From Actinomyces respiraculi (lineage in GTDB: Bacteria; Actinomycetota; Actinomycetes; Actinomycetales; Actinomycetaceae), in contig NZ_CP063989.1 in NCBI RefSeq assembly GCF_014595995.2, forward strand, positions 2,294,001 through 2,358,000: DNA of 64,000 nt, in the 5' to 3' direction. The translations under genes and the position numbers were made by a program. A model generated the notes under the pieces. The model was not told the DNA's origin. It did no database searches and saw only the letters and a list, made by a program, of their open reading frames with translations. This document shows, one piece after another, positions 1 to 64,000 of this stretch (its first letter is position 1; every line of letters starts with the position of its first letter).

Positions 1-210
1 GACGCGGACGCGGTCACGCGTACGCTCGATGTCCACCTTGGAGATACCCGCACGCTCCATGCCGTCCTCCATGAGGCGGCGGATCTTGACGTCCTCCTCG
101 ACGAAGTCGCGGTAGCGCTGACCCGGCTTCGTGGAGTCGGCGAACCAGCGCGAGCGGTGGTCCGTCGTGATGCCCAGGCGGAACCCGGTCGGGTTGACCT
201 TGTGCCCCAT
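1..210 (-). CDS. rpsC: 30S ribosomal protein S3, amino-terminal part
   Basis: First 70 codons of S3, a protein of the 30S head at the mRNA entry side. The frame opens with [13 protein letters not shown], the usual S3 start, and then runs off the left edge of the window, so the stop is not seen. Its ATG shares one base with the TAA of rplV (TAATG), so translation is coupled to the gene before it. It is the last visible gene of an S10-type operon read leftwards. Whether the full protein has normal length cannot be judged here. Confidence 0.98.
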
Positions 211-587
211 TACCGGGCTCCTTCCTTCTTCGCGGAGTCGGCCTTGGGGCCGACGATGACGGTGATGTGGCTGGTGCGCTTGAGGATCCGGCCGGCGCGC
301 CCCTGGGCGCGGGGGCGGAAACGCTTGAGGGTGGGGCCCTCGTCAGCAAACACCTCGGTGATGTAGAGCTCGCTCTCGTCGAACCGCTCACCGGCTCGCT
401 CGGCCTTGACCCGGGCGTTGGCGATGGCGGACTCGATGACCTTGCGCACCGGCACCGCAGCGGCCTGCGGGGCGAAACGGAGCACGTTGACGGCCTCGAG
501 GGCGTTCTTGCCGCGGACGACGTCCACGATGCGACGGGCCTTCATCGGCGTGCAGCGCACGTACTTGGCCTGCGCCTTGGCTTCCAT
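210..587 (-). CDS. rplV: 50S ribosomal protein L22
   Basis: L22, 125 residues, binds 23S rRNA and contributes a long hairpin to the wall of the peptide exit tunnel. The start [19 protein letters not shown] and the central [12 protein letters not shown] are typical of the family. The end is the hairpin strand THITVIVG-like segment followed by a lysine-rich tail. It lies between rpsS and rpsC in the standard S10 order and overlaps the rpsC start by one base. The length is normal for actinobacteria and nothing looks unusual. The identification is secure from sequence and gene order. Confidence 0.98.
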
Positions 588-616
588 GTTCTCTGCCTCT
601 CTGACTTCCGTCGGCG

Positions 617-895
617 TCAGCGACGCGACTTGCGGTCGTCCTTGACGTGCCCGCGGAAGGTACGGGTCGGAGCGAACTCACCGAGCTTGTGGCCCACCAT
701 GGACTCAGTGACGAAGACCGGGACGTGCTTGCGACCGTCGTGGACGGCGAAGGTGTGTCCGAGGAAGTCCGGCGTGATGACCGAACGACGGGACCAGGTC
801 TTGATGACGTTCTTGGTGCCCTTCTCGTTCTGGGCGTCCACCTTCTTCATGAGGTGGTCGTCGACGAAGGGACCCTTCTTCAGGCTGCGCGGCAT
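617..895 (-). CDS. rpsS: 30S ribosomal protein S19
   Basis: S19, 92 residues, sits in the 30S head and forms a bridge with S13 and the 50S subunit. The start [15 protein letters not shown] and the later stretch [16 protein letters not shown] are strongly conserved in the family. An AGGAGCC ribosome binding site lies just upstream of the ATG. It follows rplB after a 12-base gap and precedes rplV by 29 bases, so the genes are co-transcribed. Length and gene order are ordinary. Confidence 0.98.
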
Positions 896-907
896 ATCAG
901 GCTCCTA

Positions 908-1744
<837 letters not shown>

Positions 1745-1765
1745 GTCGTTTCTTTACCTTCCGTG

Positions 1766-2071
1766 TCACTTAGCCACGTCGCCAAAGATGTCGATGGTCC
1801 CCTCACGCAGCGTGACGATCGCGCGCTTGGTGGCCTTCGTCCTGCCCAGGCCCGTGCGGGTCCGGCGGGTCTTGCCGGGACGGTTCTGGGTGTTCACCGA
1901 CTCGACCTTGACACCGAAGATGGCCTCGATGGCCTGCTTGATCTCGGTCTTGTTCGAGCCCGGCGCGACGAGGAACGTGTACTGGCCACGGTCCATGCAG
2001 GCGTAGGACTTCTCGGAGACGACCGGCGCGACGATGACGTCGCGGGGGTTCTTGCTCTTCTCGAGGCTCAC
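1766..2071 (-). CDS. rplW: 50S ribosomal protein L23
   Basis: L23, 101 residues, lies at the polypeptide exit and docks trigger factor and the signal recognition particle. The sequence has the family segments [13 protein letters not shown] and [12 protein letters not shown]. The start is GTG and overlaps the rplD stop by four bases (GTGA), which indicates translational coupling. Gene order and length fit the S10 operon. Confidence 0.98.
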
Positions 2072-2712
2072 TTGGACTCCTCCTCACCCTTGCCGAGGAA
2101 GGTGTCCAGGGCGGCGGCAGTGAAAACGACGTCATCGTTGACGAGCACGTCGTAGGTGTTGAGCTGGTCGGCCCAGGTCACAAGGACGTCGGGCAGGTTG
2201 CGCAGGCTCAGGGCGGACAGGGTGTCCGCACGCTCCACGACCACCAGGGCCTTGCGGTCCGTGAGGTTGCGCAGGCCGGCGAGGGCGCCCTTGGTGGAGG
2301 GGGTCTCGGAGGCCAGGAACTCGGTGATGACGTGGACGCGGCCGTTGCGGGCGCGGTCGGACAGGGCGCTGCGCAGAGCGGCGGCCTTCATCTTCTTGGG
2401 GGTGCGCTGGGTGTAGTCGCGCGGCCGCGGGCCGTGCACAACCCCACCGCCGACGAACTGCGGGGCGCGGGTCGAGCCCTGACGGGCGCGGCCGGTGCCC
2501 TTCTGGCGGTAGGGCTTGCGGCCACCACCGCGGACGGCGCCGCGGTTCTTGGTGGCGTGGGTGCCCTGACGCGCAGCAGCGAGCTGGGCGACGACGACCT
2601 GGTGCATGAGCGGGATGTTGAGCTCGGCGTCGAAGATCTCGGCGGGCAGCTCGGCGGTGCCGGTCTTCTTGCCCTTGGAGTCAACGATGTCGACGGAGAG
2701 AACGTCAGCCAT
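2068..2712 (-). CDS. rplD: 50S ribosomal protein L4
   Basis: L4, 214 residues, has an extended loop that reaches the constriction of the exit tunnel. That loop is visible as the basic stretch [19 protein letters not shown]. The rest of the protein is the usual globular fold ending with a short acidic-lysine tail. The ATG has an AGGGAGCC site upstream and lies only four bases from the rplC stop. In E. coli L4 autoregulates its operon through the S10 leader. No comparable leader was identified here. Confidence 0.98.
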
Positions 2713-2716
2713 GGTG

Positions 2717-3385
2717 TCAGGCTCCCTTCACCGCGGTGCGGACGACGACGACCGAGCCCTTGGGGCCGGGGATGGCGCCGTTGACGAGCAGGACGCCCTT
2801 GACGGCGTCCACGCCACGAACCTTGAGGTTCTGGACGGTGGTGGTCGCGTGGCCCATGCGTCCGGCCATGCGCAGACCCTTGAAGATGCGACCCGGGGTG
2901 GCGCAGGCGCCGACGGAGCCGGGCTTGCGGTGGTTGCGGTGCGCACCGTGCGAGGCGGAGACGCCCTTGAAGCCGTGACGCTTCATGACACCCGCGAAGC
3001 CCTTGCCCTTGGAGGTGCCCTGGACGTCCACGAGCTGGCCGACCTCGAAGATGTCGGCGGTGAGCTCCTGGCCCAGGGTGAACTCGGAGGCGAGGGAGGT
3101 GCGGATCTCGGCGACGTGGCGACGCGGGGCGACGCCGGCCTTGGCAAAGTGGCCCTGGAGGGGCTTGGTGACCTTGCGCTCGTCGATCTCGCCGAAGGCG
3201 AGCTGGACGGCCTCGTAGCCGTCGGTCTCGACGTTGCGGACCTGGGTCACGACGTTGGTGTCGACGCGGACCACGGTGACGGGACGCATGATGCCGTTCT
3301 CGTCCCAGATCTGCGTCATGCCGAGCTTGGTGCCGAGCAGCGCCTTGGCAGGCGCGGCCGGAGCCGGCTGGTTAAGCGTAGTCAT
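2717..3385 (-). CDS. rplC: 50S ribosomal protein L3
   Basis: L3, 222 residues, nucleates early assembly of the 50S subunit. After a short Ala/Pro-rich amino end it shows [15 protein letters not shown]. Later it has the loop [15 protein letters not shown] followed by RMAGRMGH, which reaches towards the peptidyl transferase centre. A GAGGACT site precedes the ATG. It sits between rpsJ and rplD in canonical order. No anomaly was seen. Confidence 0.98.
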
Positions 3386-3396
3386 GGCTTCAGTCC

Positions 3397-3705
3397 TCAG
3401 AGCTTGATCTCGATGTTGACGTCCGCGGGCAGGTCGAGGCGCATGAGCGAGTCGACGGCCTTGGGGGTCGGGTCGATGATGTCGATCAGCCGCTTGTGCG
3501 TGCGCATCTCGAAGTGCTCACGGCTGTCCTTGTACTTGTGGGGCGACCGGATGACGCAGAACACGTTCTTCTCGGTCGGCAGCGGCACCGGGCCCACGAC
3601 CGTCGCACCTGCGCGAGTCACGACGTCGACGATCTTGCGCGCCGAGCTGTCGATGACCTCGTGGTCGTAGGACTTGAGCCGGATGCGGATCTTCTGTCCC
3701 GCCAT
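3397..3705 (-). CDS. rpsJ: 30S ribosomal protein S10
   Basis: S10, 102 residues, belongs to the 30S head and also acts as the NusE partner of NusB and NusG in transcription antitermination. The start is placed at [19 protein letters not shown] because this gives the standard 102-residue length and an AGAGAGG site lies upstream. A longer in-frame extension exists but is unlike any S10. The motif [13 protein letters not shown] is clear. This is the first gene of the S10 operon, and the 511 bases upstream separate it from tuf. Confidence 0.98.
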
Positions 3706-4133
3706 GGCGCCTAACCTCTCTTGCTTTCGGAGACCGGTCCACGCGCTCGGGCGTGTCGCTGACGCGACCTGCTCACACGCACTCACTGTTGACAATGAGG
3801 GACCGGTCTGGACACACGGAAACCCGGTGGGCACCGGGTCCGTCAGACTGGTTCCCGGGACGACCCCGGGAGGTGGTCGGCGCGCTGTCACGCACCGGCC
3901 AGGCAACGCTAGCAGCGCCGCGGCTCATGAGGAAAGCCGAGGGGGCGGTCCTCTCCTGTGAGACCGCCCACCCGGTCCACGCGCTCGGGCGTGTCGCGGG
4001 CGTCGGCAGCGCCCCGTGGGGTGCCGCCGTCGTCACCACACCACCCACCCCGCATGTGCCGCCCACCGTCCGGCCGCCGTCGTCGTCGGCCTGCTGCGTC
4101 GGCCTCTCCCCCGTCGGCCGGACCCAGGCATGA
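3706..4133. other. Intergenic region upstream of the S10 operon
   Basis: Non-coding stretch between the tuf terminator and rpsJ that must hold the promoter of the S10 operon. I see no confident -10/-35 pair. A TTGTCA on the minus strand near 3786-3791 is a possible -35. A short stem with GGGCGGTC at 3943-3950 and its complement at 3962-3969 could be a second terminator or a leader hairpin. A 26-bp direct repeat lies in this stretch and is listed separately. Confidence 0.5.
3734..3997. repeat. 26-bp direct repeat pair upstream of rpsJ
   Basis: An identical 26-bp sequence beginning CCGGTCCACGCGCTCGGGCG occurs at 3734-3759 and at 3972-3997, 238 bp apart. The first copy ends about 30 bases upstream of the rpsJ start. 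The repeat is not a simple palindrome. It could be a duplicated regulatory element of the S10 leader or a trace of recombination. No function can be assigned from sequence alone. Confidence 0.7.
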
Positions 4134-4171
4134 CGAATCCCCCCGGCTCCGTATGGAACCGGGGGGATTCG
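4134..4171 (-). terminator. Terminator of tuf
   Basis: A 17-bp stem with a single mismatch pairs 4134-4150 with 4155-4171 around a four-base loop, 46 bases after the tuf stop. The core is a C6/G6 run. There is no T-tract, which is common for actinobacterial terminators. Confidence 0.8.
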
Positions 4172-4216
4172 ACGTCGTCAGCAGCCTGCTGCGTTCACAG
4201 GACCTGCTGCATCAGA

Positions 4217-5407
4217 TCACTTGAGGATCTTGGTGACACGGCCGGAGCCGACGGTGCGACCACCCTCACGGATGGCGAAGCCGAGGCCCTCCTCCATGGC
4301 GATGGGCTGGATGAGCTCAACGGTCATCTCGGTGGTGTCGCCGGGCATGACCATCTCGGTGCCCTCGGGCAGCGTGATGACGCCGGTGACGTCCGTGGTG
4401 CGGAAGTAGAACTGCGGACGGTAGTTCGAGTAGAACGGGTTGTGACGGCCGCCCTCGTCCTTGGTGAGGATGTAGACGTGGCCCTCGAAGTCCGTGTGCG
4501 GGGTGATGGAGCCGGGCTTGACGACAACCTGGCCGCGCTCGACGTCCTCACGCTTCGTGCCGCGCAGGAGCAGACCGCAGTTCTCGCCGGCCCACGCCTC
4601 GTCCATCTGCTTGTGGAACATCTCGATGCCCGTGACCGTGGTCTTCTGGGCCTCGCGGATACCGAGGATCTCGACCTCGGAGTTGATCGGGAGCTTGCCG
4701 CGCTCGACACGGCCGGTGACGACGGTGCCACGACCGGTGATCGTGAAGACGTCCTCAACGGGCATGAGGAAGGGCTTGTCCATGTCGCGCTCGGGGGTCG
4801 GGATGTACTCGTCGACCGCGTCCATGAGCTCCTTGATCTTCTCGGCCCAGGCGGCGTCGCCCTCGAGCGCCTGGAAGGCGGAGACCCGGATGACGGGGGC
4901 GTTGTCGCCGTCGTACTCCTGGGAGGACAGCAGCTCGCGCACCTCCATCTCGACGAGCTCGAGGAGCTCCTCGTCCTCGACCATGTCGCACTTGTTGAGG
5001 GCGACGAGGAGGGTGGGGACACCGACCTGACGGGCGAGCAGGACGTGCTCGCGGGTCTGGGCCATGGGGCCGTCGGTGGCGGCGACCACCAGGATCGCGC
5101 CATCCATCTGGGCGGCACCGGTGATCATGTTCTTGATGTAGTCGGCGTGGCCAGGGGCGTCAACGTGGGCGTAGTGACGCTTCTCGGTCTCGTACTCGAC
5201 GTGCGCGATGTTGATCGTGATACCGCGCTGACGCTCCTCGGGAGCCTTGTCGATCTCGTCGAAGGGCGTGAAGGGGTTGAGGTCCGGGTACAGGTCGTGC
5301 AGCGTCTTGGAGATCGCGGCAGTCAGCGTCGTCTTGCCGTGGTCGACGTGACCGATCGTTCCGATGTTGACGTGCGGCTTGGTCCGCTCGAACTTGGCCT
5401 TGGCCAC
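4217..5407 (-). CDS. tuf: Elongation factor Tu
   Basis: EF-Tu, 396 residues, delivers aminoacyl-tRNA to the ribosome at the cost of GTP. The GTPase motifs are all present: GHVDHGKTT, the DAPGHADY switch, and NKCDMV for guanine recognition. Domains 2 and 3 follow at normal length. The start is GTG, preceded by AGGAGG at good spacing. It follows fusA in the str operon but has a 189-base gap, and fusA has its own terminator. The gap contains TAGCAT (minus strand, 5461-5466) as a weak candidate -10 for a dedicated tuf promoter. No mutation in a known elfamycin-contact region was looked for in detail. Confidence 0.99.
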
Positions 5408-5552
5408 TTGTGTCCTCCTGGGACTCGGGGAGTTCTCTTCGTCGTGATTCGACTAACCACATGCTAGCCGTGCCCGAGTCGAGAATCTCTACTGATGGGT
5501 TGTTGGAAAGATTACTGGTTACGCGGGTCCCGCGCCTTGCGGGCCCGTGGTC

Positions 5553-5584
5553 CCGGGGTCGGACGGACTGCGTCCGACCCCCGG
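5553..5584 (-). terminator. Terminator of fusA
   Basis: A GC-rich hairpin pairs 5553-5565 with 5571-5584, with one extra C as a bulge, 13 bases after the fusA stop. It separates fusA from tuf transcriptionally, at least in part. Confidence 0.75.
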
Positions 5585-5596
5585 AAGCCGGGGGCG

Positions 5597-7732
5597 TCAC
5601 TCGCCCTTGGCCTTGGCGATGATCTCGTCGGCGACGTTCTTCGGGACCTCCGCGTAGGAGTCGAAGGACATCGAGTACACCGCGCGACCCTGCGTCTTGG
5701 AGCGCAGGTCACCGACGTAGCCGAACATCTCGGACAGCGGGACCGCCGCCCGGATGACCTTCACACCGACGGCGTCCTCCATCGACTGGATCATGCCACG
5801 GCGAGAGTTGAGGTCGCCGATGACATCGCCCATGTACTCCTCGGGGGTACGCACCTCCACGGCCATGACGGGCTCGAGGAGGACCGGGTGGGCCTTCTTC
5901 GCACCTTCCTTGAACGCCATGGAGCCGGCGATCTTGAAGGCCATCTCGGAGGAGTCGACCTCGTGGTAGCCACCGTCGATGAGGGTCGCCTTGACGTCGA
6001 CCATCGGGTAGCCCGCGAGGACACCCGTGAGCATGGCCTCCTGGACGCCGGCGTCGACGCTGGGGATGTACTCACGCGGCACGCGGCCACCGGTGACGGC
6101 GTTGACGAACTCGTAGTGCTTCTTCTCCTCGCCCTCCGCGGCCTCAACGACCTCGAGGGGCTCGAAGGACATCTGCACCTTCGCGAACTGGCCGGAGCCA
6201 CCGGTCTGCTTCTTGTGCGTGTAGTCGACCTTGTCGACCTTGCGCTTGAGGGTCTCGCGGTAGGCCACCATCGGGTTACCGACGTTGGCCTCAACCTTGA
6301 ACTCGCGGCGCATACGGTCGACGAAGACGTCCAGGTGCAGCTCGCCCATACCGCCGATGACGGTCTGGCCGGTCTCCTCGTCGAGCTCGACCGTGAAGGT
6401 CGGGTCCTCCTCGGAGAGCTTCTGGATGGCGACACCCAGCTTCTCCTGGTCGCCCTTGGTCTTGGGCTCGATGGCCACGTGGATGACCGGGTCCGGGAAG
6501 GTCATGGACTCCAGGATGACCGGGGCCGACTGAGCGCACAGGGTGTCACCGGTGGTGACGTCCTTGAGACCGATGAAGGCGTAGATGTGGCCCGCGTGGG
6601 CGACATCGACCGGGTTCTCCTTGTTGGAGTGCATCTGGAACATCTTCCCGATGCGCTCCTTCTTGCCCTTGGTGGCGTTGAGGACCTGCTCACCGGAGGA
6701 GACCTTGCCCGAGTAGACGCGCACGTAAACGAGCTTGCCGTAGAACGGGTGGGTCGCCACCTTGAAGGCGAGGCCGGAGAACGGAGCGTTGTCGTCGGAC
6801 TCGCGCACGATGACGTTCTCCTCGTCGCCGGGCACGTGCCCCTCGACGGCCGGCACGTCCAGCGGGGACGGCAGGTAGTCGATGACGGCGTCGAGAACGG
6901 GCTGGATGCCCTTGTTCTTGAAGGCGGAGCCCGCCAGGACGGGGAAGGCCTCGCCGGCGATGGTCAGCGCACGGATGCCACGCTTGATCTCCTCGACGGT
7001 GAGCTCACCCTCCTCGAGGTACTTCTCCATGAGCTCGTCGTCGACCTCGGCGACCGTCTCCATGAGCTCGGAGCGCAGTTCCTCGGCACGGGCCCGGAGG
7101 TCAGCGGGGATCTCCTCGTACTCGACGACGGCGCCGCGGGTCTCCTTGCCGTCGGCGTCCTTCTCGGGGAAGCGCACAGCGCGCATCTCGATGACGTCGA
7201 CGACGCCGGAGAACTCGCTCTCCGCACCGATGGGGAAGTTGATGACCATCGGCGTGGCGTGGAGGCGGTCACGGATCGTCTGGACGGAGAAGTCGAAGTT
7301 TGCGCCCAGCTTGTCCATCTTGTTGATGTAGCAGATGCGCGGAACGTTGTACTTGTCCGCCTGGCGCCACACGGTCTCGGACTGGGGCTCGACGCCCTCC
7401 TTGCCGTCGAAGACCGCGACGGCGCCGTCGAGCACGCGCAGGGAGCGCTCGACCTCCACCGTGAAGTCCACGTGGCCGGGGGTGTCGATGAGGTTGATCT
7501 GCGTGCCCTTCCAGAAGGTGGTGGTCGCAGCGGAGGTGATCGTGATGCCACGCTCCTGCTCCTGCTCCATCCAGTCCATCGTGGAGGCGCCGTCGTGGGT
7601 CTCACCGATCTTGTAGTTGATACCGGTGTAGAAGAGGATGCGCTCGGAGACGGTGGTCTTACCGGCATCGATATGCGCCATGATGCCGATGTTGCGGACC
7701 TTCGTGAGGTCAGTCAGCACGTCAAGTGCCAC
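5597..7732 (-). CDS. fusA: Elongation factor G
   Basis: EF-G, 711 residues, catalyses ribosomal translocation and, with RRF, recycling. The GTPase domain shows [17 protein letters not shown] and NKMD. Domains II to V follow and end with the usual KAKGE-like lysine tail. The start is GTG (encoding [16 protein letters not shown]) with an AAGGACT site upstream. Upstream is rpsG, with an 81-base gap that holds a strong hairpin. Length and motifs are ordinary for a housekeeping EF-G. Confidence 0.99.
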
Positions 7733-7766
7733 GTGAGAGTCCTTCGTTCAGTGGGGGAAGAGTCAG

Positions 7767-7805
7767 CGTCGGCCGGGGCCCGCCGGGTGCAGAGCCCGGC
7801 CGACG
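7767..7805 (-). terminator. Intercistronic hairpin between rpsG and fusA
   Basis: A perfect 11-bp stem pairs 7767-7777 with 7795-7805 inside the str operon. No separate fusA promoter is evident, so it is more likely a partial terminator or an mRNA-processing or stabilising hairpin than a full stop. Confidence 0.55.
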
Positions 7806-7813
7806 TGTAGCTG

Positions 7814-8284
7814 TTACCAGCGGTAGTGGGCGAAGGCCTTGTTGGACTCGGCCATGCGGTGCATGTCCTCGCGGCGCTTGACAGCGGCGCCCAGACCGTT
7901 GGAGGCGTCGAGGATCTCGTTCATAAGACGCTCGGTCATCGTGTTCTCACGACGCTGGCGGGAGTAGTCCACGAGCCAGCGCAGAGCGAGCGTGGTGGCG
8001 CGGTTGGGGCGCACCTCGACGGGGACCTGGTAGGTCGCACCGCCGACGCGGCGGGAGCGGACCTCGAGGGCCGGGCGGATGTTGTCCAGAGCGCGCTTGA
8101 GGACGGCGACCGGGTCCTGGTCCGTCTTGGAGCGCACACCCTCGAGGGCACCGTAGACGATGCGCTCGGCGGTGGACTTCTTGCCGTCCAGAAGGACGCG
8201 GTTGACGAGCTGGGTGACGACCGGCGAGCCGTAGACGGGGTCGACGGCGAGGGGGCGCCTGGGCGCGGGACCCTTACGAGGCAT
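7814..8284 (-). CDS. rpsG: 30S ribosomal protein S7
   Basis: S7, 156 residues, is the primary assembly protein of the 30S head. It starts [20 protein letters not shown] and shows the conserved [16 protein letters not shown] and [16 protein letters not shown] segments. Its ATG shares one base with the rpsL stop (TAATG). It is followed by fusA after an intercistronic hairpin. In E. coli S7 represses this operon by binding the intercistronic RNA. Whether that happens here is not evident. Confidence 0.98.
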
Positions 8285-8658
8285 TACTTCTTCTCCTTCT
8301 TGGCGCCGTACTTCGAGCGTGCCTGCTGGCGTCCCTTGACACCCTGGGTGTCGAGGGAGCCGCGCACGATGTGGTAGCGGACACCGGGAAGGTCCTTCAC
8401 ACGACCACCGCGGACGAGCACGATCGAGTGCTCCTGGAGGTTGTGGCCCTCGCCGGGGATGTAGGCCGTGACCTCGATGCCGGACGACAGGCGCACACGG
8501 GCGACCTTACGCAGGGCGGAGTTGGGCTTCTTCGGGGTCGTGGTGTACACGCGGGTGCACACGCCACGACGCTGCGGGCTGGCCTTGAGCGCCGGCGTCT
8601 TGGACGACGAGCGCTTCGAGGAGCGGCCCTTGCGGACCAGCTGCTGAATGGTAGGCAC
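8284..8658 (-). CDS. rpsL: 30S ribosomal protein S12
   Basis: S12, 124 residues, lines the decoding site. The start is GTG at 8658 (encoding [12 protein letters not shown]) with GGAGA just upstream. Longer in-frame readings are rejected because this start gives exactly the family length. The lysines at the positions equivalent to K43 (in [13 protein letters not shown]) and K88 (in [13 protein letters not shown]) are wild type, so there is no sign of ribosomal streptomycin resistance. It is the first gene of the str operon. Confidence 0.98.
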
Positions 8659-9073
8659 TACGGATTCTCCATCTAGAAGTGCGTCGGACAGTTCTGCTGC
8701 CTGCTGCCGGCCCTCGTCCTCGCTCACGGCGCGCGACGCCGCGGGGACCAGGCCGGTGCGCGTGTGACGCGCCCGGAGCCCCGCGGAGAAGGGGCCCGTC
8801 GGTTCCCGCCGCGGCAGACCCGCGTCACGGTGGCGCCGGGGGGCGCCTGCCGCTGGGAACGGAGTGGAGAACGGTGGCCCGCACGCGGGCACCGGAGACA
8901 AACATACCGAGCGGCCCTCTCCCCCGCCAGGCGCAGAGAGCAGCCGACGTCGTGTCATGCGACACGTCCACCCGCCCCGGAGCAGTACGACGACGGCGGG
9001 CCGCCACCTCGATGGTGACAGCCCGCCGTCGTCCCAGCCCAGTCGCGAGCCCGGCCTCAGGGCGGCGCTGCGC
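8659..9073. other. Intergenic region between rpoC and rpsL
   Basis: About 415 non-coding bases that should contain the str operon promoter on the minus strand. Visible elements are the rpoC terminator at 8989-9033 and a small hairpin (CGTGTC, ATGC loop, GACACG) at 8951-8966. No convincing promoter hexamers were found by eye. Confidence 0.5.
8989..9033 (-). terminator. Terminator of rpoC
   Basis: A perfect 13-bp stem pairs 8989-9001 with 9021-9033. The loop carries its own short stem (CACC...GGTG). It starts 41 bases after the rpoC stop. Confidence 0.85.
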
Positions 9074-13030
<3,957 letters not shown>

Positions 13031-13125
13031 AGTTCCTCATTCCGATGTGTCAGCTCATCGTGTGTGTCTTGGTGGGGCTGCCGGGGCGTTGTTCCATGAC
13101 GCTGCCGGTGGCCCGTGGGGCCCGG

Positions 13126-13153
13126 GAGGGGGCGGGGCGGTGCTCGCCCCCTC
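13126..13153 (-). terminator. Intercistronic hairpin between rpoB and rpoC
   Basis: A 9-bp stem (GAGGGGGCG at 13126-13134 with CGCCCCCTC at 13145-13153) lies 20 bases after rpoB. Because rpoC needs read-through, this may be an attenuator or processing site, not a complete terminator. Confidence 0.5.
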
Positions 13154-13172
13154 TACCGGGTCCCGGTTGGGC

Positions 13173-16697
<3,525 letters not shown>

Positions 16698-16975
16698 AGG
16701 GGGATCCTTCCCTCATCTCGGGGATCACTCTGCGTACACTGCGCGATGGCGACCGGGTACGCCGCGGCGGGTCCAGGCCAGGGCCTGTGCTCCGTCGGGC
16801 GATCACACTCGCGCTAGTACACACAATGGACGCAAAGCGCTAGCGTACACGCCGCCCCCAGCCGTCTCTATGGCCGGACCCCTCAGGTTCTTGCGATCCC
16901 GGACACATTCGTGGATACTGCCCGGCTTTCGCCCGTGGGTGCGTTCCGACGGCGGCCGCGGGTCGGTGCACACGC
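16698..16975. other. rpoB upstream region
   Basis: Non-coding DNA directly upstream of rpoB, expected to hold the rpoB promoter on the minus strand. I could not define a confident -35/-10 pair. CGCTAGTACAC-like and CGCTAGCGTACAC-like segments occur about 27 bp apart near 16812-16850 and may be regulatory. Confidence 0.4.
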
Positions 16976-17187
16976 GTCATGCCCCGCCCACCTGGGGACT
17001 GGACAGCGGCGCGGTACTCGTCGGTGGTGGCGGGCCGTCATGCCCCGCCTACCTGGAGACTGGACCGGGTGAGGACCTCCTGTTCCTCCGCACGGCCGTG
17101 GAGCCCCGCCCACCTGGGGGCTGGGGTCTGGGGGATGGCCCACCCGTGCCGACGGGCCGTGAGGCCCCGCCCACCTGGGGGCTGGAC
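16976..17187. CRISPR. CRISPR-like array, four degenerate repeats
   Basis: Four copies of a 29-bp unit start at 16976, 17037, 17098 and 17159, exactly 61 bp apart. They share the core GCCCCGCCCACCTGGGG with a few substitutions. Copies 1 and 2 differ at two positions, and copies 1 and 4 at three. The three 32-bp intervals differ from each other except for a shared terminal GGCC. A 29 + 32 bp period is the type I-E CRISPR geometry, and the minus-strand unit has the TCCCC(N8)GGGG symmetry of such repeats. The period is not a multiple of three, which argues against coding repeats. No cas genes are in the window and the repeats are imperfect, so this could be a decayed orphan array or an unrelated tandem repeat. 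Confidence 0.42.
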
Positions 17188-17208
17188 CGGGATGTGCGCT
17201 GAACATGG

Positions 17209-17420
17209 GCCCCTCCTCGCGTTCCCGGGTGTGGCACGCTCATGCGCCCGCACAACCGCAGCCTCCACAGGCCCCTCCTGGTGTTCCCCGGTGTGGCGGA
17301 CGCACAGGCGGGCCTGGTTGAGCGCGGCGGGCCTGGTTGGCGTGGTCGGGCTTGGGTGAGTGCGGCGGGTGCGTTGGCGTGGCGGGCCTGGTTGGTGTGG
17401 TCGGGCTTGGGTGAGCGCGG
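17209..17420. repeat. Imperfect direct repeats downstream of the CRISPR-like array
   Basis: Two repeat pairs follow the array. A roughly 30-bp unit beginning GGCCCCTCCT starts near 17209 and again near 17271. A 38-bp unit containing GGGCCTGGTTGG starts at 17328 and again at 17383, 55 bp apart with two differences. None appears coding. Function unknown. Confidence 0.6.
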
Positions 17421-17463
17421 CTGGCGTCCGTCGCGGCTCGCAGAGGACTCGGCTACCGCCGTT

Positions 17464-17625
17464 GATCTCGTTCCTCACAAGTCGATCTCGCTCCTCAGGT
17501 TCTGATCTCGTTCCCCAGAAGTCGATCTCGTTCCTTGTACGAACGAGGTCGAGCGCTGGGGAACGAGATGGATGGGCGAGGAACGAGATCGACGGGCGAG
17601 GCACGAGGGCGAGGCACGAGATGGA
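17464..17625. repeat. 20-bp-periodic palindromic repeat array
   Basis: GATCTCGTTCC-type motifs begin at 17464, 17484, 17504 and 17524, exactly 20 bp apart. After a centre near 17538 the reverse complement GGAACGAGATC-type motif recurs at 17541, 17561, 17581 and, more weakly, 17601 and 17614. The inner part can fold into a long stem (ATCTCGTTCCCCAG with CTGGGGAACGAGAT). It lies between rpoB and the DUF192 gene in non-coding DNA. It could be a protein-binding array, a cruciform, or a bidirectional transcription barrier. Confidence 0.75.
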
Positions 17626-17796
17626 CGGGCAGGGACCTGCGCCCGATGCCCGGAAGAGGGGCGGGTGGGCGGGTTGCGCAGGCATGACAGCCGACCCCTC
17701 GGCCAGCTCAGAGATGTGGTGGCTCAAACGACCAGGAGGTGGTCCCACCGGCCGACGGCTGGAATCTCCATGTCATGGAGTGGTGAGGCTGGACCC

Positions 17797-18192
17797 TCAG
17801 GCGGTCGGGCCCGCGTCGTCGGCCTGCCCGACGGCCAGCACGCTGCCGACGACGATCCCGGCGCGCTCGGCGGCCCCCTGCGGAAGCTCGACAACTGCGG
17901 TGGCGGTCGGCCGCGGCGCCCCCAAGCGCCCAGGCCGGGTCGTGCGCACCGCACGCACACGGCCCGAGCGAGCGACGTAGACGACGTCGATGGCATGACG
18001 CATGCCGAAGGTGTGGATCCAGTTGCAACCGCGGATCCACAGGGCTCCGTCGAGTCCGTCCGTGCCCAGCAGGCCGGCATTGCGTTCCTTGCGGTTGCGC
18101 GTGACCCACAGGGGCAGGCCGGAGTCGACGCCGTCGATGAGCAGGCGGGCGGGAGCGGTCGGCGAGGCCCACGTGGGGAAGAGTTGAGGCAC
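17797..18192 (-). CDS. DUF192 family protein
   Basis: A 131-residue protein of the DUF192 (COG1430) family, function not established. The diagnostic part is [20 protein letters not shown] followed by a conserved [20 protein letters not shown]. Genes of this family are often found near Tad pilus loci in actinobacteria. The start is GTG at 18192. A GGGGCCTGCGCCCC palindrome and a TACGGT hexamer 24 bp downstream of it place the predicted transcription start on the GTG itself, so the mRNA is probably leaderless. That promoter layout is shared with the Tad genes to the right and suggests common control. Confidence 0.85.
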
Positions 18193-18198
18193 GGCGCA

Positions 18199-18242
18199 AC
18201 CGTAGGCTCGCGGCCGGGCCGCCGTGAAGGGGCCTGCGCCCC
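18199..18242 (-). promoter_or_regulatory. DosR-box-like palindrome and -10 of the DUF192 gene
   Basis: Palindrome GGGGCCTGCGCCCC at 18229-18242, then 24 bp, then TACGGT at 18204-18199 (minus strand). The expected transcription start coincides with the GTG at 18192. Confidence 0.6.
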
Positions 18243-18394
18243 GCGCGTGTGCGTCCCCGACCTTCTACGCCGTCATCCCGGCGCTGCTGGCGGCGTGCGC
18301 CCCGCGCGTGTGCGTCCCCGGCCACGTGACCGATCGCACCGTGCTGGAGCCGTGCAGCGCTTGCGGTGCGGGGGAGCAGGACCGGTAGTGTGGC

Positions 18395-18550
18395 ACCTGC
18401 CAAAGACCGCAGGTCTCCCGGTCCGCGAGGATCAGGACCAAGTTCGGCGCCCATGGGCGGCGAGGCCGGCGCAGGTGAGAACGAGACCCCTCCGCGTCGT
18501 GCGGAGTGAGAGCCCCGTGCCTTGCCGGCGCGGGGCTTCTTCCGTTTCTA
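18395..18550 (+). ncRNA. Ribosomal protein L10 leader
   Basis: The RNA upstream of rplJ contains CAAAGACCGCAGGTC and, later, GGCGCAGGTGAGAACGAG, the signature pieces of the L10-leader family. In that family the L10(L12)4 complex binds its own mRNA to lower expression. It ends with a strong hairpin, GCCCCGTGCC paired with GGCGCGGGGC (about 18512-18536), followed by the T-rich TTCTTCCGTTT. That makes an attenuator plausible. The exact 5' end was not determined. Confidence 0.75.
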
Positions 18551-18588
18551 GGCACGGACACCTGCGGCAGACCACGGAAGGAGGGCCC

Positions 18589-19110
18589 ATGGCAAGGCCT
18601 GACAAGGAGGCGGCTGTCGCCGAGCTCGCGAGCAAGTTCCGCGACTCCGGTGCCGTGCTGCTGACTGAGTACCGCGGGCTGACCGTCGCCGAGCTCAAGG
18701 AGCTGCGTCGTTCGCTCGCCGGTCACGCCGAGTACACCGTGGTGAAGAACACGCTTGCCGCCATCGCTGCCCGCAAGGCCGGCCTGGAAGCCTTCGCTGA
18801 CGACCTCAAGGGCCCCACCGCCCTGACCTTCGTCACCGGTGAGCCGGTCGAGGCCGCCAAGGCCCTGCGTGACTTCGCCAAGGACAACGCCAAGCTCGTC
18901 GTCAAGGGTGGTGTCATGGACGGTAACGTCCTCAACGCCGCTGAGGTCGAGAAGTTGGCTTCGCTCGAGTCCCGTGAGGTGCTGCTCGCCAAGGCTGCTG
19001 GCGCTATGAAGGCGTCGCTGTCCAAGGCTGCGTACCTCTTCGTCGCGCCCGCCTCCAAGGCGGTTCGCACTGTCGACGCCCTGCGCGAGAAGCAAGAGGC
19101 CGCGGCCTGA
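18589..19110 (+). CDS. rplJ: 50S ribosomal protein L10
   Basis: L10, 173 residues, forms the base of the ribosomal stalk and carries L7/L12 dimers on its carboxyl-terminal helix. The start [17 protein letters not shown] has a GGAAGGAGG site upstream, and [17 protein letters not shown] and [13 protein letters not shown] are typical. Longer in-frame readings through the leader are rejected. The gene is preceded by an L10 leader and followed by rplL after 88 bases. It points away from rpoB, the reverse of the usual arrangement. Confidence 0.98.
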
Positions 19111-19198
19111 GCCGCGTGCGTCACCCCTCACACCACAACACAGACCCTGTGCTGAACATAGACGGTGCAGGACCCTTTTTCAGGAAGGAACGCCCATC

Positions 19199-19588
19199 AT
19201 GGCGAAGCTGACCACCGACGAGCTCATCGAGGCTTTCAAGGAGCTCACCCTCATCGAGCTGTCCGAGTTCGTGAAGGCCTTCGAGGAGACCTTCGACGTC
19301 ACCGCTGCCGCTCCGGCCGCCGTTGCCGTTGCCGCCGCCCCCGGTGCCGCCGCCCCCGGCGCTGCTGAGGAGGAGAAGGACGAGTTCGACGTCATCCTCG
19401 AGGCTGCCGGCGACAAGAAGATCGGCGTCATCAAGGAGGTGCGCGCACTGACTTCCCTCGGCCTGAAGGAGGCCAAGGAGCTGGTCGACGGCGCTCCCAA
19501 GGCCGTCCTCGAGGGCGTCAACAAGGAGACCGCTGAGAAGGCCAAGGCTCAGCTTGAGGGCGCCGGTGCCACCGTCACTCTCAAGTGA
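19199..19588 (+). CDS. rplL: 50S ribosomal protein L7/L12
   Basis: L7/L12, 129 residues, forms the mobile stalk dimers that recruit translation GTPases. The amino-terminal dimerisation part is followed by an Ala/Pro-rich hinge around residues 38-58. The carboxyl-terminal domain then shows [20 protein letters not shown], the conserved factor-binding face. An AAGGAA site precedes the ATG. A very strong hairpin 60 bases after the stop ends the rplJL transcript. Confidence 0.98.
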
Positions 19589-19648
19589 GTCCTACCCCGA
19601 CGCCGTCGGCTGCCGCCTAGTGGTGGCTTGACGGAAGGGGACCTGCTA

Positions 19649-19677
19649 TGCCCCGTCCACCAATGGTGGGCGGGGCA
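19649..19677 (+). terminator. Terminator of rplJL
   Basis: A 13-bp stem with one G-T pair joins 19649-19661 and 19665-19677 around a three-base loop. Its arm contains CCCCGTCCACC, a motif that recurs near 21410 and in the CRISPR-like repeats. Confidence 0.85.
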
Positions 19678-19863
19678 CAGTGATGTCTGGGGGCTGATGA
19701 GTGGTACTTGGTTGTGGCCAGCTACACACATGGCTGTAACGGCAGGATTGCGGGCATCGCGATGCGGTTGCGGCTGTATTACGGGCCGGACGGTGGTTGA
19801 ATGGCGGTAGTTCCCCGTGGTGTCAACACAGGCACCTTCCCCATCCCACCCCAGGAGACCACG

Positions 19864-21378
<1,515 letters not shown>

Positions 21379-21413
21379 GCTCACAACTGCGCCCTGAGCA
21401 ACGGCTTACCCCG

Positions 21414-21431
21414 TCCACCACCCCAGGTGGA
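21414..21431 (+). terminator. Probable terminator of the surface protein gene
   Basis: TCCACC at 21414-21419 pairs with GGTGGA at 21426-21431, with outer bases (ACGGC...GCCGT) also complementary. It lies 36 bases after the stop. Confidence 0.5.
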
Positions 21432-21697
21432 GGGCCGTCTGGTTAACGGTGTGAGTGATGGTTTCCCTGGTGGTGGGTGCTGGGCGTGGGCATGCGGTCA
21501 GCGAAGGTGGCGGCAAAGGCGTTCGGGGCGGGCTTTGCAGCGCGTGCCCCGTCTGGTTTGGCCGGTGCCCCTGGGGTCCAAGGGTTTCACGGTCAGGTCG
21601 AGCGTCTTGAACGCGGCCTGCTCGGCCGGGAAGTGGCCGCGGACTCTCACCGCCCTGCAGAACCTGGCACTGAGCGGCTCGATCGCCCTCGTGGAGC
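21430..21697 (-). pseudogene. Remnant of an IS256-family transposase
   Basis: The minus strand encodes STRAIEPLSARFCRAVRVRG followed by HFPAEQAA, the carboxyl-terminal region of IS256 (mutator) transposases, which usually reads TNAIESxNxxxRxxxRxRGHFP. A frameshift near 21530 moves the end, APNAFAATFADRM, into another frame. The amino-terminal part, with two of the three catalytic acidic residues, is missing. It is a decayed fragment between the surface protein and the prepilin peptidase and shows past transposition into this island. Confidence 0.65.
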
Positions 21698-21852
21698 ACA
21701 GCACACCTCTGGGGCACGTCCCGACCCTCCCTTGAGAAAGCAAGCCCGAACAAAACCCCGGACACTTCACGGCAATGACCACCACGCCAGGGGACACACC
21801 CGGGAGGAGGAGGAATGGCAACACATTGTCCGCAATTCTGAGGCTGAGACCA

Positions 21853-21866
21853 GGGGCGTTCGCCCC
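21853..21866. promoter_or_regulatory. DosR-box-like palindrome upstream of the prepilin peptidase
   Basis: GGGGCGTTCGCCCC, identical to the box in front of the giant pilin-like gene at 38366. It lies 60 bases upstream of the peptidase start, but no TANNNT is found at the usual spacing. Confidence 0.45.
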
Positions 21867-21925
21867 ATACTGGAGGGCGATTCGGGGCGCGCGGAGCGGG
21901 TGCCCGGCGCTCGAGCCGTGAGACA

Positions 21926-22690
21926 GTGGCGACCGTGCACCTCGTGTCGTCCGTGTTCCCGGTCCTCGTCGCCCTCACCGTCCTGGCCGCCTGCGCCGCT
22001 GCGGTCTACGGGCCGGCGTCGCGCTTCGCACGCGAGTACCTTGATGCGCTACTCGTTGATGCGCTGCGTGGTGCCGACGGGACCGCGGAGGAGCCCGCGC
22101 TGCGCGCTGCCCCGAATCGGCGTGCCCTCCTACTCCCCCATTGGCAGATGGCGCTGTTTCTCGTCGTCGCCTGCGCGGCCGGCTGCGCCGCACTCGGCTC
22201 TGGCCGCTGGTGGGAGCTGTCTCTCGCCCTGCCGATGATGGCCGCGCTGACGGTGGCCGGTAGCACGGATGCCGTCTGCCACCGTCTGCCGAACGGTCTG
22301 CTCGGCCCGGCGGCACTGTGGGCCGCGGCCTGCGTCGTCATTGAGGTCGTGGCGCGCCTGGCGGCGGGGGGCGGGCTCTCTCAGGCCCTCGCGCCTGTGG
22401 GCGAGTCGCTGGCGGCCGCGGCCGGGCTGGGGGCCGTCACCCTTCTGCTCGCGCTGGTGCCTTCGGGCCTGGGCATGGGCGATGTCAAGCTGTGTGCGCT
22501 CACCGGGCTCTGGCTCGGGCGTTTCGGCTGGGCCGTGCCGGTGGCGGGCGTCGTCGCGGGCCTGTTCATCGCGGGCACGGTGGCGATCGTGCTCATGGTG
22601 CTGCGTCTGGCCCGCAGGGACACGATGATCGCCATGGGCCCGTACCTCATCGTGGGGGCCGTGGCCGCCTGGGCCCTGGCGGTCGCCTGA
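21926..22690 (+). CDS. Prepilin peptidase (A24 family, TadV/CpaA-like)
   Basis: A 254-residue membrane aspartic protease predicted to remove the leader of Flp pilin and pseudopilins. The two catalytic aspartates are visible: D115 in STDAVCHRLPNGL and D186 in the GxGD motif GLGMGDVKL. About seven hydrophobic segments are present. An amino-terminal extension makes it longer than the usual 150-170 residues of TadV. The start is GTG at 21926 without a strong Shine-Dalgarno, and a GTG at 21935 is an alternative. A second, broken copy of its 3' end lies at 23967-24106. Its substrates are probably the Flp pilin, TadE-like proteins and giant pilin-like proteins of this island. Confidence 0.88.
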   Translation: MATVHLVSSVFPVLVALTVLAACAAAVYGPASRFAREYLDALLVDALRGADGTAEEPALRAAPNRRALLLPHWQMALFLVVACAAGCAALGSGRWWELSLALPMMAALTVAGSTDAVCHRLPNGLLGPAALWAAACVVIEVVARLAAGGGLSQALAPVGESLAAAAGLGAVTLLLALVPSGLGMGDVKLCALTGLWLGRFGWAVPVAGVVAGLFIAGTVAIVLMVLRLARRDTMIAMGPYLIVGAVAAWALAVA

Positions 22691-22775
22691 GCCCGGCAGG
22701 CAGCGCGGGACGCGGGGATCGCACCCGGCAGCGTGCTGGCCGTCGCCCCGGCGGCGGGCACCGGGGCGGACGAGG

Positions 22776-23786
22776 TTACAGGAGGGTGAGCCCGGCCTCG
22801 AGGGTGGCGCGGTCCTGCTCGAAGTCGCGGGAGGCGTCCCAACGCAAGAGCATGACCGCCCGGTTGACGTCGCCGTCGCGCACGACCCACAGGCAGCCGG
22901 GGTAGTCGCCCTGCCGGTTCCACAGGAAGTCGACGCGCTGACCCTTCAACGAGTCGTTGGAGAAGGTCGACACCGCCGAGTCGCGCAGCGCCGCCACCCC
23001 AGGGTCGTTGAGGAAGCCCGTGACGGCCTCAGACAGTGAGGCTCCGGTGAGCCCGTCCCCGGCCATGACGGCGCCCCGCGTCGTGGACGAGATGCGGTCG
23101 GTCCACGCCCTCGTCCAGGGGCTGGCGCCGTTGCTCTCATCCGGCCGACCGACGTCGTTCCAGTCCTCGCCCACAAGGAGCGACAGGCCGGCGGCCTGAC
23201 GACGCTGCCAGCCCTCGGCCGGCGTCACGAGCTCCGGCTCGTCGGCCAGGGCCAGGCCTGCACCGAAGGAGGCGATCATGTCCTTGTCCACCGACGGGCC
23301 GAACAGGACGACGACGGCCGCTGTGAAGCCGTTGGTGAGCGACCACACGGCACCCGCGCCCGCGGAGGACGTCAGCGACTGGCGCGAGCCGCCGTCGATC
23401 TCCTCAATCTCACCAACCGCGACCTCCCCGCCGACGATCTGGCCGAGCGAGGTGACGCTGAGGGTGACGGACGCGTTGTCCTCAGCGCCAGGCCCCCACA
23501 GGCGGGCGAGGACGAGGTCGGAGGTGGGGATCTCGGGCGTGCTGTTGGTCCAGCAACGGTCCCAGTAGAAGTCGGTGGACCCGCTCTCCTGGAAGAAGAG
23601 GCTCATCCCGACCGGCAGCGGGATCGTCAGCGGCTCCATGACCTCCTGCGCCCAGTCCTCGGGGACCTGGGCCTCCTCCCCGCTGTCCGAGCCGTCGTCG
23701 GAGCAGCCGACGAGGACGTGCGCACCGGCCGCGGTGAGCGCGACGGCACCGCAGGATCGGAGCAGGAAACGTCGGGAGAGTGCCAT
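22776..23786 (-). CDS. Tat-type lipoprotein
   Basis: A 336-residue predicted lipoprotein of unknown function. It starts MALSRRFLLRSCGAVAL, a twin-arginine signal, and has the lipobox LVGC at the end of the hydrophobic stretch, so it should be exported folded and anchored to the membrane outer face. The rest seems to hold two similar halves, each with a W and D/E-rich segment (for example EDWNDVGRPDESNG). AAGGAG lies upstream of the ATG. A GGGGCGTTCACCCC box with a correctly spaced TAGCGT lies upstream, so it probably belongs to the pilus regulon. Several relatives occur further right. Confidence 0.75.
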   Translation of the reverse strand: MALSRRFLLRSCGAVALTAAGAHVLVGCSDDGSDSGEEAQVPEDWAQEVMEPLTIPLPVGMSLFFQESGSTDFYWDRCWTNSTPEIPTSDLVLARLWGPGAEDNASVTLSVTSLGQIVGGEVAVGEIEEIDGGSRQSLTSSAGAGAVWSLTNGFTAAVVVLFGPSVDKDMIASFGAGLALADEPELVTPAEGWQRRQAAGLSLLVGEDWNDVGRPDESNGASPWTRAWTDRISSTTRGAVMAGDGLTGASLSEAVTGFLNDPGVAALRDSAVSTFSNDSLKGQRVDFLWNRQGDYPGCLWVVRDGDVNRAVMLLRWDASRDFEQDRATLEAGLTLL

Positions 23787-23850
23787 GGGGGCTCCTTACA
23801 AGACTGTCGGCGCACGGTATGACTGTCACGGGACAGCATGGACGTATCGC

Positions 23851-23894
23851 ACGCTACCGGTCGCCCCGCGCCTCAGGCCAGGGGCGTTCACCCC
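23851..23894 (-). promoter_or_regulatory. DosR-box-like palindrome and -10 of a lipoprotein gene
   Basis: GGGGCGTTCACCCC at 23881-23894, then 24 bp, then TAGCGT at 23856-23851 on the minus strand. The predicted leader is about 58 bases. Confidence 0.6.
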
Positions 23895-23966
23895 GCACGA
23901 CGGGGCGGGCGACGTGGTGCCCGTGCCCGGTGCCGAGCGTCGACGTCATCTCCTGCGGCCCACGCC

Positions 23967-24106
23967 GCAGACGGTCCTGTTCCTCGTCCTCGGAGGCCTG
24001 GCCTGCACGGTCACGCTCGTCGGTTCGTTGGGCGCCCATCGGGCTGGGCGGGCTGCCCTATCTCATCGTCGGTGCGTACACCGTGTGGGCCCTCGCGGTC
24101 CTGTGA
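23967..24106 (+). pseudogene. Remnant of a second prepilin peptidase 3' end
   Basis: The plus strand encodes VLFLVLGGLACTVTLVGSL and, after a frame change, LPYLIVGAYTVWALAVL and a stop. The latter closely matches the last residues of the intact peptidase, GPYLIVGAVAAWALAVA. The remainder of the gene is absent. It overlaps the frameshifted 3' end of the opposing gene at 24058-25110, so this spot is probably a deletion junction. Confidence 0.55.
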
Positions 24107-25110
24107 GCCACGGCCGGCGGCAGCGCCCGTTCGGGCCGCTCAGACCGGGGCGGCGGTCGCCGAGCACATCGACATGAGCGCCACGGAGGTCTCCTCGAGC
24201 CCTCCCCGGTCAGGGCGGCGAGGCGCTCGAAGGCGCTGGCGGACAGGTCGGCGGAGTCCACCTCGGTGAGGGCGGCGGGCTCGGGGTCGACCCGCTGGGC
24301 GGCGAGGTCGACGAGCCAGGACTCGAGGGCGGCGTTGCTGGCCGGGGTGACGGGTACGACCAGCTCGGTGCGCTCCAGCCCTCCCGACACCCCGTCCCCC
24401 GCGGGGGCCTGGGCGAGGGAGGAGACGCTGAGTGCGGACAGGGCGCCGTCGAGCTGACGCTCGGCGATGACCTGGACGAGTGCTCCGTCACGGCGTTGCC
24501 ACGTCCAGCTCAGGGTCGTCGCCCCGGCGTCGGGGTCGAGGACCGAGCGGTGGAGGACGGTGCCGACGGCGTCGAGGGCTGCGTCGTTCCTCAGCGGCAG
24601 GGCAAGGTCGACGACGACGGGGGCGGCGGACGGGTCGGCGGTGTTAAGGCCCAGCAGGGGTGCTCGGAGCAGGCCGGTGGCACGTGAGGCGGAGTCGTCG
24701 GAGGCGAGTCCTTCCCATGTGTCGCAGGGCGGCGTGTCCTGGGTGCCGCAGGCGAGCTCCTCGAGGCCGATGAGCACGCCCGCGCCGCCGAAGCCCGCTG
24801 GGCCGGCGGCCTCGTCCTCGTCCTGGCCCTCTCCCCACAGCTCGTCCCAGGAGGGGGCGACATGGGCGGCGGGGCGGGCGCTCCGGTCGACGACGGCGGG
24901 GCGGCTCCCACCGGTCAGCGTCCCGGTGCCGGCGGCGGCGCGGACGGCGCGTTCGTCGCTCGCGGCGGGCAACTCGACGGCACCCGTGGGTGCCACGACG
25001 GGTCCCACCGTGGCGCAGGTGGAGGAGTCGACCATGCACAGCACCCGATGGAAGGCTCCGGTGACGACGCCGAGGAGGACGAGCGCGATGACGATGACCA
25101 CACCGATCAT
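24058..25110 (-). CDS. Membrane-anchored Tad-island protein, frameshifted paralogue
   Basis: A 350-codon frame related to the intact protein at 40818-41966. It has one amino-terminal membrane helix (MIGVVIVIALVLLGVVTGAF), a Cys pair in CGTQDTPPCDTWEGL, and a large outside domain. The paralogue suggests that the reading frame extends upstream of the ATG (LRGYRTM corresponds to LDGYRGM there). The last 40 or so residues are low-complexity Arg/Pro. Shifting frame near 24195-24210 restores a plausible end, EETSVALMSMCSATAAPV, with a stop at 24140. A one-base indel is therefore likely, and the gene may be non-functional. Function unknown. Confidence 0.55.
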   Translation of the reverse strand: MIGVVIVIALVLLGVVTGAFHRVLCMVDSSTCATVGPVVAPTGAVELPAASDERAVRAAAGTGTLTGGSRPAVVDRSARPAAHVAPSWDELWGEGQDEDEAAGPAGFGGAGVLIGLEELACGTQDTPPCDTWEGLASDDSASRATGLLRAPLLGLNTADPSAAPVVVDLALPLRNDAALDAVGTVLHRSVLDPDAGATTLSWTWQRRDGALVQVIAERQLDGALSALSVSSLAQAPAGDGVSGGLERTELVVPVTPASNAALESWLVDLAAQRVDPEPAALTEVDSADLSASAFERLAALTGEGSRRPPWRSCRCARRPPPRSERPERALPPAVAHRTARAHTVYAPTMR

Positions 25111-25160
25111 CGTCCGGTAGCCGCGCAGGCCCGGCTCGACGCGCAGTGCCGGGTCCGGCC

Positions 25161-25270
25161 TCAGTGCCCGGAGCCGATGATCATCGTGACGATGACGCTG
25201 GACATGGCGGCGCCATCCTCGTCACGTGCGCGGTGACAGAGCGTGCGCAGGTAGGAGCGAGCCCTGCATC
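25161..25270 (-). pseudogene. Truncated TadG-like gene remnant
   Basis: Directly after the OmpA-like gene the minus strand encodes SYLRTLCHRARDEDGAAMSS followed by a short hydrophobic run and a stop. It resembles the amino end of the intact TadG-like protein at 41963-42589 (RDCPRDERGAINVVLIGV) and occupies the same operon position. Almost all of the protein is missing. Confidence 0.45.
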
Positions 25271-25279
25271 CGACGTCTC

Positions 25280-26830
25280 TCATGCCTCGACCACCGGGAT
25301 GTCGGTCAGGCGCAGGGCGATGGCCTCCTTGTCCTTGCCGTTGCCGGGCAGGTCGAGCGTCACCGTGTCCTGACCGGTGTCCGGCCACACCACGGGGACG
25401 AGGACAGGGGTGTCCGGCCCCCGCACGGAGAGCGCGGACCGGTTGGTCATCGGCCACAACCCACCCGAACTACCAACTCTCTGCATCGGCAGGTAACGAA
25501 TCGCCCCGTTCAGAAGAGTGAGGGAGCAGGCGCTCGTGGTCACGATGCCCCAGTAGCTCTGCCACCTGGGCGGCATGTGGAACGCCTGCAGCTCGAAGTG
25601 GACTGTATCCGTATCCGAGGACAGCAGGACCCGGCCGATGAGATAGCCATCCACCCGCTGCACCTGCTCCAACGACACGTGCAAGGTCTTCCCCTTATAG
25701 GTCACATCCACACCCTCCGCACCGGTCCCCACAGGACCAGCCGGCTCAGGCACCTCACCCCCACCAGCAGCCACCGGCCCACCCTCACCCTCCGCACGGT
25801 CAGACGGCCTCAGCACCACCTCCACACGACGATTGACCGCACGATTCTCATCCGAGTCATTGGGAACACGAGGCTCGGACTCACCCTTGCCCGCGAGCGA
25901 CACCTGCCACCCCGACAGATCAGCCAGCTGCCCCAGCCGGTCACCCACCGCCTGAGCGCGACGCTCAGACAGCTCCTGATTATGCGCATCAGAGTCCACA
26001 TCATCCGTATGACCCGTAACCGCCAGGCCACCACCAGACGGGAAACGACCCAACGCCGCCGTCACCGACGCCAGCACCCCATCCGCATCCGCACTCAACT
26101 CCGCCGAGTCCGACGCAAACGTCACATCACTCGACAGCACCACCGTCGTGGCATCAACCCCATCTTCTGTCGCCGACGACCCATCATCAGACCCCACAAG
26201 CGCCCGCAACGGGAACGGGCCCGCATCCTCAAGATCCGGCGACGAGGCCGCCAGCGCCGCCCCCACATCAAACACATCCGTCGACCCCACCACCGGAACC
26301 CTCGGGAACACACCGAAGTTCGGCAGGAACAACGCCACCTCCTCCGTGCCCTCCGGCACCGCAGCAAACACCGGATTCAGCACCAGCGGCTCCTCAGCAC
26401 TGACACTGGTGAACACGCCCTCGTTGTTTCCCCCACTCTCCAGGTAGCAGGTCGAGGCCCCCAGATCCAACATCCGGATATCACCAATGAAGTCACCAGG
26501 AATATTGAAGCTGGAGAACGAGGTTCCCAGCGAGGCCTCACCCTCGGTCGGGAACAGGGACATATGAACCAGCGTGACACCCTCCGCCACCACCGCCGGC
26601 CCGACGTTGATCGTCCACTCCTCCCCCGTCACGCTCCCCGTGAGGGTCAGAGGGGAGGATGTCGATCCGGAAGGGGACACAGTCGCTGTCGCCGAGGGCG
26701 CAGCAGACGAACCAGCCACCGGGGTCTCCGGCGACCCCGACGGGCCACAGGCCGCCAGAACCGCAGCACCACCCAGAGCGACACCACCGGTCAGCACAAC
26801 ACGACGGGTGACAAACGGACGAGACTTCAT
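25280..26830 (-). CDS. OmpA-domain Tat lipoprotein A
   Basis: A 516-residue predicted lipoprotein. The twin-arginine signal FVTRRVVLTGG and lipobox LAAC (Cys28) precede about 200 residues of unknown domain. An OmpA-like peptidoglycan-binding domain follows at roughly 229-345, with the family pattern SERRAQAVGDRLGQL and ENRAVNRRVEVVL. A third domain of about 160 residues follows. The start at 26830 is chosen because it begins the signal peptide and GAGGAG lies upstream. It is closest to paralogue C (53921-55477), and both share nearly identical 3' ends. Likely role: a lipoprotein that tethers the membrane or pilus machinery to peptidoglycan. Partners unknown. Confidence 0.8.
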   Translation of the reverse strand: MKSRPFVTRRVVLTGGVALGGAAVLAACGPSGSPETPVAGSSAAPSATATVSPSGSTSSPLTLTGSVTGEEWTINVGPAVVAEGVTLVHMSLFPTEGEASLGTSFSSFNIPGDFIGDIRMLDLGASTCYLESGGNNEGVFTSVSAEEPLVLNPVFAAVPEGTEEVALFLPNFGVFPRVPVVGSTDVFDVGAALAASSPDLEDAGPFPLRALVGSDDGSSATEDGVDATTVVLSSDVTFASDSAELSADADGVLASVTAALGRFPSGGGLAVTGHTDDVDSDAHNQELSERRAQAVGDRLGQLADLSGWQVSLAGKGESEPRVPNDSDENRAVNRRVEVVLRPSDRAEGEGGPVAAGGGEVPEPAGPVGTGAEGVDVTYKGKTLHVSLEQVQRVDGYLIGRVLLSSDTDTVHFELQAFHMPPRWQSYWGIVTTSACSLTLLNGAIRYLPMQRVGSSGGLWPMTNRSALSVRGPDTPVLVPVVWPDTGQDTVTLDLPGNGKDKEAIALRLTDIPVVEA

Positions 26831-26922
26831 CACAGCAGCGCTCCTCACTCGGTTCAGTCGAACAGGGACCCGACCACCACGAGCATAGAGGGCCGTATCG
26901 TGGCTGTGGATCCCCATGCCAA

Positions 26923-26936
26923 GGGTCGTGCTCCCC
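26923..26936 (-). promoter_or_regulatory. DosR-box-like palindrome of OmpA lipoprotein A
   Basis: GGGTCGTGCTCCCC, 93 bases upstream of the start. A TACGGC lies 25 bp downstream on the minus strand, a weaker -10 than in the sister promoters. Confidence 0.45.
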
Positions 26937-26942
26937 ATACGG

Positions 26943-26977
26943 AATGGGCTCGGGCACTTGACGTGCCCGAGCCCATT
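26943..26977. terminator. Bidirectional terminator
   Basis: Perfect 15-bp stem pairing 26943-26957 with 26963-26977 around a five-base loop. It follows the stop of the pilin remnant on the minus strand, as the terminator at 44291 follows the intact flp gene. Confidence 0.85.
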
Positions 26978-26998
26978 ACCTACCGAACAGCTGGCGGA

Positions 26999-27115
26999 TC
27001 AGCGGCCGAAGACGCTCTTGAGCGCCTCCTCGACCTTGCTCTGGATGTTAACGCCCTTGAGAGCGACCATGACGGCGGCGACGACGAGCATGGCGATGAC
27101 GGTTGCGTACTCGGC
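26999..27115 (-). pseudogene. Remnant of a second Flp pilin gene
   Basis: The minus strand encodes GVGAAEYATVIAMLVVAA and then about 25 more residues ending KSVFGR and a stop. This is a Flp-type pilin helix with the expected Glu at +5 followed by Tyr. The prepilin leader and start codon are missing: upstream of GEC the sequence turns directly into the opposing gene remnant. A terminator follows, as behind the intact flp gene at 44350. The gene has lost its 5' end and cannot be expressed as a normal pilin. Confidence 0.6.
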
Positions 27116-27117
27116 CG

Positions 27118-27998
27118 CGCCGACACCGCACTCGCCATGATGCTGGCCGCAGCCGTGGCACGGGGGTTCAGCGGAATCAACATCGGAGACAAGGTCACCT
27201 GCGCGCTCTCTTCCGTGTTCGGCGACGGCGGTGCCTGCACCGCGGGCGTCTCAACGGACGACGGGATGCGCGTGGACCCCGGGCAAAACGTCGTCGAGGA
27301 CGAGTTACGCGCAGAACGAGAACGGATCGGGCCAGTGCAAGGTCTCTGACTCCAAGAAGATCGAGGTCTCGGGATCGATGGGCAAGGACAATCTCAAGGT
27401 CGGTGACGCCGAGGGCTCGGGCACCGCAACCTTCAGCAGCACTAAGAGCTACGCCGTCGACGAGAACGGCGACAAGGGAGAGCTGACCGGTACGGAGTTC
27501 ACGACCCAGTACGAGCTCGAAGGCAGTGCCGGGGCGGCGGCCGAGGCCGTGGAGAAGGAGGTCGAGGGAGAGGACAGCAACGGCGACGACACCTCACCGT
27601 TCACCGGGGCCGGCAAGACACAAACCGGTTACCAGCACCAGACGACGGTGACGATCGACGTCACCAAGTTGAGCCCCGCCGAGCGCGAGGTCGTCGAGAA
27701 CTACGTCAACTCGGTGTCCTCCAAGAGCCCCGTCCTGCCCAGCACGACACTCAACCCCTCAGGCAAGCCCGACGCCGACGACCAACTGGGCAACATCATC
27801 CACCAACACGCCCAGGTGACGACGTCGACCTACGAGGTCGACTCCGCCAGCGAGGAGAACAAGTACAACTACTGGCTCACCGAGTACCACGAGTCGCAGG
27901 AGTACGAGCACCGAAGGCTTATCGATCAACAGTACCTCCAGGCACCTGACAGTTCCGGGGAGCGCCATTACGCGGACACCGGTGCCGCCAAAAACTGA
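27118..27998 (+). pseudogene. Remnant of a giant Flp-headed protein gene
   Basis: The plus strand first encodes GFSGINIGDKVTCALSSVFG, matching the post-helix region of the giant proteins at 33855 and 36759 (GMTPVGRDIANGVSNEICKIFG). After a frame change near 27300 a second frame runs to 27998 and includes TTVTIDVTKLSPAEREVVEN and PDADDQLGNIIHQH, like the carboxyl part of those proteins. The prepilin leader and helix start are missing and the middle is shortened. A start ATG at 27231 would give a 255-residue product without any export signal. I therefore treat the whole as a pseudogene. Confidence 0.55.
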
Positions 27999-28066
27999 GA
28001 GGGCAAGGCCCCTCGCCGGCCTCCGGCTACGATCCTGTTGTCGCGTTCATTGAGAGGAGTGCTGAT

Positions 28067-28563
28067 ATGACTCAGATGCATACCCGTACAACCCGCCGCC
28101 ATGTGCTCGCTCTGGGTGCCGGTCTGCCAATCCTGGCCCTGGCAGCCGCCTGCAGCAAGGAGAGCCCCTCCCCCGCTGAAAGCGCGTCCCAGCAGGCCAG
28201 CGCGCAGGCCACCGGAAGCGCGGTGACGCCCACGTCCTCCGGGCAGGGCGTCGATCTCGGGGCGGAGCGCGAGGACCCGCAGGTCGTACCGTCCTCTGCG
28301 TCTACTAAGGGCGAGGCCTTCGAGGCCGCAGCCGACGTCCACTTGACGGTGCCCGCCGTGCTCCGACACGCCAGCACCCAGAACGGTCAGACCCGTTGGC
28401 TGTACTACAAGGACGACAACGACTTCGGCCTTCTCGACGTCGTTGTCAACCCCTTCACCTGGGAGAACGCCGCCGAGGAGGCGGACGACCAGTGGCAGGA
28501 GTACCTCGCGGACACGACGTCGACATCCGCGCTCGTCCAGGTCAGCTGGTCGGGGGCCTCCGA
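28067..28563 (+). pseudogene. Tat lipoprotein, 5' part, split by an IS element
   Basis: The first 165 or so codons of a lipoprotein gene. The start MTQMHTRTTRRHVLALGAG is a twin-arginine signal and LAAAC is the lipobox. The frame runs into the IS at 28564 and would end with about 18 foreign residues at 28618. The remaining coding part lies beyond the IS at 30297-30503. Joining the two with one copy of the TCCGA target duplication restores a frame reading SWSGASDAWSWTWNQPADRR. The intact protein would be about 233 residues. It sits behind a giant-pilin remnant, as the lipoproteins at 32505 and 35632 sit near their giant genes. Confidence 0.8.
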
Positions 28564-30296
28564 CCTGACTTTTGACACTTGGTGTGGGGCTGGGTGGTTT
28601 TGGTTGGGTTTTCGTTGATTTTGTGCGGCTGCAGGGGGCGGGTTGGGTCACTAAGGAGGCTGGTTATGATGGGGTTTGTGAGCCCGTTCATCCGTCAAGT
28701 GCGTACCGCCTCGGGGGCCACGGCCGTGCAGATCGCGGTCAAGGAAGGCCGACGTAACAAGGTTGTTGAGCACATCGGTTCTGCTCATACCCCTGGCGAG
28801 CTTGCTGCCTTGGTCCAGGTCGCGCAAGAAAAGCTCCATCCCGGCCAGCTCCAGCTGGACCTGGACCTCCCGTCGGGGTCGGCAGGCTCCAGGCCGGGTG
28901 TGCATGGGGACTACCAGCAGACGGCCATTGGCGCAGCGCACCTGGTTTCCCACCGCAGCGGCTTGTTGTGGCAAGTCCTTTGCGATGCTTGGCAGGATCT
29001 TGGCTTTGACCAAGCGGTGGACGATGAGGCCTTCAAGCAGATTGTCCTGGCCCGGCTGATCGAACCCACTAGCAAGAGCGCTATAGCAGCGATGTTGACC
29101 AGCTTGGGGCTGGAGTCCTTTGACTCACGCACCCACTTTCGTGCCCTGACCCGTTGCGTGGAGCGTGATTACCGCTCTGCTCTGGCTCGTGCGGCCTTGG
29201 AGCATTGCCTGGCCTGTGGGGATGTGTCCTTGGTGTTGTACGACGTGACTACCTTGTACTTCGAAGCAGAGAAAGAAGACGCGCTGCGCAAGGTCGGCTA
29301 CTCCAAAGAACGCCGCGTGGATCCCCAGATCCTGGTCGGCCTGCTAGCAGACCGTAACGGTTTCCCGTTGGAGGTCTCCTGCTGGGAAGGCAACAAAGCC
29401 GAGACCCACACCCTCATCCCTACCATCGAGGCCTTCAAGCAACGCGCCGGGGCGGAGCACCTAGTAGTCGTAGCTGATGCCGGGATGCTCTCCAGCGCTA
29501 ACTTGCAGGCGCTTGACCAAGCCGGCTACGGCTTCATTGTCGGGGCCAGACAGACCAAGGCACCCCTGGACCTCCAAGCGCACTTCTTCTGGCACGGGGA
29601 CTGCTTCACCGACGGGCAGACCATTGACACAATCACCCCACGCCACGGTGGTAAACAAGAACGCAATCAGCACCTCAAGGACGAACCGGTCTGGCACCCA
29701 CAGACACACCCGGGCTCGTGGCGGGCGATCTGGGTCTACTCGCGTAAACGCGCCGCCAGGGACAGCAAGACCCTTACCCTCCAGGAAAACCGGGCCAGAG
29801 CCATCGTTGCCGGGGAAAAAGCCATGCGCTCAGCCAGGTTTGTCACCACCAGCTCCTCAGGAAGAGGCCTGGATGAAAAGGCCCTGGCCAGAGCGCGGCG
29901 TCTAGAAGGGCTAAAGGGCTATGTCACCAACATCCCCGCCCGCACTATGAGCGCCAGCGAGATCGTGGCCGACTACCACAATCTGTGGAAGGTGGAACAG
30001 TCCTTCCGCATGTCCAAACACGACCTACGCGCCCGCCCGGTCTTCCACCACACCCGCCAAGCCATCGAGGCCCACCTGACCGTGGTCACCGCCGCCCTAG
30101 CCGTAGCCCGCCACCTCCAGGCCGCGACCGGTGTCTCCATCAAGAAGATCGTGCAAGCCCTACGACCCGTCATCGACGTCACCATCAACATCAACGGACA
30201 CGAGCTCACAGCCACCAGCCAACCCCAAGGCCAAGCCGCCAACATCCTGGCCAGCCTCACCAACAAAACGGGTCACTAACAGTGTCAAAAGTCAGG
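28564..30296 (+). mobile_element. IS1634-family insertion sequence, copy 1
   Basis: A 1733-bp element bounded by inverted ends CCTGACTTTTGACACT and AGTGTCAAAAGTCAGG, with one transposase gene. It is flanked by the 5-bp direct repeat TCCGA (28559-28563 and 30297-30301). It interrupts a lipoprotein gene. The second copy at 30694-32426 has the same length and an identical transposase and lies in the opposite direction, only 397 bp away. Confidence 0.92.
28666..30279 (+). CDS. IS1634-family transposase, copy 1
   Basis: DDE transposase of 537 residues. The acidic residues are D193 in LYDVTTLYFEAE, D271 in VVVADAGM and E444 in LWKVEQSFRMSK. The segment GYSKERRVDPQILVGLL and the GNKAETHTL motif are typical of the IS1634 group. 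The ATG at 28666 is chosen because AAGGAGG lies six bases upstream; 29 more in-frame codons towards the IS end are probably not translated. The frame is intact, so the element may still be active. Confidence 0.92.
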   Translation: MMGFVSPFIRQVRTASGATAVQIAVKEGRRNKVVEHIGSAHTPGELAALVQVAQEKLHPGQLQLDLDLPSGSAGSRPGVHGDYQQTAIGAAHLVSHRSGLLWQVLCDAWQDLGFDQAVDDEAFKQIVLARLIEPTSKSAIAAMLTSLGLESFDSRTHFRALTRCVERDYRSALARAALEHCLACGDVSLVLYDVTTLYFEAEKEDALRKVGYSKERRVDPQILVGLLADRNGFPLEVSCWEGNKAETHTLIPTIEAFKQRAGAEHLVVVADAGMLSSANLQALDQAGYGFIVGARQTKAPLDLQAHFFWHGDCFTDGQTIDTITPRHGGKQERNQHLKDEPVWHPQTHPGSWRAIWVYSRKRAARDSKTLTLQENRARAIVAGEKAMRSARFVTTSSSGRGLDEKALARARRLEGLKGYVTNIPARTMSASEIVADYHNLWKVEQSFRMSKHDLRARPVFHHTRQAIEAHLTVVTAALAVARHLQAATGVSIKKIVQALRPVIDVTININGHELTATSQPQGQAANILASLTNKTGH

Positions 30297-30503
30297 TCCG
30301 ACGCCTGGTCGTGGACGTGGAACCAGCCCGCGGACCGCCGCATCTTCGACTCATCGCTCACCGGTGCGGTCAACCTCTCGGGAGTCTCCCTCATTCTCAC
30401 CACCGAGGGCGGCCAAGACCTGCGCGTCACGGCCTATGCACCGGCCGGCACGCTTAAGGACTCCGCGGCCTTTGCCGCTATGCGGTCCCTGACGCTCGGC
30501 TGA
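30297..30503 (+). pseudogene. Tat lipoprotein, 3' part, split by the IS element
   Basis: Carboxyl-terminal 67 or so codons of the lipoprotein that starts at 28067, reading SDAWSWTWNQPADRR and ending AAMRSLTLG and a stop. It lacks a start codon and export signal of its own. The clean junction with a 5-bp duplication shows that the insertion is recent. Confidence 0.8.
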
Positions 30504-30626
30504 CCTGCATGACATAGGGCCGCCCTGCTAGCCGTACTTCTCCGTGAGGTTGTGAGCGCGGTCGGCGGGGTCTGGCGCCCTTGAGTGCGGTGGCGGGCTT
30601 GCCGAGACCGCCCAGCCGACGGTGCG
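30504..30626. other. Short spacer between the two IS copies
   Basis: No gene recognised. On the minus strand one frame reads VATDVDTRRTVGWAVSAS and ends TEKYG with a stop, which could be the end of an older gene interrupted by IS copy 2, but no family is recognised. Confidence 0.3.
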
Positions 30627-30693
30627 GCGGGTGTCGACGTCGGTGGCGACCGGCTCGCGCCCACGCGTCTCGCGGAGTCGTCGTCGGGTCCGA
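30627..30693. repeat. 67-bp target duplication of IS copy 2, left
   Basis: Identical to 32427-32493 and directly abutting the IS ends. IS1634-type elements are known for long, variable target duplications, so this is most likely one. Confidence 0.8.
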
Positions 30694-32426
30694 CCTGACT
30701 TTTGACACTGTTAGTGACCCGTTTTGTTGGTGAGGCTGGCCAGGATGTTGGCGGCTTGGCCTTGGGGTTGGCTGGTGGCTGTGAGCTCGTGTCCGTTGAT
30801 GTTGATGGTGACGTCGATGACGGGTCGTAGGGCTTGCACGATCTTCTTGATGGAGACACCGGTCGCGGCCTGGAGGTGGCGGGCTACGGCTAGGGCGGCG
30901 GTGACCACGGTCAGGTGGGCCTCGATGGCTTGGCGGGTGTGGTGGAAGACCGGGCGGGCGCGTAGGTCGTGTTTGGACATGCGGAAGGACTGTTCCACCT
31001 TCCACAGATTGTGGTAGTCGGCCACGATCTCGCTGGCGCTCATAGTGCGGGCGGGGATGTTGGTGACATAGCCCTTTAGCCCTTCTAGACGCCGCGCTCT
31101 GGCCAGGGCCTTTTCATCCAGGCCTCTTCCTGAGGAGCTGGTGGTGACAAACCTGGCTGAGCGCATGGCTTTTTCCCCGGCAACGATGGCTCTGGCCCGG
31201 TTTTCCTGGAGGGTAAGGGTCTTGCTGTCCCTGGCGGCGCGTTTACGCGAGTAGACCCAGATCGCCCGCCACGAGCCCGGGTGTGTCTGTGGGTGCCAGA
31301 CCGGTTCGTCCTTGAGGTGCTGATTGCGTTCTTGTTTACCACCGTGGCGTGGGGTGATTGTGTCAATGGTCTGCCCGTCGGTGAAGCAGTCCCCGTGCCA
31401 GAAGAAGTGCGCTTGGAGGTCCAGGGGTGCCTTGGTCTGTCTGGCCCCGACAATGAAGCCGTAGCCGGCTTGGTCAAGCGCCTGCAAGTTAGCGCTGGAG
31501 AGCATCCCGGCATCAGCTACGACTACTAGGTGCTCCGCCCCGGCGCGTTGCTTGAAGGCCTCGATGGTAGGGATGAGGGTGTGGGTCTCGGCTTTGTTGC
31601 CTTCCCAGCAGGAGACCTCCAACGGGAAACCGTTACGGTCTGCTAGCAGGCCGACCAGGATCTGGGGATCCACGCGGCGTTCTTTGGAGTAGCCGACCTT
31701 GCGCAGCGCGTCTTCTTTCTCTGCTTCGAAGTACAAGGTAGTCACGTCGTACAACACCAAGGACACATCCCCACAGGCCAGGCAATGCTCCAAGGCCGCA
31801 CGAGCCAGAGCAGAGCGGTAATCACGCTCCACGCAACGGGTCAGGGCACGAAAGTGGGTGCGTGAGTCAAAGGACTCCAGCCCCAAGCTGGTCAACATCG
31901 CTGCTATAGCGCTCTTGCTAGTGGGTTCGATCAGCCGGGCCAGGACAATCTGCTTGAAGGCCTCATCGTCCACCGCTTGGTCAAAGCCAAGATCCTGCCA
32001 AGCATCGCAAAGGACTTGCCACAACAAGCCGCTGCGGTGGGAAACCAGGTGCGCTGCGCCAATGGCCGTCTGCTGGTAGTCCCCATGCACACCCGGCCTG
32101 GAGCCTGCCGACCCCGACGGGAGGTCCAGGTCCAGCTGGAGCTGGCCGGGATGGAGCTTTTCTTGCGCGACCTGGACCAAGGCAGCAAGCTCGCCAGGGG
32201 TATGAGCAGAACCGATGTGCTCAACAACCTTGTTACGTCGGCCTTCCTTGACCGCGATCTGCACGGCCGTGGCCCCCGAGGCGGTACGCACTTGACGGAT
32301 GAACGGGCTCACAAACCCCATCATAACCAGCCTCCTTAGTGACCCAACCCGCCCCCTGCAGCCGCACAAAATCAACGAAAACCCAACCAAAACCACCCAG
32401 CCCCACACCAAGTGTCAAAAGTCAGG
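30694..32426 (-). mobile_element. IS1634-family insertion sequence, copy 2
   Basis: A second 1733-bp element, inverted relative to copy 1, with the same CCTGACTTTTGACACT ends. It is flanked by a 67-bp direct repeat (30627-30693 and 32427-32493) instead of 5 bp. The identical transposases imply very recent transposition. Together the copies form a 1.7-kb inverted repeat that could drive inversion of the 397-bp segment between them or deletion of flanking DNA. Confidence 0.92.
30711..32324 (-). CDS. IS1634-family transposase, copy 2
   Basis: Identical in sequence to the transposase of copy 1: 537 residues with the DDE residues D193, D271 and E444. The start at 32324 is used for the same reason, an AAGGAGG site six bases upstream. 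The gene is read towards the left end of the element. Nothing suggests inactivation. Confidence 0.92.
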   Translation of the reverse strand: MMGFVSPFIRQVRTASGATAVQIAVKEGRRNKVVEHIGSAHTPGELAALVQVAQEKLHPGQLQLDLDLPSGSAGSRPGVHGDYQQTAIGAAHLVSHRSGLLWQVLCDAWQDLGFDQAVDDEAFKQIVLARLIEPTSKSAIAAMLTSLGLESFDSRTHFRALTRCVERDYRSALARAALEHCLACGDVSLVLYDVTTLYFEAEKEDALRKVGYSKERRVDPQILVGLLADRNGFPLEVSCWEGNKAETHTLIPTIEAFKQRAGAEHLVVVADAGMLSSANLQALDQAGYGFIVGARQTKAPLDLQAHFFWHGDCFTDGQTIDTITPRHGGKQERNQHLKDEPVWHPQTHPGSWRAIWVYSRKRAARDSKTLTLQENRARAIVAGEKAMRSARFVTTSSSGRGLDEKALARARRLEGLKGYVTNIPARTMSASEIVADYHNLWKVEQSFRMSKHDLRARPVFHHTRQAIEAHLTVVTAALAVARHLQAATGVSIKKIVQALRPVIDVTININGHELTATSQPQGQAANILASLTNKTGH

Positions 32427-32493
32427 GCGGGTGTCGACGTCGGTGGCGACCGGCTCGCGCCCACGCGTCTCGCGGAGTCGTCGTCGGGTCCGA
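32427..32493. repeat. 67-bp target duplication of IS copy 2, right
   Basis: Second copy of the direct repeat that flanks the inverted IS. It ends with TCCGA, the same five bases that flank copy 1. Confidence 0.8.
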
Positions 32494-32504
32494 CGGCGGC
32501 GGGC

Positions 32505-32803
32505 TCACGTCGCGGGGACGACGACGCGTATCCCAGCGGCGACGCCTGCGATGATCTCCTCGGAGACACCCGTACCGGTCAGTCCCACACACCACCCTGA
32601 GCGTCATCGGGAATGTCGACCTCGTGCCATTCGGGGGTCACAGCGACCGAGACCAGCCCCTTGTCCTTGCGCACCCACCCCTCAGGCACCCCGGCAGAAC
32701 CCGAGCAAGAAGCCACCAGGGCCCCGGCACCAAGGCAAGCAAACGGAAGGGCAAGGACGGAACGGCGGCGCACACCTCCAGCGGCGCTGTCAGGACGAGT
32801 CAT
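32505..32803 (-). pseudogene. Tat lipoprotein with internal deletion
   Basis: The start encodes MTRPDSAAGGVRRRSVLALP with lipobox VASC and continues to IPDDAQGGVWD and a stop at 32579. In the next frame the sequence resumes as GLTGTGVSEEIIAGVAAGIR and ends at 32505. Both halves match the intact lipoprotein at 35632-36225, whose middle of about 110 residues is missing here. The deletion is out of frame, so only a 74-residue stub would be made. Confidence 0.75.
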
Positions 32804-32853
32804 GTGCCACTAGACAATGTGAGACGGATACGAGTCGCGGACGGGAGGGTGGC

Positions 32854-33288
32854 CTAGTAGCTGCTACGCAGCTCGCGGTCGGGGTCACGGCGCAGCAGGC
32901 GCCCAAGCAGAGCACCGAGGAGCACGCCGACGGCCATGACCCCGACCATCATGAGGATGACTTGTCCGCTCACGTACTCCGAGGGCCCGTTGCTGATGGC
33001 GATGAGGAGGAAGACGAGCGGGACCGGGACGACCACGGCAGCGTGGCGCAGCGCTCCCTTGACCCCACGCAGCAACGCGGGTGGCATGACAAGAGTGCCC
33101 GCAAGCGCGGACAAGACAGGCAGGACGAGGACAAGCAGGAGGTTGCCCCATCCGGCGCCGGGGCCGAGGGCCGTGATGAGCGCCCGCGCCGCGAGGTAGC
33201 CGACGAGGCTCGCCGCCCAACCGAGCGCAAGGCGCACGAGTGCGGGGTACTCACGGGAGGTACGGTACTGCGTCAACTTGATCATCAT
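32854..33288 (-). CDS. Four-helix membrane protein, copy 2
   Basis: A 144-residue protein with four predicted membrane helices (near ALGWAASLVGYLAARALI, NLLLVLVLPVLSALAGTLVM, VPVPLVFLLIAI and ILMMVGVMAVGVLLGALLG) and a basic end LLRRDPDRELRSSY. It is clearly related to the protein at 36286-36720, which has the same length. AGGAGAC lies upstream of the ATG at 33288. A perfect -10-like TAGAAT lies 45 bp upstream, with a GGGGACGGCTCCCC box 33 bp further. Family not recognised. Its constant partnership with a giant Flp-headed gene and a lipoprotein suggests a role in assembling or exporting them. Confidence 0.75.
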   Translation of the reverse strand: MMIKLTQYRTSREYPALVRLALGWAASLVGYLAARALITALGPGAGWGNLLLVLVLPVLSALAGTLVMPPALLRGVKGALRHAAVVVPVPLVFLLIAISNGPSEYVSGQVILMMVGVMAVGVLLGALLGRLLRRDPDRELRSSY

Positions 33289-33332
33289 GTCTTCGTCTCC
33301 TGTCCCAGGCATGCTGCGGCGCGATGCGTGAC

Positions 33333-33385
33333 ATTCTAAGCGGCGCACATGGCGGTGGACGTCGGACGGCCGGGGACGGCTCCCC
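33333..33385 (-). promoter_or_regulatory. DosR-box-like palindrome and -10 of the four-helix gene
   Basis: GGGGACGGCTCCCC at 33372-33385 and TAGAAT at 33338-33333 (minus strand). The spacing is 33 bp, about one helical turn longer than in the sister promoters. Confidence 0.4.
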
Positions 33386-33454
33386 ACCAAGGCCGTGTCA
33401 CCACGACTCTGCGCCTTAGCCACCGTCTCCGACTCCTCCCAACGTGCCGCACAC

Positions 33455-33810
33455 GTCATTGCTCCGCCACCGGGCGGTTGGCGTTAGTCACCTCGATCGT
33501 CGTCTTGGTGACGTAGGAGAGCGCTCGATGTCCCACCGCTCACGGTTCCCTTACTGCCACCGACCTTGTTGACGGGACTGTTAGTCCCCGACCAAGTGAG
33601 GTCACTCCCCGAGGCGATCTGGTTGAAGGTCACGCTCGCGACAGCCGGGGCCAGCTATTCGGCCCGGGCTTGAAGTTGTAGATGATCGTCCCGTTATAGT
33701 TCCCGGTCCCGCTCTCGCCGACGAACACCATATTGCGAACAAGCCGACATTCGGGTTGAAGACCTTCTTCTTGAGCTTCTTGTTGTCCTCAGCCCACCCC
33801 ACGGCAGACG
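33455..33810 (-). pseudogene. Decayed fragment of a third giant Flp-headed gene
   Basis: The minus strand carries pieces in several frames that match the middle of the neighbouring giant protein: VTKTTIEVTNANRPV-like, GSDLTWSGTNSPVNKVGG-like, an FNFKPGPN-like piece and NPNVGLFAI. Small deletions and frame changes interrupt it and no open frame spans it. It lies where the giant gene of this cassette would be expected, directly upstream of the four-helix gene. Confidence 0.6.
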
Positions 33811-33854
33811 GATAACGTCACCGGAGCCAAGGACGAGCACCCCAGGCAGGCAAA

Positions 33855-35399
33855 TCAGTTGCACACCGGGTTGGCTTCTCGCTGCCGCGGCGCACCCGGA
33901 GCCGACGGCGACGCCAGGTAGGTCGAACTGACAACACTCTGGTCCTCCTGCGAGGAGGAGTAGCCCAGTCCAAGCTTGACTCCCAGGGCGACACTACCAC
34001 TAAGGGAGAACTTGCTACTGTCGACGTCGTAGACGGTGTGGGAGCTGGTCGCTCCCTCGTACAACGCCTGCCCCATCGGGTCGTCCGGAGCAGGCGCCGA
34101 GGGATCGAGGATGTTTGCCGGAATGAGGGCGACATTGGAGGCAGGGATATCCATCCCAGGCGGGCTGATAAGCCCACGCTGGTAGTCCTCGGCGGAGTTT
34201 TCCAAGTTCTGTGCCGCCCACTGCGTGACAACCGCACGGTTGGCATCCGTCACCTCAAGCGTCGTCTTGGTGACATGGGACTGCTTGAGCGTGCCCTCAC
34301 CGCTGGCAGTGCCTTCCTTATCGCCGACCTTGTTGAGGGGCTTGTTAGACCCTGTCCAGGTGAGATCCCCGGATGTGATCTGGTTGAAGGTCACGCTCGA
34401 CAGCTGGGGCAGGCCGTTCGGCCCGGGCTTGAAGTTGTAGGTGATGGTCCCCGTGTAGGAGCCCGTCCCACCAACACCGACGAACACGGCGTTGGCACCC
34501 CCACCGATCGTCCCCTCGTAGGTGGTCGTCAGTGAGTACTCGCCCTCGTGATCGGGACGGTGGTCCCTGGTGACTGTCAGGGACTTATCATATGAGGCCT
34601 TGGCATACAGACCGACGTTAGGGTTGACACTCTTCTCTTTGGTCTCCTCGTTGTCCTTGCCGAAGCGCAGGCCAGCATCACCATTGGCAAGGCTGCCTGT
34701 CTTGAGGGTGTACGAGGTTCTCTCAGCGTGCCTTGGCGGCTGGGGCCAGCTGCCCGTGAGCAAGGCGTATCCAGCACGCAACGGGTCGGCGACCATTCTC
34801 AAGCGATCGTGGTAGTCCCTGTACTGATCGACGAAGGAGTTCATCTCCTCCTCGGAGTCAAACTCCCACGTCTCGCCGATCCTGGCGCTGCGGGTGCTTT
34901 CCAAAGACAGGTCCGCACCGATACCCGAGTTGGCCAACTCTCCCTTGGTCCCGACCCCTGCCCCGGTCGCCTCTTCGAGCGCATTGGCAGCAACGACCCG
35001 GTACCGGATCTTGAGCTTGCCGGTCTCAGGGTCGTAGTACTGCTCGCGCTGGGTGAGAAGGTCATGGTTCGGGCCGATCTTGACGACCCCGATCTTCGCG
35101 TCGGCCTTCACACCGTCCTTGTGGGAGGAGACGACGCACTCCCCCGGCCGACGCGGGTCCACAGACTCCTGGCCTGCCGACCCTGCCTGCTCGCTTCCAC
35201 CACAAGCCCCGCCAAAGATCTTGCAGATTTCGTTGCTCACACCGTTCGCGATGTCCCGGCCGACCGGCGTCATCCCCGTCGCAAGCGCCCCCACAAGGAT
35301 GACAACGACGACAACAACCCCCGCGTACACCACCGTGCCCGCACCAGACTCACCACGACGCACTCGCCAGAGCACCCGGCACAGACTGCCCTGCCCCAT
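33855..35399 (-). CDS. Giant Flp-pilin-headed secreted protein, copy 2
   Basis: A 514-residue protein with a Flp/TadE-type head followed by a domain of about 460 residues that I do not recognise. The head reads RRGESGAGTVVYAGVVVVVV. A prepilin peptidase cut after G19 would leave Val at +5, where pilins have Glu, followed by the usual Tyr. Large pilin-like proteins without Glu5, such as GspK of type II secretion, sit at the fibre tip, so a tip adhesin or initiator is plausible. GGGAGGAAG lies upstream of the ATG. It is related along its whole length to 36759-38282. The Cys pair after the helix (NEICKIFGGACGG) may form a disulphide. Confidence 0.75.
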   Translation of the reverse strand: MGQGSLCRVLWRVRRGESGAGTVVYAGVVVVVVILVGALATGMTPVGRDIANGVSNEICKIFGGACGGSEQAGSAGQESVDPRRPGECVVSSHKDGVKADAKIGVVKIGPNHDLLTQREQYYDPETGKLKIRYRVVAANALEEATGAGVGTKGELANSGIGADLSLESTRSARIGETWEFDSEEEMNSFVDQYRDYHDRLRMVADPLRAGYALLTGSWPQPPRHAERTSYTLKTGSLANGDAGLRFGKDNEETKEKSVNPNVGLYAKASYDKSLTVTRDHRPDHEGEYSLTTTYEGTIGGGANAVFVGVGGTGSYTGTITYNFKPGPNGLPQLSSVTFNQITSGDLTWTGSNKPLNKVGDKEGTASGEGTLKQSHVTKTTLEVTDANRAVVTQWAAQNLENSAEDYQRGLISPPGMDIPASNVALIPANILDPSAPAPDDPMGQALYEGATSSHTVYDVDSSKFSLSGSVALGVKLGLGYSSSQEDQSVVSSTYLASPSAPGAPRQREANPVCN

Positions 35400-35441
35400 G
35401 ACCGATTCTTCCTCCCGACATGACGTAGACGATCCGCAGCG

Positions 35442-35485
35442 AGGTTACAGGTATGACCGACTGGCCGATAAGGGGCAGCAGTCCC
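35442..35485 (-). promoter_or_regulatory. DosR-box-like palindrome and -10 of giant gene copy 2
   Basis: GGGGCAGCAGTCCC at 35472-35485, then 24 bp, then TAACCT at 35447-35442 (minus strand). A second palindrome, GGGATGTTCATCCC, lies at 35548-35561. Confidence 0.5.
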
Positions 35486-35631
35486 CGGTCCCGCCCCACA
35501 GGGGACGACCATCGCCCCTACGGCCGCGGGTGACGAGCCTCAAGGCAGGGATGTTCATCCCGGCTCCACCCCACTACCTCCGGGGCGTCACCCAAGCGTC
35601 TCTCCAGCGGTCAGGTCCGCCACACGGCCCA

Positions 35632-36225
35632 CTAATCCGGGACGACCACCTGGATACCGGCGGCGATGTCGGCGATGAGCTCCTCCGTCACACCCGTACC
35701 GGTCAGACCGACCACCGCCATGAGCCCGGACTCCTTGTCCTTTGCGACCAGCAGGTAGTCGTTGCCCTCGCCTCCGCCATAGGGCATGTCGACACGCTGC
35801 ACCTCGTCCTCGCCACCATCGACCTCACGAGCCTCCGGGTAGGCTCGGTCACTGTCGCCAAACAAGTTGACCGCGCCAAGCGCCTCAGCCGCCTCAACAG
35901 CGTCAGTCGGGGGGTACACGATGACAGCCCCAGGCCCCTCACTCATCCCCAACAAACGCACAGTCGTCGCAGAGTCATTGAAGTCCGACGTGTCCTGCAG
36001 GACCCAGTCCCAGCTCGACACCCGGGCCCCCTCAGGGATGGCAACCTCCTGCCACTGAGCAGGCACCGCCACCGACAACAACCCCTTCTCCTTGCGCACC
36101 CACCCCTCAGGCACCTTGGGAGAGCGCGAGCAGGAGACCACGGCCCCCGCGCCAAGACAGGCCACCGGCACGAACAACGCTGCTCGACGGGACAGACCGG
36201 CAACGGGCTTATCAGCATGACTCAT
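35632..36225 (-). CDS. Tat lipoprotein of the giant-pilin cassette
   Basis: A 197-residue predicted lipoprotein. The start AGLSRRAALFVPVACLGAGA is a twin-arginine signal, with lipobox VVSC. The mature part begins PKVPEGWVRKEKGLLSVAVP and has the W-rich pattern seen in the other small lipoproteins here. GAGGAG lies upstream of the ATG. It follows the four-helix gene by 60 bases with no promoter in between and is probably the last gene of the cassette 38282-35632. A deleted copy is at 32505. Function unknown; surface exposure is likely. Confidence 0.75.
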   Translation of the reverse strand: MSHADKPVAGLSRRAALFVPVACLGAGAVVSCSRSPKVPEGWVRKEKGLLSVAVPAQWQEVAIPEGARVSSWDWVLQDTSDFNDSATTVRLLGMSEGPGAVIVYPPTDAVEAAEALGAVNLFGDSDRAYPEAREVDGGEDEVQRVDMPYGGGEGNDYLLVAKDKESGLMAVVGLTGTGVTEELIADIAAGIQVVVPD

Positions 36226-36285
36226 GAGGACTCCTCAGGTAATACAGGGCGAGGACAGGGTTGTCGCGGCACCGGGCACGGAACC

Positions 36286-36720
36286 CTAGCTGCTGCTGAA
36301 GGTACGGTCCGGATCACGGCGCAGGAGACGCCCCAGGAGACCGCCCGCGAGTACGCCTAATAGCATGACGACGCTCATCGTCACGATGAGCCGGCCGGTC
36401 ATCCACTGTGTCGGCGAACTCACGATGGCGACGATCGTGAAGACTAACGGGACTGGGATGACGACGAGGGCGTGGCGCAGCGCACCCGTTGCTCCTTGCA
36501 GCCACGCGGGCGGCACCGCGAGCGTCGCGCCCAGCGCGGACAGGGCCGGCAGCATGAGAACGAGCGCGAAGTTCACCAGTCCCGCGCCGGGGCCGACTGC
36601 GGTAATGGCTACCCGGACCAGGAGGTAGCCGACGAGGCTCGCCGCCCACCCGACGCCCAGGATGACCGGCGTCGACCGCCCCCGTGGCTCGCGCTCGTTC
36701 TGCCAGTTGGTCGTAGTCAT
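36286..36720 (-). CDS. Four-helix membrane protein, copy 1
   Basis: A 144-residue protein with four predicted membrane helices and a basic end LLRRDPDRTFSSS. Paralogue of 32854-33288: both contain GWAASLVGYL and GALRHA. The ATG at 36720 is chosen because AGGAGA lies upstream and it gives the same length as the paralogue. It starts 38 bases after the giant gene and is followed by the lipoprotein gene, so the three form one operon. No known family was recognised. Confidence 0.75.
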   Translation of the reverse strand: MTTTNWQNEREPRGRSTPVILGVGWAASLVGYLLVRVAITAVGPGAGLVNFALVLMLPALSALGATLAVPPAWLQGATGALRHALVVIPVPLVFTIVAIVSSPTQWMTGRLIVTMSVVMLLGVLAGGLLGRLLRRDPDRTFSSS

Positions 36721-36758
36721 CTGTTCTTCTCCTATCACATGCCGTCCCCTGTGACGGC

Positions 36759-38282
36759 TCACTGACACACCAGGTTATCGACGCGCTGACGCGGCGCACC
36801 CGGTGACGAGGGCGACTTCAGGTAGGTCGAGTCCGCCACGTTCTGATCCTCGTTGGTGATGGAGAAGCCACCGCCGATCTTCAGGCCCAGCGCCACCTCG
36901 CCGCGCAGGGAGAAGTTGTCCCCGCTGACGTTGTAGGTGGTGTGCGTGTTGCTCGCCTTCTCGTACAGCAACTGCGCCATCGGGTTGTTCGGGTAGGGCA
37001 CCGAGGGGTCAAGGACGTTCGGAAGCAGCAGCATCCTCGTCGCCCCGGTCGTCGGGTCAGTGACGAGGGAGTCACGCTGCCACTGCGCGATCACCGCTCG
37101 GTTAGCGTCGGTCACCTCGATCGTCGTCTCCGTCACATGGGAGCGCCTGTCCGAAGTCCCACCCTCGATGTTACCGGTCACGCCACCCGCCGAGTTGACG
37201 GGGCCGTTGCCACCCTTCCATGTGAGGTCACCCGAGGTGACCTGGCTGAACGTGATACTCGACAGCACAGGCTTGCCATCCGGCCCCGGCTTGTAGTTGT
37301 AGGTCGTCGCCCCTTTATAAGAGCCGTTTCCTCCCACGCCGGCGAAGACCGCGTTGACTCCTCCGCCGATCGAGCCCGAGTATGTCACCGTCTCGGAGAA
37401 CTCGCCCTTGTGATCCGGTCGCAAGTCCTCCGTGTGAGTGTAGACGTCGCTGAGGCTCGCCTGAGCGTAGAGGCCCGCCTTGAGGTTGACGCTTTTCTCA
37501 CCAGTCTCGGCATTGTCCTTGCCCACCCGTAGACCGACGTCGAAGTTGCCCTTATCCTCCATCTTCAAAGTCGTCGAGCGCTTGTCGGAGGTCCTGGGCC
37601 GGTCGACAAAACCGTTAGTCATCGACAGGTAGATGGCGGAACCGAAAGCGCCTTCACCCGACAGCATCTGCCTCTGCAAGCGGTACTTGTTGTACTGGTC
37701 GATGAAGGCGTTCATCTCAGCCTCGGAGTCGAAGCTCCACGTGTCGCCGCCCTTGACGTCGAAGCCCGCCTCCAGTGAGAGGTCGGCGCCAATACCCGAG
37801 TTGCCGACCTCCCCCTTGGTCCCGATCCCGGTCTCAGCACCTAGGGCAGCGCCGTCGGTCGCGATGACCTTGTACCGGGTTTTGATCTGTCCGGTCTCAG
37901 GGTCGTAGTACTGCTCCTGCTGGGTGACAAAGCCGAAGGAACTGCCGATCTTGACAAAGCCGATCTTGACGTAGGTGGACGAACCGTCCTCGTGCGAGGA
38001 GACGACGCACTCCCCCGGGCGGCGGGGATCCACGGACTGAGACCCGACGTCCTGACCATCCTGCCCCGTCTGCTCGCCAGAGTCGCAGGACATGTCGAAG
38101 ATGCGGCAGATCTCGTTGTGAACACCTGCCGCGATGTCCCGCCCCACAGGGGTCATCCCAACGGCCAACACCCCCACGAGGATGACGACGACAACGATGA
38201 CGCCCGCGTACACCGCCGTGGCCGCACCCGACTCGCCGCGACGCGCCTGAGCAACAGCCCGGGACAGACTAGTCCGCTCCAC
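36759..38282 (-). CDS. Giant Flp-pilin-headed secreted protein, copy 1
   Basis: A 507-residue paralogue of the protein at 33855-35399. The head is RRGESGAATAVYAGVIVVVV, again with Val at +5 after the predicted cut at G19, and the following Cys pair is in NEICRIFDMSCDSGE. The large outer domain contains VDPRRPGECVVSSHEDG and YYDPETGQIKTRYKVI, shared with copy 2. The start is GTG at 38282 with AAGGAG upstream, which places the prepilin leader correctly. A GGGGCGTTCGCCCC box with correctly spaced TATTGT lies upstream. Candidate minor pilin, tip adhesin or fibre initiator. Confidence 0.78.
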   Translation of the reverse strand: MERTSLSRAVAQARRGESGAATAVYAGVIVVVVILVGVLAVGMTPVGRDIAAGVHNEICRIFDMSCDSGEQTGQDGQDVGSQSVDPRRPGECVVSSHEDGSSTYVKIGFVKIGSSFGFVTQQEQYYDPETGQIKTRYKVIATDGAALGAETGIGTKGEVGNSGIGADLSLEAGFDVKGGDTWSFDSEAEMNAFIDQYNKYRLQRQMLSGEGAFGSAIYLSMTNGFVDRPRTSDKRSTTLKMEDKGNFDVGLRVGKDNAETGEKSVNLKAGLYAQASLSDVYTHTEDLRPDHKGEFSETVTYSGSIGGGVNAVFAGVGGNGSYKGATTYNYKPGPDGKPVLSSITFSQVTSGDLTWKGGNGPVNSAGGVTGNIEGGTSDRRSHVTETTIEVTDANRAVIAQWQRDSLVTDPTTGATRMLLLPNVLDPSVPYPNNPMAQLLYEKASNTHTTYNVSGDNFSLRGEVALGLKIGGGFSITNEDQNVADSTYLKSPSSPGAPRQRVDNLVCQ

Positions 38283-38335
38283 CGGCGGCTCCTTTCTCAG
38301 ATGCGCGTGCCAGGAGAGACGGCACGCTGCGGCAG

Positions 38336-38379
38336 ACAATACGCAGCGGGTCCATCCGCGAGACAGGGGCGTTCGCCCC
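38336..38379 (-). promoter_or_regulatory. DosR-box-like palindrome and -10 of giant gene copy 1
   Basis: GGGGCGTTCGCCCC at 38366-38379, then 24 bp, then TATTGT at 38341-38336 (minus strand). The predicted leader is about 47 bases. Confidence 0.65.
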
Positions 38380-38480
38380 GTACCCGCCCGGTGCCTCATC
38401 AGTCCATGACAACGAGACGGCGACCACGGTCATCTATCACCCGCGTGACCGACGCCCCCGGGCAGCGCACCTCATTGCAC

Positions 38481-39164
38481 CTAGGACGCGGGCTCGCTCA
38501 CCGTGAGCGAGCACAGCGTCGTCACGGCCGGGTTGGCCGACACCAGCAGGTCCCGGGCACCATAGACGACAGCCGTGTAGGAGTGCCCAGCGCCGTCGAC
38601 GACGAACAGCGCCTCGGCGTCGACGCTCGTCTCCTCGGACCAGCCCGGAGGGGTCGTGGCCTGATTCCAGCTCATCTGCACACTCTGTGCCATGCCGGTC
38701 CACGCGGTGGTCTCCGGGGGGCGGGGTCGGATGAGCTCGCCGATGAGCAACTGTTCCTCAGCATGAGCCGCTGCCATCGCGTCGTTTCCACCCGTCACCG
38801 GGAAGGAGCCTGGCCCCTCCAGCACGAGGTAGCCCCAGTTGCCGGTATCGGTCCACACATAGGTCACCTGCACGCGACCGTCCGCGACCCACTCGGGGGT
38901 CAGGGCCCGCGCTCTCGGAGCGAGGACGAGGCGCACCCCGGTCAGCGGTTCGACGGTCTCTCCAGTGGCCTCATCCCCCCAGGGCAGGAGGACAAGCTCT
39001 GGGGCGTCAAGAGAGGTTCCCGCAGGCGTGACGGCAGCGACCGCCCCGGCACCGCCGGCAAGGACGTCGTCGGAGCCACCGGGCGCACAGCCTGCTGCCA
39101 GAGTGAGGGCTCCCACTGCCAGGACCGCCCGGCGGCTCGCTCCCCTTCGCTCAAGCCCCGTCAC
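38481..39164 (-). CDS. Tat lipoprotein, third of three in tandem
   Basis: A 227-residue predicted lipoprotein. It begins with GTG at 39164, which overlaps the previous stop by four bases (GTGA); a GTG at 39185 is an alternative. The signal is LERRGASRRAVLAVGALTL and the lipobox LAAGC. The mature part has no recognised domain, but WTDTGNWGYLVLEG and a W-rich middle resemble the neighbouring lipoproteins. It is the last gene of the operon that begins with OmpA lipoprotein B. Function unknown. Confidence 0.72.
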   Translation of the reverse strand: MTGLERRGASRRAVLAVGALTLAAGCAPGGSDDVLAGGAGAVAAVTPAGTSLDAPELVLLPWGDEATGETVEPLTGVRLVLAPRARALTPEWVADGRVQVTYVWTDTGNWGYLVLEGPGSFPVTGGNDAMAAAHAEEQLLIGELIRPRPPETTAWTGMAQSVQMSWNQATTPPGWSEETSVDAEALFVVDGAGHSYTAVVYGARDLLVSANPAVTTLCSLTVSEPAS

Positions 39165-40165
39165 GTCTCGTGTCCTCTCACCCACAGTCCCCCCTCGACG
39201 TCGCCGATGAGCCCGGGCGACGCCGTGAGCGCCGCGTCGATCACCGTCAGCTGGACGGCACCGACGGTGTCATGGACGTCAATCACCCACAGGGCACCGT
39301 TGCCGCCGTCGAACGTGAAGTCCCGCCGGGTGGCGGAGGCTCCGTTGACCTGGAGAGCGTGGTCGGAAACAGCCCGGTAGCCCGGGACGGCTCCCGAGAC
39401 CGAGTCCGACTCGATACGCGCCAGGGCGTCCTCACGCGTGCGCGCGCCGGTGTCTGAGCACAGCAGGAGCCGGGCGCGGCTGAGCCCGTCGGGATCAGCA
39501 TCGGCCCAGGAGTCGGTCCAGCGTTTCGAGCCGGGCACCGCGCCGAACGTCCGCCAGGTCTTGGGGACGAGCACTGTCACGTCGCCGCGCCCAACCCTGG
39601 CCCAGCCCTCCGGAGGGGTGCCGGCCCCGGCCACGGGCCCTAGGCTCATGCCCGCGACAATGACCTCGCAGTCGGCGTGAGACAACTGCGACGCTGTCAA
39701 CGCCACGGCCGCAATCGTCTCGGCCCCGGAGACCACCCACAGGCGTCCCGCCTCGAAGCCGGGTGAGCTGGTGGTGAAGTCCTCCATGCTCAGCCGCCGC
39801 TCGGAGCCGTCGACGGTGGATGTCGTCGTCCTGACGGCGTACCCCGGCAAGGCGGCGCGCAACGCGGCTCTCGCCTCCACAAGCGCCGCCTCATGGGAGC
39901 CGGCCGTGGGCGAGCCGACGAGCAGGTGGACCGAGGCATCCTGTGCCACCCATAGGTCCGTCCACAAGGGCACGTCGTCGGGGGCGGTGCGGTGCTCCCA
40001 CTCGGAACGCACGGGAACAAGCACGCCGTGTGTGAGGACCCGGTCCCAGCCACGGGGAAGTACCTCGCTGCGGGCAGAGCATGACGTGAGGGCTCCGAGA
40101 ACGCAGACCGAGGCGACGGCGGAGGCAACGCCCAGCGCCTGACGTCGGCTGAGCAGAGGAGTCAT
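39161..40165 (-). CDS. Tat lipoprotein, second of three in tandem
   Basis: A 334-residue predicted lipoprotein. LLSRRQALGVASAVASV is the twin-arginine signal and LTSC the lipobox. The mature part has two similar halves, each with a W-x-W-like core and a basic-hydrophobic segment (RLWVVSGAETIAAVAL and GALWVIDVHDTVGAVQL), so an internal duplication is likely. The size and two-half layout resemble the lipoprotein at 22776. ATGA overlaps link it to both neighbours. Function unknown. Confidence 0.74.
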   Translation of the reverse strand: MTPLLSRRQALGVASAVASVCVLGALTSCSARSEVLPRGWDRVLTHGVLVPVRSEWEHRTAPDDVPLWTDLWVAQDASVHLLVGSPTAGSHEAALVEARAALRAALPGYAVRTTTSTVDGSERRLSMEDFTTSSPGFEAGRLWVVSGAETIAAVALTASQLSHADCEVIVAGMSLGPVAGAGTPPEGWARVGRGDVTVLVPKTWRTFGAVPGSKRWTDSWADADPDGLSRARLLLCSDTGARTREDALARIESDSVSGAVPGYRAVSDHALQVNGASATRRDFTFDGGNGALWVIDVHDTVGAVQLTVIDAALTASPGLIGDVEGGLWVRGHET

Positions 40166-40821
40166 GCGCCACTACCCTTCTTCACGCAGTCCTCGATGGT
40201 GTTGCGCACGTGGTCGTCATCGACGAGCAGCACCACAAGGCAGTAACCGGTGGGCATCGACACGGTCCATGCGGTGGCAACCGGTTCCTCGCCACGCCTG
40301 TCGAGAATGAGACGCACGGGACCCTCACCGAGGTCTGCACCCAAGTCCACACTGGTGCGCACCACAGCACCAGGCAGCGCCTCGACCACGAGCGCTCGGG
40401 ACAGGGCAGACGCCTGGTCAAGGTCGCCTGCGGGGAAGACCGTGGAGACGAGGAGCATGAGATCGCCGTCGTCATCGGTGAAGCGGGCCGCCCAGGTGAC
40501 CGCGGCGTCCTCGACCCCTGCATCCTCCGCGTCCCCCTGCTGGGCCTCGTCGTCGGGTGTCGGCGCCTGGGTGGCAGAGCCCGTCATTGTCGTCTCGCGC
40601 GTCCACGACTCAGGGACCTCCAGGGTCAGACCCGACACAAGAACCGTGGTGGAGGAGACAGAGGGGATCAGGGGCGTCGGCTCGGGAGGGACCGCGTCGA
40701 CGCGATGAGCGCATGACGCCAGTAGCACGGTGGTGGGTGCCAGCAGGAGGAGATGACGCCGAGCGAGACCGCCTCGGGTCGCCGCCGGCGTGGCACCTGC
40801 GGGGCACGCGGTCACGCTCAC
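40162..40821 (-). CDS. Tat lipoprotein, first of three in tandem
   Basis: A 219-residue predicted lipoprotein. GLARRHLLLLAPTTVLLASC contains the twin-arginine and lipobox. The mature region has LTLEVPESWTRETT, a pattern shared with the small lipoproteins of this island, and an acidic low-complexity segment near residues 88-105. The GTG start overlaps the upstream stop (GTGA) and its stop overlaps the next start (ATGA). This tight coupling shows that the proteins are made together. Function unknown. Confidence 0.74.
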   Translation of the reverse strand: MSVTACPAGATPAATRGGLARRHLLLLAPTTVLLASCAHRVDAVPPEPTPLIPSVSSTTVLVSGLTLEVPESWTRETTMTGSATQAPTPDDEAQQGDAEDAGVEDAAVTWAARFTDDDGDLMLLVSTVFPAGDLDQASALSRALVVEALPGAVVRTSVDLGADLGEGPVRLILDRRGEEPVATAWTVSMPTGYCLVVLLVDDDHVRNTIEDCVKKGSGA

Positions 40822-41966
40822 GAGGTCTCCGCCGCGGTCCAGGTGCGCAGGCCGCGCTCATTGGGCAGCCTCAGTTCCCAGGCGAACAGGACCGTGGCAC
40901 CGGGCAGGGCCTCATCGGGGTGCTCGCGCAGCATCTGGGCGGTCAACGACTCAGTGACCTCGATCCTTGAGCGATGGACGACACCGGTGCGGAAGGCGAC
41001 GCGGACGGCGGCCGGGGCTGTGAGGTCGGGGGTTCCTGAGAGGTCACTGACCATGCTGGTGGCCGCCGAACGGTCGGCGGGCAGGGCGGCCAGCCAGTCC
41101 TCCAGGACGTCGGCGGAACTGTCGGTGACGGGGACCTCGGTACGGACGAGGATGGTGTCGCCGTCGGTGGTGTCAATGCCGACGACGGTGACCGAGGACA
41201 GCACTCCGTCGCGGCTGCGCCGGGTGAGGACCTGACGCAACGACTCGCCGTCCTGCCACGACCACGACTCGGTAAGCGCCCCGTCGCGGGTGCGCTGGAT
41301 CGAGCGGTAAAGGACCTCGGTCTGCTCGCTGCCGGTAGTGGTCGCCTGCTCGAGCGTCGCGTCGACGACCGTTGTCGCCTCCTCCTGGCCGACGAAGGGA
41401 TCAAGACCCGCCTGGGTGAGACGGGTGGGGCCGATAGCCAGGGCGGCACCGGTATCCGCCTGTAGGCCTTCCCACACGTCACACGGCCCGGTGCCCGGCG
41501 CGCCACAGGCAAGGGCACCGACGTCCACGAAGCGGGCCGGGTCGATCGTGTCGCGGTGTTCCGTTTCGTCTCCCCAGAGGTTGCTGATGACGGGCGCGGT
41601 CCCGCCGGGGGCCGATGCGGAGTCCGCGTTGACGGCCCTGCCACGTCCAGCGGGCACCGTCCCCTCACCCGGGACGGTGGAGACGGCGAGCTCGTCACTC
41701 GCGACAGGCAGCTCCGCCGAACCCGTGGCGGCACTGCTGGACGTCGCCAGGACAGAGCCCGAGGGCGCTGTCGTCGCCTCCGGGGACGTGCGTGAGGCAA
41801 CTGGCTGGGAGGGGCCCGAGCAGGTCCCCTCGTCCAGGGTGCACATAAGTCGCGGCAGCATCCCGGTCACCGCTGCCAGCAGCACCAGGACCACGAGAAC
41901 GAGAACGGCGATCATGCCCCGGTAGCCGTCAAGGCGGCTGCCAACGCGTGAGGAGCTGCCGCTCAC
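40818..41966 (-). CDS. Membrane-anchored Tad-island protein, intact
   Basis: A 382-residue protein with a short cytoplasmic start (GTG at 41966, GTGA overlap with the TadG-like stop), one membrane helix (MIAVLVLVVLVLLAAVTGML) and a large outside domain. The helix is followed by Ser/Thr/Ala-rich linker sequence and then CGAPGTGPCDVWEGLQAD, a Cys pair shared with the frameshifted paralogue at 24058. No family was recognised. Its place between the TadG-like gene and three lipoproteins suggests a structural role in the outer part of the pilus apparatus. Confidence 0.72.
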   Translation of the reverse strand: MSGSSSRVGSRLDGYRGMIAVLVLVVLVLLAAVTGMLPRLMCTLDEGTCSGPSQPVASRTSPEATTAPSGSVLATSSSAATGSAELPVASDELAVSTVPGEGTVPAGRGRAVNADSASAPGGTAPVISNLWGDETEHRDTIDPARFVDVGALACGAPGTGPCDVWEGLQADTGAALAIGPTRLTQAGLDPFVGQEEATTVVDATLEQATTTGSEQTEVLYRSIQRTRDGALTESWSWQDGESLRQVLTRRSRDGVLSSVTVVGIDTTDGDTILVRTEVPVTDSSADVLEDWLAALPADRSAATSMVSDLSGTPDLTAPAAVRVAFRTGVVHRSRIEVTESLTAQMLREHPDEALPGATVLFAWELRLPNERGLRTWTAAETS

Positions 41967-42589
41967 GACACCACCAGTTCGGTGTCGATACGCGCGACAG
42001 GCGAATAGGTCCCAGGTTCGAGGGGCCAACCGGATCCCGGGCTGACAGTGGGTGGGGAGGTCCGGCACGTGCCACTAATGCGGATACCGAACAGCCCTCC
42101 GGAAACGCAGGCACCTGTGCGCATGTCCATCTTTGCGGTCGCTCGTGAGGACAAGTGTCCACCGACTTCCGTGACCTCTTCATGACGGGTGATGCTCGCC
42201 TGGAAACGCAGGCCTATGGTCATACGAAAGCTCGTCAGGGAAGCGTTGTTGGCCAAGGCCATGTGCTGTGCCTCCGTTGTCGCATTGCCGCAGTAGAAGG
42301 ACACCGGCTTGCCGAAATGCGCCCAGAACTCCTTGTCGTCCGTCGAGCGCATGGCAGCGGAGTAGGCGTCCTCGAGCCGGTCGGCGCAGTAGTCCGCACC
42401 GGCCAGAGCGGCGGCATCGGCAGCCGTCGTGGCACTGCGCCGTTCCGCGAGGGTGTGACCGATCGGAACGATGATGGCGGCTCCCAGGGTCAGGATGACG
42501 ACGAGCACGCCAATGAGCACAACGTTGATGGCCCCTCGCTCGTCGCGGGGACAGTCACGCAGTCGACTCAACAAATTCTTCGTGCGCAC
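41963..42589 (-). CDS. TadE/TadG-like pilus assembly protein
   Basis: A 208-residue protein whose amino end matches the Tad domain (PF13400, TadE/G-like). A charged segment DERGAINV is followed by a helix (VLIGVLVVILTLGAAIIV) and then ERRSATTAADAAALAGADYC, the typical ADAAALAGA signature. The remainder is outside and contains Cys residues. The start is GTG at 42589. It follows OmpA lipoprotein B, whose last codons supply GGAGGAG as ribosome binding site. A truncated remnant of a second copy lies at 25161. Confidence 0.82.
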   Translation of the reverse strand: MRTKNLLSRLRDCPRDERGAINVVLIGVLVVILTLGAAIIVPIGHTLAERRSATTAADAAALAGADYCADRLEDAYSAAMRSTDDKEFWAHFGKPVSFYCGNATTEAQHMALANNASLTSFRMTIGLRFQASITRHEEVTEVGGHLSSRATAKMDMRTGACVSGGLFGIRISGTCRTSPPTVSPGSGWPLEPGTYSPVARIDTELVVS

Positions 42590-42590
42590 G

Positions 42591-44156
42591 TCACTCCTCC
42601 ACGGGGATGTCGGTGAGGCGGGCCACCACGCCTCTGTCCTTTTGGCCGTACCCGGGCAGGTCCAGGGTGACGGTGTCCTGGCCCGTATCCGGCCACACCA
42701 CCCCCAGCAGGATGGTGCCGCCCTCAGCCGTCGCCGAAAGCCTGATCGTCGTCGCCGGGATGTATCCCTTCGGCGACTCGTACTGGGCCGCCATGACCCG
42801 TGTCCCACCCTGCAGCAGGGTGAACGACGCCGTACCAGCCCCTGCCACGATTCCACGCCACTGTTCCGACAGCGGCACCGGCAGCCTGAACCTGTCGATC
42901 GAGGTGAGCATGTCGTCACCGCGGGGGGTCAGCTCGACATTACCCACCAGCCAGGAGCCCACACGCTTGACCCGCGGCAGAGCGATGTGAAGCATCGTCC
43001 CCTCAGTACCAGGATCAGCCACGTCCACACCCCGAGCCCCGATGCCCACCACGCCCTGTGCCTCAGGCACCGGCCCCTGCGAACGCATGACCCGCCGGGC
43101 GCTCTCAGCCTCCGACGCATCCGACGGCTCAGCCAGCACCTCCACCCGACGGTTAGCAGCACGAGCCTCATCACTCGTGCCCTCCACACGAGGCTCACTC
43201 TCACCTTTACCGACCACCGTCACACTCCAGGAGCCGAGGTCGGTCAGAGCACCGAGACGATCGGCCACCGCCTGCGCACGACGCTCCGACAAACCCTGGT
43301 TATAGGCATCATCCGCCACATCATCCGTATGACCCGTGATAGTCATGGCGCCCCCGGAGGGGTAGAACCCCAGCTGCTCGGTCACACCCGCCAGCACCGC
43401 ATCCGCCTGCGCACTCAGCTCAGCCGAGTCCACAGCGAACGCCACATCCCCCGACACCGTCACCGTCACCGTGCCGTCACCTGTGCTCGTCTCCGACGAC
43501 CCATCCGCCGCAGCCGTGAACGACGACAGCACAAACGGCCCAGCAATTGAGTCATCGATCTCGGCCTCCTCGATCGCACCCGCCGCATCGAACTCCGCCT
43601 GGGCTGCATCCACCACCGGCACCCCCGTCACCAGACCCAGGTTCGGCAGCAGCACCGTCACCGACTCCAGACCCGCCGGGACCTCACCGAAGGTCGGCAT
43701 GAGCACAATGCCCTCCTCCTCGGTCCACGGCTTGGCAATGATGCTAGACAGGTCCGTCTCGCCCCACACCCTCGCCTCAGGCTCCGTCAACGACATCACC
43801 AGGATCCCCTGCATCGTGTACACACGACCGGCCCACCCATCGAACTTGGCCGCGACGCCGATGCGCTCGCCCTCCGTCGTCAGCCGCAGGCGCAGCACCG
43901 AGCGCGCCCCCACCCGCACCAACGGACCCACCTCCACACGCGTAGCCACCGCGTCCACACTCGTCTCCAGCACCACCGACGACCCACCCGCCGACTCAGA
44001 CGCAGCAGCAGACGCAGAAGCGGACACCGCCCCCGACGAGGCCGACGCCGACGTCGCCACACCGTCAGGCTCCGGGTCCTTCGAGCACCCGGCAGCACCC
44101 GCCACCACCAGCACCGGCACAACAAGAGCACCACGACGACTCAGTACCACGGACAT
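42591..44156 (-). CDS. OmpA-domain Tat lipoprotein B
   Basis: A 521-residue predicted lipoprotein. VLSRRGALVVPVLVVAGAAG plus Cys24 gives the twin-arginine signal and lipobox. A Ser/Ala-rich linker, a domain of about 190 residues, and an OmpA domain follow; the latter shows ITGHTDDVADDAYNQ, SERRAQAVADRLG and ARAANRRVEVL. A carboxyl-terminal domain completes it. The ATG at 44156 has GAGGAG upstream. It is very close to paralogue D (55571-57136). It opens the operon with the TadG-like protein, the membrane-anchored protein and three lipoproteins. Confidence 0.82.
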   Translation of the reverse strand: MSVVLSRRGALVVPVLVVAGAAGCSKDPEPDGVATSASASSGAVSASASAAASESAGGSSVVLETSVDAVATRVEVGPLVRVGARSVLRLRLTTEGERIGVAAKFDGWAGRVYTMQGILVMSLTEPEARVWGETDLSSIIAKPWTEEEGIVLMPTFGEVPAGLESVTVLLPNLGLVTGVPVVDAAQAEFDAAGAIEEAEIDDSIAGPFVLSSFTAAADGSSETSTGDGTVTVTVSGDVAFAVDSAELSAQADAVLAGVTEQLGFYPSGGAMTITGHTDDVADDAYNQGLSERRAQAVADRLGALTDLGSWSVTVVGKGESEPRVEGTSDEARAANRRVEVLAEPSDASEAESARRVMRSQGPVPEAQGVVGIGARGVDVADPGTEGTMLHIALPRVKRVGSWLVGNVELTPRGDDMLTSIDRFRLPVPLSEQWRGIVAGAGTASFTLLQGGTRVMAAQYESPKGYIPATTIRLSATAEGGTILLGVVWPDTGQDTVTLDLPGYGQKDRGVVARLTDIPVEE

Positions 44157-44237
44157 CACAACTCCTCATAGCCCTTGGATCAGCACTCAAGTCACGACAG
44201 GCTCCGGCGCGGCGAGCTGCCAGAGCAGCCGAGACCC

Positions 44238-44280
44238 ACACTAACGCCTCCGAGGTGCCCGCAGCCGGGAACTTCTCCCC
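44238..44280 (-). promoter_or_regulatory. DosR-box-like palindrome and -10 of OmpA lipoprotein B
   Basis: GGGAACTTCTCCCC at 44267-44280, then 23 bp, then TAGTGT at 44243-44238 (minus strand). The predicted leader is about 75 bases. Confidence 0.55.
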
Positions 44281-44290
44281 ATCGCGCCGG

Positions 44291-44338
44291 ACATGCGTGC
44301 TGGGCGGCGCACATAGGTGCGCCGCCCAGCACGCATGT
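44291..44338. terminator. Terminator of flp
   Basis: Perfect 20-bp stem pairing 44291-44310 with 44319-44338 around an eight-base loop, 11 bases after the flp stop. It should end the abundant pilin transcript before the OmpA operon begins. Confidence 0.9.
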
Positions 44339-44349
44339 GGAGCAGCGGA

Positions 44350-44568
44350 TCAGCCGCCGAAGGAGAAGATCTTCGCGATCCGGTTACCGATCTCGTTGGC
44401 CATATTCTGTCCCCAGTCGCTAGCAGAGCTAGCGAGGGCGACAACGAGGATGACGGCGACGACGATGACGCCGGCGTACTCGGCAGAACCCTGACCAAAC
44501 TCGGACTTACGGATGCGGTCGATGAAGCAGGCAAAGGCAACCTGGGCCTGAAGGAGCTTGTCGGACAT
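44350..44568 (-). CDS. flp: Flp-type pilin (major pilin)
   Basis: A 72-residue prepilin. The leader ends at G25 and the mature part begins QGSAEYAGVIVVAVILVV, with Glu at +5 and Tyr at +6 as required for Flp pilins. A hydrophobic helix and a short amphipathic tail ending AKIFSFGG follow. GGGAGG precedes the ATG. It has its own DosR-box promoter and a very strong terminator, fitting a highly expressed single-gene unit between the Tad operon and the OmpA operon. It is the only intact Flp pilin in the window. Confidence 0.88.
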   Translation of the reverse strand: MSDKLLQAQVAFACFIDRIRKSEFGQGSAEYAGVIVVAVILVVALASSASDWGQNMANEIGNRIAKIFSFGG

Positions 44569-44641
44569 GGGAGCCTCCCGTAGTGGTTGAATGTGATGGG
44601 GAGGAGTTCTGTATGTGTGTCCTCCCCTTCGGACATGATCA

Positions 44642-44685
44642 ACTCTATGGGAGAGCCGCTGACCTCCCCTAGGGGCGCTCGCCCC
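44642..44685 (-). promoter_or_regulatory. DosR-box-like palindrome and -10 of flp
   Basis: GGGGCGCTCGCCCC at 44672-44685, then 24 bp, then TAGAGT at 44647-44642 (minus strand). The predicted leader is about 67 bases. Confidence 0.65.
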
Positions 44686-44707
44686 AAGCGCGACCCCTTC
44701 TTCAGCC

Positions 44708-45352
44708 CTAACGACCCGGGGCGTCCGGCTCACCACGAGCCTCGCGCCAGGCGATGACCGCCTCGGCCCGATTGTGCACACCGAGCTTGACGTAGGCAGC
44801 GTTGAGATAGTTCTTGACGGTGCGCGGAGACAGGAAGTGCTCGCGGGCGATGTCGACGTTGCTCAGGCCCTGGGACGCGGCCTCGAGCACAAGGGCCTCG
44901 CGCTCGCTGACGATTCCTGACAGCGGGTGGGGATCGGTCCCTTGGGGCGCGTCCGCCACCCGAATCTGCTTGGCGGCAGCCGCCGACAGCACCATCCCGC
45001 CCTGACGGCAGGTAGAAATGGCACCGCTGACGTCCTCGATGCCGAGGCTGCCGTGGACGAGGTAGCCGCTCGCTCCTCGGGCGAGGGCCGTCGAGATGCT
45101 CTCGGCGTCGTCCGCGCTCGTGAGCATGATGACGCGCGCGCGCTCGACCAGCGAAGGGAGAGCCTCCAGCCCGTTCATACGCGGCATGCGCACATCGAGC
45201 AGCACAATCTCAGGCGAGAAACTCCTGGCCACCTCAATGGCCTCGACACCGTCCGAGGCCTGGCGGACCTCCGTCACGTCCGGGACCTGCTCCAGCACCC
45301 GCAGAAGCCCGATCCGAACGATGGCGTTGTCGTCAACAACAAGGACCTTCAT
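44708..45352 (-). CDS. NarL/LuxR-family response regulator
   Basis: A 214-residue response regulator. The receiver has acidic D7 and D8 and phospho-acceptor D53 (VLLDVRMP), but the conserved switch Lys is replaced by His (GYLVHGS, H100), so its phosphorylation behaviour may differ. The DNA-binding domain ends with the recognition helix SPRTVKNYLN. TVKNY is also found in mycobacterial DosR, where the Lys and Asn contact DNA. The ATG at 45352 has GAGGAG upstream and lies 10 bases after the kinase gene. It is the probable regulator of the GGG(N8)CCC palindromes in this island. Confidence 0.9.
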   Translation of the reverse strand: MKVLVVDDNAIVRIGLLRVLEQVPDVTEVRQASDGVEAIEVARSFSPEIVLLDVRMPRMNGLEALPSLVERARVIMLTSADDAESISTALARGASGYLVHGSLGIEDVSGAISTCRQGGMVLSAAAAKQIRVADAPQGTDPHPLSGIVSEREALVLEAASQGLSNVDIAREHFLSPRTVKNYLNAAYVKLGVHNRAEAVIAWREARGEPDAPGR

Positions 45353-45362
45353 GATCTTCTCC

Positions 45363-46556
45363 TCAGGTACCAGGTTCGAGGGACATATCAGGCAGAGGGA
45401 CACGAATGACGGCACGGACGCCGTCTCCCTCACGATTAGTTAAATGCAGTGTGCCACCGAGCCCTGCGACGCGTTCGCGCACGCCTCGCAGGCCGTAGTG
45501 GCCGGAACCACCCAGATTGTCCGGCTCCTCCACGATCATGCGTGGCATACCAACGCCGTTGTCCTCGACGACGAGTAACAGATCCTCATCGGCCGAGATC
45601 GTCAGTGCCACATGATCGGCGCCGGCGTGCCTCTCGATGTTGGTCAGCAGTTCGCCCAGCGCCCGCTGACAATGCCAGGTGACCGAGGCGTCGGCCGCGA
45701 CGGCGGTGGTGCTCGGGCACCGGATATCCACGTCGACCCCAACGCGGCTGCTCCACGTGCGGGCGTCCTCCGCCAGACGCGCCACGAGGTCCCCCTGAGG
45801 CGCGGAGCGCAGCTCATCCAGAACAGCGCGCGACTCCACAGCCAGTGCGGCGGCAGCGGCCAGGAGGTCAGCGGCATCGCCTGCCCGCCGGGATCCCTCG
45901 CGCTCGAGGACGGCATGGTGGGCCTCGGCAAGCATCCGCAGTCCTGCCGCGGACTTGGCGACTGTGTCGTGCAAGTCACGGGCGAGGACGAGCCGTTGCT
46001 CGTTCGCGGAGGACAGTGCCTGCGCCTCGGCCAGGTCCGCGGCTATGCGCTCAATGGTGGAGACCTGGCGCGCTACTCGCCCCCCGAGCCCGAGCAGCGC
46101 CACGGCCGAGACGATAGAGACCGCGACGAGTACGCGTTGCTCTTTCGCTCCGTCAAAGAACTCGAGGACACCGGCCAACAATGCAGGTGCCGCCCACGCG
46201 ATCGCAGAACGCGGCCCGACGATCATGCCGATCATGACCGCCGAGAGCAGCAGGTGGCCGATGGCCAGGACGAGGTGGCTGCCGGGAACCATGGCGGCGG
46301 TGACGAGTACCGAGCCGGAGACCACGCCGTCCCAGGCAGCAAATCTGGTGCCGAGAACGAGAGGGCTGCCCTGACCCCCACGCCCCCAGCGCAGGAGCAG
46401 CACGAGGTTGCCGGGCACGGCGAGCAGCACGACCCCAAGAAGAAGACCAGAGACCTTGGTCAGGCCACCCACGAGGACAAGGAGCAGGAGGACCAGTCGT
46501 CCGTCCACCAGCAGGCGGACGGGGGGAGCAAGAGCGGCCTCTGACAGCCGTCCCAT
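45363..46556 (-). CDS. Sensor histidine kinase (HisKA_3 type)
   Basis: A 397-residue kinase with about six membrane helices in the first 160 residues and no large outside domain. Then follows a dimerisation helix with phospho-acceptor H196 (LVLARDLHDTVAKS) and a Bergerat ATPase domain with LGELLTNIERHA, VEDNGVGMP and GHYGLRGVRERV. It is paired with the regulator directly downstream and lies at the end of the Tad operon, so it probably controls pilus expression. The ATG at 46556 is chosen just after the TadC stop; a GTG at 46571 is possible. The stimulus is unknown. Confidence 0.88.
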   Translation of the reverse strand: MGRLSEAALAPPVRLLVDGRLVLLLLVLVGGLTKVSGLLLGVVLLAVPGNLVLLLRWGRGGQGSPLVLGTRFAAWDGVVSGSVLVTAAMVPGSHLVLAIGHLLLSAVMIGMIVGPRSAIAWAAPALLAGVLEFFDGAKEQRVLVAVSIVSAVALLGLGGRVARQVSTIERIAADLAEAQALSSANEQRLVLARDLHDTVAKSAAGLRMLAEAHHAVLEREGSRRAGDAADLLAAAAALAVESRAVLDELRSAPQGDLVARLAEDARTWSSRVGVDVDIRCPSTTAVAADASVTWHCQRALGELLTNIERHAGADHVALTISADEDLLLVVEDNGVGMPRMIVEEPDNLGGSGHYGLRGVRERVAGLGGTLHLTNREGDGVRAVIRVPLPDMSLEPGT

Positions 46557-46563
46557 ACTGGCT

Positions 46564-47454
46564 TCAACCACCAAGGAGCCCCTGGAAGGCATCCGCGTTG
46601 GCAATGAGCATGCCTCCAACGATGAGGATGATCGCACCAGGCACGATGGTCATGGTGACGACGACGGAGACCTTGGGCTGGGCTTTGGCCGCAGCCCTCC
46701 GAACCTGCTGAGCCCGCTCACGACGAACCTCCGCAGCAATCTGGTGCAGCGCGTCTGCCAGAGGCGTACCCAGCTCCTCGGCCTGAAGCAAGGCCGTGAC
46801 GAAGGAGGAGACGTTCTCCGAGCGGTTGCGCCCACGTAGAGCCTCCAATGCGGTACGTCGCGGAACACCGAGCTGCATCTCCCGCAGAGTCGTGGCCAGC
46901 TCGTCCGAGAGCGGTCCATCATGGTGCTCCGACACACGCTGCATGGCAACACGGAAGGGAAGACCCGCAGCCACCGTGACGGCGAGGACATCGAGGAAGT
47001 CAGGCAACTCACGTTCGATCTGTGCCTGGCGCGAACGGATCGTGAGTATGAGCCAGGCATGCATCCACAGCATGAACAACACCCCGACCCCGATGCCGAG
47101 CATCGTGCGCCCGTTGAGCATCGCCAGAACCATGAGCAGCATACCGAGGGTGATAAAGCCGGCTTCACGCTGGATGAAGACCTGGGCGGTGAGGTCCGCG
47201 GGCTGGCCTGCGGCTCTCAGGTCGTGCGAAAGCTTACGGACACGCTCAGGACCATAGATGTCGAGAAGCAACCGCTGAGTGGCGGAGCCGATGCGGTCAA
47301 TGCTCCGAACGAAGGGCCCGTCGGAACGCTTGCTGAGCGCCGCCTCGTGCGCGTCATCCAGCTCATCCGTCAGAGTCACACGCAGCATACGCACACCCGA
47401 GGCGGCCAGCAGGATGAGGCCTGCAGCCGCAAGGCCGAAGAGCAACGACGTCAT
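46564..47454 (-). CDS. tadC: TadC-like pilus platform protein
   Basis: A 296-residue T2SS-F family membrane protein, the second inner-membrane platform subunit of the Tad machine. The F domain shows ERELPDFLDVLAVTVAAGLP and LGTPLADALHQIAAEVR. Helices lie near both ends. The ATG overlaps the TadB stop by one base (TGATG). The order TadA-TadB-TadC is canonical. It should work with TadB to turn ATP hydrolysis by TadA into pilin extrusion. Confidence 0.9.
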   Translation of the reverse strand: MTSLLFGLAAAGLILLAASGVRMLRVTLTDELDDAHEAALSKRSDGPFVRSIDRIGSATQRLLLDIYGPERVRKLSHDLRAAGQPADLTAQVFIQREAGFITLGMLLMVLAMLNGRTMLGIGVGVLFMLWMHAWLILTIRSRQAQIERELPDFLDVLAVTVAAGLPFRVAMQRVSEHHDGPLSDELATTLREMQLGVPRRTALEALRGRNRSENVSSFVTALLQAEELGTPLADALHQIAAEVRRERAQQVRRAAAKAQPKVSVVVTMTIVPGAIILIVGGMLIANADAFQGLLGG

Positions 47455-48380
47455 CACACGTCCACCTTGCCGACGATCTTCATGAGGACGGCGCCGAGGA
47501 GGAACAAGACACCAGAGACAACAAGCACCACCTGTCCCATGAAGGAGCCCGCCATCTGGTCGATGAGACCGGGTTCGATAAAGTTGAGCAGGATGACGGC
47601 ACCCCCACCGATGAGCATGACGGCGTAGCCGGAGACGGCAGAGCCGAGGATGACCGTCTGGACCTCCCGGTGCAACTCCTTGCGCTGCTCAAGCGCCTGG
47701 GCGATGTCGAAGAGGGCGTCGGTGAGAGCACCACCCGTACGCCCTTGGATAATGATCGTGCGCATGAGGATATTGATCTCACGCGAGGGCATCCGCTGGG
47801 CAAGTTCGGCCAAGGCCTGGTCAGTGCTCCAGCCAACCTCAAGCCGGTGGACGACACGGCGCATCTCTGCGCCCGCCGGCTCCGCCATCTCACGTCCCGC
47901 CATGGCGAGGCAACGTCCCATCGACAAACCCGCCGAGTTGCCGTTGGCAATGATGCGGGTCAATTCGGGCAGCTGGGCGATGAAGTCCTCCAGGCGCTTG
48001 GCGGAACGCCGCGACAGCCAACGTTGAAGGACTGCCGGAGTGATCAGCGTGAGGATGATGGAGGCGGTATACCCCAACAGCGCCCTGCTGGCGACGAAGA
48101 TGACGAGCATCACGACGATAACCCCGAGGAGCGTCATCAGGGGTGACCACTTCAGGCCGGCCGTTGTCAGCGCCCTACTGAAGCGGGAGAAGGGTTCCCG
48201 GGAGAAGAGGATGCGCTCCAGTCGCGGCAGGAACCGACGCCCACCCCCGCTCTCGCCAACGGTCACCGACCACAACTCGCGGCGTCGCGCGAACTCGTCA
48301 GCGAGGATGACAACTGCCCACACGCCGATGGCGAGGGACACCAGCAGGATGATGAGGATGAACCGGGCCGTGAGGGTCAC
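47454..48380 (-). CDS. tadB: TadB-like pilus platform protein
   Basis: A 308-residue T2SS-F family membrane protein. The F domain includes EDFIAQLPELTRIIANGNSA and GALTDALFDIAQALEQRKEL. One helix is at the amino end, one pair in the middle and another pair at the end. The GTG start overlaps the TadA stop by four bases (GTGA). It forms the inner-membrane platform with TadC and contacts the TadA ATPase. Confidence 0.9.
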   Translation of the reverse strand: MTLTARFILIILLVSLAIGVWAVVILADEFARRRELWSVTVGESGGGRRFLPRLERILFSREPFSRFSRALTTAGLKWSPLMTLLGVIVVMLVIFVASRALLGYTASIILTLITPAVLQRWLSRRSAKRLEDFIAQLPELTRIIANGNSAGLSMGRCLAMAGREMAEPAGAEMRRVVHRLEVGWSTDQALAELAQRMPSREINILMRTIIIQGRTGGALTDALFDIAQALEQRKELHREVQTVILGSAVSGYAVMLIGGGAVILLNFIEPGLIDQMAGSFMGQVVLVVSGVLFLLGAVLMKIVGKVDV

Positions 48381-49660
48381 GAGCGTGCCTCACCGTAGCC
48401 TGGAGGAGGGGTCTCGCCTGCCCAACTGAGCCGATCAAGGATCGCGCGATCAAGTGGGAAAGCCCGGAAGGCGCCTGCATCGTCCTTCTGCTCGTAGCGC
48501 AGGATGGGGGCGGTTGCGTACTGCTCCCGGTGCTGGGAGGTCACCTGGTCGATCTGACGCACGCGCCGGACACCGGAGGAGTCACGTTCGAGCTGGATGA
48601 TGATGTCGATGGCGCCATTGATCTGGTCACGCAGCGTGTCGACAGGCAGATCAAGGTCAGACATCGAGGCAAGGGTCTCAAGGCGACCGAGGGCGTCGTG
48701 TGCCGAGTTGGCGTGAACGGTGGTGAGCGATCCCTCGTGACCGGTGTTCATGGCCTGGAGCATGTCAAGGGTCTCTCCACCACGGACCTCGCCAACGACG
48801 ATGCGATCAGGGCGCATACGCAGAGAGTTTCGCACAAGGTCGCGGATCGAGACCTGCCCCTTGCCCTCCGTATTGGCGGGCCTCGCCTCCAGACGCACGA
48901 CGTGCCCCTGCTGAAGCGAGAGCTCGGCGGAGTCCTCGATCGTAATGATGCGCTCGCGGTCGGGGATGAGGCCCGACAGAGCGTTGAGGAAGGTCGTCTT
49001 GCCGGTACCCGTACCGCCCGAGACGAGGATGTTGAAGCGTGCGCGCACCATGGCGCCGAGCAAGGCGGACGCCTCCTCCGGCAGGGAGCGGCGCGCCACC
49101 AGGTCAGGCATCCGGAAGGGCGTGGGGAAGCGTCGGATCGTCATCGTCGGCCCGTCGAGCGCGAGCGGCGGGATGATGACATTGACGCGCTCACCGCCGG
49201 CGAGGCGGGCGTCAACCATGGGGCTTGACTCGTCAACACGTCGGTTGACGGAGGAGACGATACGGTCGATGGTCTGCATCAGCTCCTCCTCCGAGCGGAA
49301 GGCGGAGGGGATGCGCTCAATGCGCCCCGAACGCTCGACGAAGAGGTCGTGCACACCGTTAACCATGATCTCAGTGACGGTCTCGTCCGCGATGAGCGGC
49401 TCAAGCACACCAAGGCCGACGGCGTCGTCAACGATGCGCTGGATGAGGCGTGCCCGGTTGCGCGTCGACATGACCGGGCCCTCGAAGGAGAGCAACCGCG
49501 ACAGCACACGCTCAAGACGCGCGCGCTTGACCGGCATGTCGAGGTCGGCGACCTCGTCGATGTTGATCTCCTCGAGGAGCCGGGCGCGGAAGTGATCGAG
49601 GAGCTCTTCAGTCTCGTCGGCGTGGAGATCCACCCCGCCGACACGGTCCATAAGTGACAT
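48377..49660 (-). CDS. tadA: TadA/CpaF secretion ATPase
   Basis: A 427-residue hexameric ATPase that powers the Tad pilus. Walker A is GGTGTGKTT (from residue 215), the Asp box region is [10 protein letters not shown], Walker [12 protein letters not shown] with E291, and the His box SLTTVHANS near 311. The amino-terminal helical part is typical of CpaF. The ATG overlaps the TadE stop (TGATG) and has GGGAGG upstream. All catalytic motifs are intact. Confidence 0.95.
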
Positions 49661-50031
49661 CAAGCCTCCCTCGTGGGGAAGGTGGCCTTGGCACTGATCG
49701 GGACCCGGATCACCTCGACGATCGACGGGATACCGAGGGGGATCGACGCGCGGACGTTGACACAGCCGCGCCCGCAGGTCGTGACGCTGGTGACATCGAT
49801 CCAGTCCGGCAGGGAGGCCATGACAGCGGGTCGCGGCGCCTTGTTCTCCTCCAGGGCCCTGGCCCCGTCACGGGCCGCATCACGCAGCTCCGAGACAGCT
49901 GACACCGCGGCGATGCCCTGGACGAGGAGCACGAGGAACATGACGAGGATAGGAACAAAGGCAGCCATGGAGACAGCCGCCTGCCCCTTCTGCCCTCTGC
50001 GCAGCCTCGTGAGTGCGGTTCTGAGTCCCAT
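49660..50031 (-). CDS. TadE-like pseudopilin
   Basis: A 123-residue TadE-family protein. A basic start with RRGQKGQAAVSMAAFVPILV forms the prepilin-like site and helix; the usual Glu at +5 after the G is replaced by Ser or Ala depending on the cut chosen. The outside part has a Cys pair (TTCGRGCVNVRAS). The ATG at 50031 lies one base from the stop of the upstream fusion gene, with GGGAGGAATG as ribosome site. It is the partner of the TadE domain of the fusion protein. Confidence 0.8.
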   Translation of the reverse strand: MGLRTALTRLRRGQKGQAAVSMAAFVPILVMFLVLLVQGIAAVSAVSELRDAARDGARALEENKAPRPAVMASLPDWIDVTSVTTCGRGCVNVRASIPLGIPSIVEVIRVPISAKATFPTREA

Positions 50032-50032
50032 C

Positions 50033-51634
50033 TCATTCCTCCCAGTCGATCGTGGCGTCGGCGGAGACACTGTTGAGCCCGGGCACCTTCAGTGGCAGGT
50101 CGACCGTAACCGTCACCGTGTCCGAGCCGGAGCGTCGCACGTGCATGCCGCCCTGCAGCCCCCCCGGCATAGCCGCGGAGGCTGCGGCTACGGCAGTGGA
50201 GTAGGACGCACCGCGGGCGTACTGGCGCGCCGCCTCCTGCGCGCTGCTCTGTGCCATGAAGGCGATGCTGGCTGCGAACAGAAGGTGGAGAACTAGGGCG
50301 AAAAGAAAGAGAGCGACGACAAGGACCCCGGCAAACTCAACACTGGCCTGTCCTTCCTCTCCGCTGTGGCGGCCACGCAGCCCCGTCCTCCCCGTCCTCT
50401 TGCTGCGACGCCCCTTGGGCTTGTCAGCACGACGCCGACCGGGAGGTGCGGGGGCCGGCGGGGGTGCAGGTGCCGGCGCAGGTGTTCCGAGAGTCTCCTC
50501 AGGAACGAGCAGCAGGTCGGCAATCCGGCGACCCGCCTGGGTGAAGGGTGCCACGTCCAGGTCAAGTACCGTTCCGGCGTTGATCGTCGGCTCCAGGCGC
50601 TGCCCACAATCAGGGATCTCAGCGAGCATCTCCAGGCCGGCAAGCTTCGCCGCAGTGGCGGCCTGGATCTCCCTGTGCCGTGAGGAGCGGTTGAGCACCA
50701 TGCGCACCGGGGTCCCACGTCCGATGGTCAGACGGTCCATCGTCGCTGTCAGGCGGCGCACCGAACTCAGCGCGGGAACCTCCGGCGTCGCGACGATGAC
50801 GATCTCGTCCGCGAGGTCGAGGGCGGCGGCGGAGGTCACGGTGACGGCACTGCCACAGTCGATGACCACCTGCGGGTACTGATAGCGGAGGGCCTGGAGG
50901 ATCTGACGTGCCGCGGTCTCGGTCATCGCCTCGGCGGTCTCCACGGCCGGCGGCGCGGGCAGAAGCTCGACACCGCCGCGCAGGGGATAGGCAACCTCAG
51001 TGATCTCACGGCCGCCGAGCTCAGCGGCGACGGAGACGAGGTCGACGACGGAGTGGCGCACACGCAGGCCGCAATAGGAGGCCTGATCACCGGAACTGAG
51101 GTCGAAGTCGAGCAACGCCGTCGGACCGCGCCCGCTTGCCGCCCTGGCGGCCATGAGGGCGATCATTGAGGTTCCGACTCCACCCTTGGCCCCGATGACG
51201 GCAACGATACGTCCAGTGCGCTGGACCCGGACGTTGGAGTCCGCACTGCGCTGGTCTCGCACCTGCCGGGTCCACGCCGACAGGGAGCGCAGACGTTCGG
51301 CGTAGGACTCGATGGAGGGCGGCAGCGGCAGGACCGCGCGGGCACCGGCGTCCATGGCTCGAAGCACAAGCTCGGTGTCAACACGGGGTGCCAGGAAGCA
51401 CACGGGAAGCAGCGGGTTCATCGCGACCAGTTCGCGCAGAAGCCCAAGCCCCTTGCCGTGGTCCTCGCTCTCGTCAACGAGGACCAGGTCAAGGTCCTGA
51501 CGCTCGATCTCCAGGCGCGCCTGCCCCAGAGAAGCGACGGTGACGGGCGCAGTGAAACCGTCGAGCTCGCTGAGGACGGCGGCGACGGCGGAGGCCGTGG
51601 AGGCTTCCGAGGAAATAAGCAGAACCTGGGTCAC
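50033..51634 (-). CDS. TadZ/CpaE ATPase fused to a TadE pseudopilin
   Basis: A 533-residue protein combining two Tad components normally made separately. Residues 1-125 form a receiver-like domain. Residues 140-380 form a MinD/CpaE ATPase with GAKGGVGTS at 148-156. Residues 383-427 are a Pro/Ala then Arg/Lys-rich linker. From 425 on, GEEGQASVEFAGVLVVALF is a complete prepilin site and helix, with Glu at +5 after G428, followed by a TadE-like outside domain. No ATG or GTG is found in the linker. Cleavage by prepilin peptidase at G428 would release an ATPase in the cytoplasm and a mature pseudopilin in the membrane. Confidence 0.85.
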   Translation of the reverse strand: MTQVLLISSEASTASAVAAVLSELDGFTAPVTVASLGQARLEIERQDLDLVLVDESEDHGKGLGLLRELVAMNPLLPVCFLAPRVDTELVLRAMDAGARAVLPLPPSIESYAERLRSLSAWTRQVRDQRSADSNVRVQRTGRIVAVIGAKGGVGTSMIALMAARAASGRGPTALLDFDLSSGDQASYCGLRVRHSVVDLVSVAAELGGREITEVAYPLRGGVELLPAPPAVETAEAMTETAARQILQALRYQYPQVVIDCGSAVTVTSAAALDLADEIVIVATPEVPALSSVRRLTATMDRLTIGRGTPVRMVLNRSSRHREIQAATAAKLAGLEMLAEIPDCGQRLEPTINAGTVLDLDVAPFTQAGRRIADLLLVPEETLGTPAPAPAPPPAPAPPGRRRADKPKGRRSKRTGRTGLRGRHSGEEGQASVEFAGVLVVALFLFALVLHLLFAASIAFMAQSSAQEAARQYARGASYSTAVAAASAAMPGGLQGGMHVRRSGSDTVTVTVDLPLKVPGLNSVSADATIDWEE

Positions 51635-51646
51635 AGTGGACCTCCT

Positions 51647-52339
51647 TCACTCACCGTAGGTCGTCTGGCTATCAGCAAGCGGGGCGTCGTCGCCAGTGCC
51701 ACGCAGGGCGAGACGGAGCTTGACAGCGAAGCTCTCCGCGTAGGAGATCTTCAGGCTGTCCGCGGTGCTCAGAGCGAAGGTCACAGGAACAGCCTGGGTC
51801 TCCGTGAAGGCGCCCGAAGCGTTCTCCCCCTCGACCGTCGTCGCCACGCCGACATCGATGATGAGAGCGTTCTGGACGATGATCTGCGCAGTTCTCGCAC
51901 CGGTCGCCTCATCCTCGATGGTGGCGATGATGTCGACGTAGTCGCCGGGCTTGATGCGTCCGGCGACACCGGTCTCTGCGTCGACCATGATCGCCACCTC
52001 GCGGGCGCCGTTCGTCAGGCCGGGCGGGTCGGTGAGCATACCGGTCTGAAGCACTGATCCCGCGGCGTAAGTGCCAACGGCAACAAGTCCCTCAACCTGG
52101 CCGTATGAGGACACGGCGTTCACGGGCGCCCATCGCTCAGGCACCTCGACGACCTCGACGTCCGCCTCGGTGATGGCGTGCAGAGCCTCGACGTCGGTCG
52201 TCAGCCTGAGGACCTGGGTCATCGGCCCCACCTGCGAGGAGACAGAACTGACGTAGGTGGCAACACCGACAAAGGTGAGTGCAGCTCCCAGGAGGGTGAC
52301 GAGCAGTAGCAGGACTCCTCGTCTCTGACGGGGGTTCAT
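51647..52339 (-). CDS. cpaB: CpaB/RcpC-like pilus assembly protein (SAF domain)
   Basis: A 230-residue protein with an amino-terminal membrane helix (GVLLLLVTLLGAALTFVGVA). It has a SAF domain with the segment ITEADVEVVEVPERWAP and a second domain starting GAREVAIMVDAETGVAGRIK, as in Flp pilus assembly protein CpaB. In Gram-negative bacteria CpaB helps the outer-membrane secretin. In this monoderm it probably lies outside the membrane, perhaps in the wall. Its ATG overlaps the upstream stop by four bases. It precedes the TadZ-TadE fusion gene. Confidence 0.85.
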   Translation of the reverse strand: MNPRQRRGVLLLLVTLLGAALTFVGVATYVSSVSSQVGPMTQVLRLTTDVEALHAITEADVEVVEVPERWAPVNAVSSYGQVEGLVAVGTYAAGSVLQTGMLTDPPGLTNGAREVAIMVDAETGVAGRIKPGDYVDIIATIEDEATGARTAQIIVQNALIIDVGVATTVEGENASGAFTETQAVPVTFALSTADSLKISYAESFAVKLRLALRGTGDDAPLADSQTTYGE

Positions 52340-53109
52340 AATGCGATCCTCTCAGTCCGGGGGGCCGGAGCAAAGACTCGGGGGGAGAGAACGATGCCGC
52401 AGAAGGGACACCCGGTCGGTGCGGTAGCCCTGCCACAGGCGCGGCAGGACGTGCGCAGCACGGTGCCGATGGCCGTGCGGACGGCTCGGGCAACATCGGG
52501 GTGCCAGGAGACCTCAGCCCAGTACCGGGCGCCATCGAGTCTGCCGCTGTCACTCGGGAGCACGACAGGCGGTACCCGCACGCCGAGCCCGACGGACAGG
52601 TGCCCCATCTCACTGCTCGAGGCCCACACGACATCGAGGGAATCGCCAAGGTCCCACTGGATGCCCTCACGGAAGATGATGGTGTCGGCCTCGAGGTCGA
52701 TATCGAAAGAGGGCTTGGGGAAGAGGCTCCGCAAGTGCTGTCTCAGGGTGGGCTTGGGGCTCACCAGGGAAGTCACAGAGCTCAGAGCCTTGCGGGTGTT
52801 GCATTGGCGATTGATCGCTCGGACGACATAGTCGGCCATGCCGTAACTCTCTGGCGGAAGGTGTGTCAACGCTCGCAGCAGTAGGGCCTTGCGGGTGCGG
52901 GGGCCGTCCAGGGTGACGAGGGCGACATCGGGACGGGCAACAACCTCACGGGCCATGAGGGCGGGGCGGGCGGCGACGTCGGCGCCCACGACGAGGAGGG
53001 CATCTCCGGGGACCGATTCAACGGCGGCGACAGCGGCATCGACGTCGGGGACCTCAAGGTAGCCCACCGGTGCAGGCAGGCCGACCGCGACGGCGGAGGT
53101 AAGGATCAC
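52336..53109 (-). CDS. Tad operon protein with a carboxyl-terminal zinc ribbon
   Basis: A 257-residue soluble protein of no recognised family. The end contains CRACGRATAPTGCPFCG, a four-Cys zinc ribbon. The earlier part has PDVDAAVAAVESVPGDALLV and PRTRKALLLRALTHLPPES. The start is GTG at 53109 with GGAAGAG upstream; longer readings upstream are rejected because that segment lacks family-like or plausible protein sequence. The stop overlaps the CpaB start (ATGA). Its place suggests a cytoplasmic accessory function in pilus assembly. Confidence 0.7.
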   Translation of the reverse strand: MILTSAVAVGLPAPVGYLEVPDVDAAVAAVESVPGDALLVVGADVAARPALMAREVVARPDVALVTLDGPRTRKALLLRALTHLPPESYGMADYVVRAINRQCNTRKALSSVTSLVSPKPTLRQHLRSLFPKPSFDIDLEADTIIFREGIQWDLGDSLDVVWASSSEMGHLSVGLGVRVPPVVLPSDSGRLDGARYWAEVSWHPDVARAVRTAIGTVLRTSCRACGRATAPTGCPFCGIVLSPRVFAPAPRTERIAL

Positions 53110-53188
53110 GACAGGTTCTCTTCCAATGGTGTCGGGATGAAGACGGAGATCTCGTGGCGCGTGTGCAACGCCGACCCTGCACGCCGGG

Positions 53189-53656
53189 CTAATACCGTAG
53201 CCCACCGCGTAAGGTCGAGCCGTTCTCGTCCCATCCCCGGCCGCCCTGAGGGCTTCTGCTGCGACGGCCGAGAAGGGCTGGCGTCACGAGCCCGAGCACG
53301 AGGAACATGAGCCGAACAAGGCCGGGTACGGACACCTCCGCGTTGGCCGCCACATCCCACCCGGCGACGGCGAGGACAGCCACAGCAGCGCCCATGAGGG
53401 CTCGCGCCATGCGGTCGACGTGGTCCTGTCCCCGGTAGGAGGCCAGACGCAGCCCCATCCAGTCGGTGACCAGCCCCCACAAGGCCAGGAGTGGGATCTC
53501 CAGGGGCACCTCGGGAACCGATGAGAGGATCCGCAGCGAGTCGTGCCATGGGCCCACCAGAGACCGTTCGAGGACGGTGCCACTGGCTGCGACAAGGCCG
53601 ACGACGACGGGGCCGCCCCACGACTGAGGTCGAGACTGAGCTCCGGTAGCACACAT
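53189..53656 (-). CDS. Four-helix membrane protein, first gene of the Tad operon
   Basis: A 155-residue protein with four predicted membrane helices (near GPVVVGLVAASGTVL, PLEIPLLALWGLVTDWMGL, LMGAAVAVLAVAGWDVAA and GLVRLMFLVLGLVTPALLG). The ATG at 53656 has GGCAGGA upstream. It is the first gene after the DosR-box promoter and lies 79 bases before the zinc-ribbon gene. No family was recognised, and it is not similar to the 144-residue proteins of the giant-pilin cassettes. Confidence 0.65.
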   Translation of the reverse strand: MCATGAQSRPQSWGGPVVVGLVAASGTVLERSLVGPWHDSLRILSSVPEVPLEIPLLALWGLVTDWMGLRLASYRGQDHVDRMARALMGAAVAVLAVAGWDVAANAEVSVPGLVRLMFLVLGLVTPALLGRRSRSPQGGRGWDENGSTLRGGLRY

Positions 53657-53733
53657 ACGTCCTGCCTCTCGACCCACCCGCCTCCCGGAACGATGCGGTC
53701 CGGCAAGGGCCGCGTCGGCACGCGGCAAGCCCT

Positions 53734-53776
53734 ACGTTAGGTAGGTCATCGCCCCTGCCCCAGGGGCGAGTGCCCC
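53734..53776 (-). promoter_or_regulatory. DosR-box-like palindrome and -10 of the Tad operon
   Basis: GGGGCGAGTGCCCC at 53763-53776, then 23 bp, then TAACGT at 53739-53734 (minus strand). The predicted leader is about 70 bases. Confidence 0.65.
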
Positions 53777-53825
53777 TACCCGAGCCCTGATCTCGATATC
53801 TCAAATGTCGCCGACTCAACCGCGG

Positions 53826-53905
53826 GAGCGGGAGGGTGCACAGAGCCAACGCCCCGGACGAGTCCCTGGCCGTCATGCTGCCCACGGGCAGTGGACCGAT
53901 GGTCA
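53826..53905 (+). pseudogene. Remnant of a Ser/Thr kinase gene
   Basis: The plus strand encodes GSGRVHRANAPDESLAVMLP, matching the ATP-binding loop region of the intact kinase at 57381 (IGSGAQGEVWRAHNVNAPDE then TLAVKLL). The catalytic Lys is Met here. At DNA level AACGCCCCGGACGAG and CCCTGGCCGTCA are identical to the kinase gene. Nothing before or after matches, so only about 80 bp survive, in opposite orientation to the intact gene. Confidence 0.6.
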
Positions 53906-53920
53906 TACTGACGACGGTTC

Positions 53921-55477
53921 TCATGCCTCGACCACCGGGATGTCGGTCAGGCGCAGGGCGATGGCCTCCTTGTCCTTGCCGTTGCCGGGCAGGTCGAGCG
54001 TCACCGTGTCCTGACCAGTGTCCGGCCACACGACAGGGACGAGGACGGGGGCGTCGGGGCCGCCCACAGGTTGCATCCTCGCATTGGTCACCGCCCACAG
54101 GCCACCATCAATACTCACCTGCATTGGCAGATAACGAGTATTTCCACTCAGCAGCGACAGGGAACACGCACTCGAGTCAGTGGAACCCCAGTAGGACTGC
54201 CACAGCGGCGGCATGTGGAAGGCATCGACGCCGAAGAAGACACCGTCCTTCTCCTTCGAGGACAGTAGGACCCGGCCGACGAGATAGCCGTCGACCCGCT
54301 GCACCTGGTCCATCGACACGTGCAAGGTCTTCCCCTTGTACGTGACGTCCACGCCCTGGGCACCGGTGCCTACCGGCCCTGCCGGCTTAGGCATCTCGCC
54401 GCTGCCAACGATCACCGGCTCGTCCTCGCCCTCCGCTGGCTCGGACGGCGTGAGCACCACCTCCACACGACGATTGACCGCACGATTCTCATCCGAGTCA
54501 TTGGGAACACGAGGCTCGGACTCACCCTTACCCGCGAGCGACACCTGCCACCCCGACAGATCAGCCAGCTGCCCCAGCCGGTCACCCACCGCCTGCGCAC
54601 GACGCTCAGACAGCTCCTGATTATGCGCATCAGAGTCCACATCATCCGTATGACCCGTAACCGCCAGGCCACCACCAGACGGGAAACGACCCAACGCCGC
54701 CGTCACCGACGCCAGCACCCCATCCGCATCCGCGCTCAACTCCGCCGAGTCCGACGCGAACGTCACATCGCTCGACAGCACCACCGTCGTCGAGTCACCC
54801 TCATCTTCTGTCGCCGACGACCCGTCATCAGACCCCACAAGCGCCCGCAACGGGAACGGGCCCGCGTCCTCCAGATCCGGCGACGAGGCCGCCAGCGCCG
54901 CCCCCACATCGAACACATCCGTCGACCCCACCACCGGGACACCGGGGATGACACCAAAGTGCGGCAGGAACAACGCCACCTCCCGCGCACCCTCCGGCAC
55001 CGCGGCGAACAACGGATTGAGCACCATCGGGTCAGCGGCACTGACACTGGTCAATATCCCCTGGTCACTGCCCCCGCTCTCCGGGTAGTAGGCTGAACCG
55101 GAAAGGTCCAACATGTTCATGCCACTGATCAAGCTACCAGTATTAAAATTGGTGCGGGTGAAGATGTTCTGATGCAGCCTCGCCTCACCCTCGGTCGGGA
55201 ACAGGGACATATGAACCAGCGTGACACCCTCCGCCACCACCGCAGGACCCACCTCAACCGTCCACTCCGTCCCGTCAATGCCCCCAGTCAGAGACCTCGG
55301 TCCAGCCACAGCCCCCTGGACAGGAGCATCCGACTGACCACCACTTGACGCCGTCCCCCCACCACCCGGGGCGGCAACCGGCTCCGGCTCCGCACAGGCC
55401 GCGACAAGCATCGCGGTACCCACAGCGGCCGAGCCCATGAGGACCACCCGGCGGGTCACAAGTGCACAGGACTTCAT
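53921..55477 (-). CDS. OmpA-domain Tat lipoprotein C
   Basis: A 518-residue predicted lipoprotein with twin-arginine signal LVTRRVVLMGSAAVG and lipobox VAAC. The order is unknown domain, OmpA domain (SERRAQAVGDRLGQL, ENRAVNRRVEVVL) and carboxyl-terminal domain, as in paralogue A. The OmpA part and the last 110 bp are almost identical to A, while blocks in between differ, giving a mosaic picture. The ATG at 55477 has AGGAAG upstream. It follows paralogue D by 93 bases and is probably co-transcribed with it. Confidence 0.8.
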   Translation of the reverse strand: MKSCALVTRRVVLMGSAAVGTAMLVAACAEPEPVAAPGGGGTASSGGQSDAPVQGAVAGPRSLTGGIDGTEWTVEVGPAVVAEGVTLVHMSLFPTEGEARLHQNIFTRTNFNTGSLISGMNMLDLSGSAYYPESGGSDQGILTSVSAADPMVLNPLFAAVPEGAREVALFLPHFGVIPGVPVVGSTDVFDVGAALAASSPDLEDAGPFPLRALVGSDDGSSATEDEGDSTTVVLSSDVTFASDSAELSADADGVLASVTAALGRFPSGGGLAVTGHTDDVDSDAHNQELSERRAQAVGDRLGQLADLSGWQVSLAGKGESEPRVPNDSDENRAVNRRVEVVLTPSEPAEGEDEPVIVGSGEMPKPAGPVGTGAQGVDVTYKGKTLHVSMDQVQRVDGYLVGRVLLSSKEKDGVFFGVDAFHMPPLWQSYWGSTDSSACSLSLLSGNTRYLPMQVSIDGGLWAVTNARMQPVGGPDAPVLVPVVWPDTGQDTVTLDLPGNGKDKEAIALRLTDIPVVEA

Positions 55478-55570
55478 GACAATGTCACTTCCTACGTGAT
55501 AGCGGCCGGTCAAGGCACCGGCCATGGAGAGCCTCACGAGAGCCGCTGCTCGGCGGAAGGCCCATCCTTC

Positions 55571-57136
55571 TCAGTCCTCTACGGGGATGTCGGTGAGGCG
55601 GGCCACCACGCCTCTATCCTTTTGGCCGTAGCCGGGAAGGTCCAGGGTGACGGTGTCCTGGCCCGTATCCGGCCACACCACCCCCAGCAGGATGGTGCCG
55701 TTCTCCTCGCTCGCGGCCAGGGAGATCGTCGTCGCCGGGATGTATCCCTTCGGCGACTCGTACTGGGCGGCCATGACCCGTGTCCCACCCTGCAGCAGGG
55801 TGAACGACGCCGTACCAGCCCCTGCCACGATTCCACGCCACTGTTCCGACAGCGGCACCGGCAGTCTGAACCTGTCGATCGAGGTAATGAGGCTGGCGCC
55901 GGACGGGGTCAGCTCGACATTACCCACCAGCCACGAGCCCACCCGCCTGACCCGCGGCAGAGCGATGTGAAGCATCGTCCCCTCAGTACCAGGATCAGCC
56001 ACGTCCACACCCCGAGCCCCGATGCCCACCGCACCCTTGGCCTCAGGCACCGGCCCCTGCGAACGCATGACCCGCCGGGCGCTCTCAGCCTCCGACGCAT
56101 CCGACGGCTCAGCCAGCACCTCCACCCGACGATTGGCCGCCCTGGCCTCATCACTCGTGCCCTCCACACGAGGCTCACTCTCACCCCTGCCCACCACAGA
56201 CACGTTCCACTTACCCAGGTCCGTCAACGACCCCAGCCGGTCAGCCACAGCCTGCGCACGACGCTCCGACAAACCCTGGTTATAGGCATCATCCGCCACA
56301 TCATCCGTATGACCCGTGATAGTCATGGCGCCCCCGGAGGGGTAGAACCCCAGCTGCTCGGTCACACCCGCCAGCACCGCATCCGCCTGCGCACTCAGCT
56401 CAGCCGAGTCCACAGCGAACGCCACGTCACCCGCGACAGTCACCGTCACCGTGCCGTCACCTGTGCTCGTCTCCGACGACCCATCCGCCGCCGCCGTGAA
56501 CGACGACAGCACAAACGGCCCAGCAATTGAGTCATCGATCTCGGCCTCCTCGATCGCACCCGCCGCATCGAACTCCGCCTGGGCTGCATCCACCACCGGC
56601 ACACCCGTCACCACTCCCAGGTTCGGCAGCAGCACCGTCACCGACTCCAGACCCGCCGGGACCTCACCGAAGGTCGGCATGAGCACAATGCCCTCCTCCT
56701 CGGTCCACGGCTTGGCAATGATGCTGGACAGGTCCGTCTCGCCCCACACCCTCGCCTCAGGCTCCGTCAACGACATCACCAGCACCCCCTGCATCGTGGA
56801 CGGCCCTCCGGTCCACCCCCCAAGGGAAGCCGCGACGGCGATGCGCTCGCCCTCCGTCGTCAGCCGCAGGCGCAGCACCGAGCGCGCCCCCACCCGCACC
56901 AACGGACCCACCTCCACACGCGTGGCCACCGCGTCCACACTCGTCTCCAGCACCACCGACGACGCACCCGCCGACGCAGACGCAGCAGCAGACGCAGAAG
57001 CGGACACCGCCCCCGACGAGGCCGACGCCGACGTCGCCACACCGTCAGGCTCCGAGCCCTTCGAGCACGCAGCAGCACCCGCCACCACCAGCACCGGCAC
57101 AACAAGAGCACCACGACGACTCAGCACCACGGACAT
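55571..57136 (-). CDS. OmpA-domain Tat lipoprotein D
   Basis: A 521-residue predicted lipoprotein, nearly the same as paralogue B. It has VLSRRGALVVPVLVVAGAAA plus Cys24, a Ser/Ala linker, a domain of about 190 residues, an OmpA domain (ITGHTDDVADDAYNQ, ARAANRRVEVL) and a carboxyl-terminal domain. Differences from B are concentrated in a few short blocks. GAGGAG precedes the ATG at 57136. A DosR-like box with TAGGGT lies upstream. Likely a peptidoglycan-binding surface lipoprotein associated with the pilus. Confidence 0.82.
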   Translation of the reverse strand: MSVVLSRRGALVVPVLVVAGAAACSKGSEPDGVATSASASSGAVSASASAAASASAGASSVVLETSVDAVATRVEVGPLVRVGARSVLRLRLTTEGERIAVAASLGGWTGGPSTMQGVLVMSLTEPEARVWGETDLSSIIAKPWTEEEGIVLMPTFGEVPAGLESVTVLLPNLGVVTGVPVVDAAQAEFDAAGAIEEAEIDDSIAGPFVLSSFTAAADGSSETSTGDGTVTVTVAGDVAFAVDSAELSAQADAVLAGVTEQLGFYPSGGAMTITGHTDDVADDAYNQGLSERRAQAVADRLGSLTDLGKWNVSVVGRGESEPRVEGTSDEARAANRRVEVLAEPSDASEAESARRVMRSQGPVPEAKGAVGIGARGVDVADPGTEGTMLHIALPRVRRVGSWLVGNVELTPSGASLITSIDRFRLPVPLSEQWRGIVAGAGTASFTLLQGGTRVMAAQYESPKGYIPATTISLAASEENGTILLGVVWPDTGQDTVTLDLPGYGQKDRGVVARLTDIPVED

Positions 57137-57255
57137 CACAACTCCTCACACGGGAATCAGGACGATGGCACAGCACCCGGGCACGTGAGGCAGCCGCGCC
57201 ATGAGCGATACACCAGTCAACCGGGGACCACCACAGCGGGACGCCGGTCACCTCG

Positions 57256-57299
57256 ACCCTATTCGACGGTGATCACCGCACCCATGGGGAGTGCTCCCC
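57256..57299 (-). promoter_or_regulatory. DosR-box-like palindrome and -10 of OmpA lipoprotein D
   Basis: GGGGAGTGCTCCCC at 57286-57299, then 24 bp, then TAGGGT at 57261-57256 (minus strand). The leader would be about 113 bases. Confidence 0.55.
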
Positions 57300-57380
57300 G
57301 CGAGCGGGTCCAGGCCGTCACACCCGCCTCGGGAAACGTGGCGTCGCCGTCGGCGGCGTCGGTATCGGCGGCCCGTGGGC

Positions 57381-59879
57381 TCAGTCCTCTGCGACGACGG
57401 CGAGCACGAGGTCCCTACGCAAGCCCTCCAGTCTCTGCATCACGAGCACGGGAAGGTCGCTGAGGCCTCCGCCGGCGCGCGCAGAGGGAGGCAGGACCGC
57501 TGCGAGAACAGCGTCGATGCTCCAGGCAGTGCTGCCGTCACTGAGGTCGGCCGCCAACAGCTGCCGGGTCCGGCTGCCTCCGGCGTCGGCGTCACCCACC
57601 TGGACGAGCAGGGCAGTGTCGTCACCCACAAGGCCCAAGGGCCTGAGCACACAGGTCTCGCCGCTCTCGCGCTCGGGCAGCGCGAGGGCGACGCCGTCGG
57701 CACTGATGGAGCAGGATCTCGTGCTCACGGTGAGGGTGACGGAGCGCCGGGCACCGCGCACCGTCACCGCCTCCTTGTCTGTGGAGGCGGTGCCCAGCAG
57801 TTCGATGAGCTCCTGGGCGCTGAGGTCCCCGGAGGCAACCCAGCCGGTGCGCCGCAGGCTCGTGCGCACCTCCCCCGCGAGCGCGCCGTCGGCGCCGTAG
57901 ACGGACCAGGTGCCCGAGGTCTCGTCGTGCACGTAGAAGGTCTGGGGGCCGACGTCGATACCCACCCCTCCGGGAAGGGGCTCGTCCCACTCGGGCTCGG
58001 AGTCCAGGGCTCGCGTGAGCAGGACGGTGCCGGTGTCGGCACTGAGGACGACGAGCTTGTCCTCGTCGCTCTCCCAGGTGACGACGAAGCCGTTGTCGAC
58101 GTACCCGCCCGTGTAGTTCCCGTAGGCGCGCCAGGTCTCGGCACCGGTGGTACCCAGGCCGACGAGGGCGCCGCTGTAGTAGCCGTCGATGACGACCGCT
58201 GTCTGCTCGCTCGCTCCCAGCAGCTGACGCTTCTGGGGGCCGGGCACGGCCTTCTCCGTCCCGTCGAGGGAGACCAGGATGTCCCCGCCGTCGCTGCCAC
58301 TGCGGTGACACAGCAGGTCGTTGGCGTTCCAGAAGGTGGCGGAGGAGCACTTACCCTCCCACGCGGGGGCCTCGTTGCTGCTGGACAGATCGTGCAGGCG
58401 CCACATGTTGCCGTCGTGGGATGTGACCAGGGCACCGCCGCCCGGGGCGACCAGCAGCCTGCCGACGTCGGCAACCGTCTGGATCTGTGTGGCGCGTCCG
58501 GGAGCGGGCAGGGCCGTGAGGTCGACAGCCTCGGGCTGGCGGTGGGTCCACCACCAGGTCCCCGCCCCGGCCAGGGCGATGACGAGCACGAGCACGGCGA
58601 CCACCAGCCCGCCACGACGGCGCCGGGTGCCAGGGGCCCGCACCGCGGACGGTGCGGAAGGCGTCAGGGACTGGGCCGACGGCGCCCCATACGGGGACGG
58701 CGAGGAGGGGACGGGTGCGGGCCCCCAGGGCTGAGGTGCGCCTCCGGGCACCGGGAGCGCCCCGGCGTACTGAGTCGCGGTCACCTGCTCGTCGACGGTG
58801 GCGGAGAGCCCGGCCCCAGCCCCACCGGTCACAGCCACGCCGGCACTGCCTGCACTGCCGACACCGCTGGGGAGAGTCGCCTGCTCGCCGTCGGCCAGCA
58901 CCGCGTCCCACTCGTAGGGCCGCAGGGACGGGTGGGAGGCGGGTGGCGTGCTGAGGGCGGCAGGGACGGGCAGCCCGGCCAGCACCGTCGTCAGCGTCTC
59001 CAGGCTCTGGGCCACCTCGAGGGCGGTCGGCCGGGCCGCAGGGTCCTTGATGAGCATCGAGGTGAGCACCGACCACAAGGGGTCCGGCATGCCGTCGGGA
59101 CGCCCGGGGTCGCGTCGGGCGTGCTGGGACAGGACCTGACCCGCTGATCCGGTGAAGGGCGTCACCCCGCAGGCCACCTCGTACAGGACGATGCCGAGGG
59201 AGTAGACGTCCGCAGCCGAGGTCGGCGGGCGGGAGTCGAGCACCTCCGGGGCCATGTACAGGGGTGTGCCCACCGAGGCGGTCGTGTGGGTGGAGCTGAT
59301 CGTCTCCGTCAGCCGCGCGACGCCGAAGTCCGCCAGCCGCGGCGTGAAGTGGGTATCAACCCCGACCGCCACGGTGTCACCGGCGGGCACCGCGGTCACC
59401 GCATCGGCCCCCCGCCCCGGGGCGCAGGCGTCCCAGTCGATGAGCACGTTGGCGGGCTTGACGTCCCGGTGGACGATGCCTGCGGCGTGCACCGCCGCCA
59501 GGCCGCGGGCGAGGAGCGCCCCCACGCGCGCCGTCTCCGCGGGCGCGAAGGGTCCGCTGGAGGAGACGAGCCCGCGCAGGTCACCGCCGTCCACGTAGGT
59601 CATGACGATGGCGAAGGTCCGGCCCTCGACGACCATGTCACGCACGCCGACGACGTAGGGCGAGCTCACCCGCATGAGGGTGGCGCGTTCCTTGAGGAAG
59701 CGCTCCAGGATGTAGTCGTCGTCCGGGTCCGTGGTCAGGAGCTTGACGGCCAGGGTCTCGTCCGGGGCGTTGACGTTGTGCGCCCGCCATACCTCACCCT
59801 GGGCGCCGGAGCCGATACGGGCGTCCAGGACGTAGGAACTGCCCAGCCGCCGAGCTTCGGAGCCTGATGGCTCGTTCAT
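57381..59879 (-). CDS. Membrane Ser/Thr protein kinase with outside sensor domain
   Basis: An 832-residue PknB-type kinase. Gly loop IGSGAQGEVW, catalytic K46, HRDVKPAN with D139, DFG at 184-186 and MAPEVL are all present. An insert of about 25 residues lies between the catalytic loop and DFG. A Pro/Ala-rich linker leads to a membrane helix at about 424-444, then roughly 385 outside residues with repeating W/G and strand patterns suggesting a beta-propeller (PQQ-like) fold. PASTA repeats are absent. The ATG at 59879 has AAGGAT upstream. It lies between the island and rplA and has no DosR-like box. Its signal and substrates are unknown. Confidence 0.88.
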   Translation of the reverse strand: MNEPSGSEARRLGSSYVLDARIGSGAQGEVWRAHNVNAPDETLAVKLLTTDPDDDYILERFLKERATLMRVSSPYVVGVRDMVVEGRTFAIVMTYVDGGDLRGLVSSSGPFAPAETARVGALLARGLAAVHAAGIVHRDVKPANVLIDWDACAPGRGADAVTAVPAGDTVAVGVDTHFTPRLADFGVARLTETISSTHTTASVGTPLYMAPEVLDSRPPTSAADVYSLGIVLYEVACGVTPFTGSAGQVLSQHARRDPGRPDGMPDPLWSVLTSMLIKDPAARPTALEVAQSLETLTTVLAGLPVPAALSTPPASHPSLRPYEWDAVLADGEQATLPSGVGSAGSAGVAVTGGAGAGLSATVDEQVTATQYAGALPVPGGAPQPWGPAPVPSSPSPYGAPSAQSLTPSAPSAVRAPGTRRRRGGLVVAVLVLVIALAGAGTWWWTHRQPEAVDLTALPAPGRATQIQTVADVGRLLVAPGGGALVTSHDGNMWRLHDLSSSNEAPAWEGKCSSATFWNANDLLCHRSGSDGGDILVSLDGTEKAVPGPQKRQLLGASEQTAVVIDGYYSGALVGLGTTGAETWRAYGNYTGGYVDNGFVVTWESDEDKLVVLSADTGTVLLTRALDSEPEWDEPLPGGVGIDVGPQTFYVHDETSGTWSVYGADGALAGEVRTSLRRTGWVASGDLSAQELIELLGTASTDKEAVTVRGARRSVTLTVSTRSCSISADGVALALPERESGETCVLRPLGLVGDDTALLVQVGDADAGGSRTRQLLAADLSDGSTAWSIDAVLAAVLPPSARAGGGLSDLPVLVMQRLEGLRRDLVLAVVAED

Positions 59880-60002
59880 GGGGATCCTTAGGGTCGGAGT
59901 CGTCGGCCCAAGGCTACCGGGCATCACCTGCGTCCACACTCCGACGGCGGCAGGCGGCGCCGGGCGGGACGACGCCGTCGGCCACCCCCGTGAGGGACGA
60001 CG

Positions 60003-60038
60003 ACGCCGGCCGCCCTCCTTTCGAGGGACGGCCGGCGT
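60003..60038 (-). terminator. Terminator of rplKA
   Basis: A 14-bp stem with one bulged A pairs 60003-60016 with 60024-60038, 19 bases after the rplA stop. Confidence 0.8.
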
Positions 60039-60056
60039 ACGCGGTCGGTCAGGCGT

Positions 60057-60746
60057 TCAGGCCTTGGCAATGTCGAGCGGGATGCCCGGACCCATGGTCG
60101 TGGTCATCGTCGCCTTGAGGACGTAACGGCCCTTGGAGGTGGAGGGCTTGAGGCGCAGGACCTCGTCCAGGGCGGCCTGGAAGTTCTCCACCAGCTGCTC
60201 CTCGGTGAAGGAGGACTTGCCGATGACAAAGTTGAGGTTGGCGGCACGGTCCACACGGAACTCGATGCGGCCGCCCTTGATGTCGGTGACCGCCTTGGCC
60301 ACGTCCATCGTCACGGTGCCGGTCTTCGGGTTGGGCATGAGGCCACGGGGGCCGAGCACGCGGCCCAGGCGGCCGACCTTGCCCATGAGGTCCGGGGTGG
60401 CGACGGCGGCGTCGAAGTCCGTCCATCCGCCGGCGACCTTCTCGATGAGCTCGTCGCCGCCGACCTCGTCGGCGCCCGCGGCGAGGGCCTGCTCGGCCCT
60501 CTCACCCTGGGCGAAGACGATGACGCGGGCGGTCTTACCAGTACCGTGCGGCAGGGACACGGTGCCACGCACCATCTGGTCGGCCTTGCGGGGGTCAACG
60601 CCCAGTCGAAGGACGACATCCACGGTGGCGTCGAACTTCGTGATGGACGTCGCCTTGGCGAGTTTCACGGCCTCGGCCGGGGTGTAGAGGATCCCGGACT
60701 GGATCTTCTCAGCGGCGGCGCGGTAGGCCTTGCTGCGCTTGGTCAT
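60057..60746 (-). CDS. rplA: 50S ribosomal protein L1
   Basis: L1, 229 residues, forms the mobile L1 stalk that handles deacylated tRNA at the E site. It starts [15 protein letters not shown] and has the conserved [20 protein letters not shown] and [15 protein letters not shown] precedes the ATG. It follows rplK after 76 bases. Downstream is a terminator and then the Ser/Thr kinase gene, in place of rplJ as in most genomes. Confidence 0.98.
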
Positions 60747-60822
60747 CTGCTTCTCCTTGCAGTCGTGGTGTGCGGGCCGCGCATGGCCCTTCCACGGTGG
60801 TTGTGGTGGGGTGGGTCGCGCC

Positions 60823-61251
60823 TCAGGCGACCGTGATGCCCATCGAGCGGGCGGTGCCGGCGATGATGGCGGCGGCGGCGTCGATGTCGTTGGCGTTGAG
60901 GTCGGCCATCTTGGTGGAGGCGATCTCCTTGACCTGGTCCATCGTCAGCGTGCCGACCTTGGCGGAGTGGGGCGTGGCGGAGCCCTTGGCGACGCCGGCA
61001 GCCTTCTTGATGAGCTCGGCGGCCGGCGGGGTCTTCGTCACGAAGGTGAAGGAGCGGTCCTCGTAGACCGTGATCTCCACCGGGATGACATTGCCGCGCT
61101 GCGACTCGGTCGCAGCGTTGTACGCCTTGCAGAACTCCATGATGTTGACGCCGTGCTGACCGAGCGCGGGGCCGATCGGCGGGGCGGGGTTGGCCTGGCC
61201 GGCCTGGATCTGGAGCTTGATGAGCCCAGAGACCTTCTTCTTGGGAGCCAT
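60823..61251 (-). CDS. rplK: 50S ribosomal protein L11
   Basis: L11, 142 residues, binds the GTPase-associated centre of 23S rRNA and is part of the thiopeptide-binding site. The start [20 protein letters not shown] is chosen because it gives the family length and AAGGA lies upstream. The proline-rich loop [20 protein letters not shown] is typical. It is separated from nusG by 206 bases that contain two hairpins, and it probably has its own promoter. Confidence 0.98.
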
Positions 61252-61380
61252 GTAGGGGTCCTTCTTGTCCGGAACACTGCACGCCTGCCGTGCAGTAGTG
61301 CTCGCGCCTGGAGAAGCGCGCACGCACAAGGACTGATCCTAGCCCCTGGCAAGGGGCCTGACCGTGTCCGGTGTGCGTTA

Positions 61381-61401
61381 TCACAGGCGCGGGGCCTGTG
61401 A
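61381..61401 (-). other. Hairpin upstream of rplK
   Basis: TCACAGGC at 61381-61388 pairs with GCCTGTGA at 61394-61401. It lies between the nusG terminator and rplK, about 130 bases upstream of the rplK start. It may be part of a leader or a second termination stem. Confidence 0.4.
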
Positions 61402-61403
61402 CA

Positions 61404-61442
61404 CGCGGTGCCCCCGTCCCACGCAGGGACGGGGGCACCGCG
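61404..61442 (-). terminator. Terminator of secE-nusG
   Basis: Perfect 17-bp stem pairing 61404-61420 with 61426-61442 around a five-base loop, 15 bases after the nusG stop. Confidence 0.88.
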
Positions 61443-61457
61443 AGGTCGGGGGTCGTA

Positions 61458-62177
61458 TCAGATCTTGGCGATCTGGGCGAAGGAGAGCTCGGCCGGGGTG
61501 TCGCGGCCGAAGATCGAGATGAGGACCTGAACCTTCTGGGTCTCGGGGTGGATCTCCGAGATGGTCGCAGGCAGCGACTCGAAGGGTCCATCGGTGACGA
61601 TGACGGACTCGCCGACACTGAAGGCGACCTCGTAGACGGTGCCGCCCTCGACGACCTGGGTCAGAGCGCCCTCGTGCGGGTTCTCGTTGGCGCTGGCGGC
61701 CTGCTTGGCGGCGATCTCCTCCGGCGTGGGGCCGAGCTGGGAGACGGCCTCGTCGAAGGTCAGCGGGACCGGATTGTAGCGGTCGCCGACGAAGCCGGTG
61801 ACGGCCGGGGTGTCCTTGATGGTGCGCCAGACGCGGTCAGAGGTCTCCGGGTCGTCCAGGTCCATGCGCACGAACACGTAGCCGGGGATGCGCACTCGGG
61901 AGACCTCCTTCTTCCTGCCGGCGTTCTTGACCTCGACGACCGTCTCCATGGGCACGAGGGCGTCGAAGACGTAGTCCTGGACCTCGAAGTTCTCCGCGCG
62001 GGCCATGATGTCGGCGGCGACGCGGCGCTCGTAGCCGGAGTAGGTGTGCAGGACGTACCACTCGCCCGGCAGCGAGGACATGTGCGTGCGGAACTCCTCG
62101 ACAGGGTCGGGGGTCGGCTCAACCTGGGGCGCCTCGGCGGCCTCGACGGTCTCCTCGGGGAGGGTCTCCTCGGACAC
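61458..62177 (-). CDS. nusG: Transcription elongation/termination factor NusG
   Basis: NusG, 239 residues, binds RNA polymerase and couples it to Rho or to the ribosome. After an acidic amino-terminal extension of about 35 residues, as in many actinobacteria, the NGN domain begins with [20 protein letters not shown]. The KOW domain starts [20 protein letters not shown]. The start is GTG with a weak AGG site upstream. It lies 40 bases after secE and the two are co-transcribed. Confidence 0.97.
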
Positions 62178-62217
62178 GGTTACCTGCTTTCCTCAGTATG
62201 GGGGCGTGCGGTGCGGG

Positions 62218-62454
62218 TCAGGCGAACAGCCACATGACGAGGCGATCGAAGACCAGGTCGAGCACGCCGGTGAAGGCCATGATGGCGACGATGAAGACGA
62301 CGACGACGGTGAAGTAGGTCCACAGCTCCTTCGACGTCGGCCAGACGACCTTGCGAAGCTCGTCGACGACCTCGCGCAGGAAGCGGGGGACGCGGCCGAT
62401 CAGGCTGGTCCTCGTGTTCTGCTTGCCCTTGGCGACGGCATTACCTTCGCTCAT
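62218..62454 (-). CDS. secE: Protein translocase subunit SecE
   Basis: SecE, 78 residues, stabilises SecY in the translocation channel. A cytoplasmic amino end is followed by the conserved amphipathic segment FLREVVDELRKVVWPTSKEL and a single membrane helix (YFTVVVVFIVAIMAFTGVLD). GAGGAAG precedes the ATG. The order tRNA-Trp, secE, nusG is common in actinobacteria. Confidence 0.97.
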   Translation of the reverse strand: MSEGNAVAKGKQNTRTSLIGRVPRFLREVVDELRKVVWPTSKELWTYFTVVVVFIVAIMAFTGVLDLVFDRLVMWLFA

Positions 62455-62554
62455 GCGTGTACTTCCTCGGGGGGTGGTCGGTCTCGTTCAGCGTCCGGCG
62501 TGCGGGCGAGAGGACGGAGCCGACGGGATCTCCCGACAGATCCGCCGTTCTCAG

Positions 62555-62627
62555 CAGGGCAGGCGGGACTCGAACCCACAACCGCCGGTTTTGGAGACCG
62601 GTGCGCTACCAATTGCGCCACTGCCCT
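62555..62627 (-). tRNA. tRNA-Trp (CCA anticodon)
   Basis: A 73-nt cloverleaf. The acceptor stem AGGGCAG pairs with CTGCCCT and the discriminator base is G. The anticodon loop CTCCAAA holds CCA between a CCGGT/ACCGG-type stem, and the T arm has GGGTTCGAGTCCC. The CCA tail is not encoded. It stands directly upstream of secE, its usual actinobacterial position. Confidence 0.95.
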
Positions 62628-62842
62628 TCAGCGGTGCCTCATCCTGCCACACGGACCGCGGATCGGGAAATCTCCCCGCCGTGGGCTGCACCACGTGCCT
62701 TGTACAGGGTAACATCAGATTATCTGACGTCTGACAGGCTGAGTGCAGGCTGAGTGTCTGACAGGCCGAGCCCTGTCACGCCCTCACACCTGCCACGTAC
62801 GCACGACCGCAGCGACCCAGAGCCGTCTCAACGAGGAGAGCC

Positions 62843-63790
62843 ATGCCCACAACCCCCTACGCCATCCTCGGCGCCTACGCCTCCCTGCCCGCCACCCGCG
62901 AGCAGACCGAGGAGTACTACCGCCTCCTGGGCACCATTCCCGGCGTGCGCGGCCTCGAGATTCCCTTCATCGACGACCTCGGTGACCTGCCCTGGCTCGC
63001 CGCCCAGCTCGCCCCCGCCTGGGACCGCAACGTCGTCACCGCCATCCCGGGCACCATGATGCGCGTCTGGGCGACCGGCACCTTCGGTCTGGCCTCCACC
63101 GACGCCGAGGGCCGCGCCGCCGCACTCGCCTTCACCCGGCAGGTGCGCGACGGCGTCGAAGCGCTGCGAGAGGCCGTCGGCCGCGACGTCGTCGCCGGCG
63201 TCGAGCTGCACTCGGCCCCCTCCGGCGCCCCGGGCACCGCCCACGACGCCCGCGCCTTCGGCGAGTCCCTCGTCGAGGTGGCTGACTGGGACTGGGGCGG
63301 CGCCACCCTGCTCGTCGAGCACTGCGACGCCTTCGTCTCCCCCGAACGCGGCGAGAAGCGCATGCTCACCATCGAGGCCGAGCTCGAGGTCATCACCGCC
63401 CTGCACCGCCCCGACGTGCGCATGACGATCAACTGGGGACGCAGCGCGGTTGAGGGCCACGACAGCACCCTCCCCCTGGAGCACGTGCGCCTGGTCCGGT
63501 CCGCCGGCCTCCTCGAGGGCGTGACCTTCTCCGGCGCCGGCCCCGTGGACACCCGCTACGCCAAGGCCTGGATGGACGGGCACCTGCCGATGGACGTCGA
63601 CGAGCCGGGCTCGGTCATGAGCGCCGAGGACGTGCGCGACTGCGCCCTGGCGGCCCTGTCCCCCGAGGAATCTTCGGCTCCCGCGGCCCGCTACCTTGGG
63701 TGCAAGTGCCAGGTCCCCGCCGAGGCGGACCTCCACCAGCGCGCCGCGATGCTGCGTCGTGTCCTCGAGGCCACAGGCGTCGCCTTCTGA
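62843..63790 (+). CDS. DUF4862 family protein
   Basis: A 315-residue protein that I assign to the DUF4862 family, function unknown. The start MPTTPYAILGAYASLPATRE and the RGLEIPFIDDLGDLPWLAAQ segment fit that family, whose members look like TIM-barrel enzymes of the xylose-isomerase type. Supportive signs are an acidic strand-end VAGVELHSAPSG and VEHCDAF, residues that could bind a metal. GAGGAG precedes the ATG. It is a single-gene unit ended by a strong hairpin. A substrate cannot be named. Confidence 0.75.
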   Translation: MPTTPYAILGAYASLPATREQTEEYYRLLGTIPGVRGLEIPFIDDLGDLPWLAAQLAPAWDRNVVTAIPGTMMRVWATGTFGLASTDAEGRAAALAFTRQVRDGVEALREAVGRDVVAGVELHSAPSGAPGTAHDARAFGESLVEVADWDWGGATLLVEHCDAFVSPERGEKRMLTIEAELEVITALHRPDVRMTINWGRSAVEGHDSTLPLEHVRLVRSAGLLEGVTFSGAGPVDTRYAKAWMDGHLPMDVDEPGSVMSAEDVRDCALAALSPEESSAPAARYLGCKCQVPAEADLHQRAAMLRRVLEATGVAF

Positions 63791-63819
63791 CCCCCGCCGC
63801 CCCGAGCGTCGGGAAGAGG

Positions 63820-63861
63820 CCGTCGGGTGGGCCCCTCCGTGTGGAGGGACCCGCCCGACGG
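63820..63861 (+). terminator. Terminator of the DUF4862 gene
   Basis: A 19-bp stem with two mismatched or wobble positions pairs 63820-63838 with 63843-63861 around GTGT, 30 bases after the stop. Confidence 0.85.
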
Positions 63862-63949
63862 TCTTCCTGGTGCGTGCAACACGTCCGCCTGGCGTGTCGC
63901 GTCCTGACGTGGAGGACATGTCGGGCGCGTCGCCGGGGCGTATGGGAGC

Positions 63950-64000
63950 ATGAGTGACGTGACTACAGCACCTCAGTCCCGTGTCTCCGCACGCCTGTCC
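63950..64000 (+). CDS. Pyridoxal-phosphate aminotransferase, first codons
   Basis: The last 51 bases open a frame encoding MSDVTTAPQSRVSARLS with GGGAG upstream. Aspartate-type aminotransferases next to secE and tRNA-Trp in actinobacteria begin similarly (…RRVSARL/I…), so this is probably the start of that gene. Only 17 codons are visible, so the assignment rests mainly on gene context. Confidence 0.5.
   Translation, partial: MSDVTTAPQSRVSARLS

Follow-up and report, generated by a model that had tools for sequence, protein, structure and literature searches.

The window, that is the whole stretch of DNA analysed, comprises 64,000 nt of the Actinomyces respiraculi genome GCF_014595995.2 (NZ_CP063989.1, positions 2,294,001-2,358,000, forward strand) and contains a Tad pilus island, taken as 17.7-60 kb of the window for the site counts. 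The genes lying behind boxes are flp, the tad operon, those of the large Flp-like proteins and lipoproteins, and a gene whose product we take to be of DUF192 type, its match to NCBIfam NF002996 being below the cut-off. A kinase and a response regulator are the last two genes of the tad operon, gene overlaps being part of the basis on which the operon was defined. All features are collected in Table 1.

Table 1. Boxes and genes of the island in window coordinates, with the distance from palindrome to hexamer and the matrix score
Feature	Coordinates	Strand	Details
Box GGGGAGCACTCCCC	57286..57299	-	TAGGGT 57256-57261 at 24 bp; promoter of OmpA-domain lipoprotein 57136-55571; score 18.9
Box GGGGCACTCGCCCC	53763..53776	-	TAACGT 53734-53739 at 23 bp; promoter of tad operon; score 24.4
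Box GGGGCGAGCGCCCC	44672..44685	-	TAGAGT 44642-44647 at 24 bp; flp promoter; score 21.1
Weaker palindrome GGGGAGAAGTTCCC	44267..44280	-	TAGTGT 44238-44243 at 23 bp; before OmpA-domain lipoprotein 44156-42591; score 12.2
Box GGGGCGAACGCCCC	38366..38379	-	TATTGT 38336-38341 at 24 bp; promoter of large Flp-like protein 38282-36759; score 26.6
Weaker palindrome GGGACTGCTGCCCC	35472..35485	-	TAACCT 35442-35447 at 24 bp; before large Flp-like protein 35399-33855; score <10
Box GGGGTGAACGCCCC	23881..23894	-	TAGCGT 23851-23856 at 24 bp; promoter of lipoprotein 23786-22776; score 25.5
Box GGGGCGCAGGCCCC	18229..18242	-	TACGGT 18199-18204 at 24 bp; promoter of leaderless DUF192 gene 18192-17797; score 22.5
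Plausible site GGGGAGCACGACCC	26923..26936	-	TACGGC 26892-26897 at 25 bp; before OmpA-domain lipoprotein 26830-25280; missed by matrix
Doubtful site GGGGCGAACGCCCC (consensus palindrome)	21853..21866	-	CAATGT at 24 bp; no convincing gene behind
Doubtful site GGGGAGCCGTCCCC	33372..33385	-	closest TANNNT (TAGAAT) at 33 bp; then 144-aa protein 33288-32854
NarL-family response regulator	44708..45352	-	start at MKVLVV methionine; ORF opens at 45433; recognition helix PRTVKNYL
Membrane sensor histidine kinase	45363..46637	-	HATPase_c above cut-off, HisKA_3 just below
tad operon genes TadC, TadB, TadA (T2SSE), TadE-like, CpaE-like, RcpC/CpaB, unnamed 52336-53205	46564..53205	-	
First gene of tad transcript: unnamed 155-aa hydrophobic protein	53189..53656	-	
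flp, 72-aa pilin with GQGSAEYAGVIVV core	44350..44568	-	
Large Flp-like protein, 507 aa	36759..38282	-	
Large Flp-like protein, 514 aa	33855..35399	-	
DUF192-type protein (presumed)	17797..18192	-	GTG start 6 nt after -10 hexamer

A sequence-only reading had placed GGG(N8)CCC palindromes before eleven transcription units, with a TANNNT hexamer 23-24 bp behind eight of them. On recount in the window and related genomes this pattern was confirmed: all 11 palindromes were recovered at their coordinates and exactly eight carried the hexamer at that distance, all on the minus strand and with the letters first read. Six of these eight sites are strong, and two (44267 and 35472) combine the right spacing with a weak palindrome. 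The site at 26923 is plausible and those at 21853 and 33372 are doubtful, so that eleven units are too many. The scoring matrix was trained on the other genomes and not on the window; its best background score was 13.7, with 10 background matches of 10-13.7 in 400 kb. Six of the eight spaced sites exceeded this background (18.9-26.6). Those at 44267 and 35472 fell within it and therefore depend on spacing and gene context, 26923 likewise did not rise above it, and the score of 20.0 at 21853 is owed to the palindrome.

The bare palindrome occurs at chance level in this G+C-rich DNA, as had been anticipated. GGG(N8)CCC gave 47 matches in the window versus 60.2 expected, a number reached in 95 of 100 shuffles, and genome-wide GGGGMGNNCKCCCC with at most one mismatch gave 210 forward matches versus 275 for a backward-read control. 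The constant spacing to the -10 is beyond chance, also as first claimed. The window has eight occurrences of GGGG(N6)CCCC with TANNNT 10-40 bp behind, counting 33372 and one match on the plus strand; 0.59 were expected, and none of 100 shuffles gave eight. Within the island TANNNT lies at 23-25 bp behind 6/9 GGGG(N6)CCCC and 9/35 GGG(N8)CCC palindromes; in a 400-kb background sample of the same genome the counts were 0/14 and 1/297. The strict consensus with its -10 is concentrated in the island and none was found in the rest of the genome, where none of the 62 oriented consensus palindromes beyond the window had TANNNT at 22-26 bp.

The Actinomyces comparison set comprises 19 relatives with a Tad island, or 20 genomes counting that of the window. 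In the relatives a TANNNT behind GGGG-N6-CCCC lay at 23-25 bp in 42 cases and at one of 53 other spacings in six, and the matrix scan and search of related genomes placed the box and its -10 before orthologous genes. At least one strict site was identified in all 20 genomes carrying the island with the NarL-type regulator. The flp box has an equivalent in the 18/18 relatives having sequence there (in G034 with a score of 13.0, not above the matrix background), and the box at 23881 has one in G024. The DUF192 box is absent in 4 of the 17 relatives having the gene (G005, G063, G065 and G066), and 16 further Tad loci within the genus showed no box. The window and 13 relatives, 14 genomes in all, have the start codon of DUF192 6-8 nt behind the -10, which indicates the likely start site; assuming that transcription starts at this codon, 6 nt after the -10, the box centre would be at -42.5/-43.5, in keeping with the earlier placement near -42. 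Class II activator sites are centred near -41.5.

Outside Actinomyces the search covered 39 Tad-linked loci over some 500 bp beyond the regulator gene, and 30 of them contained GGG-N8-CCC with TANNNT at 23 bp (15 loci) or 24 bp (15 loci). The box at this regulator-flp junction is TTGGGYCY-NN-RGRCCC, with YCY as inner triplet and the same 23/24-bp spacing as in Actinomyces; the flp box of another actinobacterium is of the TTGGGCCC type. The strict box was missing in 9/39, among them a locus (L300) that ends 89 bp after the regulator, and two genomes of family f4 with equal gene order were without it. Regulator loci unlinked to Tad had it in 0/29 and 0/20 cases (0/49 together). A third half-site was identified 12 bp upstream in 16 of the 30 boxed loci outside the genus (0.03 expected), and 13/19 Actinomyces flp promoters have one within the spacer, at 21-22 bp counted from where the box starts.

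The protein encoded at 44708 had been described as a NarL-type regulator carrying TVKNY as DosR does, and both attributes hold: Pfam Response_reg (73.1 bits) and GerE (57.2 bits) are above their cut-offs, which places it among the NarL/FixJ response regulators. It scores 117 bits versus the NCBIfam NarL cut-off of 250, and among solved structures NarL was the best (105 bits), followed by DevR (98.6) and VraR (89.2). TVKN was identified in the recognition helix of 59/59 regulators (20 from Actinomyces and 39 others). Lys182 and Asn183 of DosR contact bases (PMC4082495); their equivalents are present in 59/59, and that of Lys179 is Arg in 20/20 Actinomyces and Lys in 39/39 others. In a midpoint-rooted tree the Actinomyces and Tad-linked regulators form a 70-row group (100/99) without DosR, NarL and VraR, the exact placement of DosR being unsure given its long branch. 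Eleven further regulators in this clade have no box, and no Tad gene was detected up to 1.5 kb from them. By profile search the kinase, with five hydrophobic segments, has HATPase_c and HisKA_3 only and no GAF match.

The palindrome is best explained, with a probability of about 0.86, as the operator of the Tad-operon response regulator, which would activate the pilus-island promoters when phosphorylated by the membrane kinase. Once phosphorylated by the kinase, the regulator, whose gene closes the tad operon, may bind as a dimer to GGGG(C/A)G-NN-C(G/T)CCCC, with the centre of the site 42.5-43.5 bp before the point where transcription starts, and touch RNA polymerase at promoters with a -10 (TANNNT) and no recognisable -35 or extended -10. 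Activation would extend to flp, the tad operon, the large Flp-like proteins, the lipoproteins and DUF192, and the position of the kinase and regulator genes within the activated operon would give positive feedback. This agrees with the joint activation of pilus, lipoprotein and DUF192 genes proposed at the outset, of which each part testable from sequence held.

Binding of the same box by the regulator as a repressor or dual regulator is unlikely. The location of a site does not by itself tell activation from repression, and PprB of Pseudomonas, which is likewise of NarL type and controls Flp/Tad pili, is autorepressing (PMC6821963); however, no clear -35 hexamer was identified and an extended -10 was present in just 1/48 strict sites, which suggests that the promoters need an activator. 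Moreover, at -42.5/-43.5 the centre lies near the place typical of class II activators, and the start-proximal boxes of DevR overlap the -35 of target promoters (PMC3029386). It is slightly less probable still that another DNA-binding protein, and not the Tad-linked regulator, occupies the box. The window genome alone has 21 matches to the regulator at E<=0.001, but kinase and regulator matches are present in the islands of all 19 relatives, the box follows the regulator gene at the Tad-linked loci outside the genus and at none of the others, and a GGG-N8-CCC shape of the kind bound by DosR and OsdR coincides with a TVKN helix in the regulator. An RNA hairpin (terminator or attenuator) in place of a protein site is very improbable: the G+C-rich inverted repeat could fold, but the DUF192 codon 6-8 nt after the -10 should leave the palindrome upstream of transcription, and a hairpin does not explain the fixed TANNNT spacing. 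A chance pattern picked by eye in G+C-rich DNA, with which the unenriched bare palindrome would agree, is ruled out by the spacing profiles in other genomes and the genome-wide controls, and its odds are negligible.

As operator of the Tad regulator, the box would belong to a module of wide occurrence in Actinomycetia, in which the flp site reads TTGGGYCY-NN-RGRCCC; the Actinomyces version would have arisen by alteration of the inner letters and spread of the box through the island. A wider reading, held at little better than even odds, is that of a Tad-dedicated two-component switch, conserved throughout Actinomycetia, whose box keeps one layout (GGG-triplet-NN-triplet-CCC) and one distance to the -10 (23 or 24 bp), in which the inner triplet was rewritten from TTGGGYCY to GGGGCG along with helix Lys to Arg, and with a third half-site. 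The letter switch and the Lys to Arg change are confounded with ancestry, because their coincidence occurs only once in the tree. If this reading is true, many linked promoters would have exchanged letters without losing their common geometry, and the third half-site would imply that the regulator binds in an assembly larger than a dimer. The existence of two types of box, matched by one residue change in the helix, would be a case for co-change of a regulator and its many sites.

Tad/Flp pili are important in adhesion; those of Micrococcus luteus are also important in DNA uptake (PMC4322843). Their control in actinobacteria is hardly present in the portions of literature searched, and among the matches listed from the open PMC texts, as far as these were available, no recognised description of the box or of a Tad-linked NarL regulator in actinobacteria was identified. 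With a box readable by eye and a start point suggested by the leaderless target, pilus regulons should be predictable in many genomes and testable with one protein and one reporter.

Among known systems, PprA-PprB of Pseudomonas aeruginosa is likewise a two-component system whose NarL/LuxR-type regulator controls Flp/Tad pili (PMC3510237, PMC6821963). It belongs to another phylum, the predicted PprB site GGCTAATAC is without such a palindrome, and pprB depends on RpoS (PMC6821963). The site of OsdR of Streptomyces coelicolor, given as AGGGCCGATCGGCCCT (PMC5069765), shares GGG-N8-CCC and is close to the box outside Actinomyces; however, the OsdR regulon overlaps that of DevR, and the words Tad, Flp and pilus are absent from the main text of that paper. 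NarL, the best-scoring solved structure, differs in its helix STVKVH, without the Asn. With DosR/DevR are shared the 14-bp GGG-N8-CCC dyad, a regulon of many genes and most of the helix (KTVKNY in DosR, RTVKNY in the window). The full DosR-box consensus has ACT/AGT as inner triplet, whereas in Actinomyces it is mostly GCG or GAG. DosS and DosT kinases carry GAF domains, and the targets of the island are pilus genes. DosR-box likeness as first claimed stands for box architecture and, apart from the Arg in place of Lys179, for the recognition helix, and fails for the inner letters, the kinase and orthology, the latter being rejected by the tree. Counted from the inferred start point, the dyad overlaps or abuts the -35 region and, given a start at the DUF192 codon, the promoters combine a site near -41.5 with a good -10 and a poor -35. 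Most likely, the activator is a Tad-specific NarL-family regulator, no orthologue of DosR, that acts at a class II box resembling that of DosR.

All eleven 14-bp GGG-N8-CCC palindromes claimed in the sequence-only reading were found in the window, and behind eight of them, at a distance of 23 or 24 bp on the minus strand, lies a TANNNT hexamer identical to the one reported; the other three (26923, 33372 and 21853) are in the table. The bare palindrome is uninformative, as that reading held, with 47 occurrences in the window for 60.2 expected. The coupling to the hexamer is above chance: the strict form GGGG-N6-CCCC with TANNNT 10-40 bp behind occurs 8 times (7 on the minus strand) for 0.59 expected, a count reached in 0 of 100 shuffles. 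With a matrix trained on the other genomes, six window sites with a true TANNNT scored 18.9-26.6, the best background score in 400 kb being 13.7; sites 44267 (12.2) and 35472 (below 10) are not above background. A clear -35 hexamer was not seen when the 48 strict sites of the 20 genomes with the Tad island were aligned on the -10, an extended -10 was identified in 1 of the 48 and a T after CCCC is common. The regulatory signal, found from the sequence alone, is real.

Control DNA came from twenty 20-kb segments of the same 2.9-Mb chromosome. The strict form with TANNNT at 23-25 bp was identified in 0 of 14 cases there and in 6 of 9 in the Tad island; for GGG-N8-CCC the numbers were 1 of 297 and 9 of 35. 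The chromosome contains the consensus GGGGHRNNYDCCCC 37 times, and 6 of these copies are inside the window; a backward-read control occurs 24 times. Around the 31 places outside the window, in both directions, TANNNT at 22-26 bp was found in 0 of 62, versus 5 of the 6 window places. Judged by this strict consensus, the regulon is therefore local.

The flp gene and the first tad-operon gene are each located behind a box with TANNNT, as are lipoprotein genes (OmpA-domain ones included), the DUF192 gene and the genes for large Flp-like proteins of 474-514 aa in the window and in genomes G016, G024, G063, G065 and G066. In G005 and G061 the large Flp-like genes have the palindrome and the hexamer CAACCT or TTCACT. 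The DUF192 start codon lies 6-8 nt after the -10 hexamer in the window and 13 relatives, which makes for an mRNA with little or no leader. Taking the codon 6 nt beyond the hexamer as the start point would centre the palindrome at -42.5 for the 23-bp spacing and at -43.5 for the 24-bp spacing, near the -42 anticipated. DUF192 lacks a box in 4 of the 17 relatives where the gene was found. The DUF192 upstream regions of G005, G063 and G066 (loci L114, L160 and L162), without box, have in common CGGGTATACCCGGGCACC, which holds a different palindrome. Between 53205 and the regulator at 44708 the tad genes of the window overlap or are almost contiguous; the kinase and the regulator should therefore be driven by the box at 53763 as well, which would constitute a positive loop.

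Location of sites and genes in the window and in fetched loci (L)
Feature	Location	Strand	Remark
Site 26923	window 26923		TACGGC at 25 bp
Site 33372	window 33372		TAGAAT at 33 bp
Site 21853	window 21853		CAATGT; no convincing gene behind
Sole GGG-N8-CCC with TANNNT (23-25 bp) in 400 kb outside window	L191 9705	+	GGGGCCGCGCACCC; TAGTCT at 23 bp
Large Flp-like protein	36759-38282	-
Large Flp-like protein	33855-35399	-
OmpA-domain lipoprotein	25280-26830	-
OmpA-domain lipoprotein	42591-44156	-
OmpA-domain lipoprotein	53921-55537	-
OmpA-domain lipoprotein	55571-57136	-
566-aa ORF	28579-30279	+
566-aa ORF	30711-32411	-	matches Transposase DDE
289-aa protein	52336-53205	-	no Pfam or NCBIfam match
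Ser/Thr protein kinase	57381-59939	-	adjoins island
Two-sided palindrome	L126 6791-6804		TANNNT at 24-25 bp on both sides
Two-sided palindrome	L128 9124-9137		TANNNT at 24-25 bp on both sides
Two-sided palindrome	L129 9495-9508		same pattern
Two-sided palindrome	L171 about 9823-9836		same pattern

The two large Flp-like proteins of the window comprise a pilin-type N-terminus and about 430 mostly beta-rich residues. They have at least 25 matches among 5.8 billion proteins, both window proteins counted, and Actinomyces ruminicola is the only named organism among the matches listed. A low-confidence model resembles outer-membrane barrels, odd for a bacterium without outer membrane. The OmpA-domain lipoprotein genes, four in a gram-positive, include two with near-identical N-termini, and a box or near-box precedes three. 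The 566-aa ORFs form an opposed pair of equal length. The 289-aa protein has a match in the islands of 18 of 19 relatives; for the Ser/Thr kinase, 8 of the 19 fetched regions contain one.

The island TadA has matches of 72-80% identity in 19 of the 48 other genomes of the genus; in the remaining 29 no match exceeds about 45%. The DNA compared, 15.9-40 kb around TadA in all 19 relatives, repeats the -10 spacing: behind the pooled strict form, TANNNT was identified 15 times at 23, 24 times at 24 and 3 times at 25 bp, and 6 times in total over 53 other spacings between 5 and 60. All 20 island genomes contain at least one strict site (48 altogether). By a matrix from whose training the genome being scored was left out, a site behind the regulator gene is present in 18 of the 18 relatives where this DNA is available (in G001 the contig stops short of it), always with TANNNT at 23-24 bp. 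Of these sites 11 are strict and 7 have one altered arm letter; that of G034, at 13.0, is within background. A Flp-like ORF follows this site in 17 relatives, G034 being below the search threshold. At 16 other Tad loci (TadA 41-45% identical), two from the window genome and 14 from Actinomyces without the island, no site was identified, strict or loose. The closest named match to the regulator is from A. israelii DSM 43320 (54% identity). In the family f4 genomes G039 and G057 (loci L196 and L198) gene order is kept and GGGTCC/GGGCCC direct repeats are found before flp in place of the strict box. Each two-sided palindrome may, judging by its layout, serve two divergent promoters.

Outside the genus, the regulator was used as query against 297 genomes of the order and 394 of the class, and flanking DNA was checked at 68 regulator genes and then at 20 more. 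Tad linkage was assigned to 39 of the 68, 28 on the basis of a TadC match and 11 because a Flp-like ORF follows the regulator. In the roughly 500 bp that follow the regulator, GGG-N8-CCC with TANNNT was identified in 30 of the 39 (19 of 28 TadC-linked, 11 of 11 Flp-ORF-linked), 15 at 23 and 15 at 24 bp, with 9 matches over seven other spacings; one of the misses, locus L300, stops 89 bp past the regulator. Unlinked loci had the box in 0 of 29 and, in the later set, 0 of 20. Two of the latter (L254 and L261) meet the Flp pattern rule and are not Flp by eye; counted as linked, they give 30 of 41 versus 0 of 47. This box is TTGGGYCY-NN-RGRCCC, the T before GGG, the C at the fifth and the G at the tenth position each being present in 30 of 30. 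No other common sequence was seen by eye in the spacers, except in the similar pairs L316/L318, L315/L317 and L302/L306. The order in ten 30-kb regions surrounding loci of this kind is RcpC, CpaE, TadA, TadB/C, kinase, regulator and box, and 11 of their 12 good boxes follow a regulator gene; the many-gene regulon is therefore, as far as seen, an Actinomyces elaboration.

In 16 of 30 sites outside the genus an extra TGGGYC precedes the TGGG of the box itself at a distance of exactly 12 bp (0.03 expected per position). GGGG(C/A/G) is found 21-22 bp from the box start in 13 of 19 Actinomyces flp promoters versus 4 such matches among 38 other sites; in the window flp it is at 16. This third half-site, a pattern picked out after looking, suggests that more than one dimer may bind, as is described for DevR, whose binding is cooperative (PMC3029386).

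The regulator comprises a receiver and a GerE domain, and its best matches among solved structures are NarL (105 bits), DevR/DosR (98.6) and VraR (89.2). A tree of 91 sequences unites the regulators of 20 Actinomyces, 39 Tad-linked and 11 unlinked loci in one group (100/99), with DosR, NarL and VraR outside it (long branches, midpoint root). The TVKNY reported as common to the regulator and DosR was confirmed: 19 of the 20 Actinomyces regulators have the recognition helix RTVKNY (RTVKNN in one), DosR has KTVKNY, and the 39 other Tad-linked regulators have KTVKNH (38) or KTVKNY (1). Lys179, Lys182 and Asn183 of DosR contact bases, according to the accessible part of PMC4082495. The replacement of the Lys179 equivalent by Arg coincides with the change in the inner letters of the box, only once in the tree.

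The accessible text of a Micrococcus luteus flp paper (PMC4322843) does not contain the words LuxR, histidine kinase or two-component, and that of a Cutibacterium Flp-plasmid paper (PMC5696575) lacks these three as well as regulator and promoter. No description of the box was found in the literature searched, and the regulon, the box and the class-wide extent appear undescribed within the literature searchable here. A NarL-family activator with a class II box is a known kind of system. The DosR box is GGGACT..AGTCCC and has GGG-N8-CCC in common with the two boxes described here, but a different inner triplet. The same is true of the OsdR box AGGGCCGATCGGCCCT, as given in the accessible text of PMC5069765. 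PprA-PprB of Pseudomonas is a known NarL-type regulator of Flp/Tad, but its site, in the accessible parts of PMC3510237 and PMC6821963, differs from the box identified here.
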